Assembly: GCA_001972305.1 (NCBI GenBank)
Contig: BDDD01001386.1
Coordinates: forward strand, 229,356-293,355
Source: Cephalotus follicularis
Lineage: Eukaryota > Streptophyta > Magnoliopsida > Oxalidales > Cephalotaceae
Direction: 5' to 3'
DNA: 64,000 bases
The position numbers were made by a program, and so were the translations under genes. This document shows, in pieces, positions 1 to 64,000 of the stretch (position 1 is the first letter of the stretch; each line of letters begins with the position of its first letter). Under the pieces are notes generated by a model that saw only the letters and a list, made by a program, of their open reading frames with translations, had not been told where the DNA came from and ran no database searches.

Positions 1-1567
1 AGGCCTTTGAAATATTCAAAGAATTTAGAATCGAAGTAGAGAAACAAACTGGAAAAAGTATTAAAACTCTACGATCAAATCGTGGAGGCAAATATCTTTC
101 CACTGAATTTCTAGGTTATCTCAGGGAGAATGGGATTCTCTCTCAGTGGACGGATCCAGGAACACCACATCATAATGGTGTATCCGAAAGGAGAAATCGT
201 ACCCTACTAGATATGGTGCGAAGCATGATGAGCCATGTAGATCTACCACTGTCTTTTTGGGGACATGCCCTAGAAACCTCACTCCATTTGTTGAACAAGA
301 CACCAACAAAATCTACACCCAGTACGCCATATGATATATGGATTGGGAATAAATCTCATCTTACTTACCTTAGGATCTCGGGTTGCTCAGATTATGTCAA
401 GCTAGCGAAGTAAATAAGTTGGAGGTTAGGTCAGTTAAATGCAAGTTTGCAGGCTATGCCAAGAACTTTATGGGATACTACTTCTACTACTCCAATGAGA
501 ACAAAGTGTTTGTCTCAAAGCATACCACTTTCCTAGAGAAAGAGTTTCTATTGGAAGAATCTAGTGGGAGTTGATCTAGATGAGATTTCATCTACTCAAC
601 TGATAAATGACCAATCAGTTGAGCCTGTAGCAACAGTGGAACCTTCTGACACATAACCTCCTCGAAGGTCTAGTAGAATACCTAAGGAACCCGACAGGTA
701 CTATGGGAGTTTTCTCATAAATGGAACCCAAGAGGTAAATTTTATGGATGCGGATCCAACTAGTTACCTAGGAGCTATATCAGATATAGACTCAGAGAAA
801 TGACAGGAAGCCATGAAATTCGAAATGGACTCTATGTACTCCAACCAAATCTGTGACTTGGTAGATGCACTTGAGGGAAGTGTTCCCATAGGGTGCAAAT
901 GGCTCTTTAAGAGAAAGAATGGAGAATATGGGAAGGTTAACACCTTCAAATCAAGGATAGTAGCTAAAGGCTACAAATAGAGAGAAGGAATTGACTATGA
1001 AGAAACCTTCTCTCCTGCTGCTATACTTAAATCCATTTAGATTTTTCTTGCTATTGCTGCAAACCATGACTATAAGATATGGCAGATGGATGTGAAAACT
1101 ACCTTCCTCAATGGACACATTGAAGAAGACATTTATATGACCCAACCCGAGGGTTTCATATCCAGTGGTGAGGACCGCAAGGGGTGCAAACTCAATCGAT
1201 CCATTTATGGATTGAAAGCAAGCCTCCAGGAGATGGAATATCTGTTTTAATGAAAAGGTCAAAGAGTTTGATTTTGTTAAAAATGAAGACGAACCTTGTG
1301 TGTACAAGAAATTGAGTGGGAGCTCAGTCGTATTCTTGATTCCTTATGTTGATGACATACTACTAATTGGGAATGATATAGGAATATTAACTAAAATCAA
1401 GAAATAGTTGTCCATAATTTTCTTCATGAAGGATTTGGGAAAAGCATCCTACATCTTAGGAATCGAGGTCCATAGAGATAGAACGAAGAGGATGCTTGGA
1501 CTATCCCAATCCTTATACATAGACAAAGTGCTGAAGAGGTTTAGCATGAAAAATTCCAAGAGAGACT
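1..1567 (+). pseudogene. copia pol remnant (integrase end to reverse transcriptase), element F
   Basis: The translation gives the integrase catalytic-Glu region (GVSERRNRTLLDMVRSMM, about 180-235), the post-integrase segment ending in FLEKEFLLEESSGS, and RT from about 740. RT shows the blocks KWLFKRK, RIVAKGY, FSPAA, WQMDVKTTFLNG, LNRSIYGLKAS and a YVDDILLIGND active site near 1345-1375. Typical copia domains are in the typical order. It is dead: there is a frameshift near 400, and stops near 575, 803, 980, 1040 and 1407. Several stops look like transitions at Gln or Trp codons. The reading ends at the insertion site of element A and continues at 31067. Copia rather than gypsy is certain from integrase preceding RT. 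Confidence 0.9.
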
Positions 1568-1572
1568 ACCTA

Positions 1573-1898
1573 TGACACGATCTGTTGCCGCTAACTCTAC
1601 CGAGGACGAGCCTTGCCCGGGGATGGCGCTCCTGCCAACGACCCTCTCTATCAGGAACAACCCGAGGAGCCATCTGAAGACTCGCAAAGAACATATCGCG
1701 CAAAAAGCCCGAGGAGAAGGCCTGGGTTAAATGCGAAACAACATAAAACCCCGGAAGAGAGCACACACGTGCAACTCACAAGCTCACATAACAACCTGTA
1801 GTCAAAACATGCCCGGGGACACTCCTTGTCCTCGGGTCTTTCTCCTCTGTCAACATCCGAGGACTTCACTAAACATAACTGCACTCTTAGCTAAACTG
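1573..1898 (-). repeat. element A 3' LTR, first part (before insertion of B)
   Basis: This 326-bp segment matches 27670-27995 with scattered differences and begins with the terminal TGACACG. It stops at aactg (1894-1898), the left TSD of element B. The LTR resumes at 23776. Confidence 0.9.
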
Positions 1899-4086
1899 TG
1901 ATGGAAACGGATAAAACCGAATCCGGAGCAAAAAATGGACTTAGGCATAAAGGGTGTAGAACAAAACAAAATCATACAAAATAGCAGCGGAAGAACACCC
2001 AATAAAAGAGAAAAATAGTCCAAGAGGCATGTCCACATACCACATGGATCACCACATCATCACATTGATTGAATTGGTGTCACCAATGGTAACCAAAAGT
2101 GACACACACACAAGACTACAATGGAGAGATAAGGAGTTCATTACCACACGGTGATGGCTCATTCTTTCTTTGTCGCACCAAGCTTGCGAAGACTCACTTC
2201 CAAAGCTTCCAATGCGTTCTGCTTCTGATCCAAGTCGAAGCCTAAGAGCTCCAAGCACCAAGATGTAAAATAAAGTTCTCACACACTCTCTTTAAGCTTA
2301 GGAAAGGTAAATTGATATTGACCAATGAAGTAAAAAATCAATCTACCCCAGATAAGCTCTTGATTGGTGTATCACAGATGAAAGGAGCACAATCTGCAGA
2401 GAGAGATCCGAATTATTCTTGCCCAGCAAAAACTCAACTCTCATTATCTATCACATTTTCTACAGAAAATGCTTATCACTAGCCTTCTCCTTCTCTCTCC
2501 CACTCTCCCATTCACTTGGGATCATGGTCCTCACTCCTCGGGAGTCTGTGGCCATGATCCCCACATTTCCCATAACATGCAAGCATAGGAGATGGCTGCT
2601 GGAGATGAGAGAGAAAACGTGCCCACGAAGTGAGTTCGTGCACAGGTTGCACGTCCTGCTCAAAGACGTCGATGCTTTCCGAAAGACATCGACGCTTATG
2701 TAATGTGGCACTAAAGACATCGACGGTGTGTAAAAGACATCGACGCCTACAGCAACGTTAAGCATCGACATGTTTCTAAAAGGCGTCGACGCTTTGTCTG
2801 GCAAGTGAAGCAAATTAGAGTCTAACTCTTTTAGTGATCTCATGTACCCTTCGACTATTGGTTAAGTAAGATCAAACATATGTGTTTCCACAAAATCCAA
2901 GATCCACATAACCGATACTTGACACCAAGACTTAATATATCCAACATATTAAAGAACTAATCATTATAAGGCAGGGACCTTTTAAAATCTTGGTTAAAAC
3001 AAGAGGTGTTCATAAATTACCGAAATACTCCTAGGGTCCGGTTTAGCCATTCTAAATGGTCCTTGACCAATTTAAATGCTATCGGAATAATATCTAATAT
3101 TATCCAGATGGAAAAATTAATCTAATTAATTTTCCATAATTTATTACACACCTCATTAACCCTAGATATTCTAAGTCGTCGGTTCACGTGTACTATCATC
3201 CCTTGTCATGCTTGGCCCCGATTGAGGTCTAGGGTAAGGATATGTGTCAACCCTAGATAATACCTCAATGGCTAAAATATCTGATCATTACTAGGACCTT
3301 TGGTAAACTCTCCAGAAATCTAATTTCCAGTCTACCTCAACCTTGGCCAAGGATTTCATAAGTCCAAAGTATAATCATACCATAAAAGGGCCGATCACCT
3401 TCGCTCAGGTGTGACAATCCCATATTGCGCACTCACTTATATTTGTATAGATTCGATCATACCCAAATTCCACCCGATTGCCAGCCCTGCATAAGGACTG
3501 GGTAAGGTGGAGATCAAAGCATAACCGTCTCCATACAATATAGAGTAGTCGCTCAGGTCTAAGGATTAGACGAGTTTGAGAACTCGCTAAGTGATGATCA
3601 CTTATACACAACACCAATAAGTAGGAATCACTACTGACACGAGAATAGCGACTATCCAAATAGTGTCTCCTACGCGAGTCCAGTTCAGTGTACACTCTCC
3701 CAGCATGCACCCCGTATTTTCCCTAGTGTCCAACACAGATGGTAGTGAGAGAATCCATCCTCCAATTCCATGAGCAGGCAACATACGCGCAAGTCTATCC
3801 GGTTCACTAATGCCCACAAAGTGAACCTATGACTTGGAACTAATTTGACATAAGGAATAAGGTAACCAGTCTCATAGCCTCCATGCCAGGCATCCAACCT
3901 TATGTCAGGGCATCACAAGTATAAGTAGGTAATTAATAAACTACTTCAATTAAGTGATAAAATACGAGTGATATAGCCATAACAAATTAGCACGCATCAT
4001 ATATATAAGGAATAAGATTTTTTCATACAAGAATAGATATAAAACGACAGTCCATGCAATGGCTTGTTGGGTCACTATATCTAACA
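1899..4086 (-). repeat. element B 3' LTR
   Basis: Collinear with 21586-23770 and differing by only a few bases per hundred. Ends are TG...CA. It holds a GTCGA-type palindrome array at 2661-2797. ORFs on either strand here recur only because the LTR is duplicated, and they look like no known protein. Confidence 0.93.
2661..2797. repeat. palindrome array (GACRTCGAYG type) in B 3' LTR
   Basis: Six spaced units, for example AAAGACGTCGATGCTTT at 2662, GAAAGACATCGACGC at 2681 and GGCGTCGACGC near 2782, separated by 10-20 bp. The same array is at 22345-22485 in the other LTR, where two units are better preserved. Confidence 0.85.
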
Positions 4087-4096
4087 ATCTCCCACT
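4087..4096 (-). other. polypurine tract of element B
   Basis: On the minus strand the sequence reads AGTGGGAGAT immediately before the LTR start TGTTAG. This is the usual copia plus-strand priming site. Confidence 0.8.
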
Positions 4097-4417
4097 TGAC
4101 CCTCAAGCCATGAACTCCTATAGCCTAGACCCATCGTCCCACGATGATGCTCCAGAGCCTTGGTGCCCAATGCCTTGGTCCGTGGATCTACTGTGTTCTC
4201 CTCTGAGGAGACCCTCTCAAGCTGTATATCTCCCATACCAATAATCTCTCGGATTACAGGATAGCGTCGCTCGATGTGTTTGGATCGTTGGTGAGGCCGC
4301 GGTTCCTTGGCTTGTACTACAGCCCCATTATTATCGTAGTATATAAAACCTAGACTAATAATGGAAGGAACAACTCCTAGTTCAGTAATGAACTTGCGCA
4401 TCCATAAACCCTCCTTG
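4087..4417 (-). pseudogene. copia RNase H C-terminal part, element B
   Basis: On the minus strand the frame reads KEGLWMRKFITELGVVP, YYDNNGAVVQAKEP, HQRSKHIERRYPVIREII and TVDPRTKAL. This is the C-terminal half of a copia RNase H domain and the pol tail. It joins across element C to ...EVEYIAASDAA at 14063 and onward, restoring one continuous RNase H reading. The break lies at the GCGGC TSD of C (4418-4422 and 14063-14067). The gag-pol frame has in-frame stops upstream, so the gene is inactive. Confidence 0.88.
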
Positions 4418-4601
4418 GCGGCTGTGACGACCCGAATTCCCTTTTGATCTATTCATGCATACATCGTACCACATTGTACTGTATCGGACCACATTGTATT
4501 GTATTGAATTGAGGTATTCTTATACCTATTGAGATTGTATTGGTTTTATGCATGTATAGTCGGGATTTTGGGCTGAGTTTCAAAGAGTTGGGCGAATTGA
4601 C

Positions 4602-4609
4602 TATAAAAG
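4602..4609 (+). promoter_or_regulatory. TATA box of element C 5' LTR
   Basis: TATAAAAG followed about 15-80 bp downstream by a CT-rich stretch typical of plant transcription starts. The same box is in the 3' LTR at 11838. Transcription would start near 4635, placing the palindrome array in the transcribed part of the LTR. Confidence 0.7.
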
Positions 4610-5120
4610 TCAATTCTCACTCTCATTCTCTCATTTTTCTCTCATTCTTCTTCCTCTCTCTATCCTTCTCCTCTCTCTCTCTCCCAGCCAGCAGCCTCCT
4701 CCTCCATAGCAGCTCCGGATTTGCTGCTTCATTGACAAGTAGTGATTGCAAGCCTCCTTCTTGCGGATTGAACAACGTAGCAGCCATTTGAGTGATTGGA
4801 AGCTCAACTTTTGAAGCTTCAGTGATAGGTAGGACTTCTTTACTGAACTGTCTATTGTTTTATTGATTGATTGACTGAATTACATGATTGATTGAGTGAT
4901 TGAATGATTGAATTGAAATGAATTGTGAAACTAGGGTTTTTATTGATTTCCTTGACCTAATGGATCTAGGAAGACTAAAAAATTGAAATTGAAAGGTTGT
5001 AAAAAGTTTTATTAACCTTAAATGATTGTTTTTAAACCTTGGTTTTCAAAGAATGGCTTGAAATTGGCTTTTGACTTGAGATTGGCCCTATTTTCTGCAT
5101 AAAATCGACTCTGCCCAGCA

Positions 5121-5455
5121 AAGACATCGACCCCTACCCCATGGAAGTCGATGTCTTTCTCATTAGAGTGCTGTATCTTTGATTCTGCAGCAAAGACATC
5201 AACGTCTTTCAAAGACATAGACGTCTTTGCCTCGAGATGTCTTTCCCCTGGAGAGACATCGATGCCGAACATCAACGCGCATTCCCAGGGTATTTTTATT
5301 GAAACGCATCGATGCCTTTCTCCAAAGACATCGACGTCTTTGGCCAGATCTCTACACAAATAGGGAAAGACTTCGATGTCTTCCAAAGACATCGACGTCT
5401 TTCCACCATTTTAAAGAGGTGTTGATGTCTTTCACCAAAGACATCAACGCCTAAC
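5121..5455. repeat. palindrome array in C 5' LTR
   Basis: About a dozen units of AAAGACATCGACGTCTTT and degenerate forms (CATCAACG, CTTCGATG, GTTGATG), some back to back and others spaced by 10-35 bp. Differences between units fall mostly at CpG positions. The array is repeated in the 3' LTR with several units gained or lost. Confidence 0.9.
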
Positions 5456-5577
5456 TGAAGGGAGTTTTTAACTATTTAAAGTTGGGTTTTGATTTCTTTT
5501 CACATTGTCACTTGACTGGAGCCTCACTTGAGGTGTTCAAGTGTTTGAAACAGTTTTAATGAATGTACTGATTGATT

Positions 5578-5821
5578 GATTGCTTGAGTCATAAGTGTTG
5601 TTGTGAGTCTAAGTCGGTAAAATGGATGCACGTTCCCATCTCTCCATTAGATACCACTACTTATTGACCTTGCTTCGACGCTGTATTGATACATTGATCG
5701 ATTGCTTGAGTCATAAGTGCTGCTGCGAGTCTAAGTCGGTACGATGGACGCACGTTCCCATTTCTCCATTAGACACCACCACTCATTGACTTTGCTTATT
5801 GACATTGTAATTATATTGTAT
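5578..5821 (+). repeat. 122-bp tandem duplication in C 5' LTR
   Basis: Two units begin with GATTGCTTGAGTCATAAGTG at 5578 and 5700. The duplication has the same period in the 3' LTR (12798 and 12920), so it predates this insertion. Confidence 0.85.
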
Positions 5822-6853
5822 TGACTTGATTGATTGATTGTATTGTATGGATCCCATAGAGCGACCTTATGATTCGTGTCTGCAGGTTAGGTTGTTGACT
5901 CTGTCCACCTATTTCATTGATCGTTTCATTTACTGTATTGAATTGACCCGCTGACGAGCGGCACCGATTGATTATCGATTGATGCGCCCTTGAGGGCGTT
6001 AGCTCCCTAACGGTATCAGTAGCTCCCTCAGTTGTAGCTCATCGAGATTTTGTTGACCCAGCCATAGGCTGGAAGATCTATGTGTTCTAGACCTGATCAG
6101 TCTGAGAACCGTAGATAGATCTCCCACCCTTTTTGAAGGACTACCTTCCGTGGGATTGATCATTGCTAACTTAATGACATTGTTTTGACACCGGTCGCTT
6201 GCTCTATAGGATATTGATTGATTGATTGGGTGTTTTATACACAACCATCGAATGTCTACTATTGATTGATTGATTGATTGATTGATTGCCTGCTATAGAT
6301 CCTATCCGTATGCTCTGATATGGGCCATTGTCATACGGGTAGTTTTATCGCCAACTGTACACATGCATTTTCCATGTCATGCATTGATATTGTACACCGC
6401 ACATTGATATTGTATAGATTGTCTCCAATATTACACATTGTACATGCATACATGTTGCATGGGGTTTCTTCTTAACCAGTGTGGCTAACCCATCCTTCGG
6501 GGTGGGGCTGTGTTGTACCTTGTGTGCTGCATGGGTAGGGCAGTAGGTAGTAGCGGACAGAAGGATTGAAGACTGGATTTGATCGCACGACTGCTTGGGC
6601 ATCGCAGAGCTGATTGAGACATTGTAGTGAAAAGATTGATTTGTTATGTTTTGTAAAAGACTTGTATTGTAAATAATTTTTATTGTATTGCATCATATGG
6701 ATGGGCATTTGTATTGTATCTTCCGCAAATGATATGTATTGCAAATTTTTAAGTTTTTTCGCATTTTTATATTGCTAATCCCGACCATTGTATTGTGTAT
6801 TGGATTGAGAGTAATGTCACGTGTCTGCCCTGCGGGCGCGGAGTGTTACAGTA

Positions 6854-6865
6854 TGGTATCAGAGA
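6854..6865 (+). other. primer-binding site of element C (initiator Met tRNA)
   Basis: TGGTATCAGAGA lies 3 bp after the LTR end. It matches the plant retroelement consensus TGGTATCAGAGC complementary to the 3' end of tRNA-iMet, with the last base changed. Confidence 0.88.
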
Positions 6866-7033
6866 TATTGGTCGGCCTGCTAGCTAAGTATATAAATGTG
6901 TTGATTGAGATTGACTGAATGGATTTGCATGATATGTGTTCTTGCTCATTCATGCTATTGTTATTGGAAAAGAGATTGATATTGGAATTGAAAGTGATTG
7001 CATCTGATCATCCCATTATTGTCTTTTATGGTA

Positions 7034-8008
7034 ATGGATAACAGAGGAAGGCGTGGTCGACGGGGTGGAAGGAATGCTCCTGCCCTTGCTCCTGCCCCTG
7101 CTCCTGTTGACGATGAACCGGCTCATGGTAACGTTTTTCCAGAGTGTGATCCAAATGCTCCACCAGCGGGTGCTGACCCTGAGGTTTGGAGACAATTGTG
7201 TGCCACCGTGGCACAGATGCATACTCTTATGGGACGCCGACATGCTAGAGTTGAATGTAGACCAAGGAAGGAGGACATGTTGAGCCGCTTCTTAAAGTTG
7301 CAGCCTCCAGCATTTGTAGGACTCCCTGATCCTACCCTTGCTGAGTCTTGGCTAACCCATCTAGAAAAGATCTTTGAGGTCATGGGATGTGATGATGAAC
7401 AGAGATTGGTATTGGAAGTGTATATGCTCCAAGGAGAAGCTGAGCACTAGTGGGCTATGGTTAACACAGATTGGGCAAGGAATGGTACAGTCCGCTCTTG
7501 GGATGCCTTCAAAAGAGAATTCAATGCAAGGTACTACCCTCAGGTACAGACAAACAGAAGAGAGATTGAATTTTCTAACTTGGTACAAGGAAGCATGACA
7601 GTTGCTGAGTATGAGGCGAGATTTATGCAGTTAGCCCGATTGGCCCTATACTTAGTGGAAGGCCAAGAGCGTAGAGAAAAGAAGTTGCTTCGGGGACTGA
7701 GATTGGATTTGAGGAGGCAACTAACTCCCTTGGGTTTGACCTCCATATCGGATATTTCTTCCCAAGCTATGCAGCTTGAGGATATTGCAACTGAGGCTAA
7801 ACTGATGAGAAATGTAGTCCGTACCAGGCCTACTCCTCCTTCTTGGCAGAGTGGTAGTAACAGTGGCAGTGCTAAATCGCAGAAGACTGATAGTAGCCCC
7901 TCACCTTGTTCTCATGGTAGCAATCAGGATAGCGGGAACTCGTCCCGTCCTCGAAAGGAGAGGCAGATCGAGGAATGCACGTTGAGGGGACCGATCTTTA
8001 ACACCTAG
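7034..8008 (+). pseudogene. gag polyprotein, element C
   Basis: Gag forms the virus-like particle that packages element RNA. I chose the ATG at 7034, which opens MDNRGRRGRRGG, a basic and Gly/Arg-rich N-terminus usual for Tekay gags. The core retrotransposon-gag domain follows (LSRFLKLQPPAF, ESWLTHLEKIFEVMGCDDEQ, RREIEFSNLVQGSMTVAEYE). A TAG at 7448-7450 stands where this family normally has Trp (AEH-stop-W). Past it the same frame stays open to 8008, then the reading must shift frame to reach the CCHC knuckle at about 8064-8105. Family assignment is firm; the protein is not functional as it stands. Confidence 0.9.
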
Positions 8009-8060
8009 TCAGGGTACACCCTCCAGACTCTTTGGGAGTGGTAATCAGAGTGCTACGGTT

Positions 8061-10127
8061 CCTTGTGTGCATTGTCAGAAGACCAACCATACTTCTGAGA
8101 ATTGTAGATGGTTCTTGGGCCATTGCTTGGTTTGTGGTGGTCCCAGCGACATTGCCCGAGATTTTCCTCAGAGTTCTCGTCCTAGAGGATTTGATCAGAC
8201 ACAACGGGCACTGCCTCCACCAGGACCGAGAGCTAGTGTACCATCTTCTTCCCGTGGGACTTCGCAGTCTAGAGGGAAGCAGCCTATGAGTTCAGCTCTG
8301 ACAGTCCAGGCTAGAGTGTTTGCTATGGAACCGAGGGCTGCAGCAGGGTCAGATGTTGTTATTGGAGGTACCATTCGACTCTTTCAGCTTCCAGCACGGG
8401 TTCTTATTGATCCGGGTTCATCCCATTCATTCATTGCATTGCATTTTGTCTCCCATGTTGGTTTGAGGCCTAAGTACCTTCCTTTCTTGATGGAGGTATC
8501 CTCACCTCTCGGTGAGTTAGCGACCACCGATCGAGTGTGTAGAGATTGTATTGTAGAGATTGATGATCATTGCTTATTAGCCGATCTTATTGTTTTACCG
8601 ATGGATTACCTAAATGTGATTCTTGGCATGGAGTGGTCGTCTTCTAGCTTTGCTCATGTGGATTGTCATCGAAAAGTAGTGGTTTTCAGTCCTCCAGGAC
8701 GACCACCTTTTCAGTTCCTTGGCACCTTAGAGCCATTGTTTGTTCCGATGATTTCGGCTTTGCATGCGGATAGATTGTTACGACAGGGATACCAGGGGTT
8801 TCTGACACATGTGCTCGATACAGGCAGATGGCGGTCGGAATTGGAAGATATTCCAGTGGTTTGCGAGTTCGGAGATGTTTTTCCTCAGGATTTGACATTG
8901 TTGCCGCCAGACAGAGAGATTGAATTTGTGGTTGATTTGATACCAGGAACTGCACTGATTTCTTGAGCACCGTACTGAATGGCACCGATAGAATTGAAAG
9001 AGTTAAAGACACGGTTACAGAATCTTCTGGACAAAGGATTTATAAGACCTAGTGCTTCACCCTGGGGAGCACCTGTTCTTTTTGTCAAGAAGAAAGATGG
9101 ATCGCTCCATATGTGTATTGACTACCGACAGCTCAATAAAGTTACAGTGAAGAATAAGTACCCTCTACCGCACATTGATGAGTTGTTTGACCAGCTTAGA
9201 GGAGCGACAGTGTTTTCTAAGCTCGACTTGAGATCGGGCTACCACCAGTTGAAATTCAGACTGGAGGATATTCCAAAGACGGCTTTCAGATCGAGATATG
9301 GTCATTATGAGTTCTTAGTTATGCCTTTTGGTGTGACTAATGCTCCTGCGGCTTTCATGGAGATGATGAACCGAGTGTTCAGACAGTATTTGGATCAGTT
9401 CATTGACGACCTCTTGGTCTATTCTAGGACCGATGAGGAGCATGCCCAGCACCTCTACATTGTATTGCAAACTTTGAGGGATCATCGATTGTATGCCAAA
9501 TTCGACAAGTGCGAGTTTTGGTTATCGGAGGTTTCTTTTCTAGGGCATATTGTTTCTGGTAACGGTTTATCAGTGGATCCATCGAAAGTAGAGGCAGTGA
9601 AAGATTGGAAACGACCAACGAATGCTTCCGAAGTTCACAACTTCTTGGGTTTAGCAGGGTATTATCGTCGGTTTGTTGAGGGATGTTCCCGTATTGCAAC
9701 ACTGTTGACCAGATTGACATAGAAGAACGCTGCCTTTGTATGAGATAGTGATTGTGAAAGAAGTTTTCAAGAGTTGAAAGACAGATTGATTTTCGCTCCT
9801 GTCCTAGCCTTACCAGACAGGAACAAAGACTTTGTTGTATACACCGATGCTTCTGGAAAGGGGCTTGGTTGTGTTCTTATGCAATACGGCAAAGTGATCG
9901 GATATGCATCAAGAAAGATCAAACCACATGAAGAAAACTACCCAGTGCATGACTTGGAGTTGGCGGCCATTGTCTTTGCTCTTGGAAAATGGCACCACTA
10001 CCTTTATGGGACCAAGTTCACAGTCTTCACTGATCATAAGAGTTTGAGATATCTCTTTTCACAAAAGGAATTGAACAAGAGACAGAGAAGGTGGTTTGAG
10101 CTTCTTAATGATTTGCGGATGCGTTGA
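8061..10127 (+). pseudogene. zinc knuckle, protease, reverse transcriptase and RNase H, element C
   Basis: In one frame: a CX2CX4HX4C knuckle (CVHCQKTNHTSENC), aspartic protease (VLIDPGSSHSFI near 8398-8434), RT from about 8985 ([49 protein letters not shown]) and RNase H ([42 protein letters not shown]). The RT active site reads [11 protein letters not shown] at about 9393-9425, while the related element I has four more residues ([10 protein letters not shown]), so C carries a 12-nt in-frame deletion beside the catalytic Asp pair. Stops: TGA codons near 8964 and 8976, TAG at 9720, TGA at 9741. RNase H ends abruptly at LLNDL, with the next block (ADALSRKL) in another frame. Confidence 0.92.
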
Positions 10128-11605
10128 GTCGCAAGCTGTCTTGTATGACTCTTTCCCATATACATGTGCAACCTGCATTGCTTGACCGGGTTAGAGATGC
10201 ATAGATAGTGGATATTGAATTACAGAAAGTGGCTACTGCTATTGATGAAGGATTGAAACCCGATTTCTCTCTATCTACAGATGGGTTATTGAGATACAAG
10301 AACAAAATTTGCATTCCGGCCAATAGCGAGTTGAAGGAAGAGCTCCTTTCTCAAGCTCATAAATCTCGTCTCTCTGTTCATCCAGGGAGTAAAAAGATGT
10401 ATCGTGACCTAAAACTTAGATATTGGTGGACTGGCATGAAGAGAGAAATCGCCGAGTTTGTATCGAGATGCCTCACTTGTCAGCAAGTTAAGGCAGAGCA
10501 CCAGAGACCAGCAGGCTTGCTTCAGCCTTTACTCATTCCTGAGTGGAAATGGGAGCACATTACCATGGATTTCGTGTCTGGGTTTCCTCTGACTCGTGAC
10601 AGACATGATGGTATATGGGTTGTGGTTGATCGACTCAGGAAGTCGGCCCACTTTCTACCTATTCGGATGACTTATTCTAGAGAAAAGTTGTCCAAATTGT
10701 TCATGAAAGAGATTGTTAAAGCACATGGAGCTCCTGTCAGCATTGTTTCGGATCGAGACTCTCGCTTCACATCCGGGTTTTGGAGGAAGTTACAGGTAGC
10801 TATGGGTACAGAATTGAGTTTCAGCACTACTTTTCATCCCCAAACAGATGGTTTGTCCGAAAGGACCATTCAGACATTGGAGGACATGCTTCGAGCATGC
10901 GTTCTCGACTTTAGAGGTAGTTGGGATGACTACTTACATTTGATTGAGTTCTCGTATAACAATAGTTATCACGAGAGAATACAGATGGCTCCCTATGAAG
11001 CCCTATATGGTAGGAAGTGCCGATCGCCAGTTTGTTGGGATCAGGTCGATGAAAAGAGTATTTTGGGGCCAGAGATTATACAGATTACCGCAGAGAAAGT
11101 GAAATTGATTAGAGACCGATTGATTGTTGCTCAGAGTAGACAGAAAGGATATGCTGATGTTCATCGCAGAGGCTTGGAGTTTAGTGTTGGTCACCATGTT
11201 TTCCTCAAAGTGTCGCCCACTAAAGGAGTCTTGAGATTCGGAAAGAAAGGAAAGCTTTCTCATCATTTTATTGGACCTTTCGAGGTATTGGATCGGATTG
11301 GCCGACATGCTTAGAGGCTTGACTTGCCTACAACATTGTCGGGAGTGCATGATGTGTTCCATGTTTCTCAGTTGAGGAGATATGTTGGAGATCCTTCACA
11401 CATCATTGAGTATGGTCAGATTCAACTGGAACCTGACTTATCGTTTACAGAGACTCCTGTACAGACTGTTGACCGACAGATCAGAGTATTAAGGAACAAG
11501 ACCATCCCTTTAGTCAGTGTTCTATGGCAGTATCATGGTTCTATGGAGGGAAACTGGGAGCGCGAGGATGATATGAGAGAGACATATCCTTTCCTATTTG
11601 ACTGA
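10117..11605 (+). pseudogene. integrase with chromodomain-like tail, element C
   Basis: The integrase inserts element DNA into chromosomes. Visible parts: HHCC zinc domain (HKSRLSVHPGSKKMYRDL ... CLTCQQVK), core with DDE residues in MDFVSGF, SDRDSRF and GLSERTIQTLED, the GPY-like block KLSHHFIGPFEVLDRIG, and a C-terminal chromodomain-like segment (LRNKTIPLVSVLWQYHGS ... WEREDDMRETYPFLF). Chromodomain tails are known to steer integration to marked chromatin. A TAG at 10201 and another at 11312-11314 interrupt a frame otherwise open from ADALSRKL. A Gln or Trp codon at such sites in relatives suggests simple transitions. The final TGA is at 11603. Confidence 0.92.
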
Positions 11606-11645
11606 TTGATCGATTGACCGATGAATCTGGGGACTGGATTCTTTT

Positions 11646-11658
11646 AAGGAGGGGAGAA
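11646..11658 (+). other. polypurine tract of element C
   Basis: AAGGAGGGGAGAA directly precedes the 3' LTR start TGTGACGA. Confidence 0.9.
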
Positions 11659-11837
11659 TGTGACGATCCGAATTCCCTTTTGTACTATTCATGCATACAT
11701 CGTACCACATTGTACTGTATTAGACCGTATTGTATTGTATTGAATTGAGGTATTCTTATACCTATTGAGATTGTATTGGTTTTATGCATGTATAGTCGGG
11801 ATTTTGGGCTGAGTTTCGGAGAGTTGGTCAAATTTAC

Positions 11838-11845
11838 TATAAAAG
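11838..11845 (+). promoter_or_regulatory. TATA box of element C 3' LTR
   Basis: TATAAAAG, the copy of the 4602 box. Transcription from here would read out into the RNase H remnant of B in the antisense direction. Confidence 0.6.
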
Positions 11846-12353
11846 TATATTCTCACTCTCATTCTCTCATTTTTCTCTCATTCTTCTTCCTCCCTCTATC
11901 CTTATCCTCTCTCTCTCTCTCCATGCCAGCAGCCTCCTCCTCCATAGCAGCTCCGGATTTGCTGCTTCATTGACAAGTGGTGATTGCAAACCTCCTTCTT
12001 TCGGATTGAACAACGTAGCAGCCATTTGAGAGATTGGAAGCTCAACTTTTGAAGCTTCAGTGATAGGTAGGACTTCTTTATTGAATTTTCTATTGTTTTA
12101 TTGATTGATTGACTGAAATGCATGATTGATTGAGTGATTGAATGATTGAATTGAAATGAATTGTGAAACTAGGGTTTTTTTTTATTTCCTTGACCTAATG
12201 GATATAGGAAGACTAAAAAATTGAAACTAAAAGGTTGTAACAAGTTTTACTAACCTTAAATGATTGATTTTAAACCATTGTTTTCAAAGAATGGCTTTAA
12301 ATTGGCTTTTGACTTGAGATTGGCCCTATTTTCTGCATAAAATGGACTCTGCC

Positions 12354-12668
12354 CAAAGACATCGACCCCTAGCCCATGGACGTCAATGTCTTTCTCATTA
12401 GAGTGCTGTATCTTTGATTCTGCAGCAAAGACATCGACGTCTTTGCCTCGAGATGTCTTTCCTCTGGAAAGACATCGATGCCAAACATCGATGCGCATTC
12501 CCAGGCTATTTTTATTAAAACGCGTCGATGCCTTTCTCCAAATACATCAACGTCTTTGGCCAGATCTCTACACAAATAGGGAAAGACATCGATGTCTTTC
12601 AAAGACATCGACGTCTTTCCACCGTTTAAAAGAGGTGTCGATGTCTTTCGCCAAAGACATCGCTGCCT
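12354..12668. repeat. palindrome array in C 3' LTR
   Basis: Contains a perfect 18-bp palindrome AAAGACATCGATGTCTTT (12582-12599) followed after one base by AAAGACATCGACGTCTTT (12601-12618). Other units are degenerate. It lacks one unit pair present in the 5' LTR near 5205-5220. Confidence 0.9.
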
Positions 12669-14062
12669 AATGTACTGAAGGGAGTTTTTAACTTTTTAAA
12701 GCTGATTTTTGACTTCTTTTCACATTGCCACTTGACTGGAACCTCACTTGAGGTGTTCAAGTGTTTGAAATAGTTTTAATCACTGTACTGATTGATTGAT
12801 TGCTTGAGTCATAAGTGTTGTTGTGAGTCTAAGTCGGTAAAATAGACGCACGTTCCCATCTCTCCATTAGATACCACCACTTATTGACCTTGCTTCGACG
12901 TTGTGTTGATACATTGATCGATTGCTTGAGTCATAAGTGTTGCTGTTAGTCTAGGTCGGTACGATGGACGCACGTTCCCATTTCTCCATTAGACACCACC
13001 ACTCATTGACTTTGCTTATTGACATTGTAATGATATTGTATTGACTTGATTGATTGATTGATTGTATAGTATGGATCCTATAGAGCGACCTTATGATTCG
13101 TGTCGGCAGGTTAGGTTGTTGACTCTATCCACCTATTCTGTCGATCGTTTCATTTATTGTATTGTATTGACCCGCTGACGAGCTGTACCGATTGATTGTC
13201 GATTGATGCTACCTTGAGGGCCGTAGCTCCCTAACGGTATCAGTAGCTCCCTCGGTTGTAGCTCATCGAGATTGTATTGACCCAGCCATAGGCTGGAAGA
13301 TCTATGAGTTCCAGACCTGATCAGTCTAAGAACCGTAGATAGATCTCCCACCCTTTTTGAAGGACTACCTTCCGTGGGTTTGATCATTGCTAACTTATTG
13401 ACATTGTATTGACACCGGTCGCATGCTCTATGGGATATTGATTGATTGATTGGGTGTTTTATACACAACCATCTAATGTCTGCTATTGATTGATTGATTG
13501 ATTGTTATAGATCCTATACGTATGCTCTTTTATGGGCCATTGTCATACGGGTAGTTTGATCGCCAACTGTAAACATGCATTTGCCATGTCATGCATTGAT
13601 ATTGTACATCGCACATTGATATTGTATAGATTGTCTCCAATATTTCATATTGTACATGCATACATGGTACATCGGGTTTCTGCTTAGCCAGTGTGGCTAA
13701 CCCCATCCTTCGGGGTGGGGCTGTGTTGTACCTTGTGTGTGGCATAGGTAGGGCAGCAGGTAGCAGCGGACAGAAGGATTGAAGACTCGATTTGATCTCA
13801 CGACTGCTTGGGCATCGCAGAGCTGATTGACACATTGTAGTGAAAAGATTCATTTGTTATGTTTTGTAAAAGACTGGTATTGTAAAGAATTTGTATTGTA
13901 TTGCATCGTATGGATGGACATTTGTATTTATCTTCCGCAAATGATATGTATTGTAAAGTTTTAAGTTTTTTCACATTTTTAAATTGCTAGTCATGACCAT
14001 TGTATTGTGTATTGGATTGAGAGTAATGCCACTTGTCCGCCCTACGGGCGCGGGGTGTTACA

Positions 14063-14497
14063 GCGGCATCTGAGGCTGCTATGTACTCGACTTCTGTGGT
14101 AGAATCTACAATAGTCCCTTGCTTTGAACTGCGCCAGCTCACAGCTCCACCATTAAGTACAAAAAATGTACCCAGAGACAGATTTGTGATCATCTGGATA
14201 ACTATCAAAACTGGAGTCTGTAAAGCCCTCCAATTTCAGCTCACTTTCTTTTCCATAGATCAAGAACATATCCTGAGTCCTTCTAAGGTACTTCAGGATT
14301 CCCTTGACCACTTCCCAGTGCTTCTCACCAGGATTAGACTGAAAACGACTTTCCATACCCAGGGCAAGTGCGACATCAGGCCTAGTACATAACATGGCAT
14401 ACATGATCGACCCTACTGCTGAAGCATAAGGTATCTAACTCATGCATGGTCTCTCTTCAGATGTCTGAGGAGACATCTTTTGAGAAAGATGAATTCC
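14063..14497 (-). pseudogene. copia RT end and RNase H start, element B
   Basis: The minus strand reads GIHLSQKMSPQTSEERP, then YASAVGSIMYAMLCTRPDV, a copia RT C-terminal block, and the RNase H onset FTDSSFDSYPDDHKS, NGGAVSWRSSKQ, STTEVEYIAASDAA. It runs into the GCGGC TSD of C and resumes at 4417. Upstream the reading breaks at about 14498, where the RT core is missing and D begins. Confidence 0.9.
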
Positions 14498-14953
14498 TTG
14501 CAATTCTCCTCTATAATGCATAACTTATCATTTTTCATTTTTCTCCGCAAATACATAATCATTTATACCATTCTCCCCATAATCCTTTGAGCTTAACATT
14601 TTATACAATTCTCCCCCTTTTTTGTATATCATCAAAAAGATCCTACAAGGGCAGAAAAACATTAGCTCCCCCTAAATCTCAGCAGGGGTTAAAAGATTAT
14701 AAATGCTCATAATATCGGAGATGACGAAAAATTGAGAGAATATAAACATTCAAAGTAATTACATCATTAAATCATTCATATAATTGTAAACATAATTCAA
14801 AAAACATAATCATAAACACAAATGGATAAACATTTCATTAATATCATCAAAATCAAACATTGTTCATTACAAACACATTACACAAAAATGAACTCAAAGG
14901 TTCATAACATCAAGAACAGCAAATCAAGCAAACAAACAACATCAAAAACAACA
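14498..14953 (-). other. non-coding 3' tail of element D
   Basis: A/T-rich, with TCTCCCC and CTCCCCCTTTTTT runs (14610-14625) followed by TATCATCAAAAAGATCC. A near-identical motif is in K at 61859-61888. These are purine tracts on the sense strand. I see no gene here. Confidence 0.6.
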
Positions 14954-16286
14954 TCAAGATTCAGGAGGAGTGGAAGCATTAGATTCGGAGTCATCTCCCG
15001 AGGTTTCTTCAACTTGATCGATGGTCTTTGATTGAGCAAGCTTCCTCTCCATCCGTTTTAATCTTCTCTTCGTGACCTTTAAGTCATAGAAGATGTTGTC
15101 ATCAGTGTTTTGGAGGTCCTTATGAACAGTCCAAAGATCACCTTCCAAACTTCCAACACGAGTCTTGATCTCCTTAAAATCTTCCTTAAATGAGGATTGC
15201 ATGGAAGTGAATTGATCTTGCAGGGATAGCAGCATTTCCATGATCCTATCAAGGTGAGCAGAGGATGAGGAGGGGGCTGTTTGTGCAGAGGCAGAGGCTG
15301 CAGGGGCAGGGGTATCATGTTCCCAAGGGGGATTGTCCTCTTGCTCCTCCCTTGCAAGCCTAGGAGCTTGATCCGCTTTAGGGTGATAAATCCACACTCC
15401 TTGCTCCTTTTTCCAGCCCATACGATTCAGTGTGCTCTTGTTATAAGTATCCTCCTTCTTCAATTTCGTGGAGATCTCTCCTTCGAGAGGAATGTGATAG
15501 TGAAGGAAGATAAGGGTGAGAAGAGATCCATAGGGTAGGACTGATTTCTTTTGAGAAAAGGCTCGCACCATAGTCTTAAGAATCAAGAGTGGGAAACAAA
15601 ATTCGACCTTTGATAGAATGCACCACATGATAAACACTTGCATTCTAGACAATTTGGCGTACCCTCCACCGGTGGGTAAAATTTGGTGCACGATAAGGTG
15701 GTGGAGGAGCCTATGATCGACAGACAAACGGTTGGTTGTGAGAGACATATTCGGATGGACGTTTGGATCATTGGGATACAAAATGGAAAGAATTTGATTA
15801 GGGTTAAAACCCTCAACCTTCGGCCATTTTTTTATGTTCGAAAACATAAATGCCGGTATGTGGAATATGGAGAATTGAAGCTAGAATTCTAGCATCAAGA
15901 AACATACGCTGACCTTTAACAACAGAAGTTATAGCAAATTCTTCGTTAGGACCGGAAACCATTTTCAAATTTGAGTAAAAATCTTTAACCAATTTTATAT
16001 AAAAAGGGTTAGAGATTTGGACAAGTGGGAGTAAATGTAGGTTTTCCAACCATGACACAAAAACAAATTCGGAGGAACAGAAATCATAGTCTATATTTCT
16101 GCCTCCCATAACCCTTTTCTCTACAAAACTTAGGGTTCGGATTGGGACAGGGTGTTCTGAAGAGGAATCGGAGTGGGAAGAAGCAGAAGATGATTCCCTA
16201 ACCTCTAATCTCTGCTTCTTAGCAGATTTCTTTGGTTGGGAAGGTGAAACAGCCTTCTTTTTGGTGGCTTTCTTTGTTCTTGGCAT
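14954..16286 (-). pseudogene. envelope-position ORF of SIRE-like element D (one frameshift)
   Basis: It starts at the ATG at 16286 with a lysine-rich N-terminus (MPRTKKATKKKAV...KKSAKK, nuclear-signal-like) and a Ser-rich stretch. A globular core follows (FYIKLVKDFYSNLKMV, FLDARILASILHIP) that resembles the plant retroelement-associated 'putative plant transposon protein' family and the K protein at 61992-63221. The C-terminus has a Pro/Ala/Ser linker, a probable coiled coil (LDRIMEMLLSLQDQFTSM onward) and an acidic Ser-rich tail. No signal peptide or clear membrane helix is visible, so 'envelope' describes its position after pol, not a shown function. A one-base change in the T7 run at 15827-15833 shifts the frame between HKKMAEG and FNPNQIL. 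Confidence 0.75.
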
Positions 16287-16493
16287 TATGACAAACAGTT
16301 GGTGTGCACAAGGTGAAAGAACAAAGAGTGAAACGATTCAGTGGATGAGGACAGACTAAAAACGATTTTTGTAGTAGAGAAGAGTTGAGAGAGATGTTTT
16401 CGACCAGAAAGAAACGATTTTTGACGAAAAACAGAGAGATTGAAAATTTTTGAAAATGCAGAAGAGAGAGGGAAATATATAAATGAGCAAAAG

Positions 16494-16780
16494 GTCGACT
16501 TTTATGGAGAAGTCGAGTGTCTGAGGAAAAGACGTCGACGTCTTTATAGAAGGAGTCGACGCGATTTTAAAATTTGGCTATAAAAACGGTGCGTTTTAAA
16601 AAGGATCGACGTTTCTTGAAAAGAGGTCGACGTGTTTTAGAAAAACACAAAGGGATCAACGTTTTTCAAAAGAAGTCGACGTGATTTTCATAAGATGCGG
16701 TTTTGCCAGAAAAGGAGTCGACTCTGTTTTGCAAAGCACAAAAAATTCCAGAAAAGGAGTCGACGTTTTTCAATCCAGAA
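16494..16780. repeat. palindrome array between RNase H remnant and ORF in D
   Basis: About nine units, including the perfect 18-bp palindrome AAAGACGTCGACGTCTTT (16528-16545). Most others are half-sites such as GGAGTCGACG, AGGTCGACGTG or GGATCGACGTTT. The array precedes the start codon of the D ORF by about 200 bp, so it would lie in its leader if that ORF is translated from a subgenomic RNA. Confidence 0.88.
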
Positions 16781-16869
16781 CAGAAAAATCAAGCCGAAAA
16801 CAGAACAAAAATAACAACAATCACCATATCAAACAATCATTCAATCAAACATGTTATTCAAACATAATG

Positions 16870-16931
16870 TATGTCATTCAAGTTCACATAATCCTAATTC
16901 TCTTCTAAACTTAGAGAAAGAATTCTCATCT
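16870..16931 (-). pseudogene. RNase H C-terminal scrap of element D
   Basis: The minus strand matches the last residues of SIRE-type pol (FSKFRMELGLCE in K, here with FRRELGLCELE). It abuts the 5' LTR part at about 16932, which marks a large internal deletion of gag and pol. Confidence 0.6.
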
Positions 16932-17333
16932 AAAAAAGGCGTCGATGTCTTTTACTTGGACGTCGATGTCTTTGTCTGGGGATCGATGTCTTCGAGTGCA
17001 TTTTTCAGACAGTAGCTTCTGTTCCAAAAATGACTAATCCCGTCGATGTGAACACTGAAGTAGTCGATGTCTTCTTGAATGTAGTCGACGTCGTCTGGAA
17101 GTAGTCGACTTCTTTTGGTACGGACGTCGATCTCTATACTGGGAGGACGATGCTTTCTTGGCAGTTAATTCTGTTACAAAAGGCGTCGATGCTTGTGGGA
17201 AAGGAGTCGACTTCTTTTTCTGCAAATGGCTTTAGACTTTGATATTCAACTTGTAATTCCTTGCACATCAAGTAACTTAGTTAGATGCAAATATGTTATC
17301 ATCAAAACAAGGATTGAGACTTAATCGTCAACA
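16932..17333 (-). repeat. partial 5' LTR of element D with palindrome array
   Basis: It ends in ...ATCGTCAACA (sense TGTTGACGAT). Units at 16939-17219 include GGCGTCGATGTCTTT, GACGTCGATGTCTTT and AGTCGACGTCGTC. The other LTR is absent. Confidence 0.7.
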
Positions 17334-17338
17334 AATAG

Positions 17339-19820
17339 GAACTATGCCTTCGGGTGCTTAAACCAAATTCCAAACTTGGTTGGAGTACATGGAATCCATT
17401 TCGGATTTCATGGCTCCTAGTCATGCTTCAGATTCAGTGCCTTGCACTGCCTCTAGATAGCTGGCAGGCTCATCATCTTCAGTGACATTTATCTCATCAG
17501 TACCATCAATGAGGAAACCATACCTCTCAGGTGCTAATGGGATTATGCCTGATCTTCTCAAAGGAGGTTTGCCTAACTGAGAACCATTCTCAGCCTGAGA
17601 TCCAATCTCAGTTGTGTCTGTTGAAGGTCTAACCTCCAACTTCTCCATCTCCTGTGTGGTTTCTACCTGTGGTAACTCCTTGAGTTCCACCTTACTCCCG
17701 TTGTTTCCTTCAAGAAGGTATTCCTTCTCTAGGAACACAGCATTTCGCAAAACAAATATCTTTTGTTCACTAGGGTGGTAGAAATAGTATCCTTTAGTTT
17801 CTTTAGGATACCCCACAAACCTGCAACGGTCCGACCGCACTTCCAGCTTATCTGCGTCAAGCCTCTTGACATAAGCCAGACAGCCCCAAACATTCAAATG
17901 GCTTAGACAGGGTTTCCTCCCTGACCATACCTGGTATGGAGTAGAATGCACAGATTTTGAAGGAATCTGATTCAAGATATAAGAAGCTGTATCTAGGGCA
18001 TAACCCCAGAGATAGGTAGGAAGGTCAGTAAAAGACATCATCGATCGAACCATGTCTAACAAAGTCCGATTCCTCCTTTCGGACAAACCATTATGCTGTG
18101 GTGTTCCGGGAGGAGTCCATTGAGATAGAATTCCGTTATCTCTAAGATAACCTAGGAATTCGGCAGACAGGTATTCTCCACCTCAGTCCGACCGAAGTAT
18201 TTTAATGGATTTACCTGTTTGTTTTTCTACTTCAAGTCTAAACACCTTAAATTTCTCAAAGGATTCTGACTTGTGTTTCATCAGATACACATAACCATAC
18301 CGAGATAAATCGTCAGCAAAGGTTATGAAGTAGATATAACCACCTCATGCACTGACTAACATAGGACCACATACGTCAGTAGGGACTAAACCCAGTAAGT
18401 CCATAGCCCTTTCTCCTTGACCAGAGAAGGGTGATTTGGTCATCTTTCCCAATAAATAGGATTCACAAGTTGGATAGGACTCTAAGTCCTGGATATCAAG
18501 TACATCATCCTTAACTAGCTGTGATAGCCTAGCATCACTAAGATGACCAAGTCTACAATGCCAAGTATAGGTTTTATTTAGCTCAGTTTCTCTTTGTCTT
18601 TTCTTATTACTTTGCTCTATGGATAGGATTTTGGATTATGCAGTATTTAAGACAAATAATCCATTGTCGATAAAACCATTACCGACACAAACATTATCAG
18701 AATAAACAAAACATTGAATGTCTTGGAATCTGAGCTCTAAGCCCAAATTACATAAGTATGAAACACTTATAATATTCCTTACAATGTTTGAAATGAAATA
18801 ACATGGATCAAGTATCAACACATAACCATTACATAAAGTAATATCATAAATCCCTACTGCTTCAGCAATGATCCTAGATCCATCCCCAAGCCGTAAGTCC
18901 AAGTCTCCAGCTCCAAGCTTTCTAACTTTTCTTAGTCCCTACAATGAATTGCAAAGGTTAGTTCCACATCCAGTATCCAATACCCATGAAGAACTACTAT
19001 TCAAAGCTAGATTTAGTTCAATCATGAACATACATGATGTACTCGCACCATGCGAAACATTAGAAGAGACTCCAGCACCAGTCACCCGACAATCCTTCTT
19101 CCAGTGTCCAGTCTTACCACACTGAAAGCAGGCACCCTCAGCTGCCAGCTGCTTCATTCGATTATTGGCATCGCTCCCACTAGCTCCAAGCTTGCCCTCC
19201 TGGGTTGGGATCTTTGACTTCGTAGAGTCAAGATTGGCCTCTGCCATCCTCAACATAGCTATCAGCTCATATAGAGTTACCTCTATCTTATTCATGTGAA
19301 AATACTCCACAAACTGTGAGAACGATCCGGGGAGGGATGTAAGGATAAGATCTATCTGCTGATCATGATCCATGACAAACCCTAATTGAGTAAGCTGCTC
19401 AATCATGTTTATCATCTCCAGTCCATGATCATGGACCGAAGCTCCCTCTGGCATCTGCGCCTTCAAGAATTTGCGTGAGAGATTAAGCCTCCGAGTCCTA
19501 GACCCAGCCCCATACATTTCCTTGAGATCAAGTAGTATAGCGGATAAGGTCTCAATCTTCTCATACTTGCGTTGTAGCTCCGGTGTCATCCCCAAAAGGG
19601 CGATACACTGAGCATGCTCGTCGTCCTCCAGCCACATGGCCAGACGGTCGCACTCATCAGGCGTAGGATCATCACCTAGTGATGGAGGCCCCCATTTCAT
19701 CACATACGCCAATTTATTGGCCGTTAGGATGAATTTGAGGTTACGTTGCCAATCAATGAAGTTTGGGCCTATCAATTTGTTTGTCTCTAGAATGTGGGAC
19801 ATAGTAGATTGTAAAGCCAT
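17339..19820 (-). pseudogene. copia gag, protease, integrase and RT start, element B
   Basis: Starts at the ATG at 19820. Gag residues 1-250 contain the copia gag fold (ETNKLIGPNFIDWQRNLKF, LSRKFLKAQMPEGASV) and a CCHC knuckle (CFQCGKTGHWKKDC). Protease follows at SSWVLDTGCGTNLC. Then a GAG-pre-integrase HRLGHLSD block, integrase (PFSGQGERAMDLLGLV, FADDLSRYGYVYLMK, GGEYLSAEFLGYLRDNGI, NGLSERRNRTLLDM), and the RT N-terminus (GAMKSEMDSMYSNQVWNLV) up to about 17340. All of this is one frame, interrupted by about six stops: TAG replacing Gln after LCNSL, TAA after VLNTA, TGA at the SA-GGYIYF Trp and the RSD-GGEY Arg, and TGA before LGAM. Every one is explained by a C-to-T or G-to-A change. Confidence 0.93.
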
Positions 19821-20006
19821 TTTATAGCAACCTAGATAAGGAAATATAAAGTTGAGTCAGCATCTATTCCAGTTTTAATATATGATAACCATAACACTTG
19901 GTCTTTAATGCTTATGGTTCCTCCTACTATTCTAATCGTATCCCATACCCCCATATGGAATTCGAGAAGTCCATCTTCCTAGTGGAGATTGGAATCCATC
20001 GCAATC

Positions 20007-20045
20007 ATATTATAGCCTCAACTAGGGCATGACAAACTATAATAT
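20007..20045 (-). other. leader hairpin 3 of element B
   Basis: A perfect 9-bp stem (ATATTATAG / CTATAATAT) closes a 21-nt loop, sense TTTGTCATGCCCTAGTTGAG plus G. The homologous hairpin in M (57374-57410) has the same loop length and one compensatory pair change. Probably an RNA structure of the genomic transcript. Confidence 0.7.
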
Positions 20046-20118
20046 ATCCAATGGGTAGGCTTTCTTGCCAATTTGTATATAATACAAGATCCAGTCATAG
20101 TATTCGGCCTTAGATTCA

Positions 20119-20151
20119 ATATGGCCTCAGCTAGGGCATGACAAACCATCA
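20119..20151 (-). other. leader hairpin 2 of element B
   Basis: The loop motif TTTGTCATGCCCTAGCTGAG plus G is closed by ATGG/CCAT (20121-20124 with 20146-20149), extendable past a one-base bulge. The collinear M copy is at 57250-57278. Confidence 0.6.
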
Positions 20152-20294
20152 TAATCTTGATAAGTCAAGTACCCACAATTTTCATTGGAATGCACTAGTT
20201 TTAACACCGACACGTAGGCGTGTCCAAGTGCTAAAACATAGCCACCTTTGCGGTGCCCAACACCGACGTTGACATAATATCCCCAAGTTATCAG

Positions 20295-20315
20295 CCTCAT
20301 ATAGGGCATGACAAA
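20295..20315 (-). other. leader loop motif 1 of element B (stem lost)
   Basis: The third copy of the 21-nt motif, sense TTTGTCATGCCCTATATGAG plus G. Its flanks no longer pair. The M counterpart is near 57085-57105. Confidence 0.5.
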
Positions 20316-21110
20316 CCAACAACCCAGGAACACTACTAAACGAAAATTGTGGAAGGCCACGGGGAACCACTCCATGGGTTCCTACGTCAAGACTTGTTAT
20401 TAAAGTGAGGGAATTTGCGGTCTCAAGTTTTAAATACAATGCCATTAATTAATTCATTGGTTATATTAGCCAATTCCAATTAATTAGGGCTTAGCATGCA
20501 AGACGTGTATCTTATGCACCTTGGACATATTTCTAAAATATGTCAATGGATTGGCAAGGACATTATTAGTAGTGACTTGAGCCCAAAATAACTACTAGGT
20601 CTTCCTAGGTGTAAAGATTTAAATCTATTTATTACAACAATAACCATGCATACATGGCCTTCAAAAGTCTTGTACTTCATTTCTCCTTTCCTCCGTCTCT
20701 CCTTGTAAGGTCTTCTTTTACATAAAAGAACATTACATTTTCGAAAAGGAAAATACATTTTAAAAAATTACAAGGAAAAATTACAAAAGAAAGGAAAAAT
20801 AAATGATGCACGCAGGCACCTTATTACAGACCTTTAAAATAATAAATGAATAACATCCATCCACATAAAGAAAACCATAAACTAGGTCAATGTCCTTTTT
20901 CGGGCCATCCATTGTGCATAAGACTTATATAATATCCAATATTATAAAACACAAATAAAACAAATGCCATAAATAATAATCAATTATACAACTTAATTTA
21001 AGGATTGTTAACTGATCAAACTCCCACTAAATCAAGCAATCATTTTTGATTTTCTAAGTGCCAAAATGTATAAAATCCAATTTTATTAAAAAACAGTTTT
21101 TTTTATTTAA

Positions 21111-21305
21111 AAGACGTCGACGCTTCCCAGAAGGCGTCGACGCATTTCACGAGAATTGTTGAAAAAGGAATCAATGTTTATCAACAACATCGACACGTTT
21201 CCTGGGAATAGATGAACAAGACATCGATGCGTTTCAAGAGCATCGACGCGTTTCATGAGAAGATGAACAAGACATCGACGTCTATCAAGAACGTCGACGT
21301 CTATA
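21111..21305. repeat. palindrome array in B leader
   Basis: About nine units (GACGTCGACGC, GGCGTCGACGC, GACATCGATGCG, GACATCGACGTC, AACGTCGACGTC) at irregular spacing, some followed by TTTC. B therefore carries arrays both in its LTRs and just downstream of its PBS. Confidence 0.88.
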
Positions 21306-21572
21306 ACCCCTTGGGCAGTTTTTGCATTTCGAAAAATGCAGAAAATAATAGTTTAGACTTTGGCAATCCAAACCGCACTATGCATGTTCTAAACATAATT
21401 CTAAACACATTAAGTCAAAATCACCAGGTCTTAAACACAATGAAATCCAATTTCATGCAATTTTCACTAAGGCACTTTGAAAATCTAGTTTGATCATAAA
21501 ACATATCCATTAATTAAACCATTAATCAGTTCATCATCTAAGGCATAAATTCAATCAAGGATGATGTGGGAC

Positions 21573-21584
21573 GCTCTGATACCA
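21573..21584 (-). other. primer-binding site of element B (initiator Met tRNA)
   Basis: Minus-strand TGGTATCAGAGC, one base from the 5' LTR edge. A perfect match to the plant consensus. Confidence 0.93.
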
Positions 21585-21585
21585 C

Positions 21586-23770
21586 TGATGGAAACGGATA
21601 AAACCGAATCCGAAGCCAAAAACGGACTTAGGCATATAGGGTGTAGAACAAAACAAAATCATACAAAATAGCAGCGGAAGAACACCCAATAAAAGCTAAA
21701 AACAGTCCAAGAGGCATGTCCACAGACCACATGGATCACCACATCATCACATTGATTGAATTGGTGTCACCAATGGTAACCAAAAGTGACACACACACAA
21801 GACTACAAGGGAGAGATAATAAGTTCATTACCACACGGTGATGGCTCCTTCTTTCTTTGCCGCACCAAGCTTGTGAAGACTCACTTCCAAAGCTTCCAAT
21901 GCGTTCTGCCTCTGATCCAAGTCGAAGCCTAAGAGCTCCAAGCACCAAGATGTAAAATAAAGTTCTCACACACTCTCTTTAAGCTTAGGAAAGGTAAATT
22001 GATATTGACCAATGAAGTCAAAACTCAATCCACCCTAGATAAGCTCTTGCTTTGTGTATCACAAATGAAAGGAACACAATCTGCAGAGAGAGATCCGAAT
22101 TACTCTTGCCCAGCAAAAACTCAACTCTCATTATCTATCACATTTTATGCAGAAAATGCTTATCACTAGCCTCCTCCTTCTCTCTCCCACTCTCCCATTC
22201 ACTTAGGATCATGGTCCTCACTCCTCGGGAGTTTGTGTCCATGATCCCCATGTTCCCATAACATGCAGGAATGGGAAATGGCTGCTGGAGATGAGAGAGA
22301 AAACGTGCCCACGAATTGAGTTCGTGCACAGGTTGCACGTCCTGCTCAAAGACGTCGATGCTTTCCGAAAGACATCGACGCTTATGTAATGTGGCACTAA
22401 AGACATCGACGCTTTCTAAAAGACATCGACGCCTACAAAAATGTTAAGCATCGACGTCTTTCTAAAAGGCGTAGACGCTTTGTCTGGCAAGTGAAGAAAA
22501 TTAGAGTCTAACTCTTTTAGTGATCTCATGTACCCTTCGAATATTGGTTAAGTAAGAACAAACATATGTGTTTCCACAAAATACAAAATCCACATAACCG
22601 ATACTTGACACTAAGACTTAATATGTCCAACATATTAAAGAACTATCATTATAAGGCAGGGACCCTTTAAAATCTTGGTTAAAACAAGAGGTGTTCATAA
22701 ATTACCGAAATACCCCTAGGGTCCGGTTTAGCTATTCTAAATGGTCCTTGACCAATTTAAATGCTATCGGAATAATATCTAATATTATCCAGATGGAAAA
22801 ATTAAACTAATTAATATTCCATAATAAATTATACACCTCAATAACCCTAGATTTTCTAAGTCGCCGGTTCATGTGTACTATAATCCCTTGTCATGCTTGG
22901 CCCCGATTGAGGCCTAGGGTAAGGATATGTGTCAACCATAGGTAATACCTCAATGGAGAAAATATCTGATCATTACTAGGACCTTTGGTAAACTCTCAGA
23001 AAATCTAATTTCCAGTCTACCTCAACCTTGGCCAAGGATTTCATAAGTCCAAAGTATAATCAGACCATAACAAGGCCGATCACCTTCGCTCAGGTGTGGC
23101 AATCCCATATTGCGCACTCACTTATATTCGTATAGATTCGATCATACCCAAAGACCACCCGATTGCTAGCCCTGCGTAAGGACTGGGTAAGGTGGAGATC
23201 AAAGCATAACCATCTCCATACAATAAAGAGTAGTCGCTCAGGTATAAGGATCAGATGAGTTTGAGAACTTGCTAAGTGATGATCACTTATACACAACTGC
23301 AACAAGTAGGAATCACTACTGACACGAGAATAGCGACTATCCAAATAGTGTCTCCTACGCGGATCCAGTTCAGTGTACACGCTCCCAGCGCGCACCCCGT
23401 ATTTTCCCTAGTGTCCAACACAGATGGTAGTGAGAGAATCCATCCTCCAATTCCATGAGCAGGCAACATACGCGCAAGTCTATCCGGTTCACTAATGCCC
23501 ACAAAGTGAACCTATGACTTTGAACTAATTTGACATATGGAATAAGGTAACCAGTCTCACAGCCTCCATGCCAGGCATCCAACCTTATGTCAGGGCATCA
23601 CAAGTATAAGTAGGCAATTAATAAACTACTTCAATTAAGTGATAAAATACAAGTGATATAGCCATAACAAATTAGCACGCATCATATATATAAGGAATAA
23701 GATTGTTTCGTACAAGAATATATATGAAACGACAGTCATCCAATGGCTTGTCGGGTCACTATATCTAACA
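21586..23770 (-). repeat. element B 5' LTR
   Basis: 2185 bp, collinear with 1899-4086. Contains the palindrome array at 22345-22485 (for example GACGTCGATGC, GACATCGACGC, GCATCGACGTCTTT). Followed by TSD aacag at 23771-23775. Confidence 0.94.
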
Positions 23771-23775
23771 AACAG

Positions 23776-26092
23776 CCCTAGGAAAAGTGCGGAGGATCAC
23801 CCCAGGGACGCGTCACACAAAGCCCGGGGAGAGATTCACGCACGCCTCACAAGAAAACATAAACTCTAAGGTCTGCTCAACCCCCGAGGACGCACCTTGT
23901 CACCCGCTACCTTTCTCCCCAGCTCAAAACAAAAACACCACTATACTAAAATCAAAACGCGCAGCATAAGATTAAACATTTTTACTCTAAGAACTTTGAA
24001 ATCTTCCCTGGCCAACATAAGGTGGGATCCTCTAAACTCATCCCAAGGACTCATCTCGGCCTCTTTCGCCAAAGGCCCAACATCACCCGAGGACACCCTG
24101 CCTCATTGGGTAAAACTATCTAAGCTTAATCCGTCCACCCAAGCATAACCTATCTCCCCTGCTAAGCTAACCTTTGCTAGAAATCCAAGGACTCCCAGCT
24201 CCTCGGACAAACCTGAAACACCAAACTCATAACAGGAAATATCCATAAAAACACAAGATAAACCTAATCTACTAACTCAAAACATCCATATCATTCTTGA
24301 AAGTATAAAATCATTACAAGTTTGACCCCTGGCATAAACATACATTGCCTCCTCAGCTCGGCAAAAAGAATAGCTTATCTTTCATGTTTAAGCTTATCAT
24401 ACCCAAAGAAAAGGCTCACGTCTACTCTATTACAAAATGAAGGGTAAAGGAACCCAAAAGAATGCCCAATGCTATGCAATGCAAGACGTCTGGTCCGCAT
24501 CATCCGAGATGCCGAGGTAAAAAATCTACCTTGCTGAGCTCGCTACTACTGGTCTGGAGGATCTTCTCCTCCTCCTGCTAGGTCCTTTGCAAAAGAATCT
24601 GTGAGGGGATTAGTCCAACTGACTAAGTGCTGAAAGAAAGCATGCCATGAACATGATTAAGGGTCCCAACTGGGGAAAAACAACTATACAAACATAATTG
24701 TCATGGCTCACATATGATGAAACGCTCAAAGGACATGAAAGAAAAGCATACTCTTTTCTCTACTTAACTAATGCTCTAATATACTTACAAAAGCTGAAGA
24801 AAAACTTGAGATAAAACAAAGAGAAGCTGAAGTACTCTGGAAGAGGATCCAACTTGGAATGAGGTGCCGAGAAGGATGAGACTCGCTTGGAACTTACTTT
24901 TCTTTGTTATGCTTTGCTTTGCTGTTTACATAATATTGTTACCAACTTATAGTGGCGCTGAGCTCAGCTGTTCTAGGCCGAAGCCTGCTTGCCAGTATCT
25001 GCCAAGAACCCACGGTTCTCCTCTGAGCTTGCTATTTCTTTGTTTTACTTTCTTATCTGAGCTGAAGGCATGACTACCGAGGAGAAAGTCCTCCTCTAGA
25101 AGACTTACTGAAAGGCTCTAATCTCTATTCTGGCAACTTAGCTCTGCTGTACTCAAACCCTAAACACCATCATAGACAATAGGGTAAAGGAGATCCAGGT
25201 AGGACCTGGGGACAATCTCGCTCGGCTTCCCATCATAGACAATAGTAGACCGAGGAGGTTGGAGCTATGTACATAGTGCTCGACTGCACTCAAACCCTAA
25301 ACACCATCATAGAGCATAGTGTAAGGAGATCCAGGTAGGACCTGGGAGCAGACTCACTCGACTTCGCATCATAGACAATAGCAGGCCGAGGAGTGGGGTT
25401 GAGCACGTACGCATTACCTTCTTTTGAAAGTGACTAATTCACTTAGAAGAAACTTAAGCTCTAGTGCTCGGAAACTCTCTCTCTCTTTCTCTCTTCTATC
25501 AAGGAAAACATACAAAGACGCTAGGGAAACAATTTCCCGTTAGAAAGCTCTCACTGTACTAGAAATTGAAAACTAAATGAGTTATCAAGAACTTCATGAA
25601 GCAACTAGAAACATAGAAGGGATGTCCCACTCACTGTTCTTGGCTGCGTTCTTACTGGCTTCCTCTGACGAGAACTTCTCCTCTTTCTCCTCGTCTGCTA
25701 CTCCGCCTGGCTGCTTCTCCGCTAAGCTTGGAAAGCTTCAAACTGTTGTTCTCCTCCCTCTCGTCAAAGACAAGGAAGAAGAAGAGGAAGAACTAAAGCT
25801 CTCACTCACTCTAACCTGCCGAAGCTAATGGAAAAGCCAACACCAAAAGAAAATATCTCTTTGCTAATCTCCAGAAAACCATCATTAAACCTTGGGATTT
25901 GGAAACTTCCTCAACAAGCTTTGCACTTCAGTCCTTCAACTATTTCTAATCACACTTTACACTTGGGCTTATAACAAAATCAACACTTAACTTTCCTCTC
26001 TTACTCAAATAAGTCCAAAGCCCATAAAAACAAAAATTATACACCATAGAAAAAGTTTTTCTTAGACTCCAAAACAGCTACTGGGCATTACA
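23776..26092 (-). repeat. element A 3' LTR, second part
   Basis: Continues the LTR broken at 1898 and is collinear with 27996-31061 without E. It ends ...GGGCATTACA. It carries a 137-bp tandem duplication (units from 25151 and 25288, with AAACCCTAAACACCATCATA) and a CT/GA-rich stretch near 25475-25500 that would lie at the transcript start on the minus strand. The small plus-strand ORF at 25577-25828 is antisense to the LTR and is probably chance. Confidence 0.9.
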
Positions 26093-26401
26093 TCCTCCCC
26101 ACCTTAAGAAATTTTGTCCCCAAAATTTCTCATCTCAGACCTCTAAGGAAACTACTCTCACATCTATCGGTCTCTACTCTACTGAAACTATGCTATAACA
26201 TAACTTACAAAAAGAGAAACACACACAAGCTCAAAACTCACCCGAAGCGTTCTCAGATGCCATCGTGTTCACTCTTCTGGCCAAAGAATAAACTCTCATT
26301 GGACCCGCTAGTTCGCTCGATGGTCTGCTACCACCAGCTCTGGCTGTACTGGTGTGGGGTGTTGTATAACTCGTTCTCTGTGCTCCTAATGGCTGAGATG
26401 A
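26093..26401 (-). other. PPT and post-gag region of element A
   Basis: Plus strand TCCTCCCCACCTTAA at 26093-26107 is the sense polypurine tract next to the 3' LTR. It is followed by AGAAATTTTGTCCCCAAAATTTC, the conserved inverted stretch found before chromovirus 3' LTRs. The remaining 280 bp encode nothing recognisable. In an autonomous relative, protease to integrase would lie here. Confidence 0.75.
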
Positions 26402-27524
26402 TTAGGTCATACCACTGTCCGTGGTCTGCTTCTTCACTGGTGCTGTCGCAGGCGTCATCGCTTCACTAAGAGATTGCCGAGGGCAGTCTCTCTTTGTGTG
26501 CCCTTCCTCACCGCACCAGTAACATGCAAAACTTCCTTTCTTGCATTCTCCTGAATGCAGCTTGCCACAAATGTCACACTGAGGCGCCTTGCTGCTCTGA
26601 TAAGAACTCCCTTGAACACTGCTAGTAACTGGAGCAGTCTGTGTCTGCTGAGAAGCTCCTCCTCTGACATTGCCTGAGGATTGAGGTCCCCACTGTTTCT
26701 GAGCCTTGGAGGGGTTCTTTACCTGTTCGGACGGTGGAGCAGATCTCTTTAGACTTTGCTCTTGACGTATCCTCTGGTCTGCCAAGCTCGACTCTACTCT
26801 CTTAGCGGACTCCACCAAGTCGCCAAACACCGACCACTGAGAAACGAATACCATATGTCTGATCTCGGGTCTAAGGCGCTCAAGAAACTTCTGACATCGC
26901 TCCTCTTGATCTGTTACCAGGGCTGGAGCAAAATGGGACAAGTCCATAAAATGATACTCGTACTGAGATACAAACCCATGACCTTGCCGCAGATACAAAA
27001 ACTCTTTTCTCTTCTCTTTAACGAAAGTGGGTGGGAAGAAGTATTGTCTAAACCCTTCTTGAACTTCTCCCACATAATCTCTGCCAAGCTCTCGTGCCGA
27101 GCTACAAGAGCATCCCACCATCTTCGTGCACCTCTTGCAAGAAAGAAAGACGCATTCCTTGCCCTCGTGTCCACAGCTATCTCCAACTAAACGAAGATTC
27201 TCCTGTTTCCTCAAAGGATGTTGCTCCCAACCATTACATGCGTTCCACAGGAAGAGGTTAAGGTCTGGCAAAACCCATAGTTTGGACCCAAGTCGTGATC
27301 GCCTGCATCATCTCTGTAGGTACACTAGCGAGCATAAGAGGAGGTGAACGCGCAACTGAATGCGCTGCTGGGACTTGCTCCTCTGGTACCGGCTGCGCTC
27401 CCTGCACTTCAACTCCCACATGCGCTTGTTGCACTGGTACTTCCATAGGAACCTCTTGCTCCATTGTCTGACGAGGAATCGCTCTTCCTCTGCAATGACC
27501 TTCGCTACGTGTCCGAGGTGGCAT
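26402..27524 (-). pseudogene. gag of gag-only element A
   Basis: Starts MPPRTRSEGHCRGRAIP at 27524. The core reads ARRWWDALVARHESLAEIMW in one frame and FPPTFVKEKRKEFLYLRQG, YHFMDLSHFAPALVTDQEER, KFLERLRPEIRHMV in another, so there are frameshifts near 27260 and 27040. The C-terminus is rich in Gln and Ser and carries one imperfect knuckle (CDICGKLHSGEC) and one canonical CCHC knuckle (CYWCGEEGHTKRDC). The frame ends shortly after, with no protease. The length, about 370 residues if the frames are joined, is normal for a chromovirus gag. It would supply RNA-binding coat protein while the enzymes came from elsewhere. Confidence 0.88.
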
Positions 27525-27669
27525 CTCCTTCTACAACAACATACTAACGTAACACGAAAATGTCGCAACTATATGTAATGCATGAATGCAACCCAACATG
27601 ATACCCTACTAACTAGCTAGCTTAGAAAACACAAAGAAACACTCAAACCTACTGCTCAATTACCAAAAC

Positions 27670-30600
27670 TGACACGACCCGTTCCCGCTAACTCTACATA
27701 GGATGAGCCCTGCCCGGGGATAGCGCTCCTGCCAACAACCCTCTCTAACAGGAACTACCCGAGGAGCCATCTGAAGACTCCCCAGTAACATATCGCACAA
27801 AAAGAGCAAGGAGAAGGCCTGGGCTAAACGCGCAACAACATAAAACCCCAGAAGAGAGCACACACGTGAAACTCACAAGCTCACATAACAACCTGTAGTC
27901 AAAACATGCCCGGGGACACTCCTTGTCCTCGGGTCTTTCCCCTCCGTCAACATCCGAGGATTTCACTAAACATAATGGTACTCTCAACTAAACTGCCCTA
28001 GGAAAAGTGCAGAGGATCACCCCAGGGACGTGTCACACAAAGGAAGGGGAGAGATCCACGCACGCCTCACACGAAAACATAAACTCTAAGGTCTGCTCAA
28101 CCCCTGAGGACGCACCTTGTCCCCCGTTACCTTTCTCCCTTGCTGAAAACAAAAACACCACTATACCAACATCAAAATGCACATCATAAGATTAAACATT
28201 TTTACTCTAAGAACTTTAAAATCTTCCTCGGCCAACATAAGGTTGGACCCCTGACCTCATCCCGAGGACTCATCTCGGCCTCTGTCGCCAAAGGCCTAAC
28301 ATCACCCAAGGACACCCTGCCTCCTCGAGTAAAACTCTCTAAGCTTAACCCGTCCACCCAAGCATAAACCTATCTCCCCTGCTAAGCTAACCTTTGCTAG
28401 AAATCCGAGGACTCCCCAGCTCCTCGGACAGACCTGAAAACACCAAAGTCATAACAGGAAATATCCATAAAAACATAAGATAAACCTAATCTACTAACTC
28501 AAAACATCCATATCATTCTTGAAAGTATAAAATCATTACAAGTTTGACCCCTGGCATAAACATACATTGCCTCCTCAGCTCGGCAAAAAGAATAGCATAT
28601 ATTTCATGTTTAAGCTTATCATACCCAAAGAAAAGGCTTATGTCTACTCTATTACAAAAACAAGGGTAAAGGAACCCAAAAGAATGCCCAATGCTATGCA
28701 ATGCTAGACATATGATCCGCATCATCCGAGATGTCGAGGTCAAAAAGCTATCTTCTTGAGCTCGCTACTACTGGTCTGGAGGATCTTCTCCTCCTCCTGC
28801 TAGGTCCTCTGCAAAAGAGTCTTTGAGGGGATTAGTCCAACTAACTAAGTGAATAAGAACAAAACATCCTCTGGTACATTCTTTAAAATGAATGTGCTTA
28901 AAGAAAGCATGCCATGAACATGATTAAGGGTCCCAACTGGGGAAAAACAACAATACAAACATAATTGTCATGGCTCACATATGATGAAATGCTCAAAGGA
29001 CATGAAAGAAAAGCTTACTCTTTCCTCTGCTTAACTAATGCTCCAAGATACTTACAAAAGCTGAAGAAAAACTTGAGATACAACAAAGACTTGCTGAAGT
29101 ACTCTGGAAGAGGATCCAACTTGGCATGAGGTACTGAGAAGGATGAGACTAGCTTGGAACTTACTTTTCTTTGCAATGCTTTGCTTTGCGGTTTACATAA
29201 TATAGTTGCAAACTTATAGTGGTGCTGAGCTGAGCTGATCTAGGCCGAAGCCTGCTTGATAGTATCTGTCGAGAACCCATGGTTCTCCTCTAAGCCTGCT
29301 ATTTCTTTGTTTTACTTACTTATCTGAGCTGAAGGCATGACTTGTAACACCCCCGAGACGTGGGAGTCGTCACAGGTGCATATAACTGATCTAAACATAT
29401 CATATCATATTGAATAATTCATCTTTATTTAAAAACGTGATGGTTTAAAGCTTAACAAAACATATAAAAACTGATCATATCGGAAACCTTAAACATAGAA
29501 CATAATCCAAATGTCATAAACTGAAATTAACATAAGTTCATTTTAACTGGTTCCACTACGACCATGTAACAATAAGGGATCAGCTACAGAACGATCCTCG
29601 AATAAAATGGGAGTCACTCTCATCACACATCGCCCCTTTGCTCCTGATAACCTGCCGCATGGAAACAAAAACGCGGCTGAGCAAACCTCAGTACGGATAT
29701 AGAATATAAAACAGTAATAATATTTTAAAAGCAGGAAGATTTCCAAAAGTGCATTGAAAGAGAGGAAGAATTGGAAGAGAATTAGGAAAGAGATAGAAAA
29801 AGAAATAAAAATAGAAAAGGTAATAAGATAAATAATAAGGATTTTGTTTTAAAAAGGTAATTTCTTAAAATGTAATTGTATATATAAAAATTAAAATAAT
29901 TTGTAATAATAATAAATATAATTTAGCTAATTGTCCAATAACCAAATCCACACTCACAAGCCCAAACAGAATAAGGCTGGTATCAGTCAGCCCCAAACAA
30001 AAACCCAACGTACACGTACAATTACGTAAATGAAATAATTAAAAATCGTAAAAAAAAAATATGTACAGGTAAGCAGGGTATTACATGACTGCCGAGGACA
30101 AAGTCCTCCTCTAGAAGACTTACTGAAAGGCTCTAATCTCTATTCTGGCAACTTAGCTCTGCTATACTCAAACCCTAAACACCATCATAGACAATAGTGT
30201 AAAGGAGATCCATGTAGGACCTGGGGACAGTCTCACGCGGCTTCCTATCATAGACAATAGTAGACCGAGGAGGTTGGAGCTATGTACATAGTGCTCGACT
30301 GCACTCAATCCCTAAACACCATCATAGACAATAGTGTAAAGGAGATCCAGGTAGGACCTGGGGGCAGACTCGCTCGACTTCCCATAATAGACAATAGTAG
30401 GCCGAGGAGTGGGATTGAGCACGTACGCGTTAACTTGAGCTCTAGTGCTCCAAAACTCTCTCTCTCTCTCTCTTATGTCAAGGAAAACATACAAAGACGC
30501 TAGGGAAACAATTTCCTGTTAGAAAGCTCTCACTGTACTGGAAACTGAAAACTGAATAAGTTATCAAGAACATCATGAAACAACTACAAACATAGAAGGG

Positions 30601-31061
30601 ATGTCCCACTCACTATTTTTGGCTACGTTCTTACTAGCTTCCTTTGTCGAGAACTTCTCCTCGTCTGCTACTCCGCCTGGATGCATCTCCGCTAAGCTTG
30701 GAATGCTTCAAACTGTTGTTCTCCTCCCGCTCGTCAAAGACAAGGAAGAAGAAGAGGAAGAACTAGAGCTCTCTCTCACTCTAACCTGCCAAAGCTAAGG
30801 CAAAAGCCAACACCAAAAGAAAATATCTCTTTGCTAATCTCCGTAAAACAATCATTAAACCTTGGGATTTGGAAACTTCTTCAACAAGCTTTGCACTAAG
30901 TCCTTCAACTATTTCTAATCACACTTTACACTTGGGCTTATAACAAAATCAACACTTAACTTTCCTCTCTTACTGAAATAAGTCCAAAGCCCATAAAAAC
31001 AAAAATTATACACCATAGAAAAAGGTTTTCTTAGACTCGAAAATAGCTACGAGGCATTACA
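27670..31061 (-). repeat. element A 5' LTR, carrying solo LTR E
   Basis: TGACACGACCC...GGCATTACA, followed by TSD acctg. It preserves the uninterrupted target site of element B (aactg, 27991-27995) and is itself interrupted by E. The presumed PBS lies just inside (minus strand TTGGTAATTGAGCAG near 27652-27667), a poor match to the Met-tRNA consensus. The 137-bp duplication is present (about 30167 and 30304). Confidence 0.9.
29343..30085 (-). mobile_element. solo LTR E (743 bp, Ty3/gypsy chromovirus type)
   Basis: TGTAACACCCC...GGGTATTACA with TSD tgact at 29338-29342 and 30086-30090. The same position in the other LTR of A (about 25078) is uninterrupted. It has no internal sequence, PBS or PPT, so it is a solo LTR left by LTR-LTR recombination. 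The CCGCATGGAAAC ... GCGGCTGAGCAAACCTCAGT stretch is shared with arm J (35640-35685), a family link. The minus orientation is inferred from that and from its end sequences. Confidence 0.85.
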
Positions 31062-31066
31062 ACCTG

Positions 31067-31780
31067 CCTCTCTTTCATGGGATTAAGCTTTATAAATGAA
31101 TGACTCCTAAGACATCAGATGATAGAGAATGCAGGATGCACATTCCCTACGCTTCTACAATAGGGAGCATCATGTATGCTATGTTGTGCGCACGACCGGA
31201 TATCACTTTTGCTGCAAGTGTTACTAGCAGATATTAATTGGATCCATGTTAAAGTCGCTGGAAAGCAGTCAAGGAAATTTTTAAATACCTGAAAGAGACT
31301 AACGATCTATTCTTAGTCTATGGAGGAAATAGTTTGAAAGTAGAGGGTTTTATTGACTCTGACTTTCAAACAGAAATGGATGATTCTAGATATACATTGA
31401 GTTGTGTATACACCTTGAACGGTGATGTAGTGAGCTGAAATAGTTTCAAGAAACCTACCACTGGAAAGGAAGGTTTGTGGACGAAGAAGTTTATCACAGA
31501 TCTTGGTGTAGTTCCTACCATTGATGATCCAATATCTTTATATTGTGACAACAATGGGGCTATTGAACAGGCCAAGGAACCCTGATCACACCAAAGGTCC
31601 AAACACATATTGCGACGCTTCCATTTGATTATAGAGATCATTGGAAGAGGAGATATCAAAATGGTGCGAGTACCAGAAGAACACAACACAGCAGACCCTT
31701 TTACCAAAGCGTTATCGAAGAGCGTCTTCGACAAACATCATTTTGGGATGGGTGTGAGACACAAGGATCACTGGCTTTAG
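31067..31780 (+). pseudogene. copia RT end and RNase H, element F
   Basis: Continues 1-1567. It reads YASTIGSIMYAMLCARPDIT, WKAVKEIFKYLKETNDLFLV, VEGFIDSDFQTEMDDSRY, GLWTKKFITDLGVVP, LYCDNNGAIEQAKEP, RSKHILRRFHLIIEII and TADPFTKALS. Stops and frame breaks occur near 31108, 31230 and 31437. Downstream comes the PPT. Confidence 0.9.
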
Positions 31781-31781
31781 T

Positions 31782-31794
31782 AGTAGTGGGAGAT
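31782..31794 (+). other. polypurine tract of element F
   Basis: AGTAGTGGGAGAT directly before the LTR start TGTTATGG, the same layout as in B. Confidence 0.85.
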
Positions 31795-33549
31795 TGTTAT
31801 GGATAAGTCCTGCAAGCCAGGTTCTCTTATAATAATAATAGTTTGTAATAAACATTATAGTTCGATAAAAGGATGTTCTTTATTATTATAAATGGCAATT
31901 GTTCATTAATATATGTTTATATATATGTATGATCAATGAATGTCTATGGAATAAATATTGATGACTAAAACCATGATGAGATCATACAGTGACACTTAGC
32001 ACATCAGTAAGCTTTATTCTAGAACCTTCCTAGTCATAGGATAACATACTTGGACATATGTTATCCGGATAGACTAGCGCGTTGTATGCCAACTCGTTGA
32101 AGAGGTTGACTATTCTCACATGTCATCATATAATGACTATATGGCATAGACGTGGATGCTCATTATTTTATGAGTTCACTGAAGTTGCTCGTTGTAAGAA
32201 GAACCGTGTAGAGTTTTACTTACATGTCAGACAGGCTTCTTGTATTGCAGTAGTGTGAGTGGTCCTTAGATCTGAGGGACCACTAGATGTCTTGTGTATA
32301 AGATATCATACTTTGATGATGCTTACGTACATCTTCTAACCATGAAGAGTATACTGGTATGAGTTGGGTATGGTAGATTATGTGTAGAGATATGTGAATG
32401 AGCAATATTGAATCTACTGCTCCTAGTAAAAGGAGTTTATGCTTAGGGTTATTAGCTAAAAGATTTCCTTCCAAGAATGAAAAGATATAGAAATTTTGAT
32501 TCCAATATCATAGATCAGTTAATTAGAAAGAGTTTCTAATTTGATCGTGATGGCTAAACACCTACTATATCATTTTAACGAATAAACTATTGAGGCCTGA
32601 CATGAACCTTACCTTAGGTTAATTCGAGTATTGTAGGTAGAGGGATTATACGTACATGTAACTGTAGTTCGAGGTTCAAGGTTATATTCATATTACCTGG
32701 GGGTCAATATGCATAGCTAGATGTCGATGTTAATCATTAGGATAACCGAAATTAATTGATTATTAATCACATGTAACAAAGAATTAAAATCAATGTTTAA
32801 GTGTTTTATTTCGATTATAAGTTTCTAATTCGATTAGGAATGAGTAATTGGATAATCATAAGAGTTATGATCAATCCTATATCCAGCGTAATAATGAACT
32901 CATAGAGTCACACATAATACAAGTGTGAGAATACAAGAGAATTGAAAAAAGATAATTAATTAAAAAATTAATTAATTATACTAATGTGATTAGTTTAATT
33001 GAATTGGCTTATGAGATAAGCTTCATGATTAATGAGATTAATCATGTTTTATATTATCATGACTTATTAACTTTTGACTTGGTCAAGTCATAAGGTAGTA
33101 AGCTTTTATCGTCACTTACTATATAAAGGAAGTGTATTATGAGTTAAGACTAAATAGTGCATTTCACCTGAAAGAAAAAGAGACTAAGGCATTAGAGACT
33201 AGCATCTCCTCCTTTGTTCTTTTTCTCTTTGGGCCAAAAATTCACTCTCTCTCCCATACATTTACTCTTGCATCTTTCTTGGTGTGGATCATCTTGGACA
33301 TAGCATCCCCTTTGCTATTCAAAGTTCCTTGAAGTGAGCTAGGATTTGAAAAGACTTGGTGGAGTGAAGAAAAGTTGAAGTAAGTCTTATTTTCATCTTT
33401 GTCTTCTTATTTTCATCTTTGTCTTCTCACCTTTACTTTGGTTTTGGTATGTTAGCGTGTTGGTCAAAGTGATCTTGGCAATAGATTTTATTTGTAGTTA
33501 ATCCATTCTGTTTTAAGGTTTGCTAGTTTGGGTTAGATTGAGTGTTAAT
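31795..33549 (+). repeat. element F 3' LTR (interrupted by G at its far end)
   Basis: Begins TGTTATGGATAAGTCC. It contains a TATA box at 33120 and a direct duplication of TCTTATTTTCATCTTTGTCT near 33385-33425. No palindrome array is present, unlike most neighbours. Its true 3' end is not seen, since the sequence passes into G at 33550. Confidence 0.75.
33120..33128 (+). promoter_or_regulatory. TATA box of element F LTR
   Basis: TATATAAAG in an A/T-rich context, about 1.3 kb into the LTR. Only one LTR of F is visible, so it cannot be cross-checked. Confidence 0.55.
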
Positions 33550-33713
33550 TGTAACGCCTGGAAATTCGATTTCATGTATTATTGTAATCCTCGATGTAGT
33601 TTTTACCTTGAATTAATAAAAGGTGAATTTCCTAGTTGATATCTTGAATTTAAATTAACATAGAGCATTTAGAAGTGTGATTCTAAGCATAATTATGGTA
33701 ATTTTGGCTTGGG

Positions 33714-33865
33714 CAGCCGACTGGTGCGATATACCAGCCGACTGTTAGGCTGAGGTGTGGGGCAGTCAACTGACTCTAGGAACCAGCCGATTGGCCAACT
33801 GTCGTGACACTTGGCAACAGATTTCCAGGTGAACAGCCGACTGCCAGAGAAGGGCAGCCGACTGG
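33714..33865. repeat. CAGYCGACTG array, upstream of promoter in LTR G
   Basis: Units CAGCCGACTG, CCAGCCGACTG, CAGTCAACTG, CAGCCGATTG, CAGCCGACTG and CAGCCGACTG with 15-30 bp spacers. The core is palindromic (CAGTCGACTG). Variants differ mainly at CpG or TpG. Confidence 0.85.
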
Positions 33866-34093
33866 TTCATACCCTATTTTTGTGACAAATGGCGAAATCA
33901 CATGCAAACTGACATGGGAAGAGCATCTTCAAAAGCCATCACGTGAAATAGGATGTGTTGATCATGCACAACAACGCCAGGACCTGCAAGGTCAGAGGGG
34001 AAGAGAAAGAGTGACAAGTGTGTGTGCATGCAAGTGATAATGGGAGAGAAGGGCCCTTAGTGCCATGCAAAAATGGGTTGAGGGAGAGAGGAC

Positions 34094-34104
34094 TGCATAA
34101 ATGG
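34094..34104 (+). promoter_or_regulatory. probable TATA-like box of LTR G
   Basis: TGCATAAATGG followed by TCTCTCCCCTTCGTCTCTCTC, a typical pyrimidine-rich start region. A weaker TATA than in C. Confidence 0.4.
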
Positions 34105-34698
34105 TCTCTCCCCTTCGTCTCTCTCACCCTGCAACCTGATAAGAAGGAACTAGAGAAATTGAGAGAGAAGATAGTGAGAAATTGAGAGAGAAGATAGTGA
34201 GAAATTGAGAGGATCCTCCACTGTTAAGCTTGGAGCTCGGATTGGAACTATTGGACTGTTCATGGAGCTACTGGGAGGCTCAAAGATACGGGAAAGGAGA
34301 CAAAACAGGTGGACTTCTGATTTCTAACTTGAAATCAAAGATAGAGGAAATGGTAGAGAATTCCATGCATGCATTTTGAGTTTAAGAGTAATGATGTTAT
34401 AAATGAATGGTGTACTTGTTTGGCTATGGATTTCTGTATTAATGTTGTGGTTACAGTTAATAAATAACCCGACATGCACACTGAGTTTTGGATGGAGTTT
34501 TGGATTGGTTTTAATGCAATACCATGTTTGGATTTCATTTGAGCTACGATGAAAACGAAGAATAATGCTTGAATTGAGTTGCGGTTTAGACCAGGATATG
34601 ACTACTGGTGATATTCTGGGGTTTGAATACATGTGGATAAGTTTCAATTTCTTGTTGAATGGATTAGAAGTGAATTACTGGTGCAGTCCAGCCCAGAA

Positions 34699-34918
34699 CA
34701 GCCGACTGTTTAAGTAAAACAGTCGACTACTCGATCATCCAGCCGACTGTCAAGTAAGAACAGTCGACTGTGCATGTGTTCTTGCCCAGAACAGTCGACT
34801 GTCGAAGGAAGACAGCCGACTACTGATCACTCGTGATGAGCAAGTCAACTGTTGGGGAAGAACAGTCGACTAACTCTAGGAAACAGCAGACTGTTATGAG
34901 AAAACAACCGACTGTTAT
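34699..34918. repeat. CAGYCGACTG array, downstream of promoter in LTR G
   Basis: About ten units including the perfect palindrome CAGTCGACTG at 34761-34770, with CAGCCGACTG, AAGTCAACTG, CAGCAGACTG and CAACCGACTG variants. Spacers include recurring GAAGA and AGTAA. Confidence 0.88.
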
Positions 34919-35302
34919 AGCAGAAATTGGACCTTCCGAGAAGGTGATAGGCCTAGGTTAAATACCCATAACCCTAGGTGCATTCTGAGCATATGTTTGC
35001 CCTGCATTTGAACTTCTACTGTACTGTAAATTGATTGTGGCTGATTACTGAATGTATTAACCATCTTGGAAAACTTGCATGATTATTATAATCATTTTGG
35101 GTAAGAAAATGTATATTTGACAAACATAAATATATATATTTTCAACGACTGGGGAAGTATTTCCATAGAAAAACGGAGAAATGTATTGGTACAACTCATA
35201 ACAACCTGATAACGGAATAATATATTTTAAACAAATATGTTTTCATCAAGTAATCATATTTTGTTGCTTGACTTGTACTGTACTGTGTTTGTAACCTCTT
35301 GA

Positions 35303-37417
35303 TGTAACACCCCTGATTCGGAATCGGGATCACTCCCGTTTCGGGATCGGTGTGTCACACAAAACTGAACTAAAAACATATCAAAGATCTTAATCTTAAT
35401 CATCATCGATACGTGGTGGTTCTAAAAATCTGAAAACATGTATCATTATGGAACATAAACTAAATCTGAAACATAATCTGAAAATTTTGTCATAAACCAA
35501 AATCACAATACTGTTTAGATAACTGGCCTATACACGACCATAACACTACTAATAACATAACCGGATCAAACTCCTAGATGATCCTCTGACATAGGGTAAC
35601 TCTCTCATCACACTTGCCCATGTTGTCCCTGAAAACCTGCCGCATGGAAAACAAAAAAAACGCGGCTGAGCAAACCTCAGTAAGGATATAGAATCATAAA
35701 ATAGTTTACGAACAGGTTATGAAACAAATCAGTTACGAAACAACATAAATACGAATCAAAACATATGCGAATCAAAACAGAACGGTTTACGAAACAAAAC
35801 TGAACAGTTACGAATCATAACAGATCAGTTACAAATCATAACAGAACGAAACAAAACTGTATCCAAAATAAAACAGTTTACAAAAACGAAACAGTATCCG
35901 AAAGAAAACAATATCATGCTCAATACAGTATCTGAAACAAACACGATACGATAAAAAACAATTTACGAAACGAAACACTTTACGAAACAGAATAGAACAT
36001 TTTGCAGAACAAAAGAAAACAGTTTCTAAATAGTACAAAACAACAGATTACGGAACAAAACAAAAAAGTAAACGATAAACGATAATTTAAAAGCAGTAAG
36101 ATTTCAAAGTTAACTCAAAAAAGAAATCTTAAGCAATAAATCAGTTTAAACATTCCTTGAGGTCACATATGAACTTTCATAAAAACCAAATCCATAACTT
36201 TCAAAACATGCACGAAAACTTTCAAAACATAAGTTCCATAACTTTCAAAACATACACGAAACCTTTGAAAACATAAGTTCCATAACTTTCAAAACATACA
36301 CGAAACCTTTGAAAACATAAGTTCCATAACTTTTAAAACATACACGAAACCTTTCAGAACATAAGTTCCCTAACTTGAAACTATAAAGTATACGTTTCCC
36401 AAAACATAGGTTCCATAACTGAGCATCAAAACCCATAACATATCAGAAACACATAGTAGCAATGGAGTAGCTAATTCCACATTGCCAAATAGAATTGCAG
36501 TGTACGGCACTACACATACAATTTCCATATCCCAAAACATATAACTAGGATCGATCCATACGCCTCTATCCCAAATCCTATCCAAGGAAATCCCAGAGAG
36601 ACGCCGTAAACAAATCACACCGTTACGGAAAGTTTCATGCCCCCGTGCCAGGCTCGCAACATGCCTATGGTACCCCCATAGGTGGTTATAAAAAGCTCAG
36701 TATTTCACCATTTCAAAAACTTGATTTCATCAAATCAATTTAAAATACATAGAAAGGTTTTCCCAAAACATAATCATAAATCGTTCTCAAACGATATATT
36801 TTCACATATACTTTCATAATCAAAATGCAACTCTTTTATTTTCACAATAAAGAGACATTTGCATAGCATTTCGTAAACATAACATAACTGAATCCATTAA
36901 GCCAGAAAATATATTCAATAAAATATTAACTGACTTCATTTCAAAATCCCAAACAAAACGAAGTTTATAATCTGAAAAGGACATATTCATAAAACCGCAT
37001 AACAACCAAAAGAAAGAATCTGTATTTATTTTCAAAACAGAATCGAATCAGTAAGAGTGTATCAAGGAACGAAAATCTGTACTTTATTCTTTTAAGCAAA
37101 GTAACCTTCATTTTAGTAAAACCAACAAGGGATGGTGTCGAGGAAAGAGTTATCCGTACATAATCATTAAACAGTAAAATTGACTTTATTCAAATAAAAT
37201 CGAAGGGAGTATCCAAGAATGAAAGAACAATCCGTACATTAATCATAAAAGTAAAACTGGATTGTTTCAATAAAATCAGATAGCCAAAGAACGATAGAAT
37301 CCGTGCTTCCAAAATGGAAACTAAATTTATTAAAACCCAAACAGAAGATGATAATCCAAGACGAAGAAATCCGTACTTTATTAACATATTCCAAGTTCAT
37401 TTCAATAAAACTGATAG
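35303..37417 (-). mobile_element. element J, left LTR arm, outer part
   Basis: Starts TGTAACACCCCTG (sense LTR end CAGGGGTGTTACA) after cttga, a possible TSD. It shares the CCGCATGGAAA...GCGGCTGAGCAAACCTCAGT segment with E. It continues with degenerate GAAACAAAAC-type repeats (35700-36060), a 44-bp tandem repeat, then the stretch from 36452 that is repeated at 49008. It is broken at 37418 by element I and resumes at 46809. No coding content is found. Confidence 0.6.
36191..36376 (+). repeat. 44-bp tandem repeat, four units plus a part
   Basis: Units at 36191, 36235, 36279 and 36323 begin TCCATAACTTTCAAAACATA and end ATAAGT. The middle pair are identical. A fifth partial unit begins at 36367. 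The second J arm lacks this part. Confidence 0.95.
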
Positions 37418-38686
37418 TGTCACACCCCGTTTATAGAAAACGCGACATAAAAGCGGTGAAGGCAATTAACATAAAATACAGCTCATGTAAAAACCATAGA
37501 ATTTAAAACTTTTCCAAGAACAACAGTTGCGGAAGCATAGGGAGTTCATAAGCTGTAACGCGTAATGTGCGTCCCATACCGCACGCTACACAAATACTAG
37601 TCATCAAAGTTAATCGCCCATAAAACGGAGCGTGAAATAATAGTACAATACAATATTCTGTCATAAACAATACCATCACAATGGTATATCCAGAAATCAT
37701 AAATCCGCAGAGGTTTAAACAATCAGGAAGATAACAAAATCAAGAGTATAACAGCTTGATCTTCGTCCATGTCGATCCAAATGTCCACTGCATCAATCTG
37801 TAAAGTAGGGGGGTAGCCTTTGTCCTCACTCGGCCAAGTCATAACAGTAATTCGGGATTAACATAATGCATGTCATGATGTGAATGCATGAATGATGCAG
37901 TGCAGTGGAGACTCAGTTTATACATATATCAGTACAGTAAAATATCAGTGTTACATATATAAGAATGTATGTGTACAGTAGCAGTGCAGTAGTAACCCGG
38001 CCAGGGCTACATCAAAATCACAGTAATGTCCGTAAAGGACCAGTCAACAGTACAGTACAGTATGTCCACATAGGACCACAATAACAGTTATAGTGCCGCC
38101 AACTCCTGGCCCCACGCTACACTCCCACTACGATCCCCACATCGGGCAACCGAGCGAGGCAACAGTACAGTGAGTCACCTAGCCATGCTCCAGGCCCCTA
38201 GGTACAACCCTACCACTAGTCATCGCTGGCAACCTCCGCCATGCAACTAGCAGCTCAATCACAATCACATAGCAATTCACAAAGCAAACAATGAATTCAA
38301 ACAGTAACAGTACAGTAAACAGTGATGATCGATTTGATCGACAACAGGTAGTTGTTTTCCAAAATGTTTCCAAAATTGACAACATTTGAAAATAGGTATT
38401 TTCAGTAGAAAATATCAGTAAACAGTTTCAGTAGTGTAAATTGTTTATTCAATCAATTAAAAATACGTTATTTAATCAATACATATTTTCGTACTCAAAA
38501 TATCCTATTCCGAGTTTATATATGCATTTCTAAGTATCGATACTTTAGAAATCATGAACAATTCACAAACAGTACACAATCCGGCAGTAAACAGTGTATA
38601 TGCGATGCATACATATGCTCAAATGCACCCTAATAGGAACCGGGATCGTTTCATATCATTAGATGAAGAAAACCCCAAACAGTAAC

Positions 38687-38960
38687 AAAGACGTCGACGT
38701 CTTTCCCAAAGGCGTCGATGTCTTTCACGTCAGGCGTCGATGTCCAAGTCTCAGTGTCAACGCGTTTTTCTTCAGAAGACGTCGATGTCCGTTCCTCACA
38801 CGTCGACGTTCAAGGACTGGAACCTCGAAATGACAGTGTATAATATAATGGCGTCGATGTCTTTCCAAAGACGTCGATCCCTTTCAATCAGTAATAAGGC
38901 AAAAACTGAAACACGTCGATGTTATTCTAAAAGGAGTCGATGTCTTTTCCAACAGTAGTC
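38687..38960. repeat. palindrome array (transcribed side) in I 3' LTR
   Basis: About ten units. It opens with the perfect palindrome AAAGACGTCGACGTCTTT (38687-38704), followed by GGCGTCGATGTCTTTC twice, GACGTCGATGTC and CACGTCGACGTT. Copied at 45484-45758. Confidence 0.9.
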
Positions 38961-39701
38961 GTCTTCTACCTCACGACATATCAAACAGTGGCCTCAATAA
39001 CCCATAATCATGTACAATAACGGGTTTTCATAGCAAGAACCAACATGCAGATATTCAAAACATGCTTAGCATAGCATGGCAGCAATCCAGTAGCAATATC
39101 ATTCCAAGAATCATGCATTTTATACATTCCAAAATCATATATCATGCATGGATATTAAACTTGAAATTACAGTATGGCTTTCCCCTACCTCTGGCTTCAA
39201 GTTAGAAACCGAAGTCCACCTCTTTTAGTATCCAAACAGGTCACAGCAGCCTCTCTGGGTCCGTCCCGTAGCTGCACCAGTGGTTCAAGGTCCCAGTTCC
39301 AAGCTTCAAGCTCAACAATGGTGGAACACACACACACTGTTTTTATTTCCTCTCTTTCTTCTGGTGTTATAAAACGAGAGAGATAAGTGGGGAGGGTTAT
39401 TCTTAAGCAGATGTCTCCCCCCCGACATTCCTCTCCTGGCATTTAACTGCCACATTCCTACCCTCTCCTACCTACCTTCTTTCTGCATTTCTTTTGCATT
39501 CTTTAACTATTCTTCCCTTTGCAGGTTGTAGGTGAGGATTCCTTTGCATGTTCCATGTGAGGCATGCTTCGGAACATGCCAGACAACACACCACTGTGAT
39601 TAACACGTCATAATGCACTCGAAAAGGTGTCTGGTAAAGTCCCATAAAAATCCCCCTGCATGTTACTTCTGCCGATGAAGAACGTGACAGCCATTCTCCA
39701 C

Positions 39702-39842
39702 AAAGGCATCGACGTCTTTCATTAGACGTTGATGTCTTTTCTATTTTTGTAAGAAGGTGTCGAGGGCTTCTCTCAAAGTCCACGTGCACCTCACTCCCCA
39801 AACGCGTCGACGTCTTTTCCTAAGACGTTGATGTCTTTATCC
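39702..39842. repeat. palindrome array (upstream side) in I 3' LTR
   Basis: GGCATCGACGTCTTTC, GACGTTGATGTCTTTT, GCGTCGACGTCTTTT and GACGTTGATGTCTTT. The second copy (46500-46640) keeps GACGTCGATGTC where this one has GACGTTGATGTC, a CpG-to-TpG change. Confidence 0.88.
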
Positions 39843-40006
39843 CAGAACAACGCCGTTTCAAGCTTTAGTTATACATTCCATTTCCAAAGTCACAAGTAGG
39901 GTTTGCAAGCATCCTTTGAGCCCAAAACTCAACATTCTCATTAAATCAAGTTTAATGATTACATCATAATTGAAATATTATAATCAGGAAATTACTGGGC
40001 GTTACA

Positions 40007-40021
40007 TTCACCCCTCCTTCA
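40007..40021 (-). other. polypurine tract of element I
   Basis: Sense GAAGGAGGGGTGAA immediately before the 3' LTR, following the conserved CGAAATTTCTT stretch. Confidence 0.85.
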
Positions 40022-40051
40022 AGAAATTTCGTCCTCAAAATTAACACGATA

Positions 40052-43000
40052 CTAGAACAAGTGCGGGTAGCATTCTCGGATGTACTCCTCACGCTCCCAA
40101 GTTGCCTCATCAGGTTTGTGAAACTGCCATTGAACCTTGACCATGGAGATGGTTCGGTTCCTCAAAGTCTGCGTCTTCTGATCGAGAATCCGCACCGGTA
40201 ACTCCTCACAAGATAGATCATCCTGTACGGGGACTGTATCATAATCCAGGACATGTGACGGGTCCGGGATATATCTCCTCAGCATAGATATGTGGAAGAC
40301 GTCGTGCACATTTGACAGTGCAGGAGGTAAGGCAAGCTGATAAGCCACCTCCCCGACTCTCTCCAAAATCTCAAAAGGACCAATGTAGCGCAGAGCTAAT
40401 TTGCCTTTCTTTCCAAACCGTTGCACGCCCTTCCATGGTGATACCTTCAGGAATACGTGATCACCCACGTTAAAGACCAGAGGTCTTCTCTTTACACTGT
40501 CAGTATAGCTCTTCTGTCGACTCTGAGAAGCAAGCAGCTTCTTCTTGATTGTTCTGATCTTTTCTGAAGTTTCCTCTACTAGCTCAGTCCCGAGTAAAGG
40601 TCGCTCCCCAACCTCATCCCAACTCACAGGGGATCTGCACTTCCTCCCATACAGTGCCTCGAATGGTGCCATGCCGATACTGGAGTGATAGCTGTTATTG
40701 TAAGAGAACTCTATCAGAGGAATGTGATCCTCCCAGGCACCAGCAAAATCAATAACGCAAGCTCGTAGCATATCCTCCAAGGTCTGGATGGTACGCTCAG
40801 ACTGCCCATCGGTCTGAGGGTGAAAGGCAGTACTCAAGTTCAGCTTCGTCCCGAAAGCTGACTGAAATCTCTTCCAAAAGTTGGAAGTGAAGATAGCATC
40901 TCTATCACATACGATGCTGGCTGGAACCCCGTGTAGCCTCACTATCTCTTTCACATACAGTCGAGCCAGCTTGCTCGCAGAATCAGTAACGTGTGTCGGT
41001 AGAAAGTGCGCTGATTTGGTGAGTCTATCCACGATAACCCACATAGCATTATGACGGTTCTGAGTCAGAGGAAAACCGGAAACAAAATCCATTGTAACGT
41101 ATTCCCACTTCCACTCTGGAATGGGCAAAGGTTGCAGCAAACCTGCCAGTCTCTAGTGCTCGGCCTTAACTGTCTGGCAGGTGTAACACCTTGCCACATA
41201 CTCAGCGATCTCCCGCTTCATGCCGGGCCACCAGTAACACTTCTTCATGTCTTGATACATTTTCGTGCTACCAGGATGAACACTGTACATAGATTTATGA
41301 GCCCCGCGGAGCAGCTCATCCTTCATTCTAGGCTCATTCGGAAGACATACACATCCCCGATATCTCATAATACCGTCTTCGTGTACTCTAAAGTCAGACT
41401 CCGGATCCAGATTCTCTCGATTCCTCTGTAATTCAGGGTCATGGGGTTGTGCCTCTTTGATGCGATGCAGTAATACTGGTTCTACCCGCATGTCCGCTAA
41501 AATGACCCCCGGTGACTGATTAAACGGATACCATTCTTGGAAGTCTTCCAGCATTTTTCATTGCGACACTATAGTACTAGCAAGCATAGCCTTGCGGCTC
41601 AAGGCATCAGCGACAACATTCGCTTTCCCCGGGTGGTACTGTACACTGCAGTCATAGTCATTAAAGAATTCTACCCATCTACGCTGCCTCATGTTCAGTG
41701 TATCTTGACAGAACAGATACCTCAAGCTTTTGTGATCGGTAAAGATCTCAAACTGCGCCCCATAAAGGTAATGCCTCCATTTTTGAAGGGCGAAGGTGAT
41801 AGCTGCAAGCTCAAGGTCATGGGTCGGGTAATTTTCTTCGTACGGCTTAAGCTTCCTTGAGGCATATGCAATCACTCTGCCTCGCTGCATCAACACACAG
41901 CCTAGGCCCTTACCTGATGCGTCACTGTACACTGCAAAGCCTTCATTACCCTCAGGTAATGCCAAGATAGGAGCGAAAACTAACCGGTCTTTCAGCTCAC
42001 AAAAACTAGCCTCGCAGTCCTCATCCCAGACAAAAGGAGTCTTCTTCTGGGTCAGTCTGGTCAAGGGTTCGGCTATCCTCGAAAAATTCTGGATAAACCT
42101 CCGATAATATCTCGCCAAACCAAGGAAACTGCGCACCTCAGTCACATTCTTTGGTTGCGGCCAGTCTCTCACAACTTCGGTCTTTGACGGATCCACCGTC
42201 AAGCCTTCTCCAGACACAATGTGACCGAGAAAGATCACATGGTCAAGCCAGAACTCACATTTGCCGAACTTGGCGTACAATCTGTGTTCTCTAAGAATCT
42301 GCAATACCATCCTTAGATGTCGAGCGTGTTCCTCCTCACTCCTCGAGTATACCAGTATATCGTCAATGAATACCACGACAAACTGGTCCAAGTATGGTCG
42401 AAATACGTCATTCATTAATGACATAAAAGCTACCGGTGCATTGGTAACACCAAAAGGCATCACCAAGAACTCGTAGTGACCATACCGTGTTCGGAAGGGA
42501 GTTTTCTCAATGTCCCCTTCCCTTACTCGCAACTGGTGGTAACCCGTTCTCAAATCGAGCTTAGAAAACACCCTCGATCCTTGCGACTGATCAAATAAAT
42601 CGTCAATGTGGGGTAAAGGATATTTATTCTTGATAGTTGCCTTGTTCAACATTCGGTAATAGATACAGAGTCTCATCGACCCATCCTTCTTCTTAACGAA
42701 CAGTACCGGTGCACCCCATGGAGAAACACTGGGTCTTACAAAACCCTTATCAATCAGGTCTTGTAATTGTAGCTTTAGCTCTCGTAACTCAGCCGGAGCC
42801 ATCCGATAGGGTGATTTAGAGATAGGAGCCGTTCCAGGAATAAGATCAATAACGAACTCCATACTCCTCTTGGGTGGTAAGGATCCCAAGTCATCAGGAA
42901 ACACATCCGGAAATTCACACACAACTGGAATTTCCTCTAAACTCAAGCCTTTCTCTTTCCTTCGATCAATAACATAAGCCAAATATCCTTCGCATCCCCT

Positions 43001-43435
43001 CTCCAGGTACCTCGATGCTCGGATAAAAGATATAATCGGTGTTGAAAATCCCTTGTCTCCCTTGAACTGGAAAGTCGTCCGGTCGGGCAGACAAAAATCC
43101 ACTGTCTTGTGGTAGCAATCCATACGAGCACGGTGCGCCGATAGCCAATCCATCCCCAATATCACATCGAAGTCACGGATAGGCAGTACAATCAAATCAG
43201 CATAAAAAAGAATGTCTGCCATAGACATCTCACAACTCCTATATACCGAGTCAGTATACATAGAAGTCCCAGTTGGTGTACACACATCAAGTGTATAAGA
43301 CAAACAGTCAGGGGTGATATCTAGACAAGATGCAAAACGTGCAGATATAAATGAATGCGATGCACCTGAATCCATCAGTACTCTAGCAGAATAACCATGT
43401 ATATACAGAGTACCTCCAACAACAGAAGTCGACTC
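40052..43435 (-). pseudogene. protease-RT-RNase H-integrase-chromodomain polyprotein, element I
   Basis: One frame from about 43435 to 40052. Protease: [14 protein letters not shown] (near 43370). [49 protein letters not shown] and a complete [17 protein letters not shown]. RNase [54 protein letters not shown]. Integrase: HHCC (HKSMYSVHPGS...CYTCQTVKAEH), DDE core (MDFVSGFPL, CDRDAIF, DGQSERTIQ). Tail: chromodomain-like LRNRTISMVKVQWQFHKPDE to ECYPHLF. Only two stops interrupt it: a TGA at about 41555 and a TAG at about 41150, the latter replacing Gln in the AEHQR block. The active-site residues I can identify are present. It was nearly functional very recently. Confidence 0.95.
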
Positions 43436-44091
43436 TGGAACCTCAGTATCTTCTTGGGTTCATCAGCTACCAGATACGGTGAATGTCTGGCCAACTCCAT
43501 GAACTTTGCCTGATATTCTGCAATAGTCATCTCTCCTTGCCGTAACTCCAAGAGCTCCGTCTCTCGTCACTCTTGCTCAATGTCTAGAATATATGTCTCC
43601 AGGAACTCTGTCTGGAATTGGTCCCAAGTGTTATCCAGTTCTTGTGATTCCTACTTCGCTCTAACCATTTCCCACCAATGAGTGGCCTCACCCCATAGGC
43701 GGTACACAGCAAATCTCAACTTTTGATCATCAGTACAGTTCATTACCTGAAAGATCTTCTCCAGATCCTACAGCCATCTTTCAGCCACCGTAGCATCCAG
43801 TTCTCCCTTGAAGCTGGGTGGATTCAGCCTCATGAATTTCTCAATATCTCTCCTGAAATCATCCCCTCCTGGGCAGTGGTCGGGAGCCCTATGCTGTGGT
43901 CGGGCTTGCGCGTAGTATTGGCGCATTTCCTCCGCATTAGCCCTGTTAAAGTCCATTTGCTGCTGGAAATAGTCTGCGATCCGAGACATCGGATCTTTGT
44001 CGTCCTGGGGCATCCCTTGCGGAGCATTAGCTTCTTCCGGGGTATTAGCTCCAACGGCTCTAGCCCTAGCACGTGTCCTTCTTCGGTCCAT
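43436..44091 (-). pseudogene. gag of element I, truncated (knuckle lost)
   Basis: ATG at 44091 opens MDRRRTRARARAVGANTPEE. The gag core follows ([70 protein letters not shown]). There are stops at about 43765 and two more within 300 bp downstream. After LVADEPKK the reading jumps to [19 protein letters not shown] of the protease leader. In C about 180 residues, including the CCHC knuckle, lie between these blocks. So I has an internal deletion at about 43430-43460 that removes the RNA-binding end of gag. Confidence 0.85.
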
Positions 44092-44185
44092 TTTCCTATA
44101 AGAAGATTGACAGTCAGTCAAGACTTTAGGAAAACAACTCATTAATTGCCAAGGAAAGTATCCTAGCTAAGCATATATGGAATAT

Positions 44186-44197
44186 GCTCTGATACCA
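44186..44197 (-). other. primer-binding site of element I (initiator Met tRNA)
   Basis: Minus-strand TGGTATCAGAGC, four bases inside the 5' LTR. A perfect consensus. Confidence 0.93.
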
Positions 44198-45483
44198 CTG
44201 CTGTCACACCCCGTTTATAGAAAACGCGACATAAAAGCGATAAAGGCAATTAACATAAAACACAGCTCATGTAAAAACCATAGAATTTAAAACTTTTCCA
44301 AGAACAACAGTTGCGGAAGCATAAGAAGTTCATAAGCTGTAACACGTAATGTGCGTCCCATACCGCACGCTACACAAATACTAGTCATCAAAGTTAATCG
44401 CCCATAAAACGGAGCGTGAAATAATAGTACAATACAATATTCTGTCATAAACAATACCATCACAATGGTATATCCAGAAATCATAAATCCACAAAGGTTT
44501 AAACAATCAGGAAGATAACAAAATCAAGAGTATAACAGCTTGATCTTCGTCCATGTCGATCCAAATGTCCACTGCATCAATCTGTAAAGTAGGGGGTTAG
44601 CCTTTGTCCTCACTCGGCCAAGTCATAACAGTAATTCGGGATTAACATAACGCATGTCATGATGTGAATGCATGAATGATGCAGTGCAGTGGAGACTCAG
44701 TTTATACATATATAAAAATACGTATATCAGTACAGTAAAATATCAGTGTTACATATATAAGAATGTATGTGTACAGTAGCAGTGCAGTAGTAACCCGGCC
44801 AGGGCTACATCAAAATCACAGTAATGTCCGTAAAGGACCAATAAACAGTACAGTACAGTATGTCCACATAGGACCACAATAACAGTTATAGCGCCGCCAA
44901 CTCCTGGCCCCACGCTACACTCCCACTACGATCCCCACATCGGGCAACCGAGCGAGGCAACAGTACAGTGAGTCACCTAGCCATGCTCCAGGCCCCTAGG
45001 TACAACCCTACCACTAGACATCGCTGGCAACCTCCGCCATGCAACTAGCAGCTCAATCACAATTACATAGCAACTCACAAAGCAAACAGTGAATTCAAAC
45101 AGTAACAGTACAGTAAACAGTGATGATCGATTTGATCGAAAACATGCAGTTGTTTTCCAAAATGTTTCCAAAATTGACAACATTTGAAAATAGGTATTTT
45201 CAGTAGAAAATATCAGTAAACAGTTTCAGTAGTGTAAATTGTTTATTCAATCAATTGAAAATACGTTATTTAATCAATACATATTTCCGTACTCAAAATA
45301 TCCTATTCCGAGTTTATATATGCATTTCTAAGTATCGATACTTTAGAAATCATGAACAATTCACAAACAGTACACAATCAGGCAGTAAACAGTGTATATG
45401 CGATGCATACATATGCTCAAATGCACCCTAACAGGAACCGGGATCGTTTCATATCATTAGATGAAGAAAACCCCAAACAGTAA

Positions 45484-45758
45484 CAAAGACGTCAACGTCT
45501 TTCCCAAAGGCGTCGATGTCTTTCACGTCAGGCGTCGATGTCCAAGTCTCAGTGTCAGCGCGTTTTTCTTCAGAAGACGTCGATGTCCGTTCCTCACACG
45601 TCGACGTTCAAGGACTGGAACCTCGAAACGATAGTGTATAATATAATGGCGTCGATGTATTTCCAAAGACGTCGATCCCTTTCAATCAGGAATAAGGCAA
45701 AAACTGAGAGACGTCGATGTTATTCTAAAAGGAGTCGATGTCTTTTCCAATAGTAGTC
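45484..45758. repeat. palindrome array (transcribed side) in I 5' LTR
   Basis: Copy of 38687-38960. The first unit reads GACGTCAACGTC where the 3' LTR has GACGTCGACGTC, a G-to-A change at a CpG. Confidence 0.9.
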
Positions 45759-46499
45759 GTCTTCTACCTCACGACATATCAAACAGTGGCCTCAATAACC
45801 CATAATCATGCACAATAACGGGTTTTCATACCAAGAACCAACATGCAGATATTCAAAACATGCTTAGCATAGCATGGCAACAATCCAGTAGCAATATCAT
45901 TCCAAGAATCATGCATTTTATACATTCCAAAATCATATATCATACATGGATATTAAACTTCAAATTACAGTATGGCTTTCCCCTACCTCTGGCTTCAAGT
46001 TAGAAACTGAAGTCCACCTCTTTTAGTATCCAAACAGGTCACAGCAGCCTCTCTGGGTCCGTCCCGTAGCTGCACCAGTGGTTCCAAGGTCCAAGTTCCA
46101 AGCTCCAAGCTCAACAATGGTGGAACACACACACACTGTTTTTATTGCCTCTCTTTCTTCTGGTGTTATAAAACGAGAGAGATAAGTGGGGAGGGTTATT
46201 CTTAAGCAGATGTCTCCCCCCCGACATTCCTCTCCTGGCATTTAACTGCCACATTCCTACCCTCTCCTACCTACCTTCTTTCTACATTTCTTTTGCATTC
46301 TTTAGCTATTCTTCCCTTTGCAGGTTGTAGGTGAGGATTCCTTTGCATATTCCATGTGAGGCATGCTTCGGAACATGCCAGACAACACACCACTGTGATT
46401 AACACGTCATAATGCACTCGAAAAGGCGTCTGGTAAAGTCCCATAAAAATCCCTCTGCATGTTACTTCTGCCGAAGAAGAACGTGCAGCCGTTCTCCAC

Positions 46500-46640
46500 A
46501 AAGGCGTCGACGTCTTTCATTAGACGTTGATGTCTTTTCTATTTTTTAAGAAGGTGTCGAGGGCTTCTCTCAAAGTCCACGTGCACCTCACTCCCCAAAC
46601 GCGTCGACGTCTTTTCCAAAGACGTCGATGTCTTTATCCC
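46500..46640. repeat. palindrome array (upstream side) in I 5' LTR
   Basis: Copy of 39702-39842: GGCGTCGACGTCTTTC, GACGTTGATGTC, GCGTCGACGTC, GACGTCGATGTC. Confidence 0.88.
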
Positions 46641-46808
46641 AGAGCAACGCCGTTTCAAGCTTTAGTTATACATTCCATTTCCAAAGTCATAAGTAGGGTT
46701 TGCAATCATCCTTTGAGCCCAAAACTCAACATTCTCATTAAATCAAGTTTAATGATTACATCATAATTGAAATATTACAATCAGGAAATTACTAGGCGTT
46801 ACAGATAG

Positions 46809-48039
46809 ATAAACCAAGGAAAGGGAATCCATACCAAATACAAAATCTAAAATTATCTCAAATAAAATCAGTAGGATAGCCAAGGAAGAAGGACATCCGT
46901 ACTCTTTCATAAAAATAAGACTGAATTTATTCCAACAAGATCGAAAGGAGATAACCAAGAACCGAAAATCCATATTTAATTCATAAAAGAAAAACTAAAT
47001 TTATTCTAATAAAATCAGGGGAAGATAGACAAAGAATGAAAGCATCCGTACAATGTTCATAAAGTAAAAATGTCTTTTGTTTACTACAGTAAAACTGATA
47101 GGAGGGTATCAAGAAACGAAGATCCGTACCTCATGCGATCACCAAAACAACCTCAAGAATATATATCGAGACTTCTCTAGACCATTCCTTGATTGTTGCA
47201 AACATCTAACAGAAATAAAATCGTTCTCATAAGGACTTGAAATAAAATCAGACCTCAACTCATTGGTCATTGTACACCAATCATGACCATATAAGATAAC
47301 AATATGTTTAATACGTCCAATTCACAGAAGTCTCATCTAAACATAATTTTTAATTCGCTAAGGTAAGTCCAATTTGTCCAATTCATCCAATTTCGTATCA
47401 TAATGCTAGTTCAGCTCATAATATAGTAAAACGATTACATAAATACATAATTGAACCGAAAATAGAATTTAACGGAATAAGGTTCAGAGTTTACCAAAAG
47501 CAGTCGAAACAGAGCACAGAGCCATAATCACATCGCGGAAACAGAGCGGATCACACGTATGCGGAGAACGGAGTCGGAAAACTATCCGAAAACATGTCGC
47601 CGGAGACAGCCGGCGCGTGTCCGTCACGAGTCGCTGGTCAGTAGCTGTGAGGGTCCGATCTGGAGCATTTGAAGCTGGGGATCACATATCCGTGCCGTGT
47701 TTACCATGAAACCGCCGTATTTGGCCGGAACAGATGCCTTTGACCGCGGTTGACTATGTCGCCGATCTGCTTTTCCGGCGTCGCCAAGGGTCGGGGCTGG
47801 TCGGGTTCGCTTCCTCTCGTCGCCAGGATGCCGAATATGAGCGTGGCTTGTCGTGACGATCACCGGAGACGGAGCTACGGCGTTCGACAGTAGCGGGGAG
47901 AGAAGACGACGCGCACACCGGTGGAGACGTTGGCCGGTACAGGGTTTGGGTGCGGTGGACTCAGGAGACTATGGGGGTTCGACCGGTGCCTTCGCCGGCG
48001 CCATATCGGCACCAACGCCGGTGACAGCGGGTGAGAGGG
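46809..48039 (-). mobile_element. element J, left LTR arm, inner part
   Basis: Continues the arm broken at 37417 and matches 49978-51237. It holds the later units of the 65-78-bp ATCCGTAC repeat and a GC-rich end (about 47560-48035). Homology with the right arm ends abruptly in GTGAGAGGG. A 30-bp stretch of the right arm (near 50783-50812) is missing here. Confidence 0.65.
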
Positions 48040-49007
48040 TGTGAACAATGTCATATCATATCCATATAAGCCATAACACAATCTATAATCAGTAACTCCA
48101 CCACATGTCATCATCCAAAGCCTTTTATCCATATCAATCCATGACCATGACCATGTTACATCTATTACATTTCATATCCGTTTGCGGTCCATATCCATTT
48201 ACAATCCATATCCGTTTACGATTCATAATCATATAGCACTCCACTAGGAATGTAGAGGTAAACTCCATATGTAGTTGACATCGAGAGGTTGACTAAATAC
48301 AGATACTGTCTCATATCAGTATATATAAGTAGTTAACTGTCACATCGGTTCATTCACAAACTATTTTGATCATCCATGCAATGCCCATCCATTCAATAAC
48401 AGTCCATCCGATCACTAACCGTACAATAACGACCCATTTGATCACTGTCTAATCAGGTAACGGTCCATTCGATCACTGTTCGTTCGATAACGGATCACAC
48501 GATCACTATTCGTTCAACAATGGTCCTTACGATCACGATCTGGTCAATAACGGTCCTTAACGATACTATGCGATCGATAACGATACACTAGACATCCATA
48601 CACTATCCATTCATAAAGACCATTCGAATTCTATCTCGATCAACCACTATTCGATACGGAAGCTATTAAGACAACACTTATGCTTTTCGGTCCATTCGAT
48701 CAAACGCTTAGCCATTACGGATCATTCGGTCGGTCTTTTAATCGCTATACAGTTGGCTCATACCGTGCATCCTCTTGTGAAACAGCTGACTCAGCTTCCG
48801 GATTAACATTCCTTAGTCGTCCGACTCTTCTTGTCATCAAAGAAACAAAACCAAAACGGAGTAAAACAAAGAGAGACAGAAAACTGGAATACAAAGGACA
48901 TATCGAAACGACTTTTAAGGAATAGCCCTAAGCCAAATGTCTACCCATCTCACAGGTCAAACCTAGATAGGTCTTCTAAGGAAAGAAAAACTATTCTCTG
49001 ATACCAT
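48040..49007 (-). other. residual internal region of element J
   Basis: About 970 bp with no coding similarity. The middle (about 48340-48730) is filled with degenerate repeats of the type GATCACTGTTCGTTCGATAA. At its right edge CTCTGATACCA (48997-49007) is, on the minus strand, TGGTATCAGAG, a Met-tRNA PBS, directly joined to the right arm. This supports J being a minus-strand LTR element that has lost gag and pol. Confidence 0.55.
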
Positions 49008-49626
49008 AGTAGCAAGGGAGTAGCTAATTCCACATTGCCAAATAGAATTGTAGTGAACGGAACTACACATACAATTTCCATATCCCAAAACATATCCCAA
49101 AACATATAACTAGGATCGATCCATACTCCTCTATCCCAAATCCTATCCAAGGATATCCCAGAGAGACGCCGTAAACAAATCACACCGTTACGGAAAGTGT
49201 CATGCCCCCATGCCAGGCTCACAGCATGCCTATGATACCCCCATAGGATAAAAAGCTCAGTATTTCACCATTTCAAAAACTTGATTTCATCAAATCAATT
49301 TAAAATACATAGAGAGGTTTTCCCAAAACATAATCATAAATCGTTCTCAAACGATATATTTTCACATATACTTTCGTAATCAAAATGCAACTCTTTTATT
49401 TTCACAATAAAGAGACATTTGCATAGCATTTCGTAAACATAACATAAATCAATCCATTAAGTCAGAAAATATATTCAATAAAATATTAACTGACTTCATT
49501 TTAAAATCCCAAACAAAACGAAGTTCATAATCTGAAAAGGACATATTCATAAAACCGCATTATAACCAAAACAAAGAATCTGTATTTATTTTCAAAACAG
49601 AATCGAATCAGTAAGAGTGTATCAAG

Positions 49627-50300
49627 GAACGAAAATCCGTACTTTATTCTTTAAAGCAAAGTAACCCTCATTTTAGTAAAACCAACAAGGGAGGGTGTCG
49701 AGGAAAGAGTTATCCGTACATAATCATTAAACAGTAAAATTGACTTTATTCAAATAAAATCGAAGGGAGTATCCAAGAACGAAAGAACAATCCGTACATT
49801 AATCATAAAAGTAAAACTGGATTGTTTCAATAAAATCAAATAGCCAAAGAACGATAGAATCCGTACTTCCAAAATGGAAACTAAATTTATTAAAACCCAA
49901 ACAGAAGATGATAATCCAAGACGAAGAAATCCGTACTTTATTAACATATTCCAAGTTCATTTCAATAAAATAGATAGATAAACCAAGGAAAGGGAATCCA
50001 TACCAAATACAAAATCTGAAATTATCTCAAATAAAATCAGAAGGATAGCCAAGGAAGAAGGACATCCGTACTCTTTCATAAAAATAAGACTGAATTTATT
50101 CCAACAAGATTGAAATGAGATAACCAAGAACCAAAAATCCATATTTAATTCATAAAAGAAAAACTGAATTTATTCTAATAAAATCAGGGGAAGATAGCCA
50201 ATGAATGAAAGCATCCGTACAATGTTCATAAAGTAAAAATGTCTTTTGTTTACTACAGTAAAACTGATAGGAGGGTTTCAAGAAATGAAGATCCGTACCT
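49627..50300 (+). repeat. degenerate 65-78-bp minisatellite (ATCCGTAC repeat)
   Basis: ATCCGTAC or a close variant occurs at 49635, 49712, 49790, 49859, 49929, 49995, 50064, 50138, 50213 and 50291. The intervening sequence repeatedly contains ATAAAAGTAAAACTG, TTTATTC, AATAAAATC and AAGGAAC/AAGAACGA. The other arm carries the same series. Confidence 0.8.
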
Positions 50301-51267
50301 CATGCGATCACCAAAACAACCTCAAGAATATATATCGAGACTTCTCTAGACCATTCCTCGGTTGTTGCAAACATCTAACAGAAATAAAATCGTTCTCATA
50401 AGGACTTGAAATAAAATCAGACCTTAACTCATGGGTCATTGTACACCAATCATGACCATATAAGATAACAATATGTTTAATACGTCCAATTCACAGAAGT
50501 CTCATCTAAACATAATTTTGAATTCGCTAAGGTAAGTCCAATTTGTCCAATTCATCCAATTTCGTATCATAATGCTAGTTCAGCTCACAATATCATAAAA
50601 TGATTACATAAATACATAATTCAACCGAAAACAGAATTTAACGGAATAGGGTTTAGAGTTTACCGAAAGCAGTCAAAACAGAGCACAGAGCCATAATCAC
50701 ATCGCAGAAACAGGGCGGATCACACGTATACGGAGAATGGAGTTGGAAAACAGTTCGAAAACATGTCGTCGGAGACAGCCGCGCATGGGCTCGTGCTCCG
50801 CCGCTGGCCGGCGCGTGTCTGTCACGCGTCGCCGGTCAGTAGCTGTGAAGGTCCGATCTGGAGCGTTTGAAGCCGGGGATCACATATCCGTGGTGCGTTT
50901 GCCATGAAACCGCCGTATTTGGCCGAAACAGATGCCTTTGACCGCGGTTGACTATGTCACCGATCTACTTTTCCAGCATCGCCAAGGGTCGGGGCTGGTC
51001 GAGTTCGCTTCCTCTCGTTGCCAGGATGCCGAATATGACCTTGGCTTATCGTGACGATCACCGGAGACGGAGCTACGGCGTTCGACTGTGGCGGGGAGAG
51101 AAGACGACGCGCACGCCGGTGGAGACGTTGGCCGGTGCAGGGGTTGGGTGCGGTGGACTCAGGAGACTGTGGGGGTTCGACCGGTGCCTTCGCCGGCGCC
51201 ATATCGGCACCAACACCGGTGACAGCGGGTGAGAGGGGAGAGAGAACGGGAGAGAGGGAGGTTGGCC

Positions 51268-51270
<3 letters not shown>

Positions 51271-51305
<35 letters not shown>
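51271..51305 (+). repeat. AG dinucleotide microsatellite
   Basis: An uninterrupted AG run of about 17 units, absent from the left J arm. Confidence 0.95.
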
Positions 51306-51307
<2 letters not shown>

Positions 51308-51311
51308 TTGT

Positions 51312-51517
51312 GGGCTTTTTAACATGTTGTTATGAGGATGTGTGGGAATCATGCGGTATGGGACGCATGGTTCCGTTTGTTTTCAGCTTATATTTATATG
51401 AATGCTTCCGCAAGATGATGTCTGTTTAAAAGTTTTAAATTTTATCGTTCTCTGTATAAGCTGGATATCTGTTAAATTGCCATGTTGTATGTTGTTAATG
51501 CAAGCGGGGTGTGACAA
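51312..51517 (+). repeat. LTR G, 3' end
   Basis: Ends GCGGGGTGTGACA, matching the sense end of I LTRs (CGGGGTGTGACA). The stretch ATGCGGTATGGGACGCA ... ATGCTTCCGCAA ... AAAAGTTTTAAATT aligns with the complement of 37430-37600. It is therefore plus-oriented like 33550-35302 and unlike J. No PBS or matching TSD follows; the next base belongs to an Athila-like element. Confidence 0.6.
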
Positions 51518-54137
51518 GAGGGAAATTCTTTGAGTTCAAGTTTCGGAGGCTCCTCAATTGATGGTTTAGGTACGGATGTGGACAAGGGGCCCACTGGCTC
51601 TAACGGCTGCATACTAAATGCATCAACGAATCACCTCCATTGACATCCTTTAAATCCTGCATGCAATCATTAAAATTTCAATCAAAATCAATGTCGAAGT
51701 GTGTATCAATATAATCAGGAAATGCATGGATTGCATTCAATTCCTCAAAATCGGCAGAATGCTTACCCAATCGGAAAACATTAAAATCCACGGACGTATT
51801 TCCGAAGCTTAATTTCATCAGACCATTTTCATCAGACCATTTCGACAATTGATTAATGCATTACTTGTCGCCAGGAAAGGTCTACCAAGGATAACTGGAA
51901 TTTGATCATTTAAGTTTGCAACAGGCTGAGTGTCTAAGACGACAAAGTCGATAGGAAAGAAAACCTCTCCAACCTTTATCAACACATCCTCGATTTTTCC
52001 TCGCGGCACCTTCACAGACCTATCTGCTAATTGCAATGTCATCGTGGTTGGCCTTAACTCTCCTAGTATGAGCTTCTCATAAACCGATGATGGCAACAAA
52101 TTCACACTTGCTCCTAAATCGAGCAAGGCATGCTGAATTTTCGTGTTTCCAATAACACAAGAGATTGTCGGGCAGCCAGGATCTTTATACTTTCGCATTG
52201 TGGGTTGCGAAAACAGTGCACTAATGTTGGCTACCAAGAAAGCCATTTTTGGAGTCTGAAGGATCCTCTTTTTAGTGCATAAGTCTTTAAGGACTTTTGC
52301 ATAAGAGGGCACCTGTTCAATTGCTTCAAGCAATGGAATATTAATTTGGACTTGCTTAAATGTTTCGATGATCTTCTCCATTGCTGGGGCTTTCTTGTTT
52401 TGCAATATTTTTGGAAAGGGAGCGGGTGGGTCAAATGAACGCTTTGGCGCCTCACCCGGTTGTTTCTTCTTCTCGTCCTCTTTCTCCTTCCTCAATTCAT
52501 CGTGCACATTTAAATGTATTGATTGCTCCGATGGGTCAATCAATAACTCTTGTGATTTTTCTTGCGCCGAGGATTCCTCCATTTGCTCCCTCACGTTCTC
52601 CGTTTGATCTGCTAGATGATATTCATTTCCACTCCTTAGGGCAAAAACTTGTTTTGATGGACCTGAGGAGGAAGCTGAATTTTGCAAATTTAATTGTTGT
52701 TGGGTTTGAGCGGAATGGCTGAAGGCAGTCCTAGGATTCGGGTTAGGTTGGGAGGGCATTTTTCCTTTTCCTCTTTCGTTTAGAGCGGATGCTAGTTGTG
52801 AAATTTGTTTTTCCATGTTATGCTGACTAGTCATCACAGTGCTCATAAGAAGTTCCATGCTCTTTTCTAGCGACGAAATCCTAGATGGATCCTCCCTTTG
52901 GTTCAACAATCCAGATGTTTGTTGATTTGAGAGTTGATTTTGTGGTGGAAAGGATGGTTGAATAGTATTCAAATTTTGGGAGAACCTTGGAAATGTCTGT
53001 TGTGGTGCAGACTGGCTAGGGAAGCTCGAAGGTTGTCCCAAAAAATGTGAAGGTGGAGCACCAACGCTAGAAGGCTGCTTCGAAAAGCTTGATTGTCCTC
53101 GCATGTTTTGCCCTTGACTCCATGAGAAGTTTGGATGATTTCGCCAACCCGGATTGTAAGTGTTACTATACGGGTTGTATTGATTCATAGCAGACACATT
53201 CTCAGGAGCATATTGATTGTCAATATAAATTTAGCATTCTTCAAAAACATGATTTGGGGACTGACACCAAGAACACATAGGGGTGCTGTGATCGATTTGG
53301 TTGACTTGCGTGGAACCCCTAAGCAATGACTCTAATCTAGTTACGCGACTTTCTAGCTGTACTTCTTTAGCAACTGCTCCTTCTATAACGTACCATTTAC
53401 TTGGCAATGCTCTCTCAGAAACTTGGGTTGACTCCCACTCTCTATTTCGCTCACCCAAATCTAAAAGAAAATTCCATGCCTCGTTTTCATCCGTGTACTA
53501 GGTGAAACTGTCGGGACACATTGATTCGACCAATTGCTCGGTCTGGTAGTCGATCCCTTCGTAGATGATTTGACATAAATGCCACATGTTTAAACCATGA
53601 TGAGGACACTCTAAAAGAATGTTTTTGAAACGTTCCATACACCTAGAAAATGATTCATTAGGTTTTTGATGAAACTGGAGAATATCGTTCCTATGTTTAT
53701 TGGTTTTATGAAGTGGAAAGAATTTCTTTAGGAACCAAAACAGTGAAATGGTCCCATGTAGAAATGGAACCATTGGGGAGACTGTAGAGCAACTTTTTAG
53801 CTCCATCTTTCAGCGAAAAATTTATGAAACGCAATTTAATTGCGTCATCTGAGAGTTGTTGAAGTTTCATGAGGGCGCATGCCTCCTCAAACTCGCGAAG
53901 GAAGAGATATGCATCCTCATTGGGTAACCCATGAAAGTGCGGGAGCATGCTAATGAACTGTGATTTTAACTCAAAATTGTTCCCGTTAGGTGCACGCAAC
54001 AGGATACAGGATGGTTGCGCTGTCCTCGCGGGATAGAATCTATCGCGCAGAGTTTGGAGTGGGCGTTCGTCCGCCATTTGTGGTTGTTGAATGTTTCGCT
54101 CGAGACGGTTATCTGAGCTGCGTACCCACTCAGTCAT
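51518..54137 (-). pseudogene. gag and protease of Athila-like element L
   Basis: ATG at 54137. Gag N-part: ERPLQTLRDRFYPARTAQPS, FELKSQFISMLPHFHGLPNE, YLFLREFEEACALMKLQQLS, GAKKLLYSLPNGSISTWD. After a frameshift near 53750: FFPLHKTNKHRNDILQFHQK and ESFSRCMERFKNILLECPHH. A knuckle-like CSWCQSPNHVFEEC follows near 53240, then a 460-codon open stretch. That stretch includes the protease-like region (HALLDLGASVNLLPSSVYEK, where the catalytic motif reads DLG instead of D-S/T-G, and PVILGRPFLATSNALINC). Stops lie near 53495, 53230 and 51815. Reading continues past 51815 (LSFGNTSVDFNVFRLGKHS) to the truncation point. RT and integrase are absent. Confidence 0.88.
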
Positions 54138-54414
54138 AAACTAGCTTAACACAATTCTAAACTCCAGCAGAAAGCGCAGGTTTTTTTTTTCAAAGAAAAA
54201 CCTAAATTAAACTAGGCGATAATTAAAATTTATGCAAGAATATTAACTTAGCAAAAATAGGGTTTGTTTAAAGCTTTTGCAAAGATTGTAGAAGTTTGTT
54301 TTGAAGCTTATGAAATTCCCTAATTAAACAAAGCTAACAAAAAATTACGGGAATAAAAATTAAACACAAATAAATACTACGAATCAGTCGAATAAATTTA
54401 AAATAATTTAAAAC
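54138..54414 (-). other. leader of element L
   Basis: A/T-rich, about 280 bp between PBS and gag ATG, including an A-rich run on the sense strand (T10 at 54181-54190 on plus). No ORF seen. Confidence 0.6.
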
Positions 54415-54435
54415 GTTTCCCCGACAACGACGCCA
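54415..54435 (-). other. primer-binding site of element L (tRNA-Asp type)
   Basis: Minus-strand TGGCGTCGTTGTCGGGGAAA. This is the Athila/Tat-type PBS (consensus TGGCGCCGTTGCCGGGGA), with CpG-to-TpG type differences. Confidence 0.88.
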
Positions 54436-54839
54436 AAAACTTGTTCACGTAAAAAGAATGTTTTGAAATTTATAGCCACAAGTGCACGGATCATGCAGTA
54501 ACGGGTCGAACGCAGGGAAACGTTAAACTAATTGTAATTTATCCAACCTAAGCGAAGTATACCAAATTTAAGATAAACTATCAAAAACTACTCCTAATTA
54601 TGCAAAAATGATAAGACAATTGAAAATGGGCAAGAAATAAATAAAATAAAATAACAGACTAAAACAATTCAAAATACCAATAAATAAAGCATGCAATTTT
54701 AAGATGAATCAAAACAATGAATAGAAGTGAAGAAAATATATAATTAAGAAGCAGTTTTAGGGTATAGAAACTCACCATAGATTGTATTGAACAATTCCAT
54801 TTAATTGAACAATCGTACCTTGATAACCAGCGGCAGCTA

Positions 54840-54990
54840 GGTCTATACGGAGTGCGACGGTGATGACAAGATATATGAGTAGACATGCGAGGTCTATACG
54901 AAGTACAGCAACGGCGGCAAAACGTATGAGTAGACATGCTAGGTCTATACGAAGTATGTTCGTTGTGACAAATCGTATGAGTAGAATCCG
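54840..54990 (-). repeat. 51-bp tandem repeat, three units, in L LTR
   Basis: Units begin GGTCTATACG(A/G)AGT at 54840, 54891 and 54942 and end ATGAGTAGACATGC. The period is a multiple of three and one minus-strand frame stays open (17-residue repeat with SYRPSMSTHT), which may be chance. Confidence 0.9.
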
Positions 54991-55383
54991 TTGATTGAAT
55001 TAAGCTCCATTTATTCACCAACTTTCAGCTTCACCGACAAGATGTTTGTGGATTTTAATCAGACAGACAAAGTGTTTGCGAAGGCAGAAATATTGAAGAA
55101 CAAATCAAATATTCAAGGATTTTTATTGAAGGAATTGAAACAATAACAATCTAGGCTTTGTTCTTCCCCAAAACCTTGAAAAGTTTAGCTACTAAACATT
55201 GTGAAACAAACTAAAATTGATAAAGAAGAAAAATAGGGTTTCTACCAGCCTCTACACAATCTCTTCTTAATTTGGCCGGCATTGCATTGTTTTTATACTA
55301 CAAAACAGATCAAAAACGGAAATAAGTCAACCCTAGTTACAAAATCTAGCAAAACATCTAACTTTCTATTTCTGCTGCAGAAG

Positions 55384-55690
55384 AAGTCGTCGATGTGTTT
55401 AGTTGAAAGTCGACGTCTTTTGTATAGAATCGCGTGTTGCTTAGATGCGCGTAATGGACATCGATCCTTTTGATGAAAGACGTCGATGTCTTTTGATCCA
55501 AAAGTTACAGGTCGAATTTGCACAAAGACGTCGATGTGTTTGATGAAAGACGTCGGTGTCTTTTTCATAGCTCTTGAAGGTAAGTTGCAATCCCAGAAAA
55601 GACATCGATCCGCAACAAAAGACATTGACGCGTTTACTGCAAACCCAGAAAAGGCATCGATCCCTATGATAGACATCGACGCGTTTACTC
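55384..55690. repeat. palindrome array in L LTR
   Basis: About eleven units: GTCGTCGATGTG, AAAGTCGACGTCTTT, GACATCGATCC, AAAGACGTCGATGTCTTT (perfect in its inner 12 bp), GACGTCGGTGTC, GACATTGACGCG, GACATCGACGCG. An Athila-like element thus carries the same motif as Tekay and copia elements. Confidence 0.88.
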
Positions 55691-55910
55691 TGTTTCTGGA
55701 TAATTTGTCAATTCTTCAATCTCTACTCTTTCAAGCTCCAATTTGCACATCTTTGGGTAGTATTATTGCACTTTGGTCATTTAGCTCTTGTACATGAAAA
55801 TCAACATAACACAGCCAAAGTAGTCTATCCAAACATAAAAACATCACAAATAAATCATTAAAAACAACACATTTTTATGCCAAACAGCTGTCTTGTAGTG
55901 GATAGCAAAA

Positions 55911-56279
55911 CAGACTCCTAAGTATAGTTACGGATCATTGACATGGTCTTGGAAGGTCGATTGATTGGGTTACAAGGTGTTATGAGTAGATGCACGTAAG
56001 ATGCATGTGTGCAAAATTTTCTGTACATAGTTTCCTGCAGGAATTTACCTGGTGTTAAGCAGGTGGGCAACAGTAATACTGCTGCCTGCAGGACGATAGG
56101 CGTGCCAGCATTGAATCCGTGTGATCTGGGTGGAAACTTGTCGCACCAAAATGCGTAGTTCAATTACAGAATGTACGTAATGAACGTGTAGAACGCACCG
56201 TGCACACGTGCGGGGCACGTAGCACACACGTATGCGCAGGCATAGGGTGCTTATGCCCACGCCCTTTGTTTTTTGAAAA
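55911..56279. other. unassigned spacer with ACGTG-rich segment
   Basis: No gene seen. The first part may be the remaining edge of L or a lost 5' end of M. At 56166-56235 there is a cluster of ACGTG/CACGT words (AACGTG, CACACGTGC, GGCACGTAGC, ACACGTATGC), where the B leader has its GTCGA array. Confidence 0.4.
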
Positions 56280-57249
56280 CTTTTGAAAAGTATAATTATT
56301 TTCCCTAAACCAATGGGAACTAGGTTTTAATTAATCTAGTGGGAGTTTTACTGAAACATCAATGCACTTGTTAAGATTATTTCGATTACCCATCGGAAAT
56401 TGAAATTATTTGTGTTTATTCAAAGTTTATATTAGATATAATATTTGAATGTCTTATGCATGATGATAGGCTAAGGGACTTGACCTAGCTTTTGGTTTCT
56501 TTCGTGGATGTTTAATTTTATTTATTGCTTTAATGATTTATTGGTTTGTAATAAGGTTGCCTGCGTGCACCATTTTTCTTATCTTTTAATTCCTCTCTAG
56601 GATAGGATCTCTTCTCGCTCTAATTTGTATTCTTATTCTTTAAATTCAAATGTATTTTTGGAAATTTCTTTTTCTAACTAAAGAAAAGAGGAAGATGAAG
56701 AAAGCTACAGGACCAATGAAGGCCATGAATGCATGGTGTATTTTGTAATAAATTAGAATTAAATAGTTCACCTAGGAGACCGAGTGATCGTATTGGCTCC
56801 TGCGGATCACTCATAGTTTTAGTCCCTAGCCTAGCCATTATATTTTTATGTTGGACATAGGTTACATGAGATGGATGGTCCAAAACATGTCAAGCATGCT
56901 CAGTCGTAATTAATTGGAATTGGCTAAGATAACCAATGAAGTAATTAATGGTTGGTAATATTAAAATGTGAGACCCAAATTCCTCTAAATAACAAATAAT
57001 AAGTCTTAACGCCAGGGACACAAGCGAGTGACCCGATGTGGCCTTCGATGATTCTTGTTAAGTTGCATGGGAATATTGTGGGCTGTCAATCTATAGCTGA
57101 GGTCGGCAGTTTATCTAGTGTCATGTCAATCATAGTGTTGGGAACTGTAAGGAGATCATGATTTTTTGGCACTTGGACCTGTACACGTGTGGGTGTCAAA
57201 ACGCGTGGATTTATTTGAGGATTGTGGGTATGGACTTATACTGGCTCTA

Positions 57250-57278
57250 ATGGTTTGTCGAGCTATAGTTGAGACCAT
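57250..57278 (+). other. leader hairpin 2 of element M
   Basis: ATGG/CCAT stem (57250-57253 with 57275-57278) around a 21-nt loop TTTGTCGAGCTATAGTTGAG plus A. Collinear with B hairpin 2. Confidence 0.6.
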
Positions 57279-57372
57279 ACTAAGCTTGTAGGTCGAATCC
57301 ATGATTGGATCTTACACAGCGATGGTGGGACCTTGCGCAGTGTAAATTGGCCAGCGCGCCTACCTATCTAAG

Positions 57373-57411
57373 GTATTATGGTTTGTCAAGCTGTAGCTGA
57401 GGCCATAATAT
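57373..57411 (+). other. leader hairpin 3 of element M
   Basis: An 8-bp stem TATTATGG / CCATAATA (57374-57381 with 57403-57410), plus a possible G-U pair outside it, closes a 21-nt loop TTTGTCAAGCTGTAGCTGAG plus G. Compared with B, the A-T pair next to the loop-closing G-C pair has become G-C, with both sides changed. Confidence 0.7.
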
Positions 57412-57593
57412 GCTAGATAGATTCCAATCCCTAGTAGGAGGTTGGACACCTCTCGAATTCCACATGGTGGTGTGGAATACGATTAGAATAGTGGGAGGAA
57501 CCATAAACACCAAAGACCAAGTGTTATGATAGTAACATAAAATCTGGAATAGATGCTTACTCTTGTTTTTAGGTTCCTTATCTTAGATTGCTA

Positions 57594-58965
57594 GATGTGG
57601 CTACTATCACCCTTATTCTTGAGACCAATTAACTCAATGGTCCTAATTTTCGCATTTTGGCAACGGTACTAGGTACTGATACCTCATCTAAAGACTTGAC
57701 TAAGATGGCCAAGTGACGCAATTCCATAGTATAGGCACGGTGCCTTGCAGTAGTAGGAATGGTGCCTGACTACAGCGTCAGTACCAAAATATGGAAAACC
57801 TCTCAGGCATACTTCTCTAAGAGTTGTATGACAAATAGATTGGATGTATGAGGTTCATCTAATCATAATAGCGCTTTAGGATGAGAATGGATGATTTAAT
57901 TGAGCTAAGTGCTCTGTTGGATTATGCGTCGGGAGCGTAAGGGAAAATTTCCATAGAGAAATTTTTTGAGGACCAGAACTCCTTCTGTGAGACAAAGGGG
58001 CACTGGAAAATGGAATAACATGAGTTCATTGCTTTCACTACCACTGATCCACCTTAGAAAGGTGCTTCAGAACCTTAGAGGTACTATACAATTGAGAGTT
58101 GTTATAGAAGTGGATTTATGGCTTTGTGTTGGATCTAGGATCATCAACAAAGCTATAGGATTTATGAATTATTGGTATATAAATTTTTTGTGTTAAGACT
58201 TGGACCTGGTGGTTATATACTAAACTCAATTAGAAACATTATAAGTATTTATTCACTTACACAAAATGGACTTACAGCTCGATTTTGAGAACAATGATTG
58301 TTCTTTGCTGTATAATATTGTTTGGGTATATAATGGGATTATTGTAAATGGTCCACAAGTTTGAAACATAATATTTTAAAAATTTAGCAAGGAACTCATA
58401 AAAGACAAAGAGGAGCAGACAGGTAAGCCTGTTAAAACACTTTGATTAGATCTAAGAGGCAAATACCTATCTGGTATATTCCAAGATTATCTTAGAGATA
58501 ATGGAATACTTTATGCATGGACCTGTTCAGGAACACTATAACTTAACGGTGTATCCCAAAGGAGGAACCGGACTTTGATGGACATTGTCTGGTTCATATT
58601 GCATTTTTAATGACCTCCCTACCTCATATTTGGGGATATGAGCTGGAAGCAGCAAAACATACCCCGAATTGGATTCCTTAAAGATCTGTGCCCTATATTC
58701 TAATTATAGATAAAGAGGAAACCTATAAAGAGGCTGGAGCCTAATAACCTAGATGTGCGGTTGGAATGCTGTCGGTTTGTGGATTATCCTCAGGAAACTG
58801 AGGGATACTATTTCTATTGTCCCGAAAAATACAAGGTATTTGTTACATGTAATATTGTGTTCCAAGAGAGGGAGCGCCCTCTCCAAGGAAGCAGTGGGAG
58901 TGTAGTGGAACTATAGGAGTTGCCACAACTAGAAACCATGCATGATTTAAAGGAATTGGAATTTT
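57594..58965 (+). pseudogene. copia gag-pol remnants, element M
   Basis: The gag start is recognisable (ILETN then NGPNF) but the gag body is lost. From about 58110: a protease/pre-integrase block (DLWLCVGSRIINKAIG). From about 58435: integrase (LRGKYLSGIFQDYLRDNGI, NGVSQRRNRTLMDI) and the following GYYFY-like segment to about 58920 (KQWECSG). Many stops and frameshifts. It is interrupted at 58966 by the SIRE-type end N. Confidence 0.8.
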
Positions 58966-59003
58966 AAAGTCTACAATTCACCCCCCTCTTGTAGTCTTTC
59001 AAT

Positions 59004-59015
59004 TGGTATCAGAGC
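59004..59015 (+). other. primer-binding site of element N (initiator Met tRNA)
   Basis: TGGTATCAGAGC, perfect, two bases after the LTR end TTTCA. Confidence 0.93.
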
Positions 59016-59055
59016 GGGTATCTCATTATTCTTAATTGTTAGAGATAAAAGATCT

Positions 59056-59960
59056 ATGGCAACTTTCATTTGTGGTTAAACTCAATCCCTCTATAGCCCC
59101 CCTTACTTTGATGGTGAAAACTATGGTTATTGGAAAACTAGAATGACTGTTTTTTTTTTCAAGCTTTGAACTATGATTTGTGGGATATAATTATGGATGG
59201 TCCTATTATACCTACTACTATAGTTGATTGCAAAGGTGTGCTAAAACTTAAAAATGAGTACACTATTTTTGACAAGAAGAATTTGCAATTGAATGCTCGT
59301 GCGATGCATGTTTTTTATTGTGCTTTAGGCCCTAATGAATTTAATAGAATACGTTCATGTCTTTCAGCTAAAAAAAAATGGGATAAACTTGAGAGTACAC
59401 ATGAGGGTACTAATCAAGTCAAAGATTCTAGAATTGATATGCTTATTAACGAATATGAATTATTTGAGATGAGACATTATGAATCTATCTATTATATGTT
59501 TGATAGATTTACCAATATTATAAATTCGATAAATTCTCTTGGTAAATAATTTTCTAATAATGAACTTGTGAGAAAAATCCTTAGGTCCTTGCCCAAATCT
59601 TGGCAAGATAAAGTGACCGCTATTGAAGAAGCAAAGGACCTCACCAAGCTTAAATTGGAAGACCTTCTTGGATCACTCCTCACACATGAGCTTGCAATGT
59701 GGAGGATAGAACATGGAAATGAAGAGATGGTTGTGTTCAAATCATTAATAAAAGAAAATAGTGATGATGAAGAAGAAGAAGTTAGCAAAGAATGGAAAAA
59801 TAGGTATGATTTTAGCTCCGATGATGAAGAAGTTGCAAAATTTTGCATGATGGCAATAGAAGAAGGACTAAATAATGAGGTATACAAATTTTCTCATACT
59901 TATAATGAACCTTATAAATTTGTAATTGATTTTAAAGATAAATGGTTAAATCCAGATTAA
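59056..59960 (+). pseudogene. SIRE-like copia gag, element N
   Basis: ATG at 59056. It reads TQSLYSPPYFDGENYGYWKT (typical gag N-terminus), NYDLWDIIMDGP, MHVFYCALGPNEFNRIRSC, KKKWDKLESTHEGTNQVKDS, LRSLPKSWQDKVTAIEEAKD, LEDLLGSLLTHELAMWRIEH and an acidic region, ending at the TAA at 59958. Defects: TAA near 59077, a frameshift in the T-run at 59150-59159, and TAA at 59547-59549. No zinc knuckle is reached before the end. Gag-only remnant. Confidence 0.9.
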
Positions 59961-60143
59961 TCAATTATATTTTACTTTGTTTTATTGAATCAATAATATT
60001 TATATATCTATATATACATATGTTTATTTGAGAAATATTAATGAAGTTTCTTTGAATACTTAATGTTTACATTTGGATCCTATAATGTTAAAATGTGTTT
60101 ATATATGCCATGTAAGATAGTTATTTGTTAAACTAACATAAAT
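59961..60143. other. A/T-rich junction between N and K
   Basis: No gene or repeat of note. TATATA-rich near 59995-60025. The left border of the K LTR lies somewhere here and cannot be fixed. Confidence 0.5.
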
Positions 60144-60939
60144 GGCATCGACGCTATTTAAATATCTTGTTTCCTGTAAAATTGTTCTACATTTACAGGT
60201 GTTTTTTTTATGAACGACATCGATGTTTTTAAGAAACACATCGATGCGTTTCATTGTTGTCAGAACTTAAAAGTTACAGGCATGTTTTACACACAAGCAT
60301 CGATCCGATTTAGTAAAACCATCGATGTTGGATCAAAAGAAGTCGACGTCTTTTCTACCACATCGACGCGTTTTTCATATCATTGAAGATGGGATCGACG
60401 CAGTTCATATGACATAGATCTCGGCTACAAGTCCAGAAAACACATCGATGCCCACATAAGACATCGACGCCTATCATTCATTTAAAAAGGACATCGACAC
60501 CTTTCAATGAAGTCGACGCTTTTGACCGATGATTTCCAAAGCTCTATTTTTTATGATTTCCAAAAAGGGGGAGAGAATATTAAAACAAGGCACATGAAAA
60601 ATGTGAAAGAGTATGGTATGCTAAAGGTAGAATTTCTCTCTTAACAGTATCGCCTCTTTCAATTTTGAGTACTGACGCTTTGTTCTTCAGTATAGCCTCT
60701 TTCAATTTTGAGTGCTGACGCTTTGTGCTCTTTAGTGGTCGACTCTTTCATGTAACTCTCGACGCCTTAACACTTCACAATCCCATAAGTGTCGCCACTT
60801 TAAATTTAGGAGTCGACAGTTTACTTGTTTAAAAACGATTTGTATCTGCTTTGTGTTATTGTTTATCTTGCACAAAACAAACTCATTAGTGGCAAATATG
60901 TTATCATCAAAATTAGGAATTGAGACATAAATGTCAACA
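60144..60939 (-). repeat. partial 3' LTR of element K with palindrome arrays
   Basis: Sense start TGTTGACATT at 60939. Units at 60144-60527 (GGCATCGACGC, GACATCGATG, CACATCGATGCG, AGTCGACGTC, GACATCGACGCC, AGTCGACGC) and a looser group at 60651-60835. A 43-bp tandem duplication (CCTCTTTCAATTTTGAG at 60653 and 60696) lies in the second group. Confidence 0.75.
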
Positions 60940-60953
60940 ATCTCCCCCTTTTT
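60940..60953 (-). other. polypurine tract of element K
   Basis: Sense AAAAAGGGGGAGAT directly before the LTR start TGTTGACA. Confidence 0.88.
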
Positions 60954-61991
60954 GATGATGACAAAAAATTTGCTATAAAATTTGAATAGAATGCAAAAGA
61001 GATTATTATAGAAATGTAATGATCAAAATTTGCTCCCCCTCAATTTTTGCTCTTTCTTTCATTGTGCAAAAATTAACAAAAACTTGCATACTCCCCCTGC
61101 ATAATTTGAACATAACCAGCAAAATGCAAATATGCAAAACATCAAAATGTACTTCAACAAAATACAAATATGCAAACTGTCTACCTCCCTGTGCAGAACA
61201 CCAAAATGCAAATTTGCAGCAAAATAACTCTAAGCTCTGCACAACAAAACACCAAAATGCACCTTGCATAGCAAAACACCAAAATGCACAGCAAAATGCA
61301 AATATGCCAGCTATTAACACTCAGACTATAACATGACTAACACAAACAGCATGAATATTTGCAAAAACAGCAGCCCTGCAAAAATATAGCAATAACCTGC
61401 AAAATGCCACAATACAAAGCCTGCAATGCAAACATAGCATGAACAGCCTGCAATGCAGAAATAGCATGAACAAGCCTGCAAAATGCCACAATACACAGCC
61501 TGCAATGCAAACATAGCATGAACAGCCTGCAATGCAGAAATAGCATGAACAAGCCTGCAAAATGCCACAGCCTGCAAAATTATCAAAATGCTCAGCAGCC
61601 TGCAAAAATGCCAACATGATTAACAATACATAGCCTTCAACATCAAAACCTACAACCTGCAAAATTTAACCTACAACCTGCAAGCCTGCAATATCATAAA
61701 ACAGCAATATGCACTGCAACAACAACAACAATATCAAAATCCAATCATAAAACAGCAATATGCACTACAACAACAACAACAATATCAAAATCCAGCAACA
61801 ATCTCAAAATGCTCACTGCAGGAGGTCTGCAAGCAATCACAAACATGATAACATGATTTCTCCCCCTTTTTTTGTTATCATCAAAAAGAAATCAAATAAA
61901 TATGAAGTGAGTAATACATAATTAAATAAAGATCATGTAGACATAATCCATCATTTAAACAAATAATACTACTAGACTATTTAAAAAAGTG
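60954..61991 (-). repeat. repeat-rich non-coding tail of K (79-bp and 51-bp tandem repeats)
   Basis: Saturated with CTGCAAAATGC and GCAAAACACCAAAATG words. A 79-bp unit starting CCTGCAAAATGCCACAATAC occurs at 61396 and 61475, with a partial copy at 61554. A 51-bp unit starting ATCATAAAACAGCAATATGC occurs at 61693 and 61744. A second purine-tract-like CTCCCCCTTTTTTT (61861-61875 on plus) precedes TATCATCAAAAAGAA. The long minus-strand ORFs here (Cys/His-rich) are products of the repeats. Confidence 0.85.
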
Positions 61992-63221
61992 TCAATCTTC
62001 CATTTGATCATCGTCATCTCCTAGATCTTCAATGTAGGTGTTATGATCTTCGATGTCATCTTCTGGACTTGACGATTGTATCATTCCTTCATCCCCTATA
62101 AGTCCTTTTTCAAACAACTTTCTTTCTAGTCTAGATTGTTTACTTTTAATACTTTTGATGTCTTTTGCCATATTTCGTTGGTTGCTTTAAATGCCATGGA
62201 TAGCTTGAATAAGCTGATCAAACTGACTAGAAGTAAACAAATTAGTAGGACTACTCTCAATTTCAGGAGCCATTTCCTCTTGGCCTTGTACTTCTTCACC
62301 TTCTTCATCTCCTTCATCTTCGTCATCAATTCTGTTAGAATCTTCATTTCTTGGAATCCATGTCCCAAGCCTTTTGTGTCTTTTAAAGCCCATTCTACCA
62401 AGTGTGCCTTTTCCTAGAATATCAGCCCTTTGAAGAGCATGATGCACTTCCTCCTCTAGCTCGATTTCAAAGTGCATAAGAATTTTGGTAACTATATTAC
62501 CATAAGCCAATCTGGCATTGTCACGGGAATGTATTCCCTTCATATGATTCATAATCAACAGAGGAATATTGATTCTCCTACCAGTAACAATGTGAAACAT
62601 AGTCAATGCTTCCATATGTGTTACTTCATCAAAACCGCCAGACTTTGGTAACACATGTGTGGCAACAACTCTATGTAGAAATCTATAATGCAAAGGTAGA
62701 TTTCTAGAATACATTTTATCTATAGGTTGAGCATGTTCTCCAAACAATAATTGAACACATTCCTCTTTACTAAAATTGTCATCTTCAACCCAAGTTCTAT
62801 TTGACCAAGATCTTGTACCATCACAGGGAATATCCAAAATAGAAGCTAGGGTTGCATAATTCATCAAGATTGGTTTCCCATTCATACTAGTTGATAGAGT
62901 AACTGATGTGCTAAAACCGAAATTAGCATAAAACTCTTTCATTAAATCAGGGTAAAATGGCAGGTTTATCATGAACATAGGTCTCAAACTTAAGCTGTCA
63001 ATCCAACCAACAATAGGAAAATATTCGGCACTACAAAACTCAAAATCCAAGACTTTACCAGCAAGAACTTTCCTATCAAAATATGTTGGAGGATACCTTA
63101 TACCATGGTGAGGAAATAACTGCTCTGGCTCAACCGATTGGGCGCTTTTCCTAGCTCCTCGTTTCATCCCTGTAGAACTGCCTTCTCCTTGTGTAAAACT
63201 AGGGTTTTTAGTTTTAGGCAT
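61992..63221 (-). pseudogene. envelope-position ORF of SIRE-like element K (one stop)
   Basis: ATG at 63221 (MPKTKNPSFTQGEGSSTGMK). It is open for 344 codons to a TAA at 62184-62186, and the same frame then continues about 64 codons (IKSIKSKQSRLERKLFEKGL ... acidic tail) to a TGA at 61992-61994. The core (FDRKVLAGKVLDFEFCSAEY, PFYPDLMKEFYANFGF, NYATLASILDIPCDG, PLHYRFLHRVVATHVLPKSG, MEALTMFHIVTGRRINIPLL, LGRMGFKRH) matches the D protein block by block. An acidic segment and a helical tail follow. No signal peptide or membrane helix is visible. Conservation in two deletion derivatives that lost pol suggests this ORF matters for their spread, but its function is unknown. Confidence 0.8.
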
Positions 63222-63359
63222 GATTTTTGGGAGAAGAAAGAGTAGTGATTTGTAGAAGAGATCAGTGGGTTATTGTCGCTGCACAGAGACAAAGGGAATC
63301 GACAGTTATATGAGAAAAAGATTTGCAAAAATTAGGTCAAACGGCGCTTTAAAGAAAAT

Positions 63360-63440
63360 ATATATCTGCGCAAAGGCTGTCGACTTTTAAGTTGAAACAG
63401 CTGCCGCCTAATATTGAGGCGTCGGCGCCTTAATAAAAGA
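63360..63440. repeat. small GTCGA-type cluster upstream of the K ORF
   Basis: CTGTCGACTTTT, CTGCCGCC and GGCGTCGGCGCC within 80 bp, 140-220 bp before the ATG. The position matches the D array at 16494-16780. Confidence 0.5.
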
Positions 63441-63558
63441 AATATATATTTATACAACTAGCACGTGCCAAAATAAATATAAAAAACAAATATATATAAA
63501 AATATAAAAAAAATATAAAAAAAATATATAAAAATTACTTTTTAATCAATTTCACATA

Positions 63559-63852
63559 ATCCTAGCTCCATTCTAAATTTTGAGAAAGATTGTTCATCTA
63601 AAAGTTTTGTAAAAATATCTGCTATTTGATCTTTTGTTGGTACAAAAACAAGTTCAATGTCATTTCGTTCAATGTGATCCTTAATAAAATGATATCGAAT
63701 ATCTATATGTATGCAAATCAAAAGTAGAATTTTTAGGATACCATAAACCTAAAGATGGTGTATATGCTAAGTATTTAAAAATACGTTTGACAGCATGAAG
63801 ATGTGATTCTTTGGGACATGCTTGAAAACGAGCACATAAACATACACTAAAC
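63559..63852 (-). pseudogene. RT and RNase H C-terminal scraps, element K
   Basis: The minus strand reads CARFQACPKESHLHAVKRIF, KYLAYTPSLGLWYPKNSTFD (end of RT). It then jumps directly to HIDIRYHFIKDHIERNDIEL and VFVPTKDQIADIFTK, ending FSKFRMELGLCEID. The RNase H middle is deleted at about 63706-63715. Confidence 0.85.
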
Positions 63853-63984
63853 GTCCCAGATATTATAATCTAGAGATTGAATAAAAATAGTCATTTTGGC
63901 TTTCCAGTGACTATAATTATTTCCATCAAAAAATGGTGGTTTTGAAATATTTTGGCTTTCACTAGAATTAAAGTTCATGGCCAT
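63853..63984 (-). pseudogene. gag N-terminus, element K
   Basis: ATG at 63984: MAMNFNSSESQNISKPPFFD, GNNYSHWKAKMTIFIQSLDY, NIWDV, then an immediate switch to RT sequence. The junction lies at about 63850. It is a SIRE-type gag start like that of N. Confidence 0.85.
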
Positions 63985-64000
63985 TTTGATCTTTAAATCT

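Follow-up and report, generated by a model that had tools for sequence, protein, structure and literature searches.

Arrays of TCGA-centred dyads in three related versions are shared by copia and gypsy retrotransposons of Cephalotus follicularis

The closest described counterparts of the arrays reported here are the RM boxes of Sireviruses. In the available part of that study they are reported to be Sirevirus-specific and absent from classic copia elements, with mostly CGG-CCG cores and one consensus per element; tobacco Tnd-1 is an exception, and boxes with a TCGA centre are given for Tnd-1 (ACAATCGATTGT) and for Vitis (CGGTCGACCG) (Bousios et al. 2010, PMC2829016). As palindromic arrays in LTRs and upstream of the env-position gene, places where arrays lie here too (the second for three of the four PF20167 ORFs inspected), the RM boxes make the statement of the sequence-only reading of this locus, that no named feature fits, too strong (PMC2829016). 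Dense short non-coding motifs are also known from VANDAL transposons, in which motif sub-types differ between related families, change in concert within repeats and are bound by the element-encoded VANC protein (Hosaka et al. 2017, PMC5735166; Sasaki et al. 2023, PMC10398659). In maize, a Sirevirus palindrome is also the top motif in Helitrons (PMC10760457), while the additional ORF of sunflower Athila elements has a 3′ position, a PF20167 domain and a nuclear-localisation signal (PMC11728184). Apart from the maize Helitron remark, the matches listed by literature searches included no account of such arrays being shared across superfamilies in plants, and the literal motif occurs in 10 of 5.39 million papers, none of which concerns transposons as judged by title.

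The stretch of C. follicularis DNA analysed here (the window, 64 kb) contains the elements and arrays listed in Table 1; each of the 13 arrays given in the sequence-only reading is found at its stated position, as are its three 18-mers (at 16528, 38687 and 12582). B and D, which that reading had kept apart, appear to be a single copia element with D as the interior of B, since the PBS at 21584 adjoins the 5′ LTR and no further LTR pair was found inside; the flanks of B suggest a target duplication (AACTG/AACAG, one mismatch). Although the B/D split falls, the number of four lineages is tenable (copia B/D, chromovirus C/I, gypsy L and copia K), K being a second kind of copia; its gag, without BLASTP similarity to that of B, matches L014 (31–56 %). 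The I integrase ORF has a Chromo match just under the Pfam cut-off (E 5.4e-5), and L has a gag match at 53501–53809 and relatives across angiosperms. Including the random stretches described below, in which arrays were assigned to their owners (L011, L014 etc.) by adjacent domains and repeats, arrays are present in chromovirus gypsy elements (C, I, L012, L020 and L022 with version a; L011, L013 and L015 with version c), in copia B/D and K, and in non-chromovirus gypsy L. RTCGAY occurs five to six times per LTR, seven times in the leader and 14 times before the env-position ORF of B, and each I LTR holds 9 + 4 sites (up to two mismatches). Identities of array copies, which reach 90–100 % for L, refer to the best 40 of 2,697 (I), 3,532 (B) and 4,187 (L) first-look candidates, with the query among them. 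A search for TATA placement was uninformative.

Table 1. Retrotransposon features and dyad arrays in the window (positions within the 64-kb stretch)
Feature	Position	Strand	Basis or remark
B copia 3′ LTR, 2189 bp	1899..4087	-	self-BLAST 94.9% to 21586-23771
Array, B 3′ LTR, version a + one b	2662..2797		motif scan
B copia 5′ LTR	21586..23771	-	PBS TGGTATCAGAG at 21584 (minus)
Array, B 5′ LTR, version a	22348..22462		motif scan; best 40 scored copies (query included) 93-100%
Array, B 5′ leader, mostly version a, ~280-475 nt inside PBS	21110..21305		motif scan
Array between B integrase ORF and PF20167 ORF, version a, 14 sites (loose definition)	16488..17217		
B env-position ORF, N-terminal piece, Lys-rich start	15816..16337	-	PF20167 E 1.5e-5, below Pfam cut-off
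B env-position ORF, second piece, different frame	14957..15880	-	PF20167 E 1.2e-9, below Pfam cut-off
C gypsy chromovirus-type 5′ LTR	4423..6851	+	PBS at 6854; target duplication GCGGC
Array, C 5′ LTR, version a	5120..5455		motif scan
Array, C 3′ LTR, version a	12355..12672		motif scan
I gypsy chromovirus 3′ LTR	37418..40006	-	97.2% to 44202-46803
I LTR slot 2 array (3′ LTR), version a	38687..38948		motif scan
I LTR slot 1 array (3′ LTR), version a	39702..39839		motif scan
I chromovirus 5′ LTR	44202..46803	-	PBS at 44197 (minus); target duplication GATAG
I LTR slot 2 array (5′ LTR), version a	45485..45746		best 40 scored copies (query included) 95-100%
I LTR slot 1 array (5′ LTR), version a	46500..46636		motif scan
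L gag-protease ORF, gypsy type outside C/I group	51821..53230	-	Pfam Asp_protease_2
Array ~2.15 kb upstream of L gag-protease, version a	55383..55690		equal offset in L027
Array after copia gag fragment (K), version a	60143..60520		motif scan
Version c (CAGTCGACTG-type) sites, absent from the sequence-only list	34718..34872		motif scan
PF20167 (Transposase_32) ORF, 360 aa, ATG at 63221	62190..63269	-	no membrane-like segment

The motif is an 18-bp dyad with the consensus AAAG(R)CR-TCGA-YG(Y)CTTT, outside of which information is close to zero. The 12-mer proposed from the sequence is real, but it is too narrow, and two further versions, b and c, exist besides version a. All three have the core RTCGAY in common and differ in the form of the outer half-site; a and b intergrade and are not sharply distinct, as seen in mixed arrays at L014 799–1080, L018 6331–6491 and L025 8514–8678. 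The proposed enrichment was borne out, with 42 matches (at most one mismatch) in the window against 0.20 expected and a maximum of three in 100 dinucleotide shuffles. Genome-wide, version a has 115,446 exact matches against 635 for the reversed pattern, version b 29,090 against 27 and version c 197,377 against 939, and this excess over shuffles and reversed controls rules out a chance origin of the arrays. A random sample of 200 kb from the 1.58-Gb genome, made up of 20 stretches, each 10 kb long, from contigs of 269–944 kb (the mean contig is shorter, ~162 kb), contained 132 sites of versions a and b (together M1) and 26 of version c, compared with none of either kind in the reversed control, and 18 of the 20 stretches had at least one site. 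The top over-represented 10-mers in this sample were dyad variants, besides AT/GA runs and a few others; 158 of its 725 TCGA tetramers (about one-fifth) fell within motif sites, and TCGA alone among the 16 palindromic 4-mers showed symmetry out to 7 nt on either side.

The sites follow the helical repeat of DNA. When M1 and c sites are pooled, none of 154 neighbour gaps of up to 260 nt is below 19 nt and 73 measure 19–22 nt, in agreement with the place lists from C1; distances of 30–260 nt have a period of 10.2 bp (R 0.40, against 0.13 for the 99th percentile of the jitter null). Where two LTRs belong to one insertion, the duplicate was left out of the spacing and covariation counts (in the window, 21586–23771, 11659–14063 and 37418–40006; L020 6772–8550; L022 6747–8128). 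The arrays lie outside coding sequence, as had been noted from the sequence: none of 158 sites falls in tblastn-coding sequence against 32.9 expected, where coding comprises matches to the 15 window ORFs used as queries. Arrays as coding repeats were rejected on this ground and because gaps of 19, 20, 21 and 22 nt break the frame. Palindromes might act in RNA, as hairpins, dimerisation signals or small-RNA precursors for host silencing, which has been proposed for maize Sirevirus palindromes, whose clusters are tied to small RNAs (PMC10760457), and several Cephalotus arrays do fold better than shuffles (z −9.9 for the C LTR in sense, −9.1 for the L021 c array). However, sense-strand structure is lacking in the arrays of the I LTR and before the B ORF (z −0.1 and −1.3), the antisense strand is equally or more stable in six of eight arrays, and the 19–22 bp and 10.2-bp spacing points to double-stranded DNA. 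Moreover, the match between the two halves of a site (0.587) does not exceed that between re-paired halves (0.578 ± 0.008; P 0.15, with version c represented by only two arrays and eight sites), as is expected for half-site recognition. A role in RNA is thus improbable, and the RNA hairpin is disfavoured as the selected unit.

The cores are conserved while their surroundings diverge. Between homologous zones, mismatches number 22/539 in cores, 599/2994 in spacers and 737/4919 in flanks, and those at CpG 19/270 within the core versus 101/436 elsewhere, whereas half-sites (276/1888) are modestly better kept than spacers and no better than flanks; these counts come from 11 hand-chosen pairs that share sequences, and p-values are indicative only. 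At homologous positions the version itself changes: slots of the I lineage hold version a, mostly b, or c, and those of the L lineage a or b. Site positions in the I lineage match across versions for L018 (P 0.008) and weakly for L013 (P 0.087 without an indel, 0.05 with one), and they are kept even between slots that BLAST aligns little or not at all. In five elements with at least two arrays, versions are concordant between arrays, single odd sites apart. The exchange of regulatory modules, one of the explanations first offered, is needless within the I lineage, since the version changes there without moving the arrays from their homologous positions (more weakly for c), and is possible across superfamilies. 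A neutral tandem repeat or gene-conversion product, in which a short unit spreads by slippage within and between elements, would agree with the tandem units of 19–22 and ~52 bp that TRF finds in some arrays; it is nonetheless highly improbable in view of the retained site positions, the persistence of TCGA cores beside diverging spacers and of core CpG where CpG elsewhere is lost, and the short extent of alignable pieces between elements. An end-to-end conversion tract is ruled out, BLAST between elements having yielded 485 short pieces, the longest 41–68 nt per element pair, and no alignment from end to end.

The preferred reading, to which a probability of roughly 0.7 is given, is that the arrays consist of putative cis-acting sites of ~18 bp, each bound by a dimer of a sequence-specific DNA-binding protein, and are kept by copia, chromovirus and Athila-like elements for their own benefit. 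Each version of the protein would read the RTCGAY core together with one of the three outer half-site forms, and sites on one helix face would accommodate several dimers side by side. Arrays would be kept in LTRs and 5′ leaders, and in many cases ahead of the env-position gene as well, because their occupancy may raise transcription of the element or prevent its silencing; a change in the available factor would lead the sites to switch version together, with positions unchanged. The earlier suggestion of a factor-binding site common to unrelated lineages is supported by the dyad, helical spacing, non-coding placement, core conservation and free spacers, from which we infer the binding itself. 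Upkeep of the arrays as a shared target of host silencing, also suggested then, appears less likely, on the argument that elements should lose such a target.

The likeliest binders, about level and each somewhat short of an even chance, are a host transcription-factor family and the PF20167 family. The former, which is a choice of binder within the preferred reading and not its denial, would consist of paralogues of slightly different specificity on which elements converge for transcription, like stress-induced elements. It is favoured by the service of the sites to unrelated lineages (among them the chromoviruses C and I, which are rich in sites but yielded no PF20167-like stretch), by the RTCGAY core common to all versions and by one PF20167 ORF lacking an upstream array. 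All three versions contain, on both strands, RYCGAC, which we take to be a DREB/CBF-type target; AP2/ERF-type factors are generally regarded as monomeric binders, which contrasts with the 18-bp dyad and its 19–22 bp pairing, and concerted version change at homologous positions would need several host paralogues in turn. Stress-factor sites are reported from the comparison of RM boxes with PLACE (Bousios et al. 2010, PMC2829016).

Alternatively, the binder may be PF20167, a family that some of these elements encode and that would act in trans, like VANC on VANDAL transposons. The top PDB match of a predicted PF20167 structure is VANC21 with DNA, clear from one model only; a second, low-confidence model (P0243; pLDDT 54, pTM 0.44) gave no confident Foldseek match, 21 PF20167 proteins gave no match to DUF1985/DUF287 at E ≤ 10, and a PDB sequence search returned nothing relevant. 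An array lies upstream of three of four PF20167 ORFs inspected (B, L014 and L024). For the fourth, the modelled ORF at 62190–63269, the predicted array failed to appear, with single loose sites at 63422 and 64673, and the estimate for a PF20167 binder was lowered slightly for this reason; loosely defined sites are not all genuine individually, whether under the definition used for pre-ORF arrays (238 against 11 in the reversed control) or under the five-core definition (285 against 28). An envelope role was rejected for the window ORF, which has no membrane-like segment (maximal 19-residue hydropathy 1.11, no window above 1.6), and is less clear for B, whose env-position pieces reach 1.99 and 1.75 with four and one windows above 1.6. 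In an elaborated form that we consider unlikely, VANC-like PF20167 proteins would counter silencing by binding to the TCGA dyads arrayed in LTRs, in leaders and, for most carriers, in the promoter of their own ORF, while other superfamilies, above all chromoviruses without the gene, would have acquired sites and used the protein in trans, families tracking its specificity through versions a, b and c. If an element-encoded binder were true, retrotransposons would possess sequence-specific anti-silencing of the VANDAL kind, with use by other superfamilies in addition.

The control regions of plant LTRs are commonly regarded as the property of a single lineage each. Here, elements of both superfamilies share one vocabulary of three related words in one genome. 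This sharing makes testable both the function of Sirevirus RM boxes and the purpose of the ‘env-like’ extra ORFs of plant retrotransposons.

Compared with the known systems, as far as the available parts of those reports go, the PF20167 ORFs resemble the sunflower Athila ORF in domain, 3′ position and nuclear-localisation signal, while neither motif arrays nor a DNA-binding role is proposed there. As with the maize palindrome, one palindrome occurs in two transposon superfamilies of one genome; that palindrome is, however, read as RNA structure, with neither spacing nor version change described. Dense short motifs outside coding sequence, and versions that change in concert between related families, are common to VANDALs and the Cephalotus elements; VANDALs, however, are DNA transposons, their YAGTATTAY motif is arrayed in one orientation without a dyad and is rare in other transposons, whereas the Cephalotus versions span superfamilies, and VANC is the motif binder where PF20167 is a candidate for that role. 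With Sirevirus RM boxes the arrays share a palindromic repeat present in at least eight copies per element in LTRs (here B and I). In contrast to RM boxes, which are reported to be confined to Sireviruses of Ty1/copia, the Cephalotus arrays have the core RTCGAY and no CGG-CCG, are shared in three versions by copia, chromovirus and another gypsy lineage, and combine helical spacing with version change at homologous slots.

The 12-mer GACRTCGAYGTC occurs in the window in 13 exact copies, and in 42 when up to one mismatch is allowed (0.20 expected). A whole-genome count, as proposed in the sequence-only reading, gave 115,446 exact copies against 635 of the reversed control, while a random sample of 20 genome stretches of 10 kb held 25 exact sites in 6 of them. 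In de novo 10-mer counts of this sample, variants of a single dyad came first: GCGTCGACGC reached 2169 times its first-order Markov expectation and the GACATCGACG and CAGTCGACTG types ranked among the next, the remaining high 10-mers being AT runs, GA runs and a few others such as CCGAGTGAGG. Among the palindromic tetramers compared, only TCGA had flank symmetry extending to 7 nt on either side. AAAGRCR-type halves were found at 132 and CAG halves at 26 of the 725 TCGA of the sample, and either type at none of the 663 TCGA of the reversed sample. Strict calls distinguished version a (AAAGRCR-TCGA, 18 bp, 108 sites), version b (AAAGCR-TCGA, 16 bp, 29 sites) and version c (CAG-TCGA, 26 sites), with zero sites in controls; versions a and b intergrade within some arrays. 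Genome-wide, version b (AAGCRTCGAYGCTT) was counted 29,090 times (27 in the control) and version c (CAGTCGACTG) 197,377 times (939 in the control).

The 64-kb window (contig C1386 of a 1.577-Gb assembly of Cephalotus follicularis) consists of nested LTR retrotransposons, whose LTR pairs were defined by self-BLAST, PBS matches and flanks; the lineage labels 'Tekay-like' and 'Athila-like' are presumptive. The reverse transcriptase adjoining the gag-protease in L027, a random stretch with an L-type element, is only 34% identical to that of I. BLASTP found no similarity between the gags of K and B, whereas the K gag matches that of the copia element in L014 (identified by RVT_2 and Retrotran_gag_2), which indicates two kinds of copia; likewise, both window copia gags match Retrotran_gag_2 and not each other in BLASTP, so that two distant copia kinds have the same motif version. 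D, listed as a separate element in the sequence-only reading, appears to be the interior of B. B appears to be non-autonomous, as a reverse transcriptase would not fit into the gap between its integrase ORF and the array preceding the extra ORF. The two outer long-LTR elements are probably non-autonomous as well, and strict calls found no dyad arrays in either. Dyad sites were also absent under strict calls from L023 (C958:243729-253728; GC 30%, with a gypsy-like reverse transcriptase and repeats), indicating that the motif may be missing from some lineages.

Features of the window, with their coordinates
Feature	Coordinates	Type	Evidence or remark
B	LTRs 1899-4087/21586-23771	copia	Pfam Retrotran_gag_2, SH3_retrovirus
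B, integrase ORF to array	17217-17424		gap of ~200 nt
C	LTRs 4423-6851/11659-14063	gypsy, chromovirus type	with I: Pfam RVP_2, RVT_1, SH3_Tf2-1
C, tandem duplication	5571-5797, 12791-13017		122 bp, ~88% matches, within each LTR
I	LTRs 37418-40006/44202-46803	gypsy, chromovirus type	as C; Chromo match slightly below Pfam cut-off
L	gag-protease 51821-53230	gypsy outside the C/I group	Asp_protease_2, gag match
K		copia fragment	gag
Copia gags	59142-59957, 18942-19856		
Outer element 1	1573-1898 with 23771-26099 and 27670-31068		long LTRs, short interior (~1.6 kb)
Outer element 2	36452-37417 with 46803-48039 and 49005-51237		long LTRs, short interior (~1.0 kb)
Env-position ORFs	14957-16337 (B), 62190-63269		PF20167; start in B Lys-rich, nuclear-looking
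Version c sites	34718-34872		ACAGTCGACTGT type, missing from the sequence-only list; no Pfam-recognised domains in ORFs scanned

The claim that unrelated lineages share the motif was borne out, as version a turned up in copia (B), in chromovirus-type elements (C, I, L012, L020 and L022) and in further gypsy elements (L and L027). Version c was found in chromovirus-type L011, L013 and L015 and in copia L014, and version b in chromovirus-type L009, the L-type leader of L013, the LTR of the L021 copia-gag element and L024 (not assigned to a superfamily). Arrays agree in version within the five elements having at least two (B, I, L013, L022 and L024), apart from single odd-version sites in B and L022. 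Queries with the B, L and I arrays each gave thousands of first-look candidates, and the 40 scored per query, query included, were 93-100%, 90-100% and 95-100% identical, respectively, marking these arrays as fixed parts of their families.

Versions also switch within a lineage. LTR flanks of the I lineage align on either side of the array zone, whose version differs between members: I and L020 have a, L013 has c, and L018 has mostly b-like sites. In L018, each of the six sites falls no more than 3 nt from a site of I (P 0.008 versus shuffled gaps); in L013, four of seven agree in position (P 0.087), or seven of seven with one indel (P 0.05). In the L-lineage leader, whose flanks are 75-84% identical, L and L027 likewise have version a whereas L013 has version b.

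Neighbouring sites under strict calls are never closer than 19 nt, and 73 of the 154 neighbour gaps of up to 260 nt measure 19-22 nt. Distances of 30-260 nt show a 10.2-bp period, the strength of which is overstated because homologous arrays were included; in the window and random-sample arrays, R was 0.40 at 10.2 bp and 0.18 at 10.5 bp. A 10.2-bp period is nearer to nucleosomal than to free DNA, a reading made uncertain by limited resolution and non-independent arrays. In agreement with this, among the first 100 genome places each of versions a and c (contig C1), 87 and 94, respectively, had a neighbour within 300 nt, with no gaps below 19 nt and 9 and 37 gaps of 19-22 nt. Sites are located in LTRs, in the B 5' leader and, for L, ~2.15 kb upstream of gag; none of 158 falls in tblastn-coding sequence (20.8% of the sample).

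In 11 comparisons of homologous zones between different copies or subfamilies, differences were observed at 22/539 positions of TCGA cores, 276/1888 of half-sites, 599/2994 of spacers and 737/4919 of flanks, counts whose Fisher tests ignore sequences shared among comparisons. Half-sites are thus more conserved than spacers but not than flanks; CpG differed in 19/270 cases inside cores and 101/436 elsewhere. Halves within a site match no better (0.587) than those re-paired within the array (0.578 ± 0.008; P 0.15), so that each follows the half-site preference independently. Predicted RNA folding was uneven (sense z -9.9 to -0.1 in eight arrays; -1.9 to 1.1 in three control stretches). Most likely, the arrays are sites at which dimeric DNA-binding proteins bind, maintained by selection and common to more than one superfamily.

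A bolder reading, which we regard as unlikely, is that VANC-like PF20167 proteins of LTR retrotransposons bind the TCGA dyad arrays to overcome silencing, and that elements of other superfamilies in this genome, having gained the sites too, exploit the protein in trans. Four carriers of the PF20167 ORF were examined, and in B, L014 and L024 arrays precede it. The fourth, the structure-modelled ORF at 62190-63269, which is without a membrane-like segment, has no upstream array, only a single loose site 200 nt before its ATG and another at 64673, and this absence slightly lowered the probability of the reading. The matches listed for the PF20167 ORF include at least 119 relatives from Cephalotus. 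PF20167 of sunflower Athila is accompanied by a nuclear signal (PMC11728184). Passages of PMC12844716 mention VANC alongside LTR elements and make no connection of this kind.

Among known systems, the Sirevirus RM boxes, as presented in PMC2829016, are similar to the Cephalotus arrays in form and location; however, the latter depart from the stated CGG-CCG core and break the stated restriction to Sireviruses. According to PMC10760457, the palindrome of maize Sireviruses also ranks first among the motifs in structured regions of Helitrons. In behaviour, the Cephalotus arrays resemble the VANC system, as outlined in PMC5735166 and PMC10398659.
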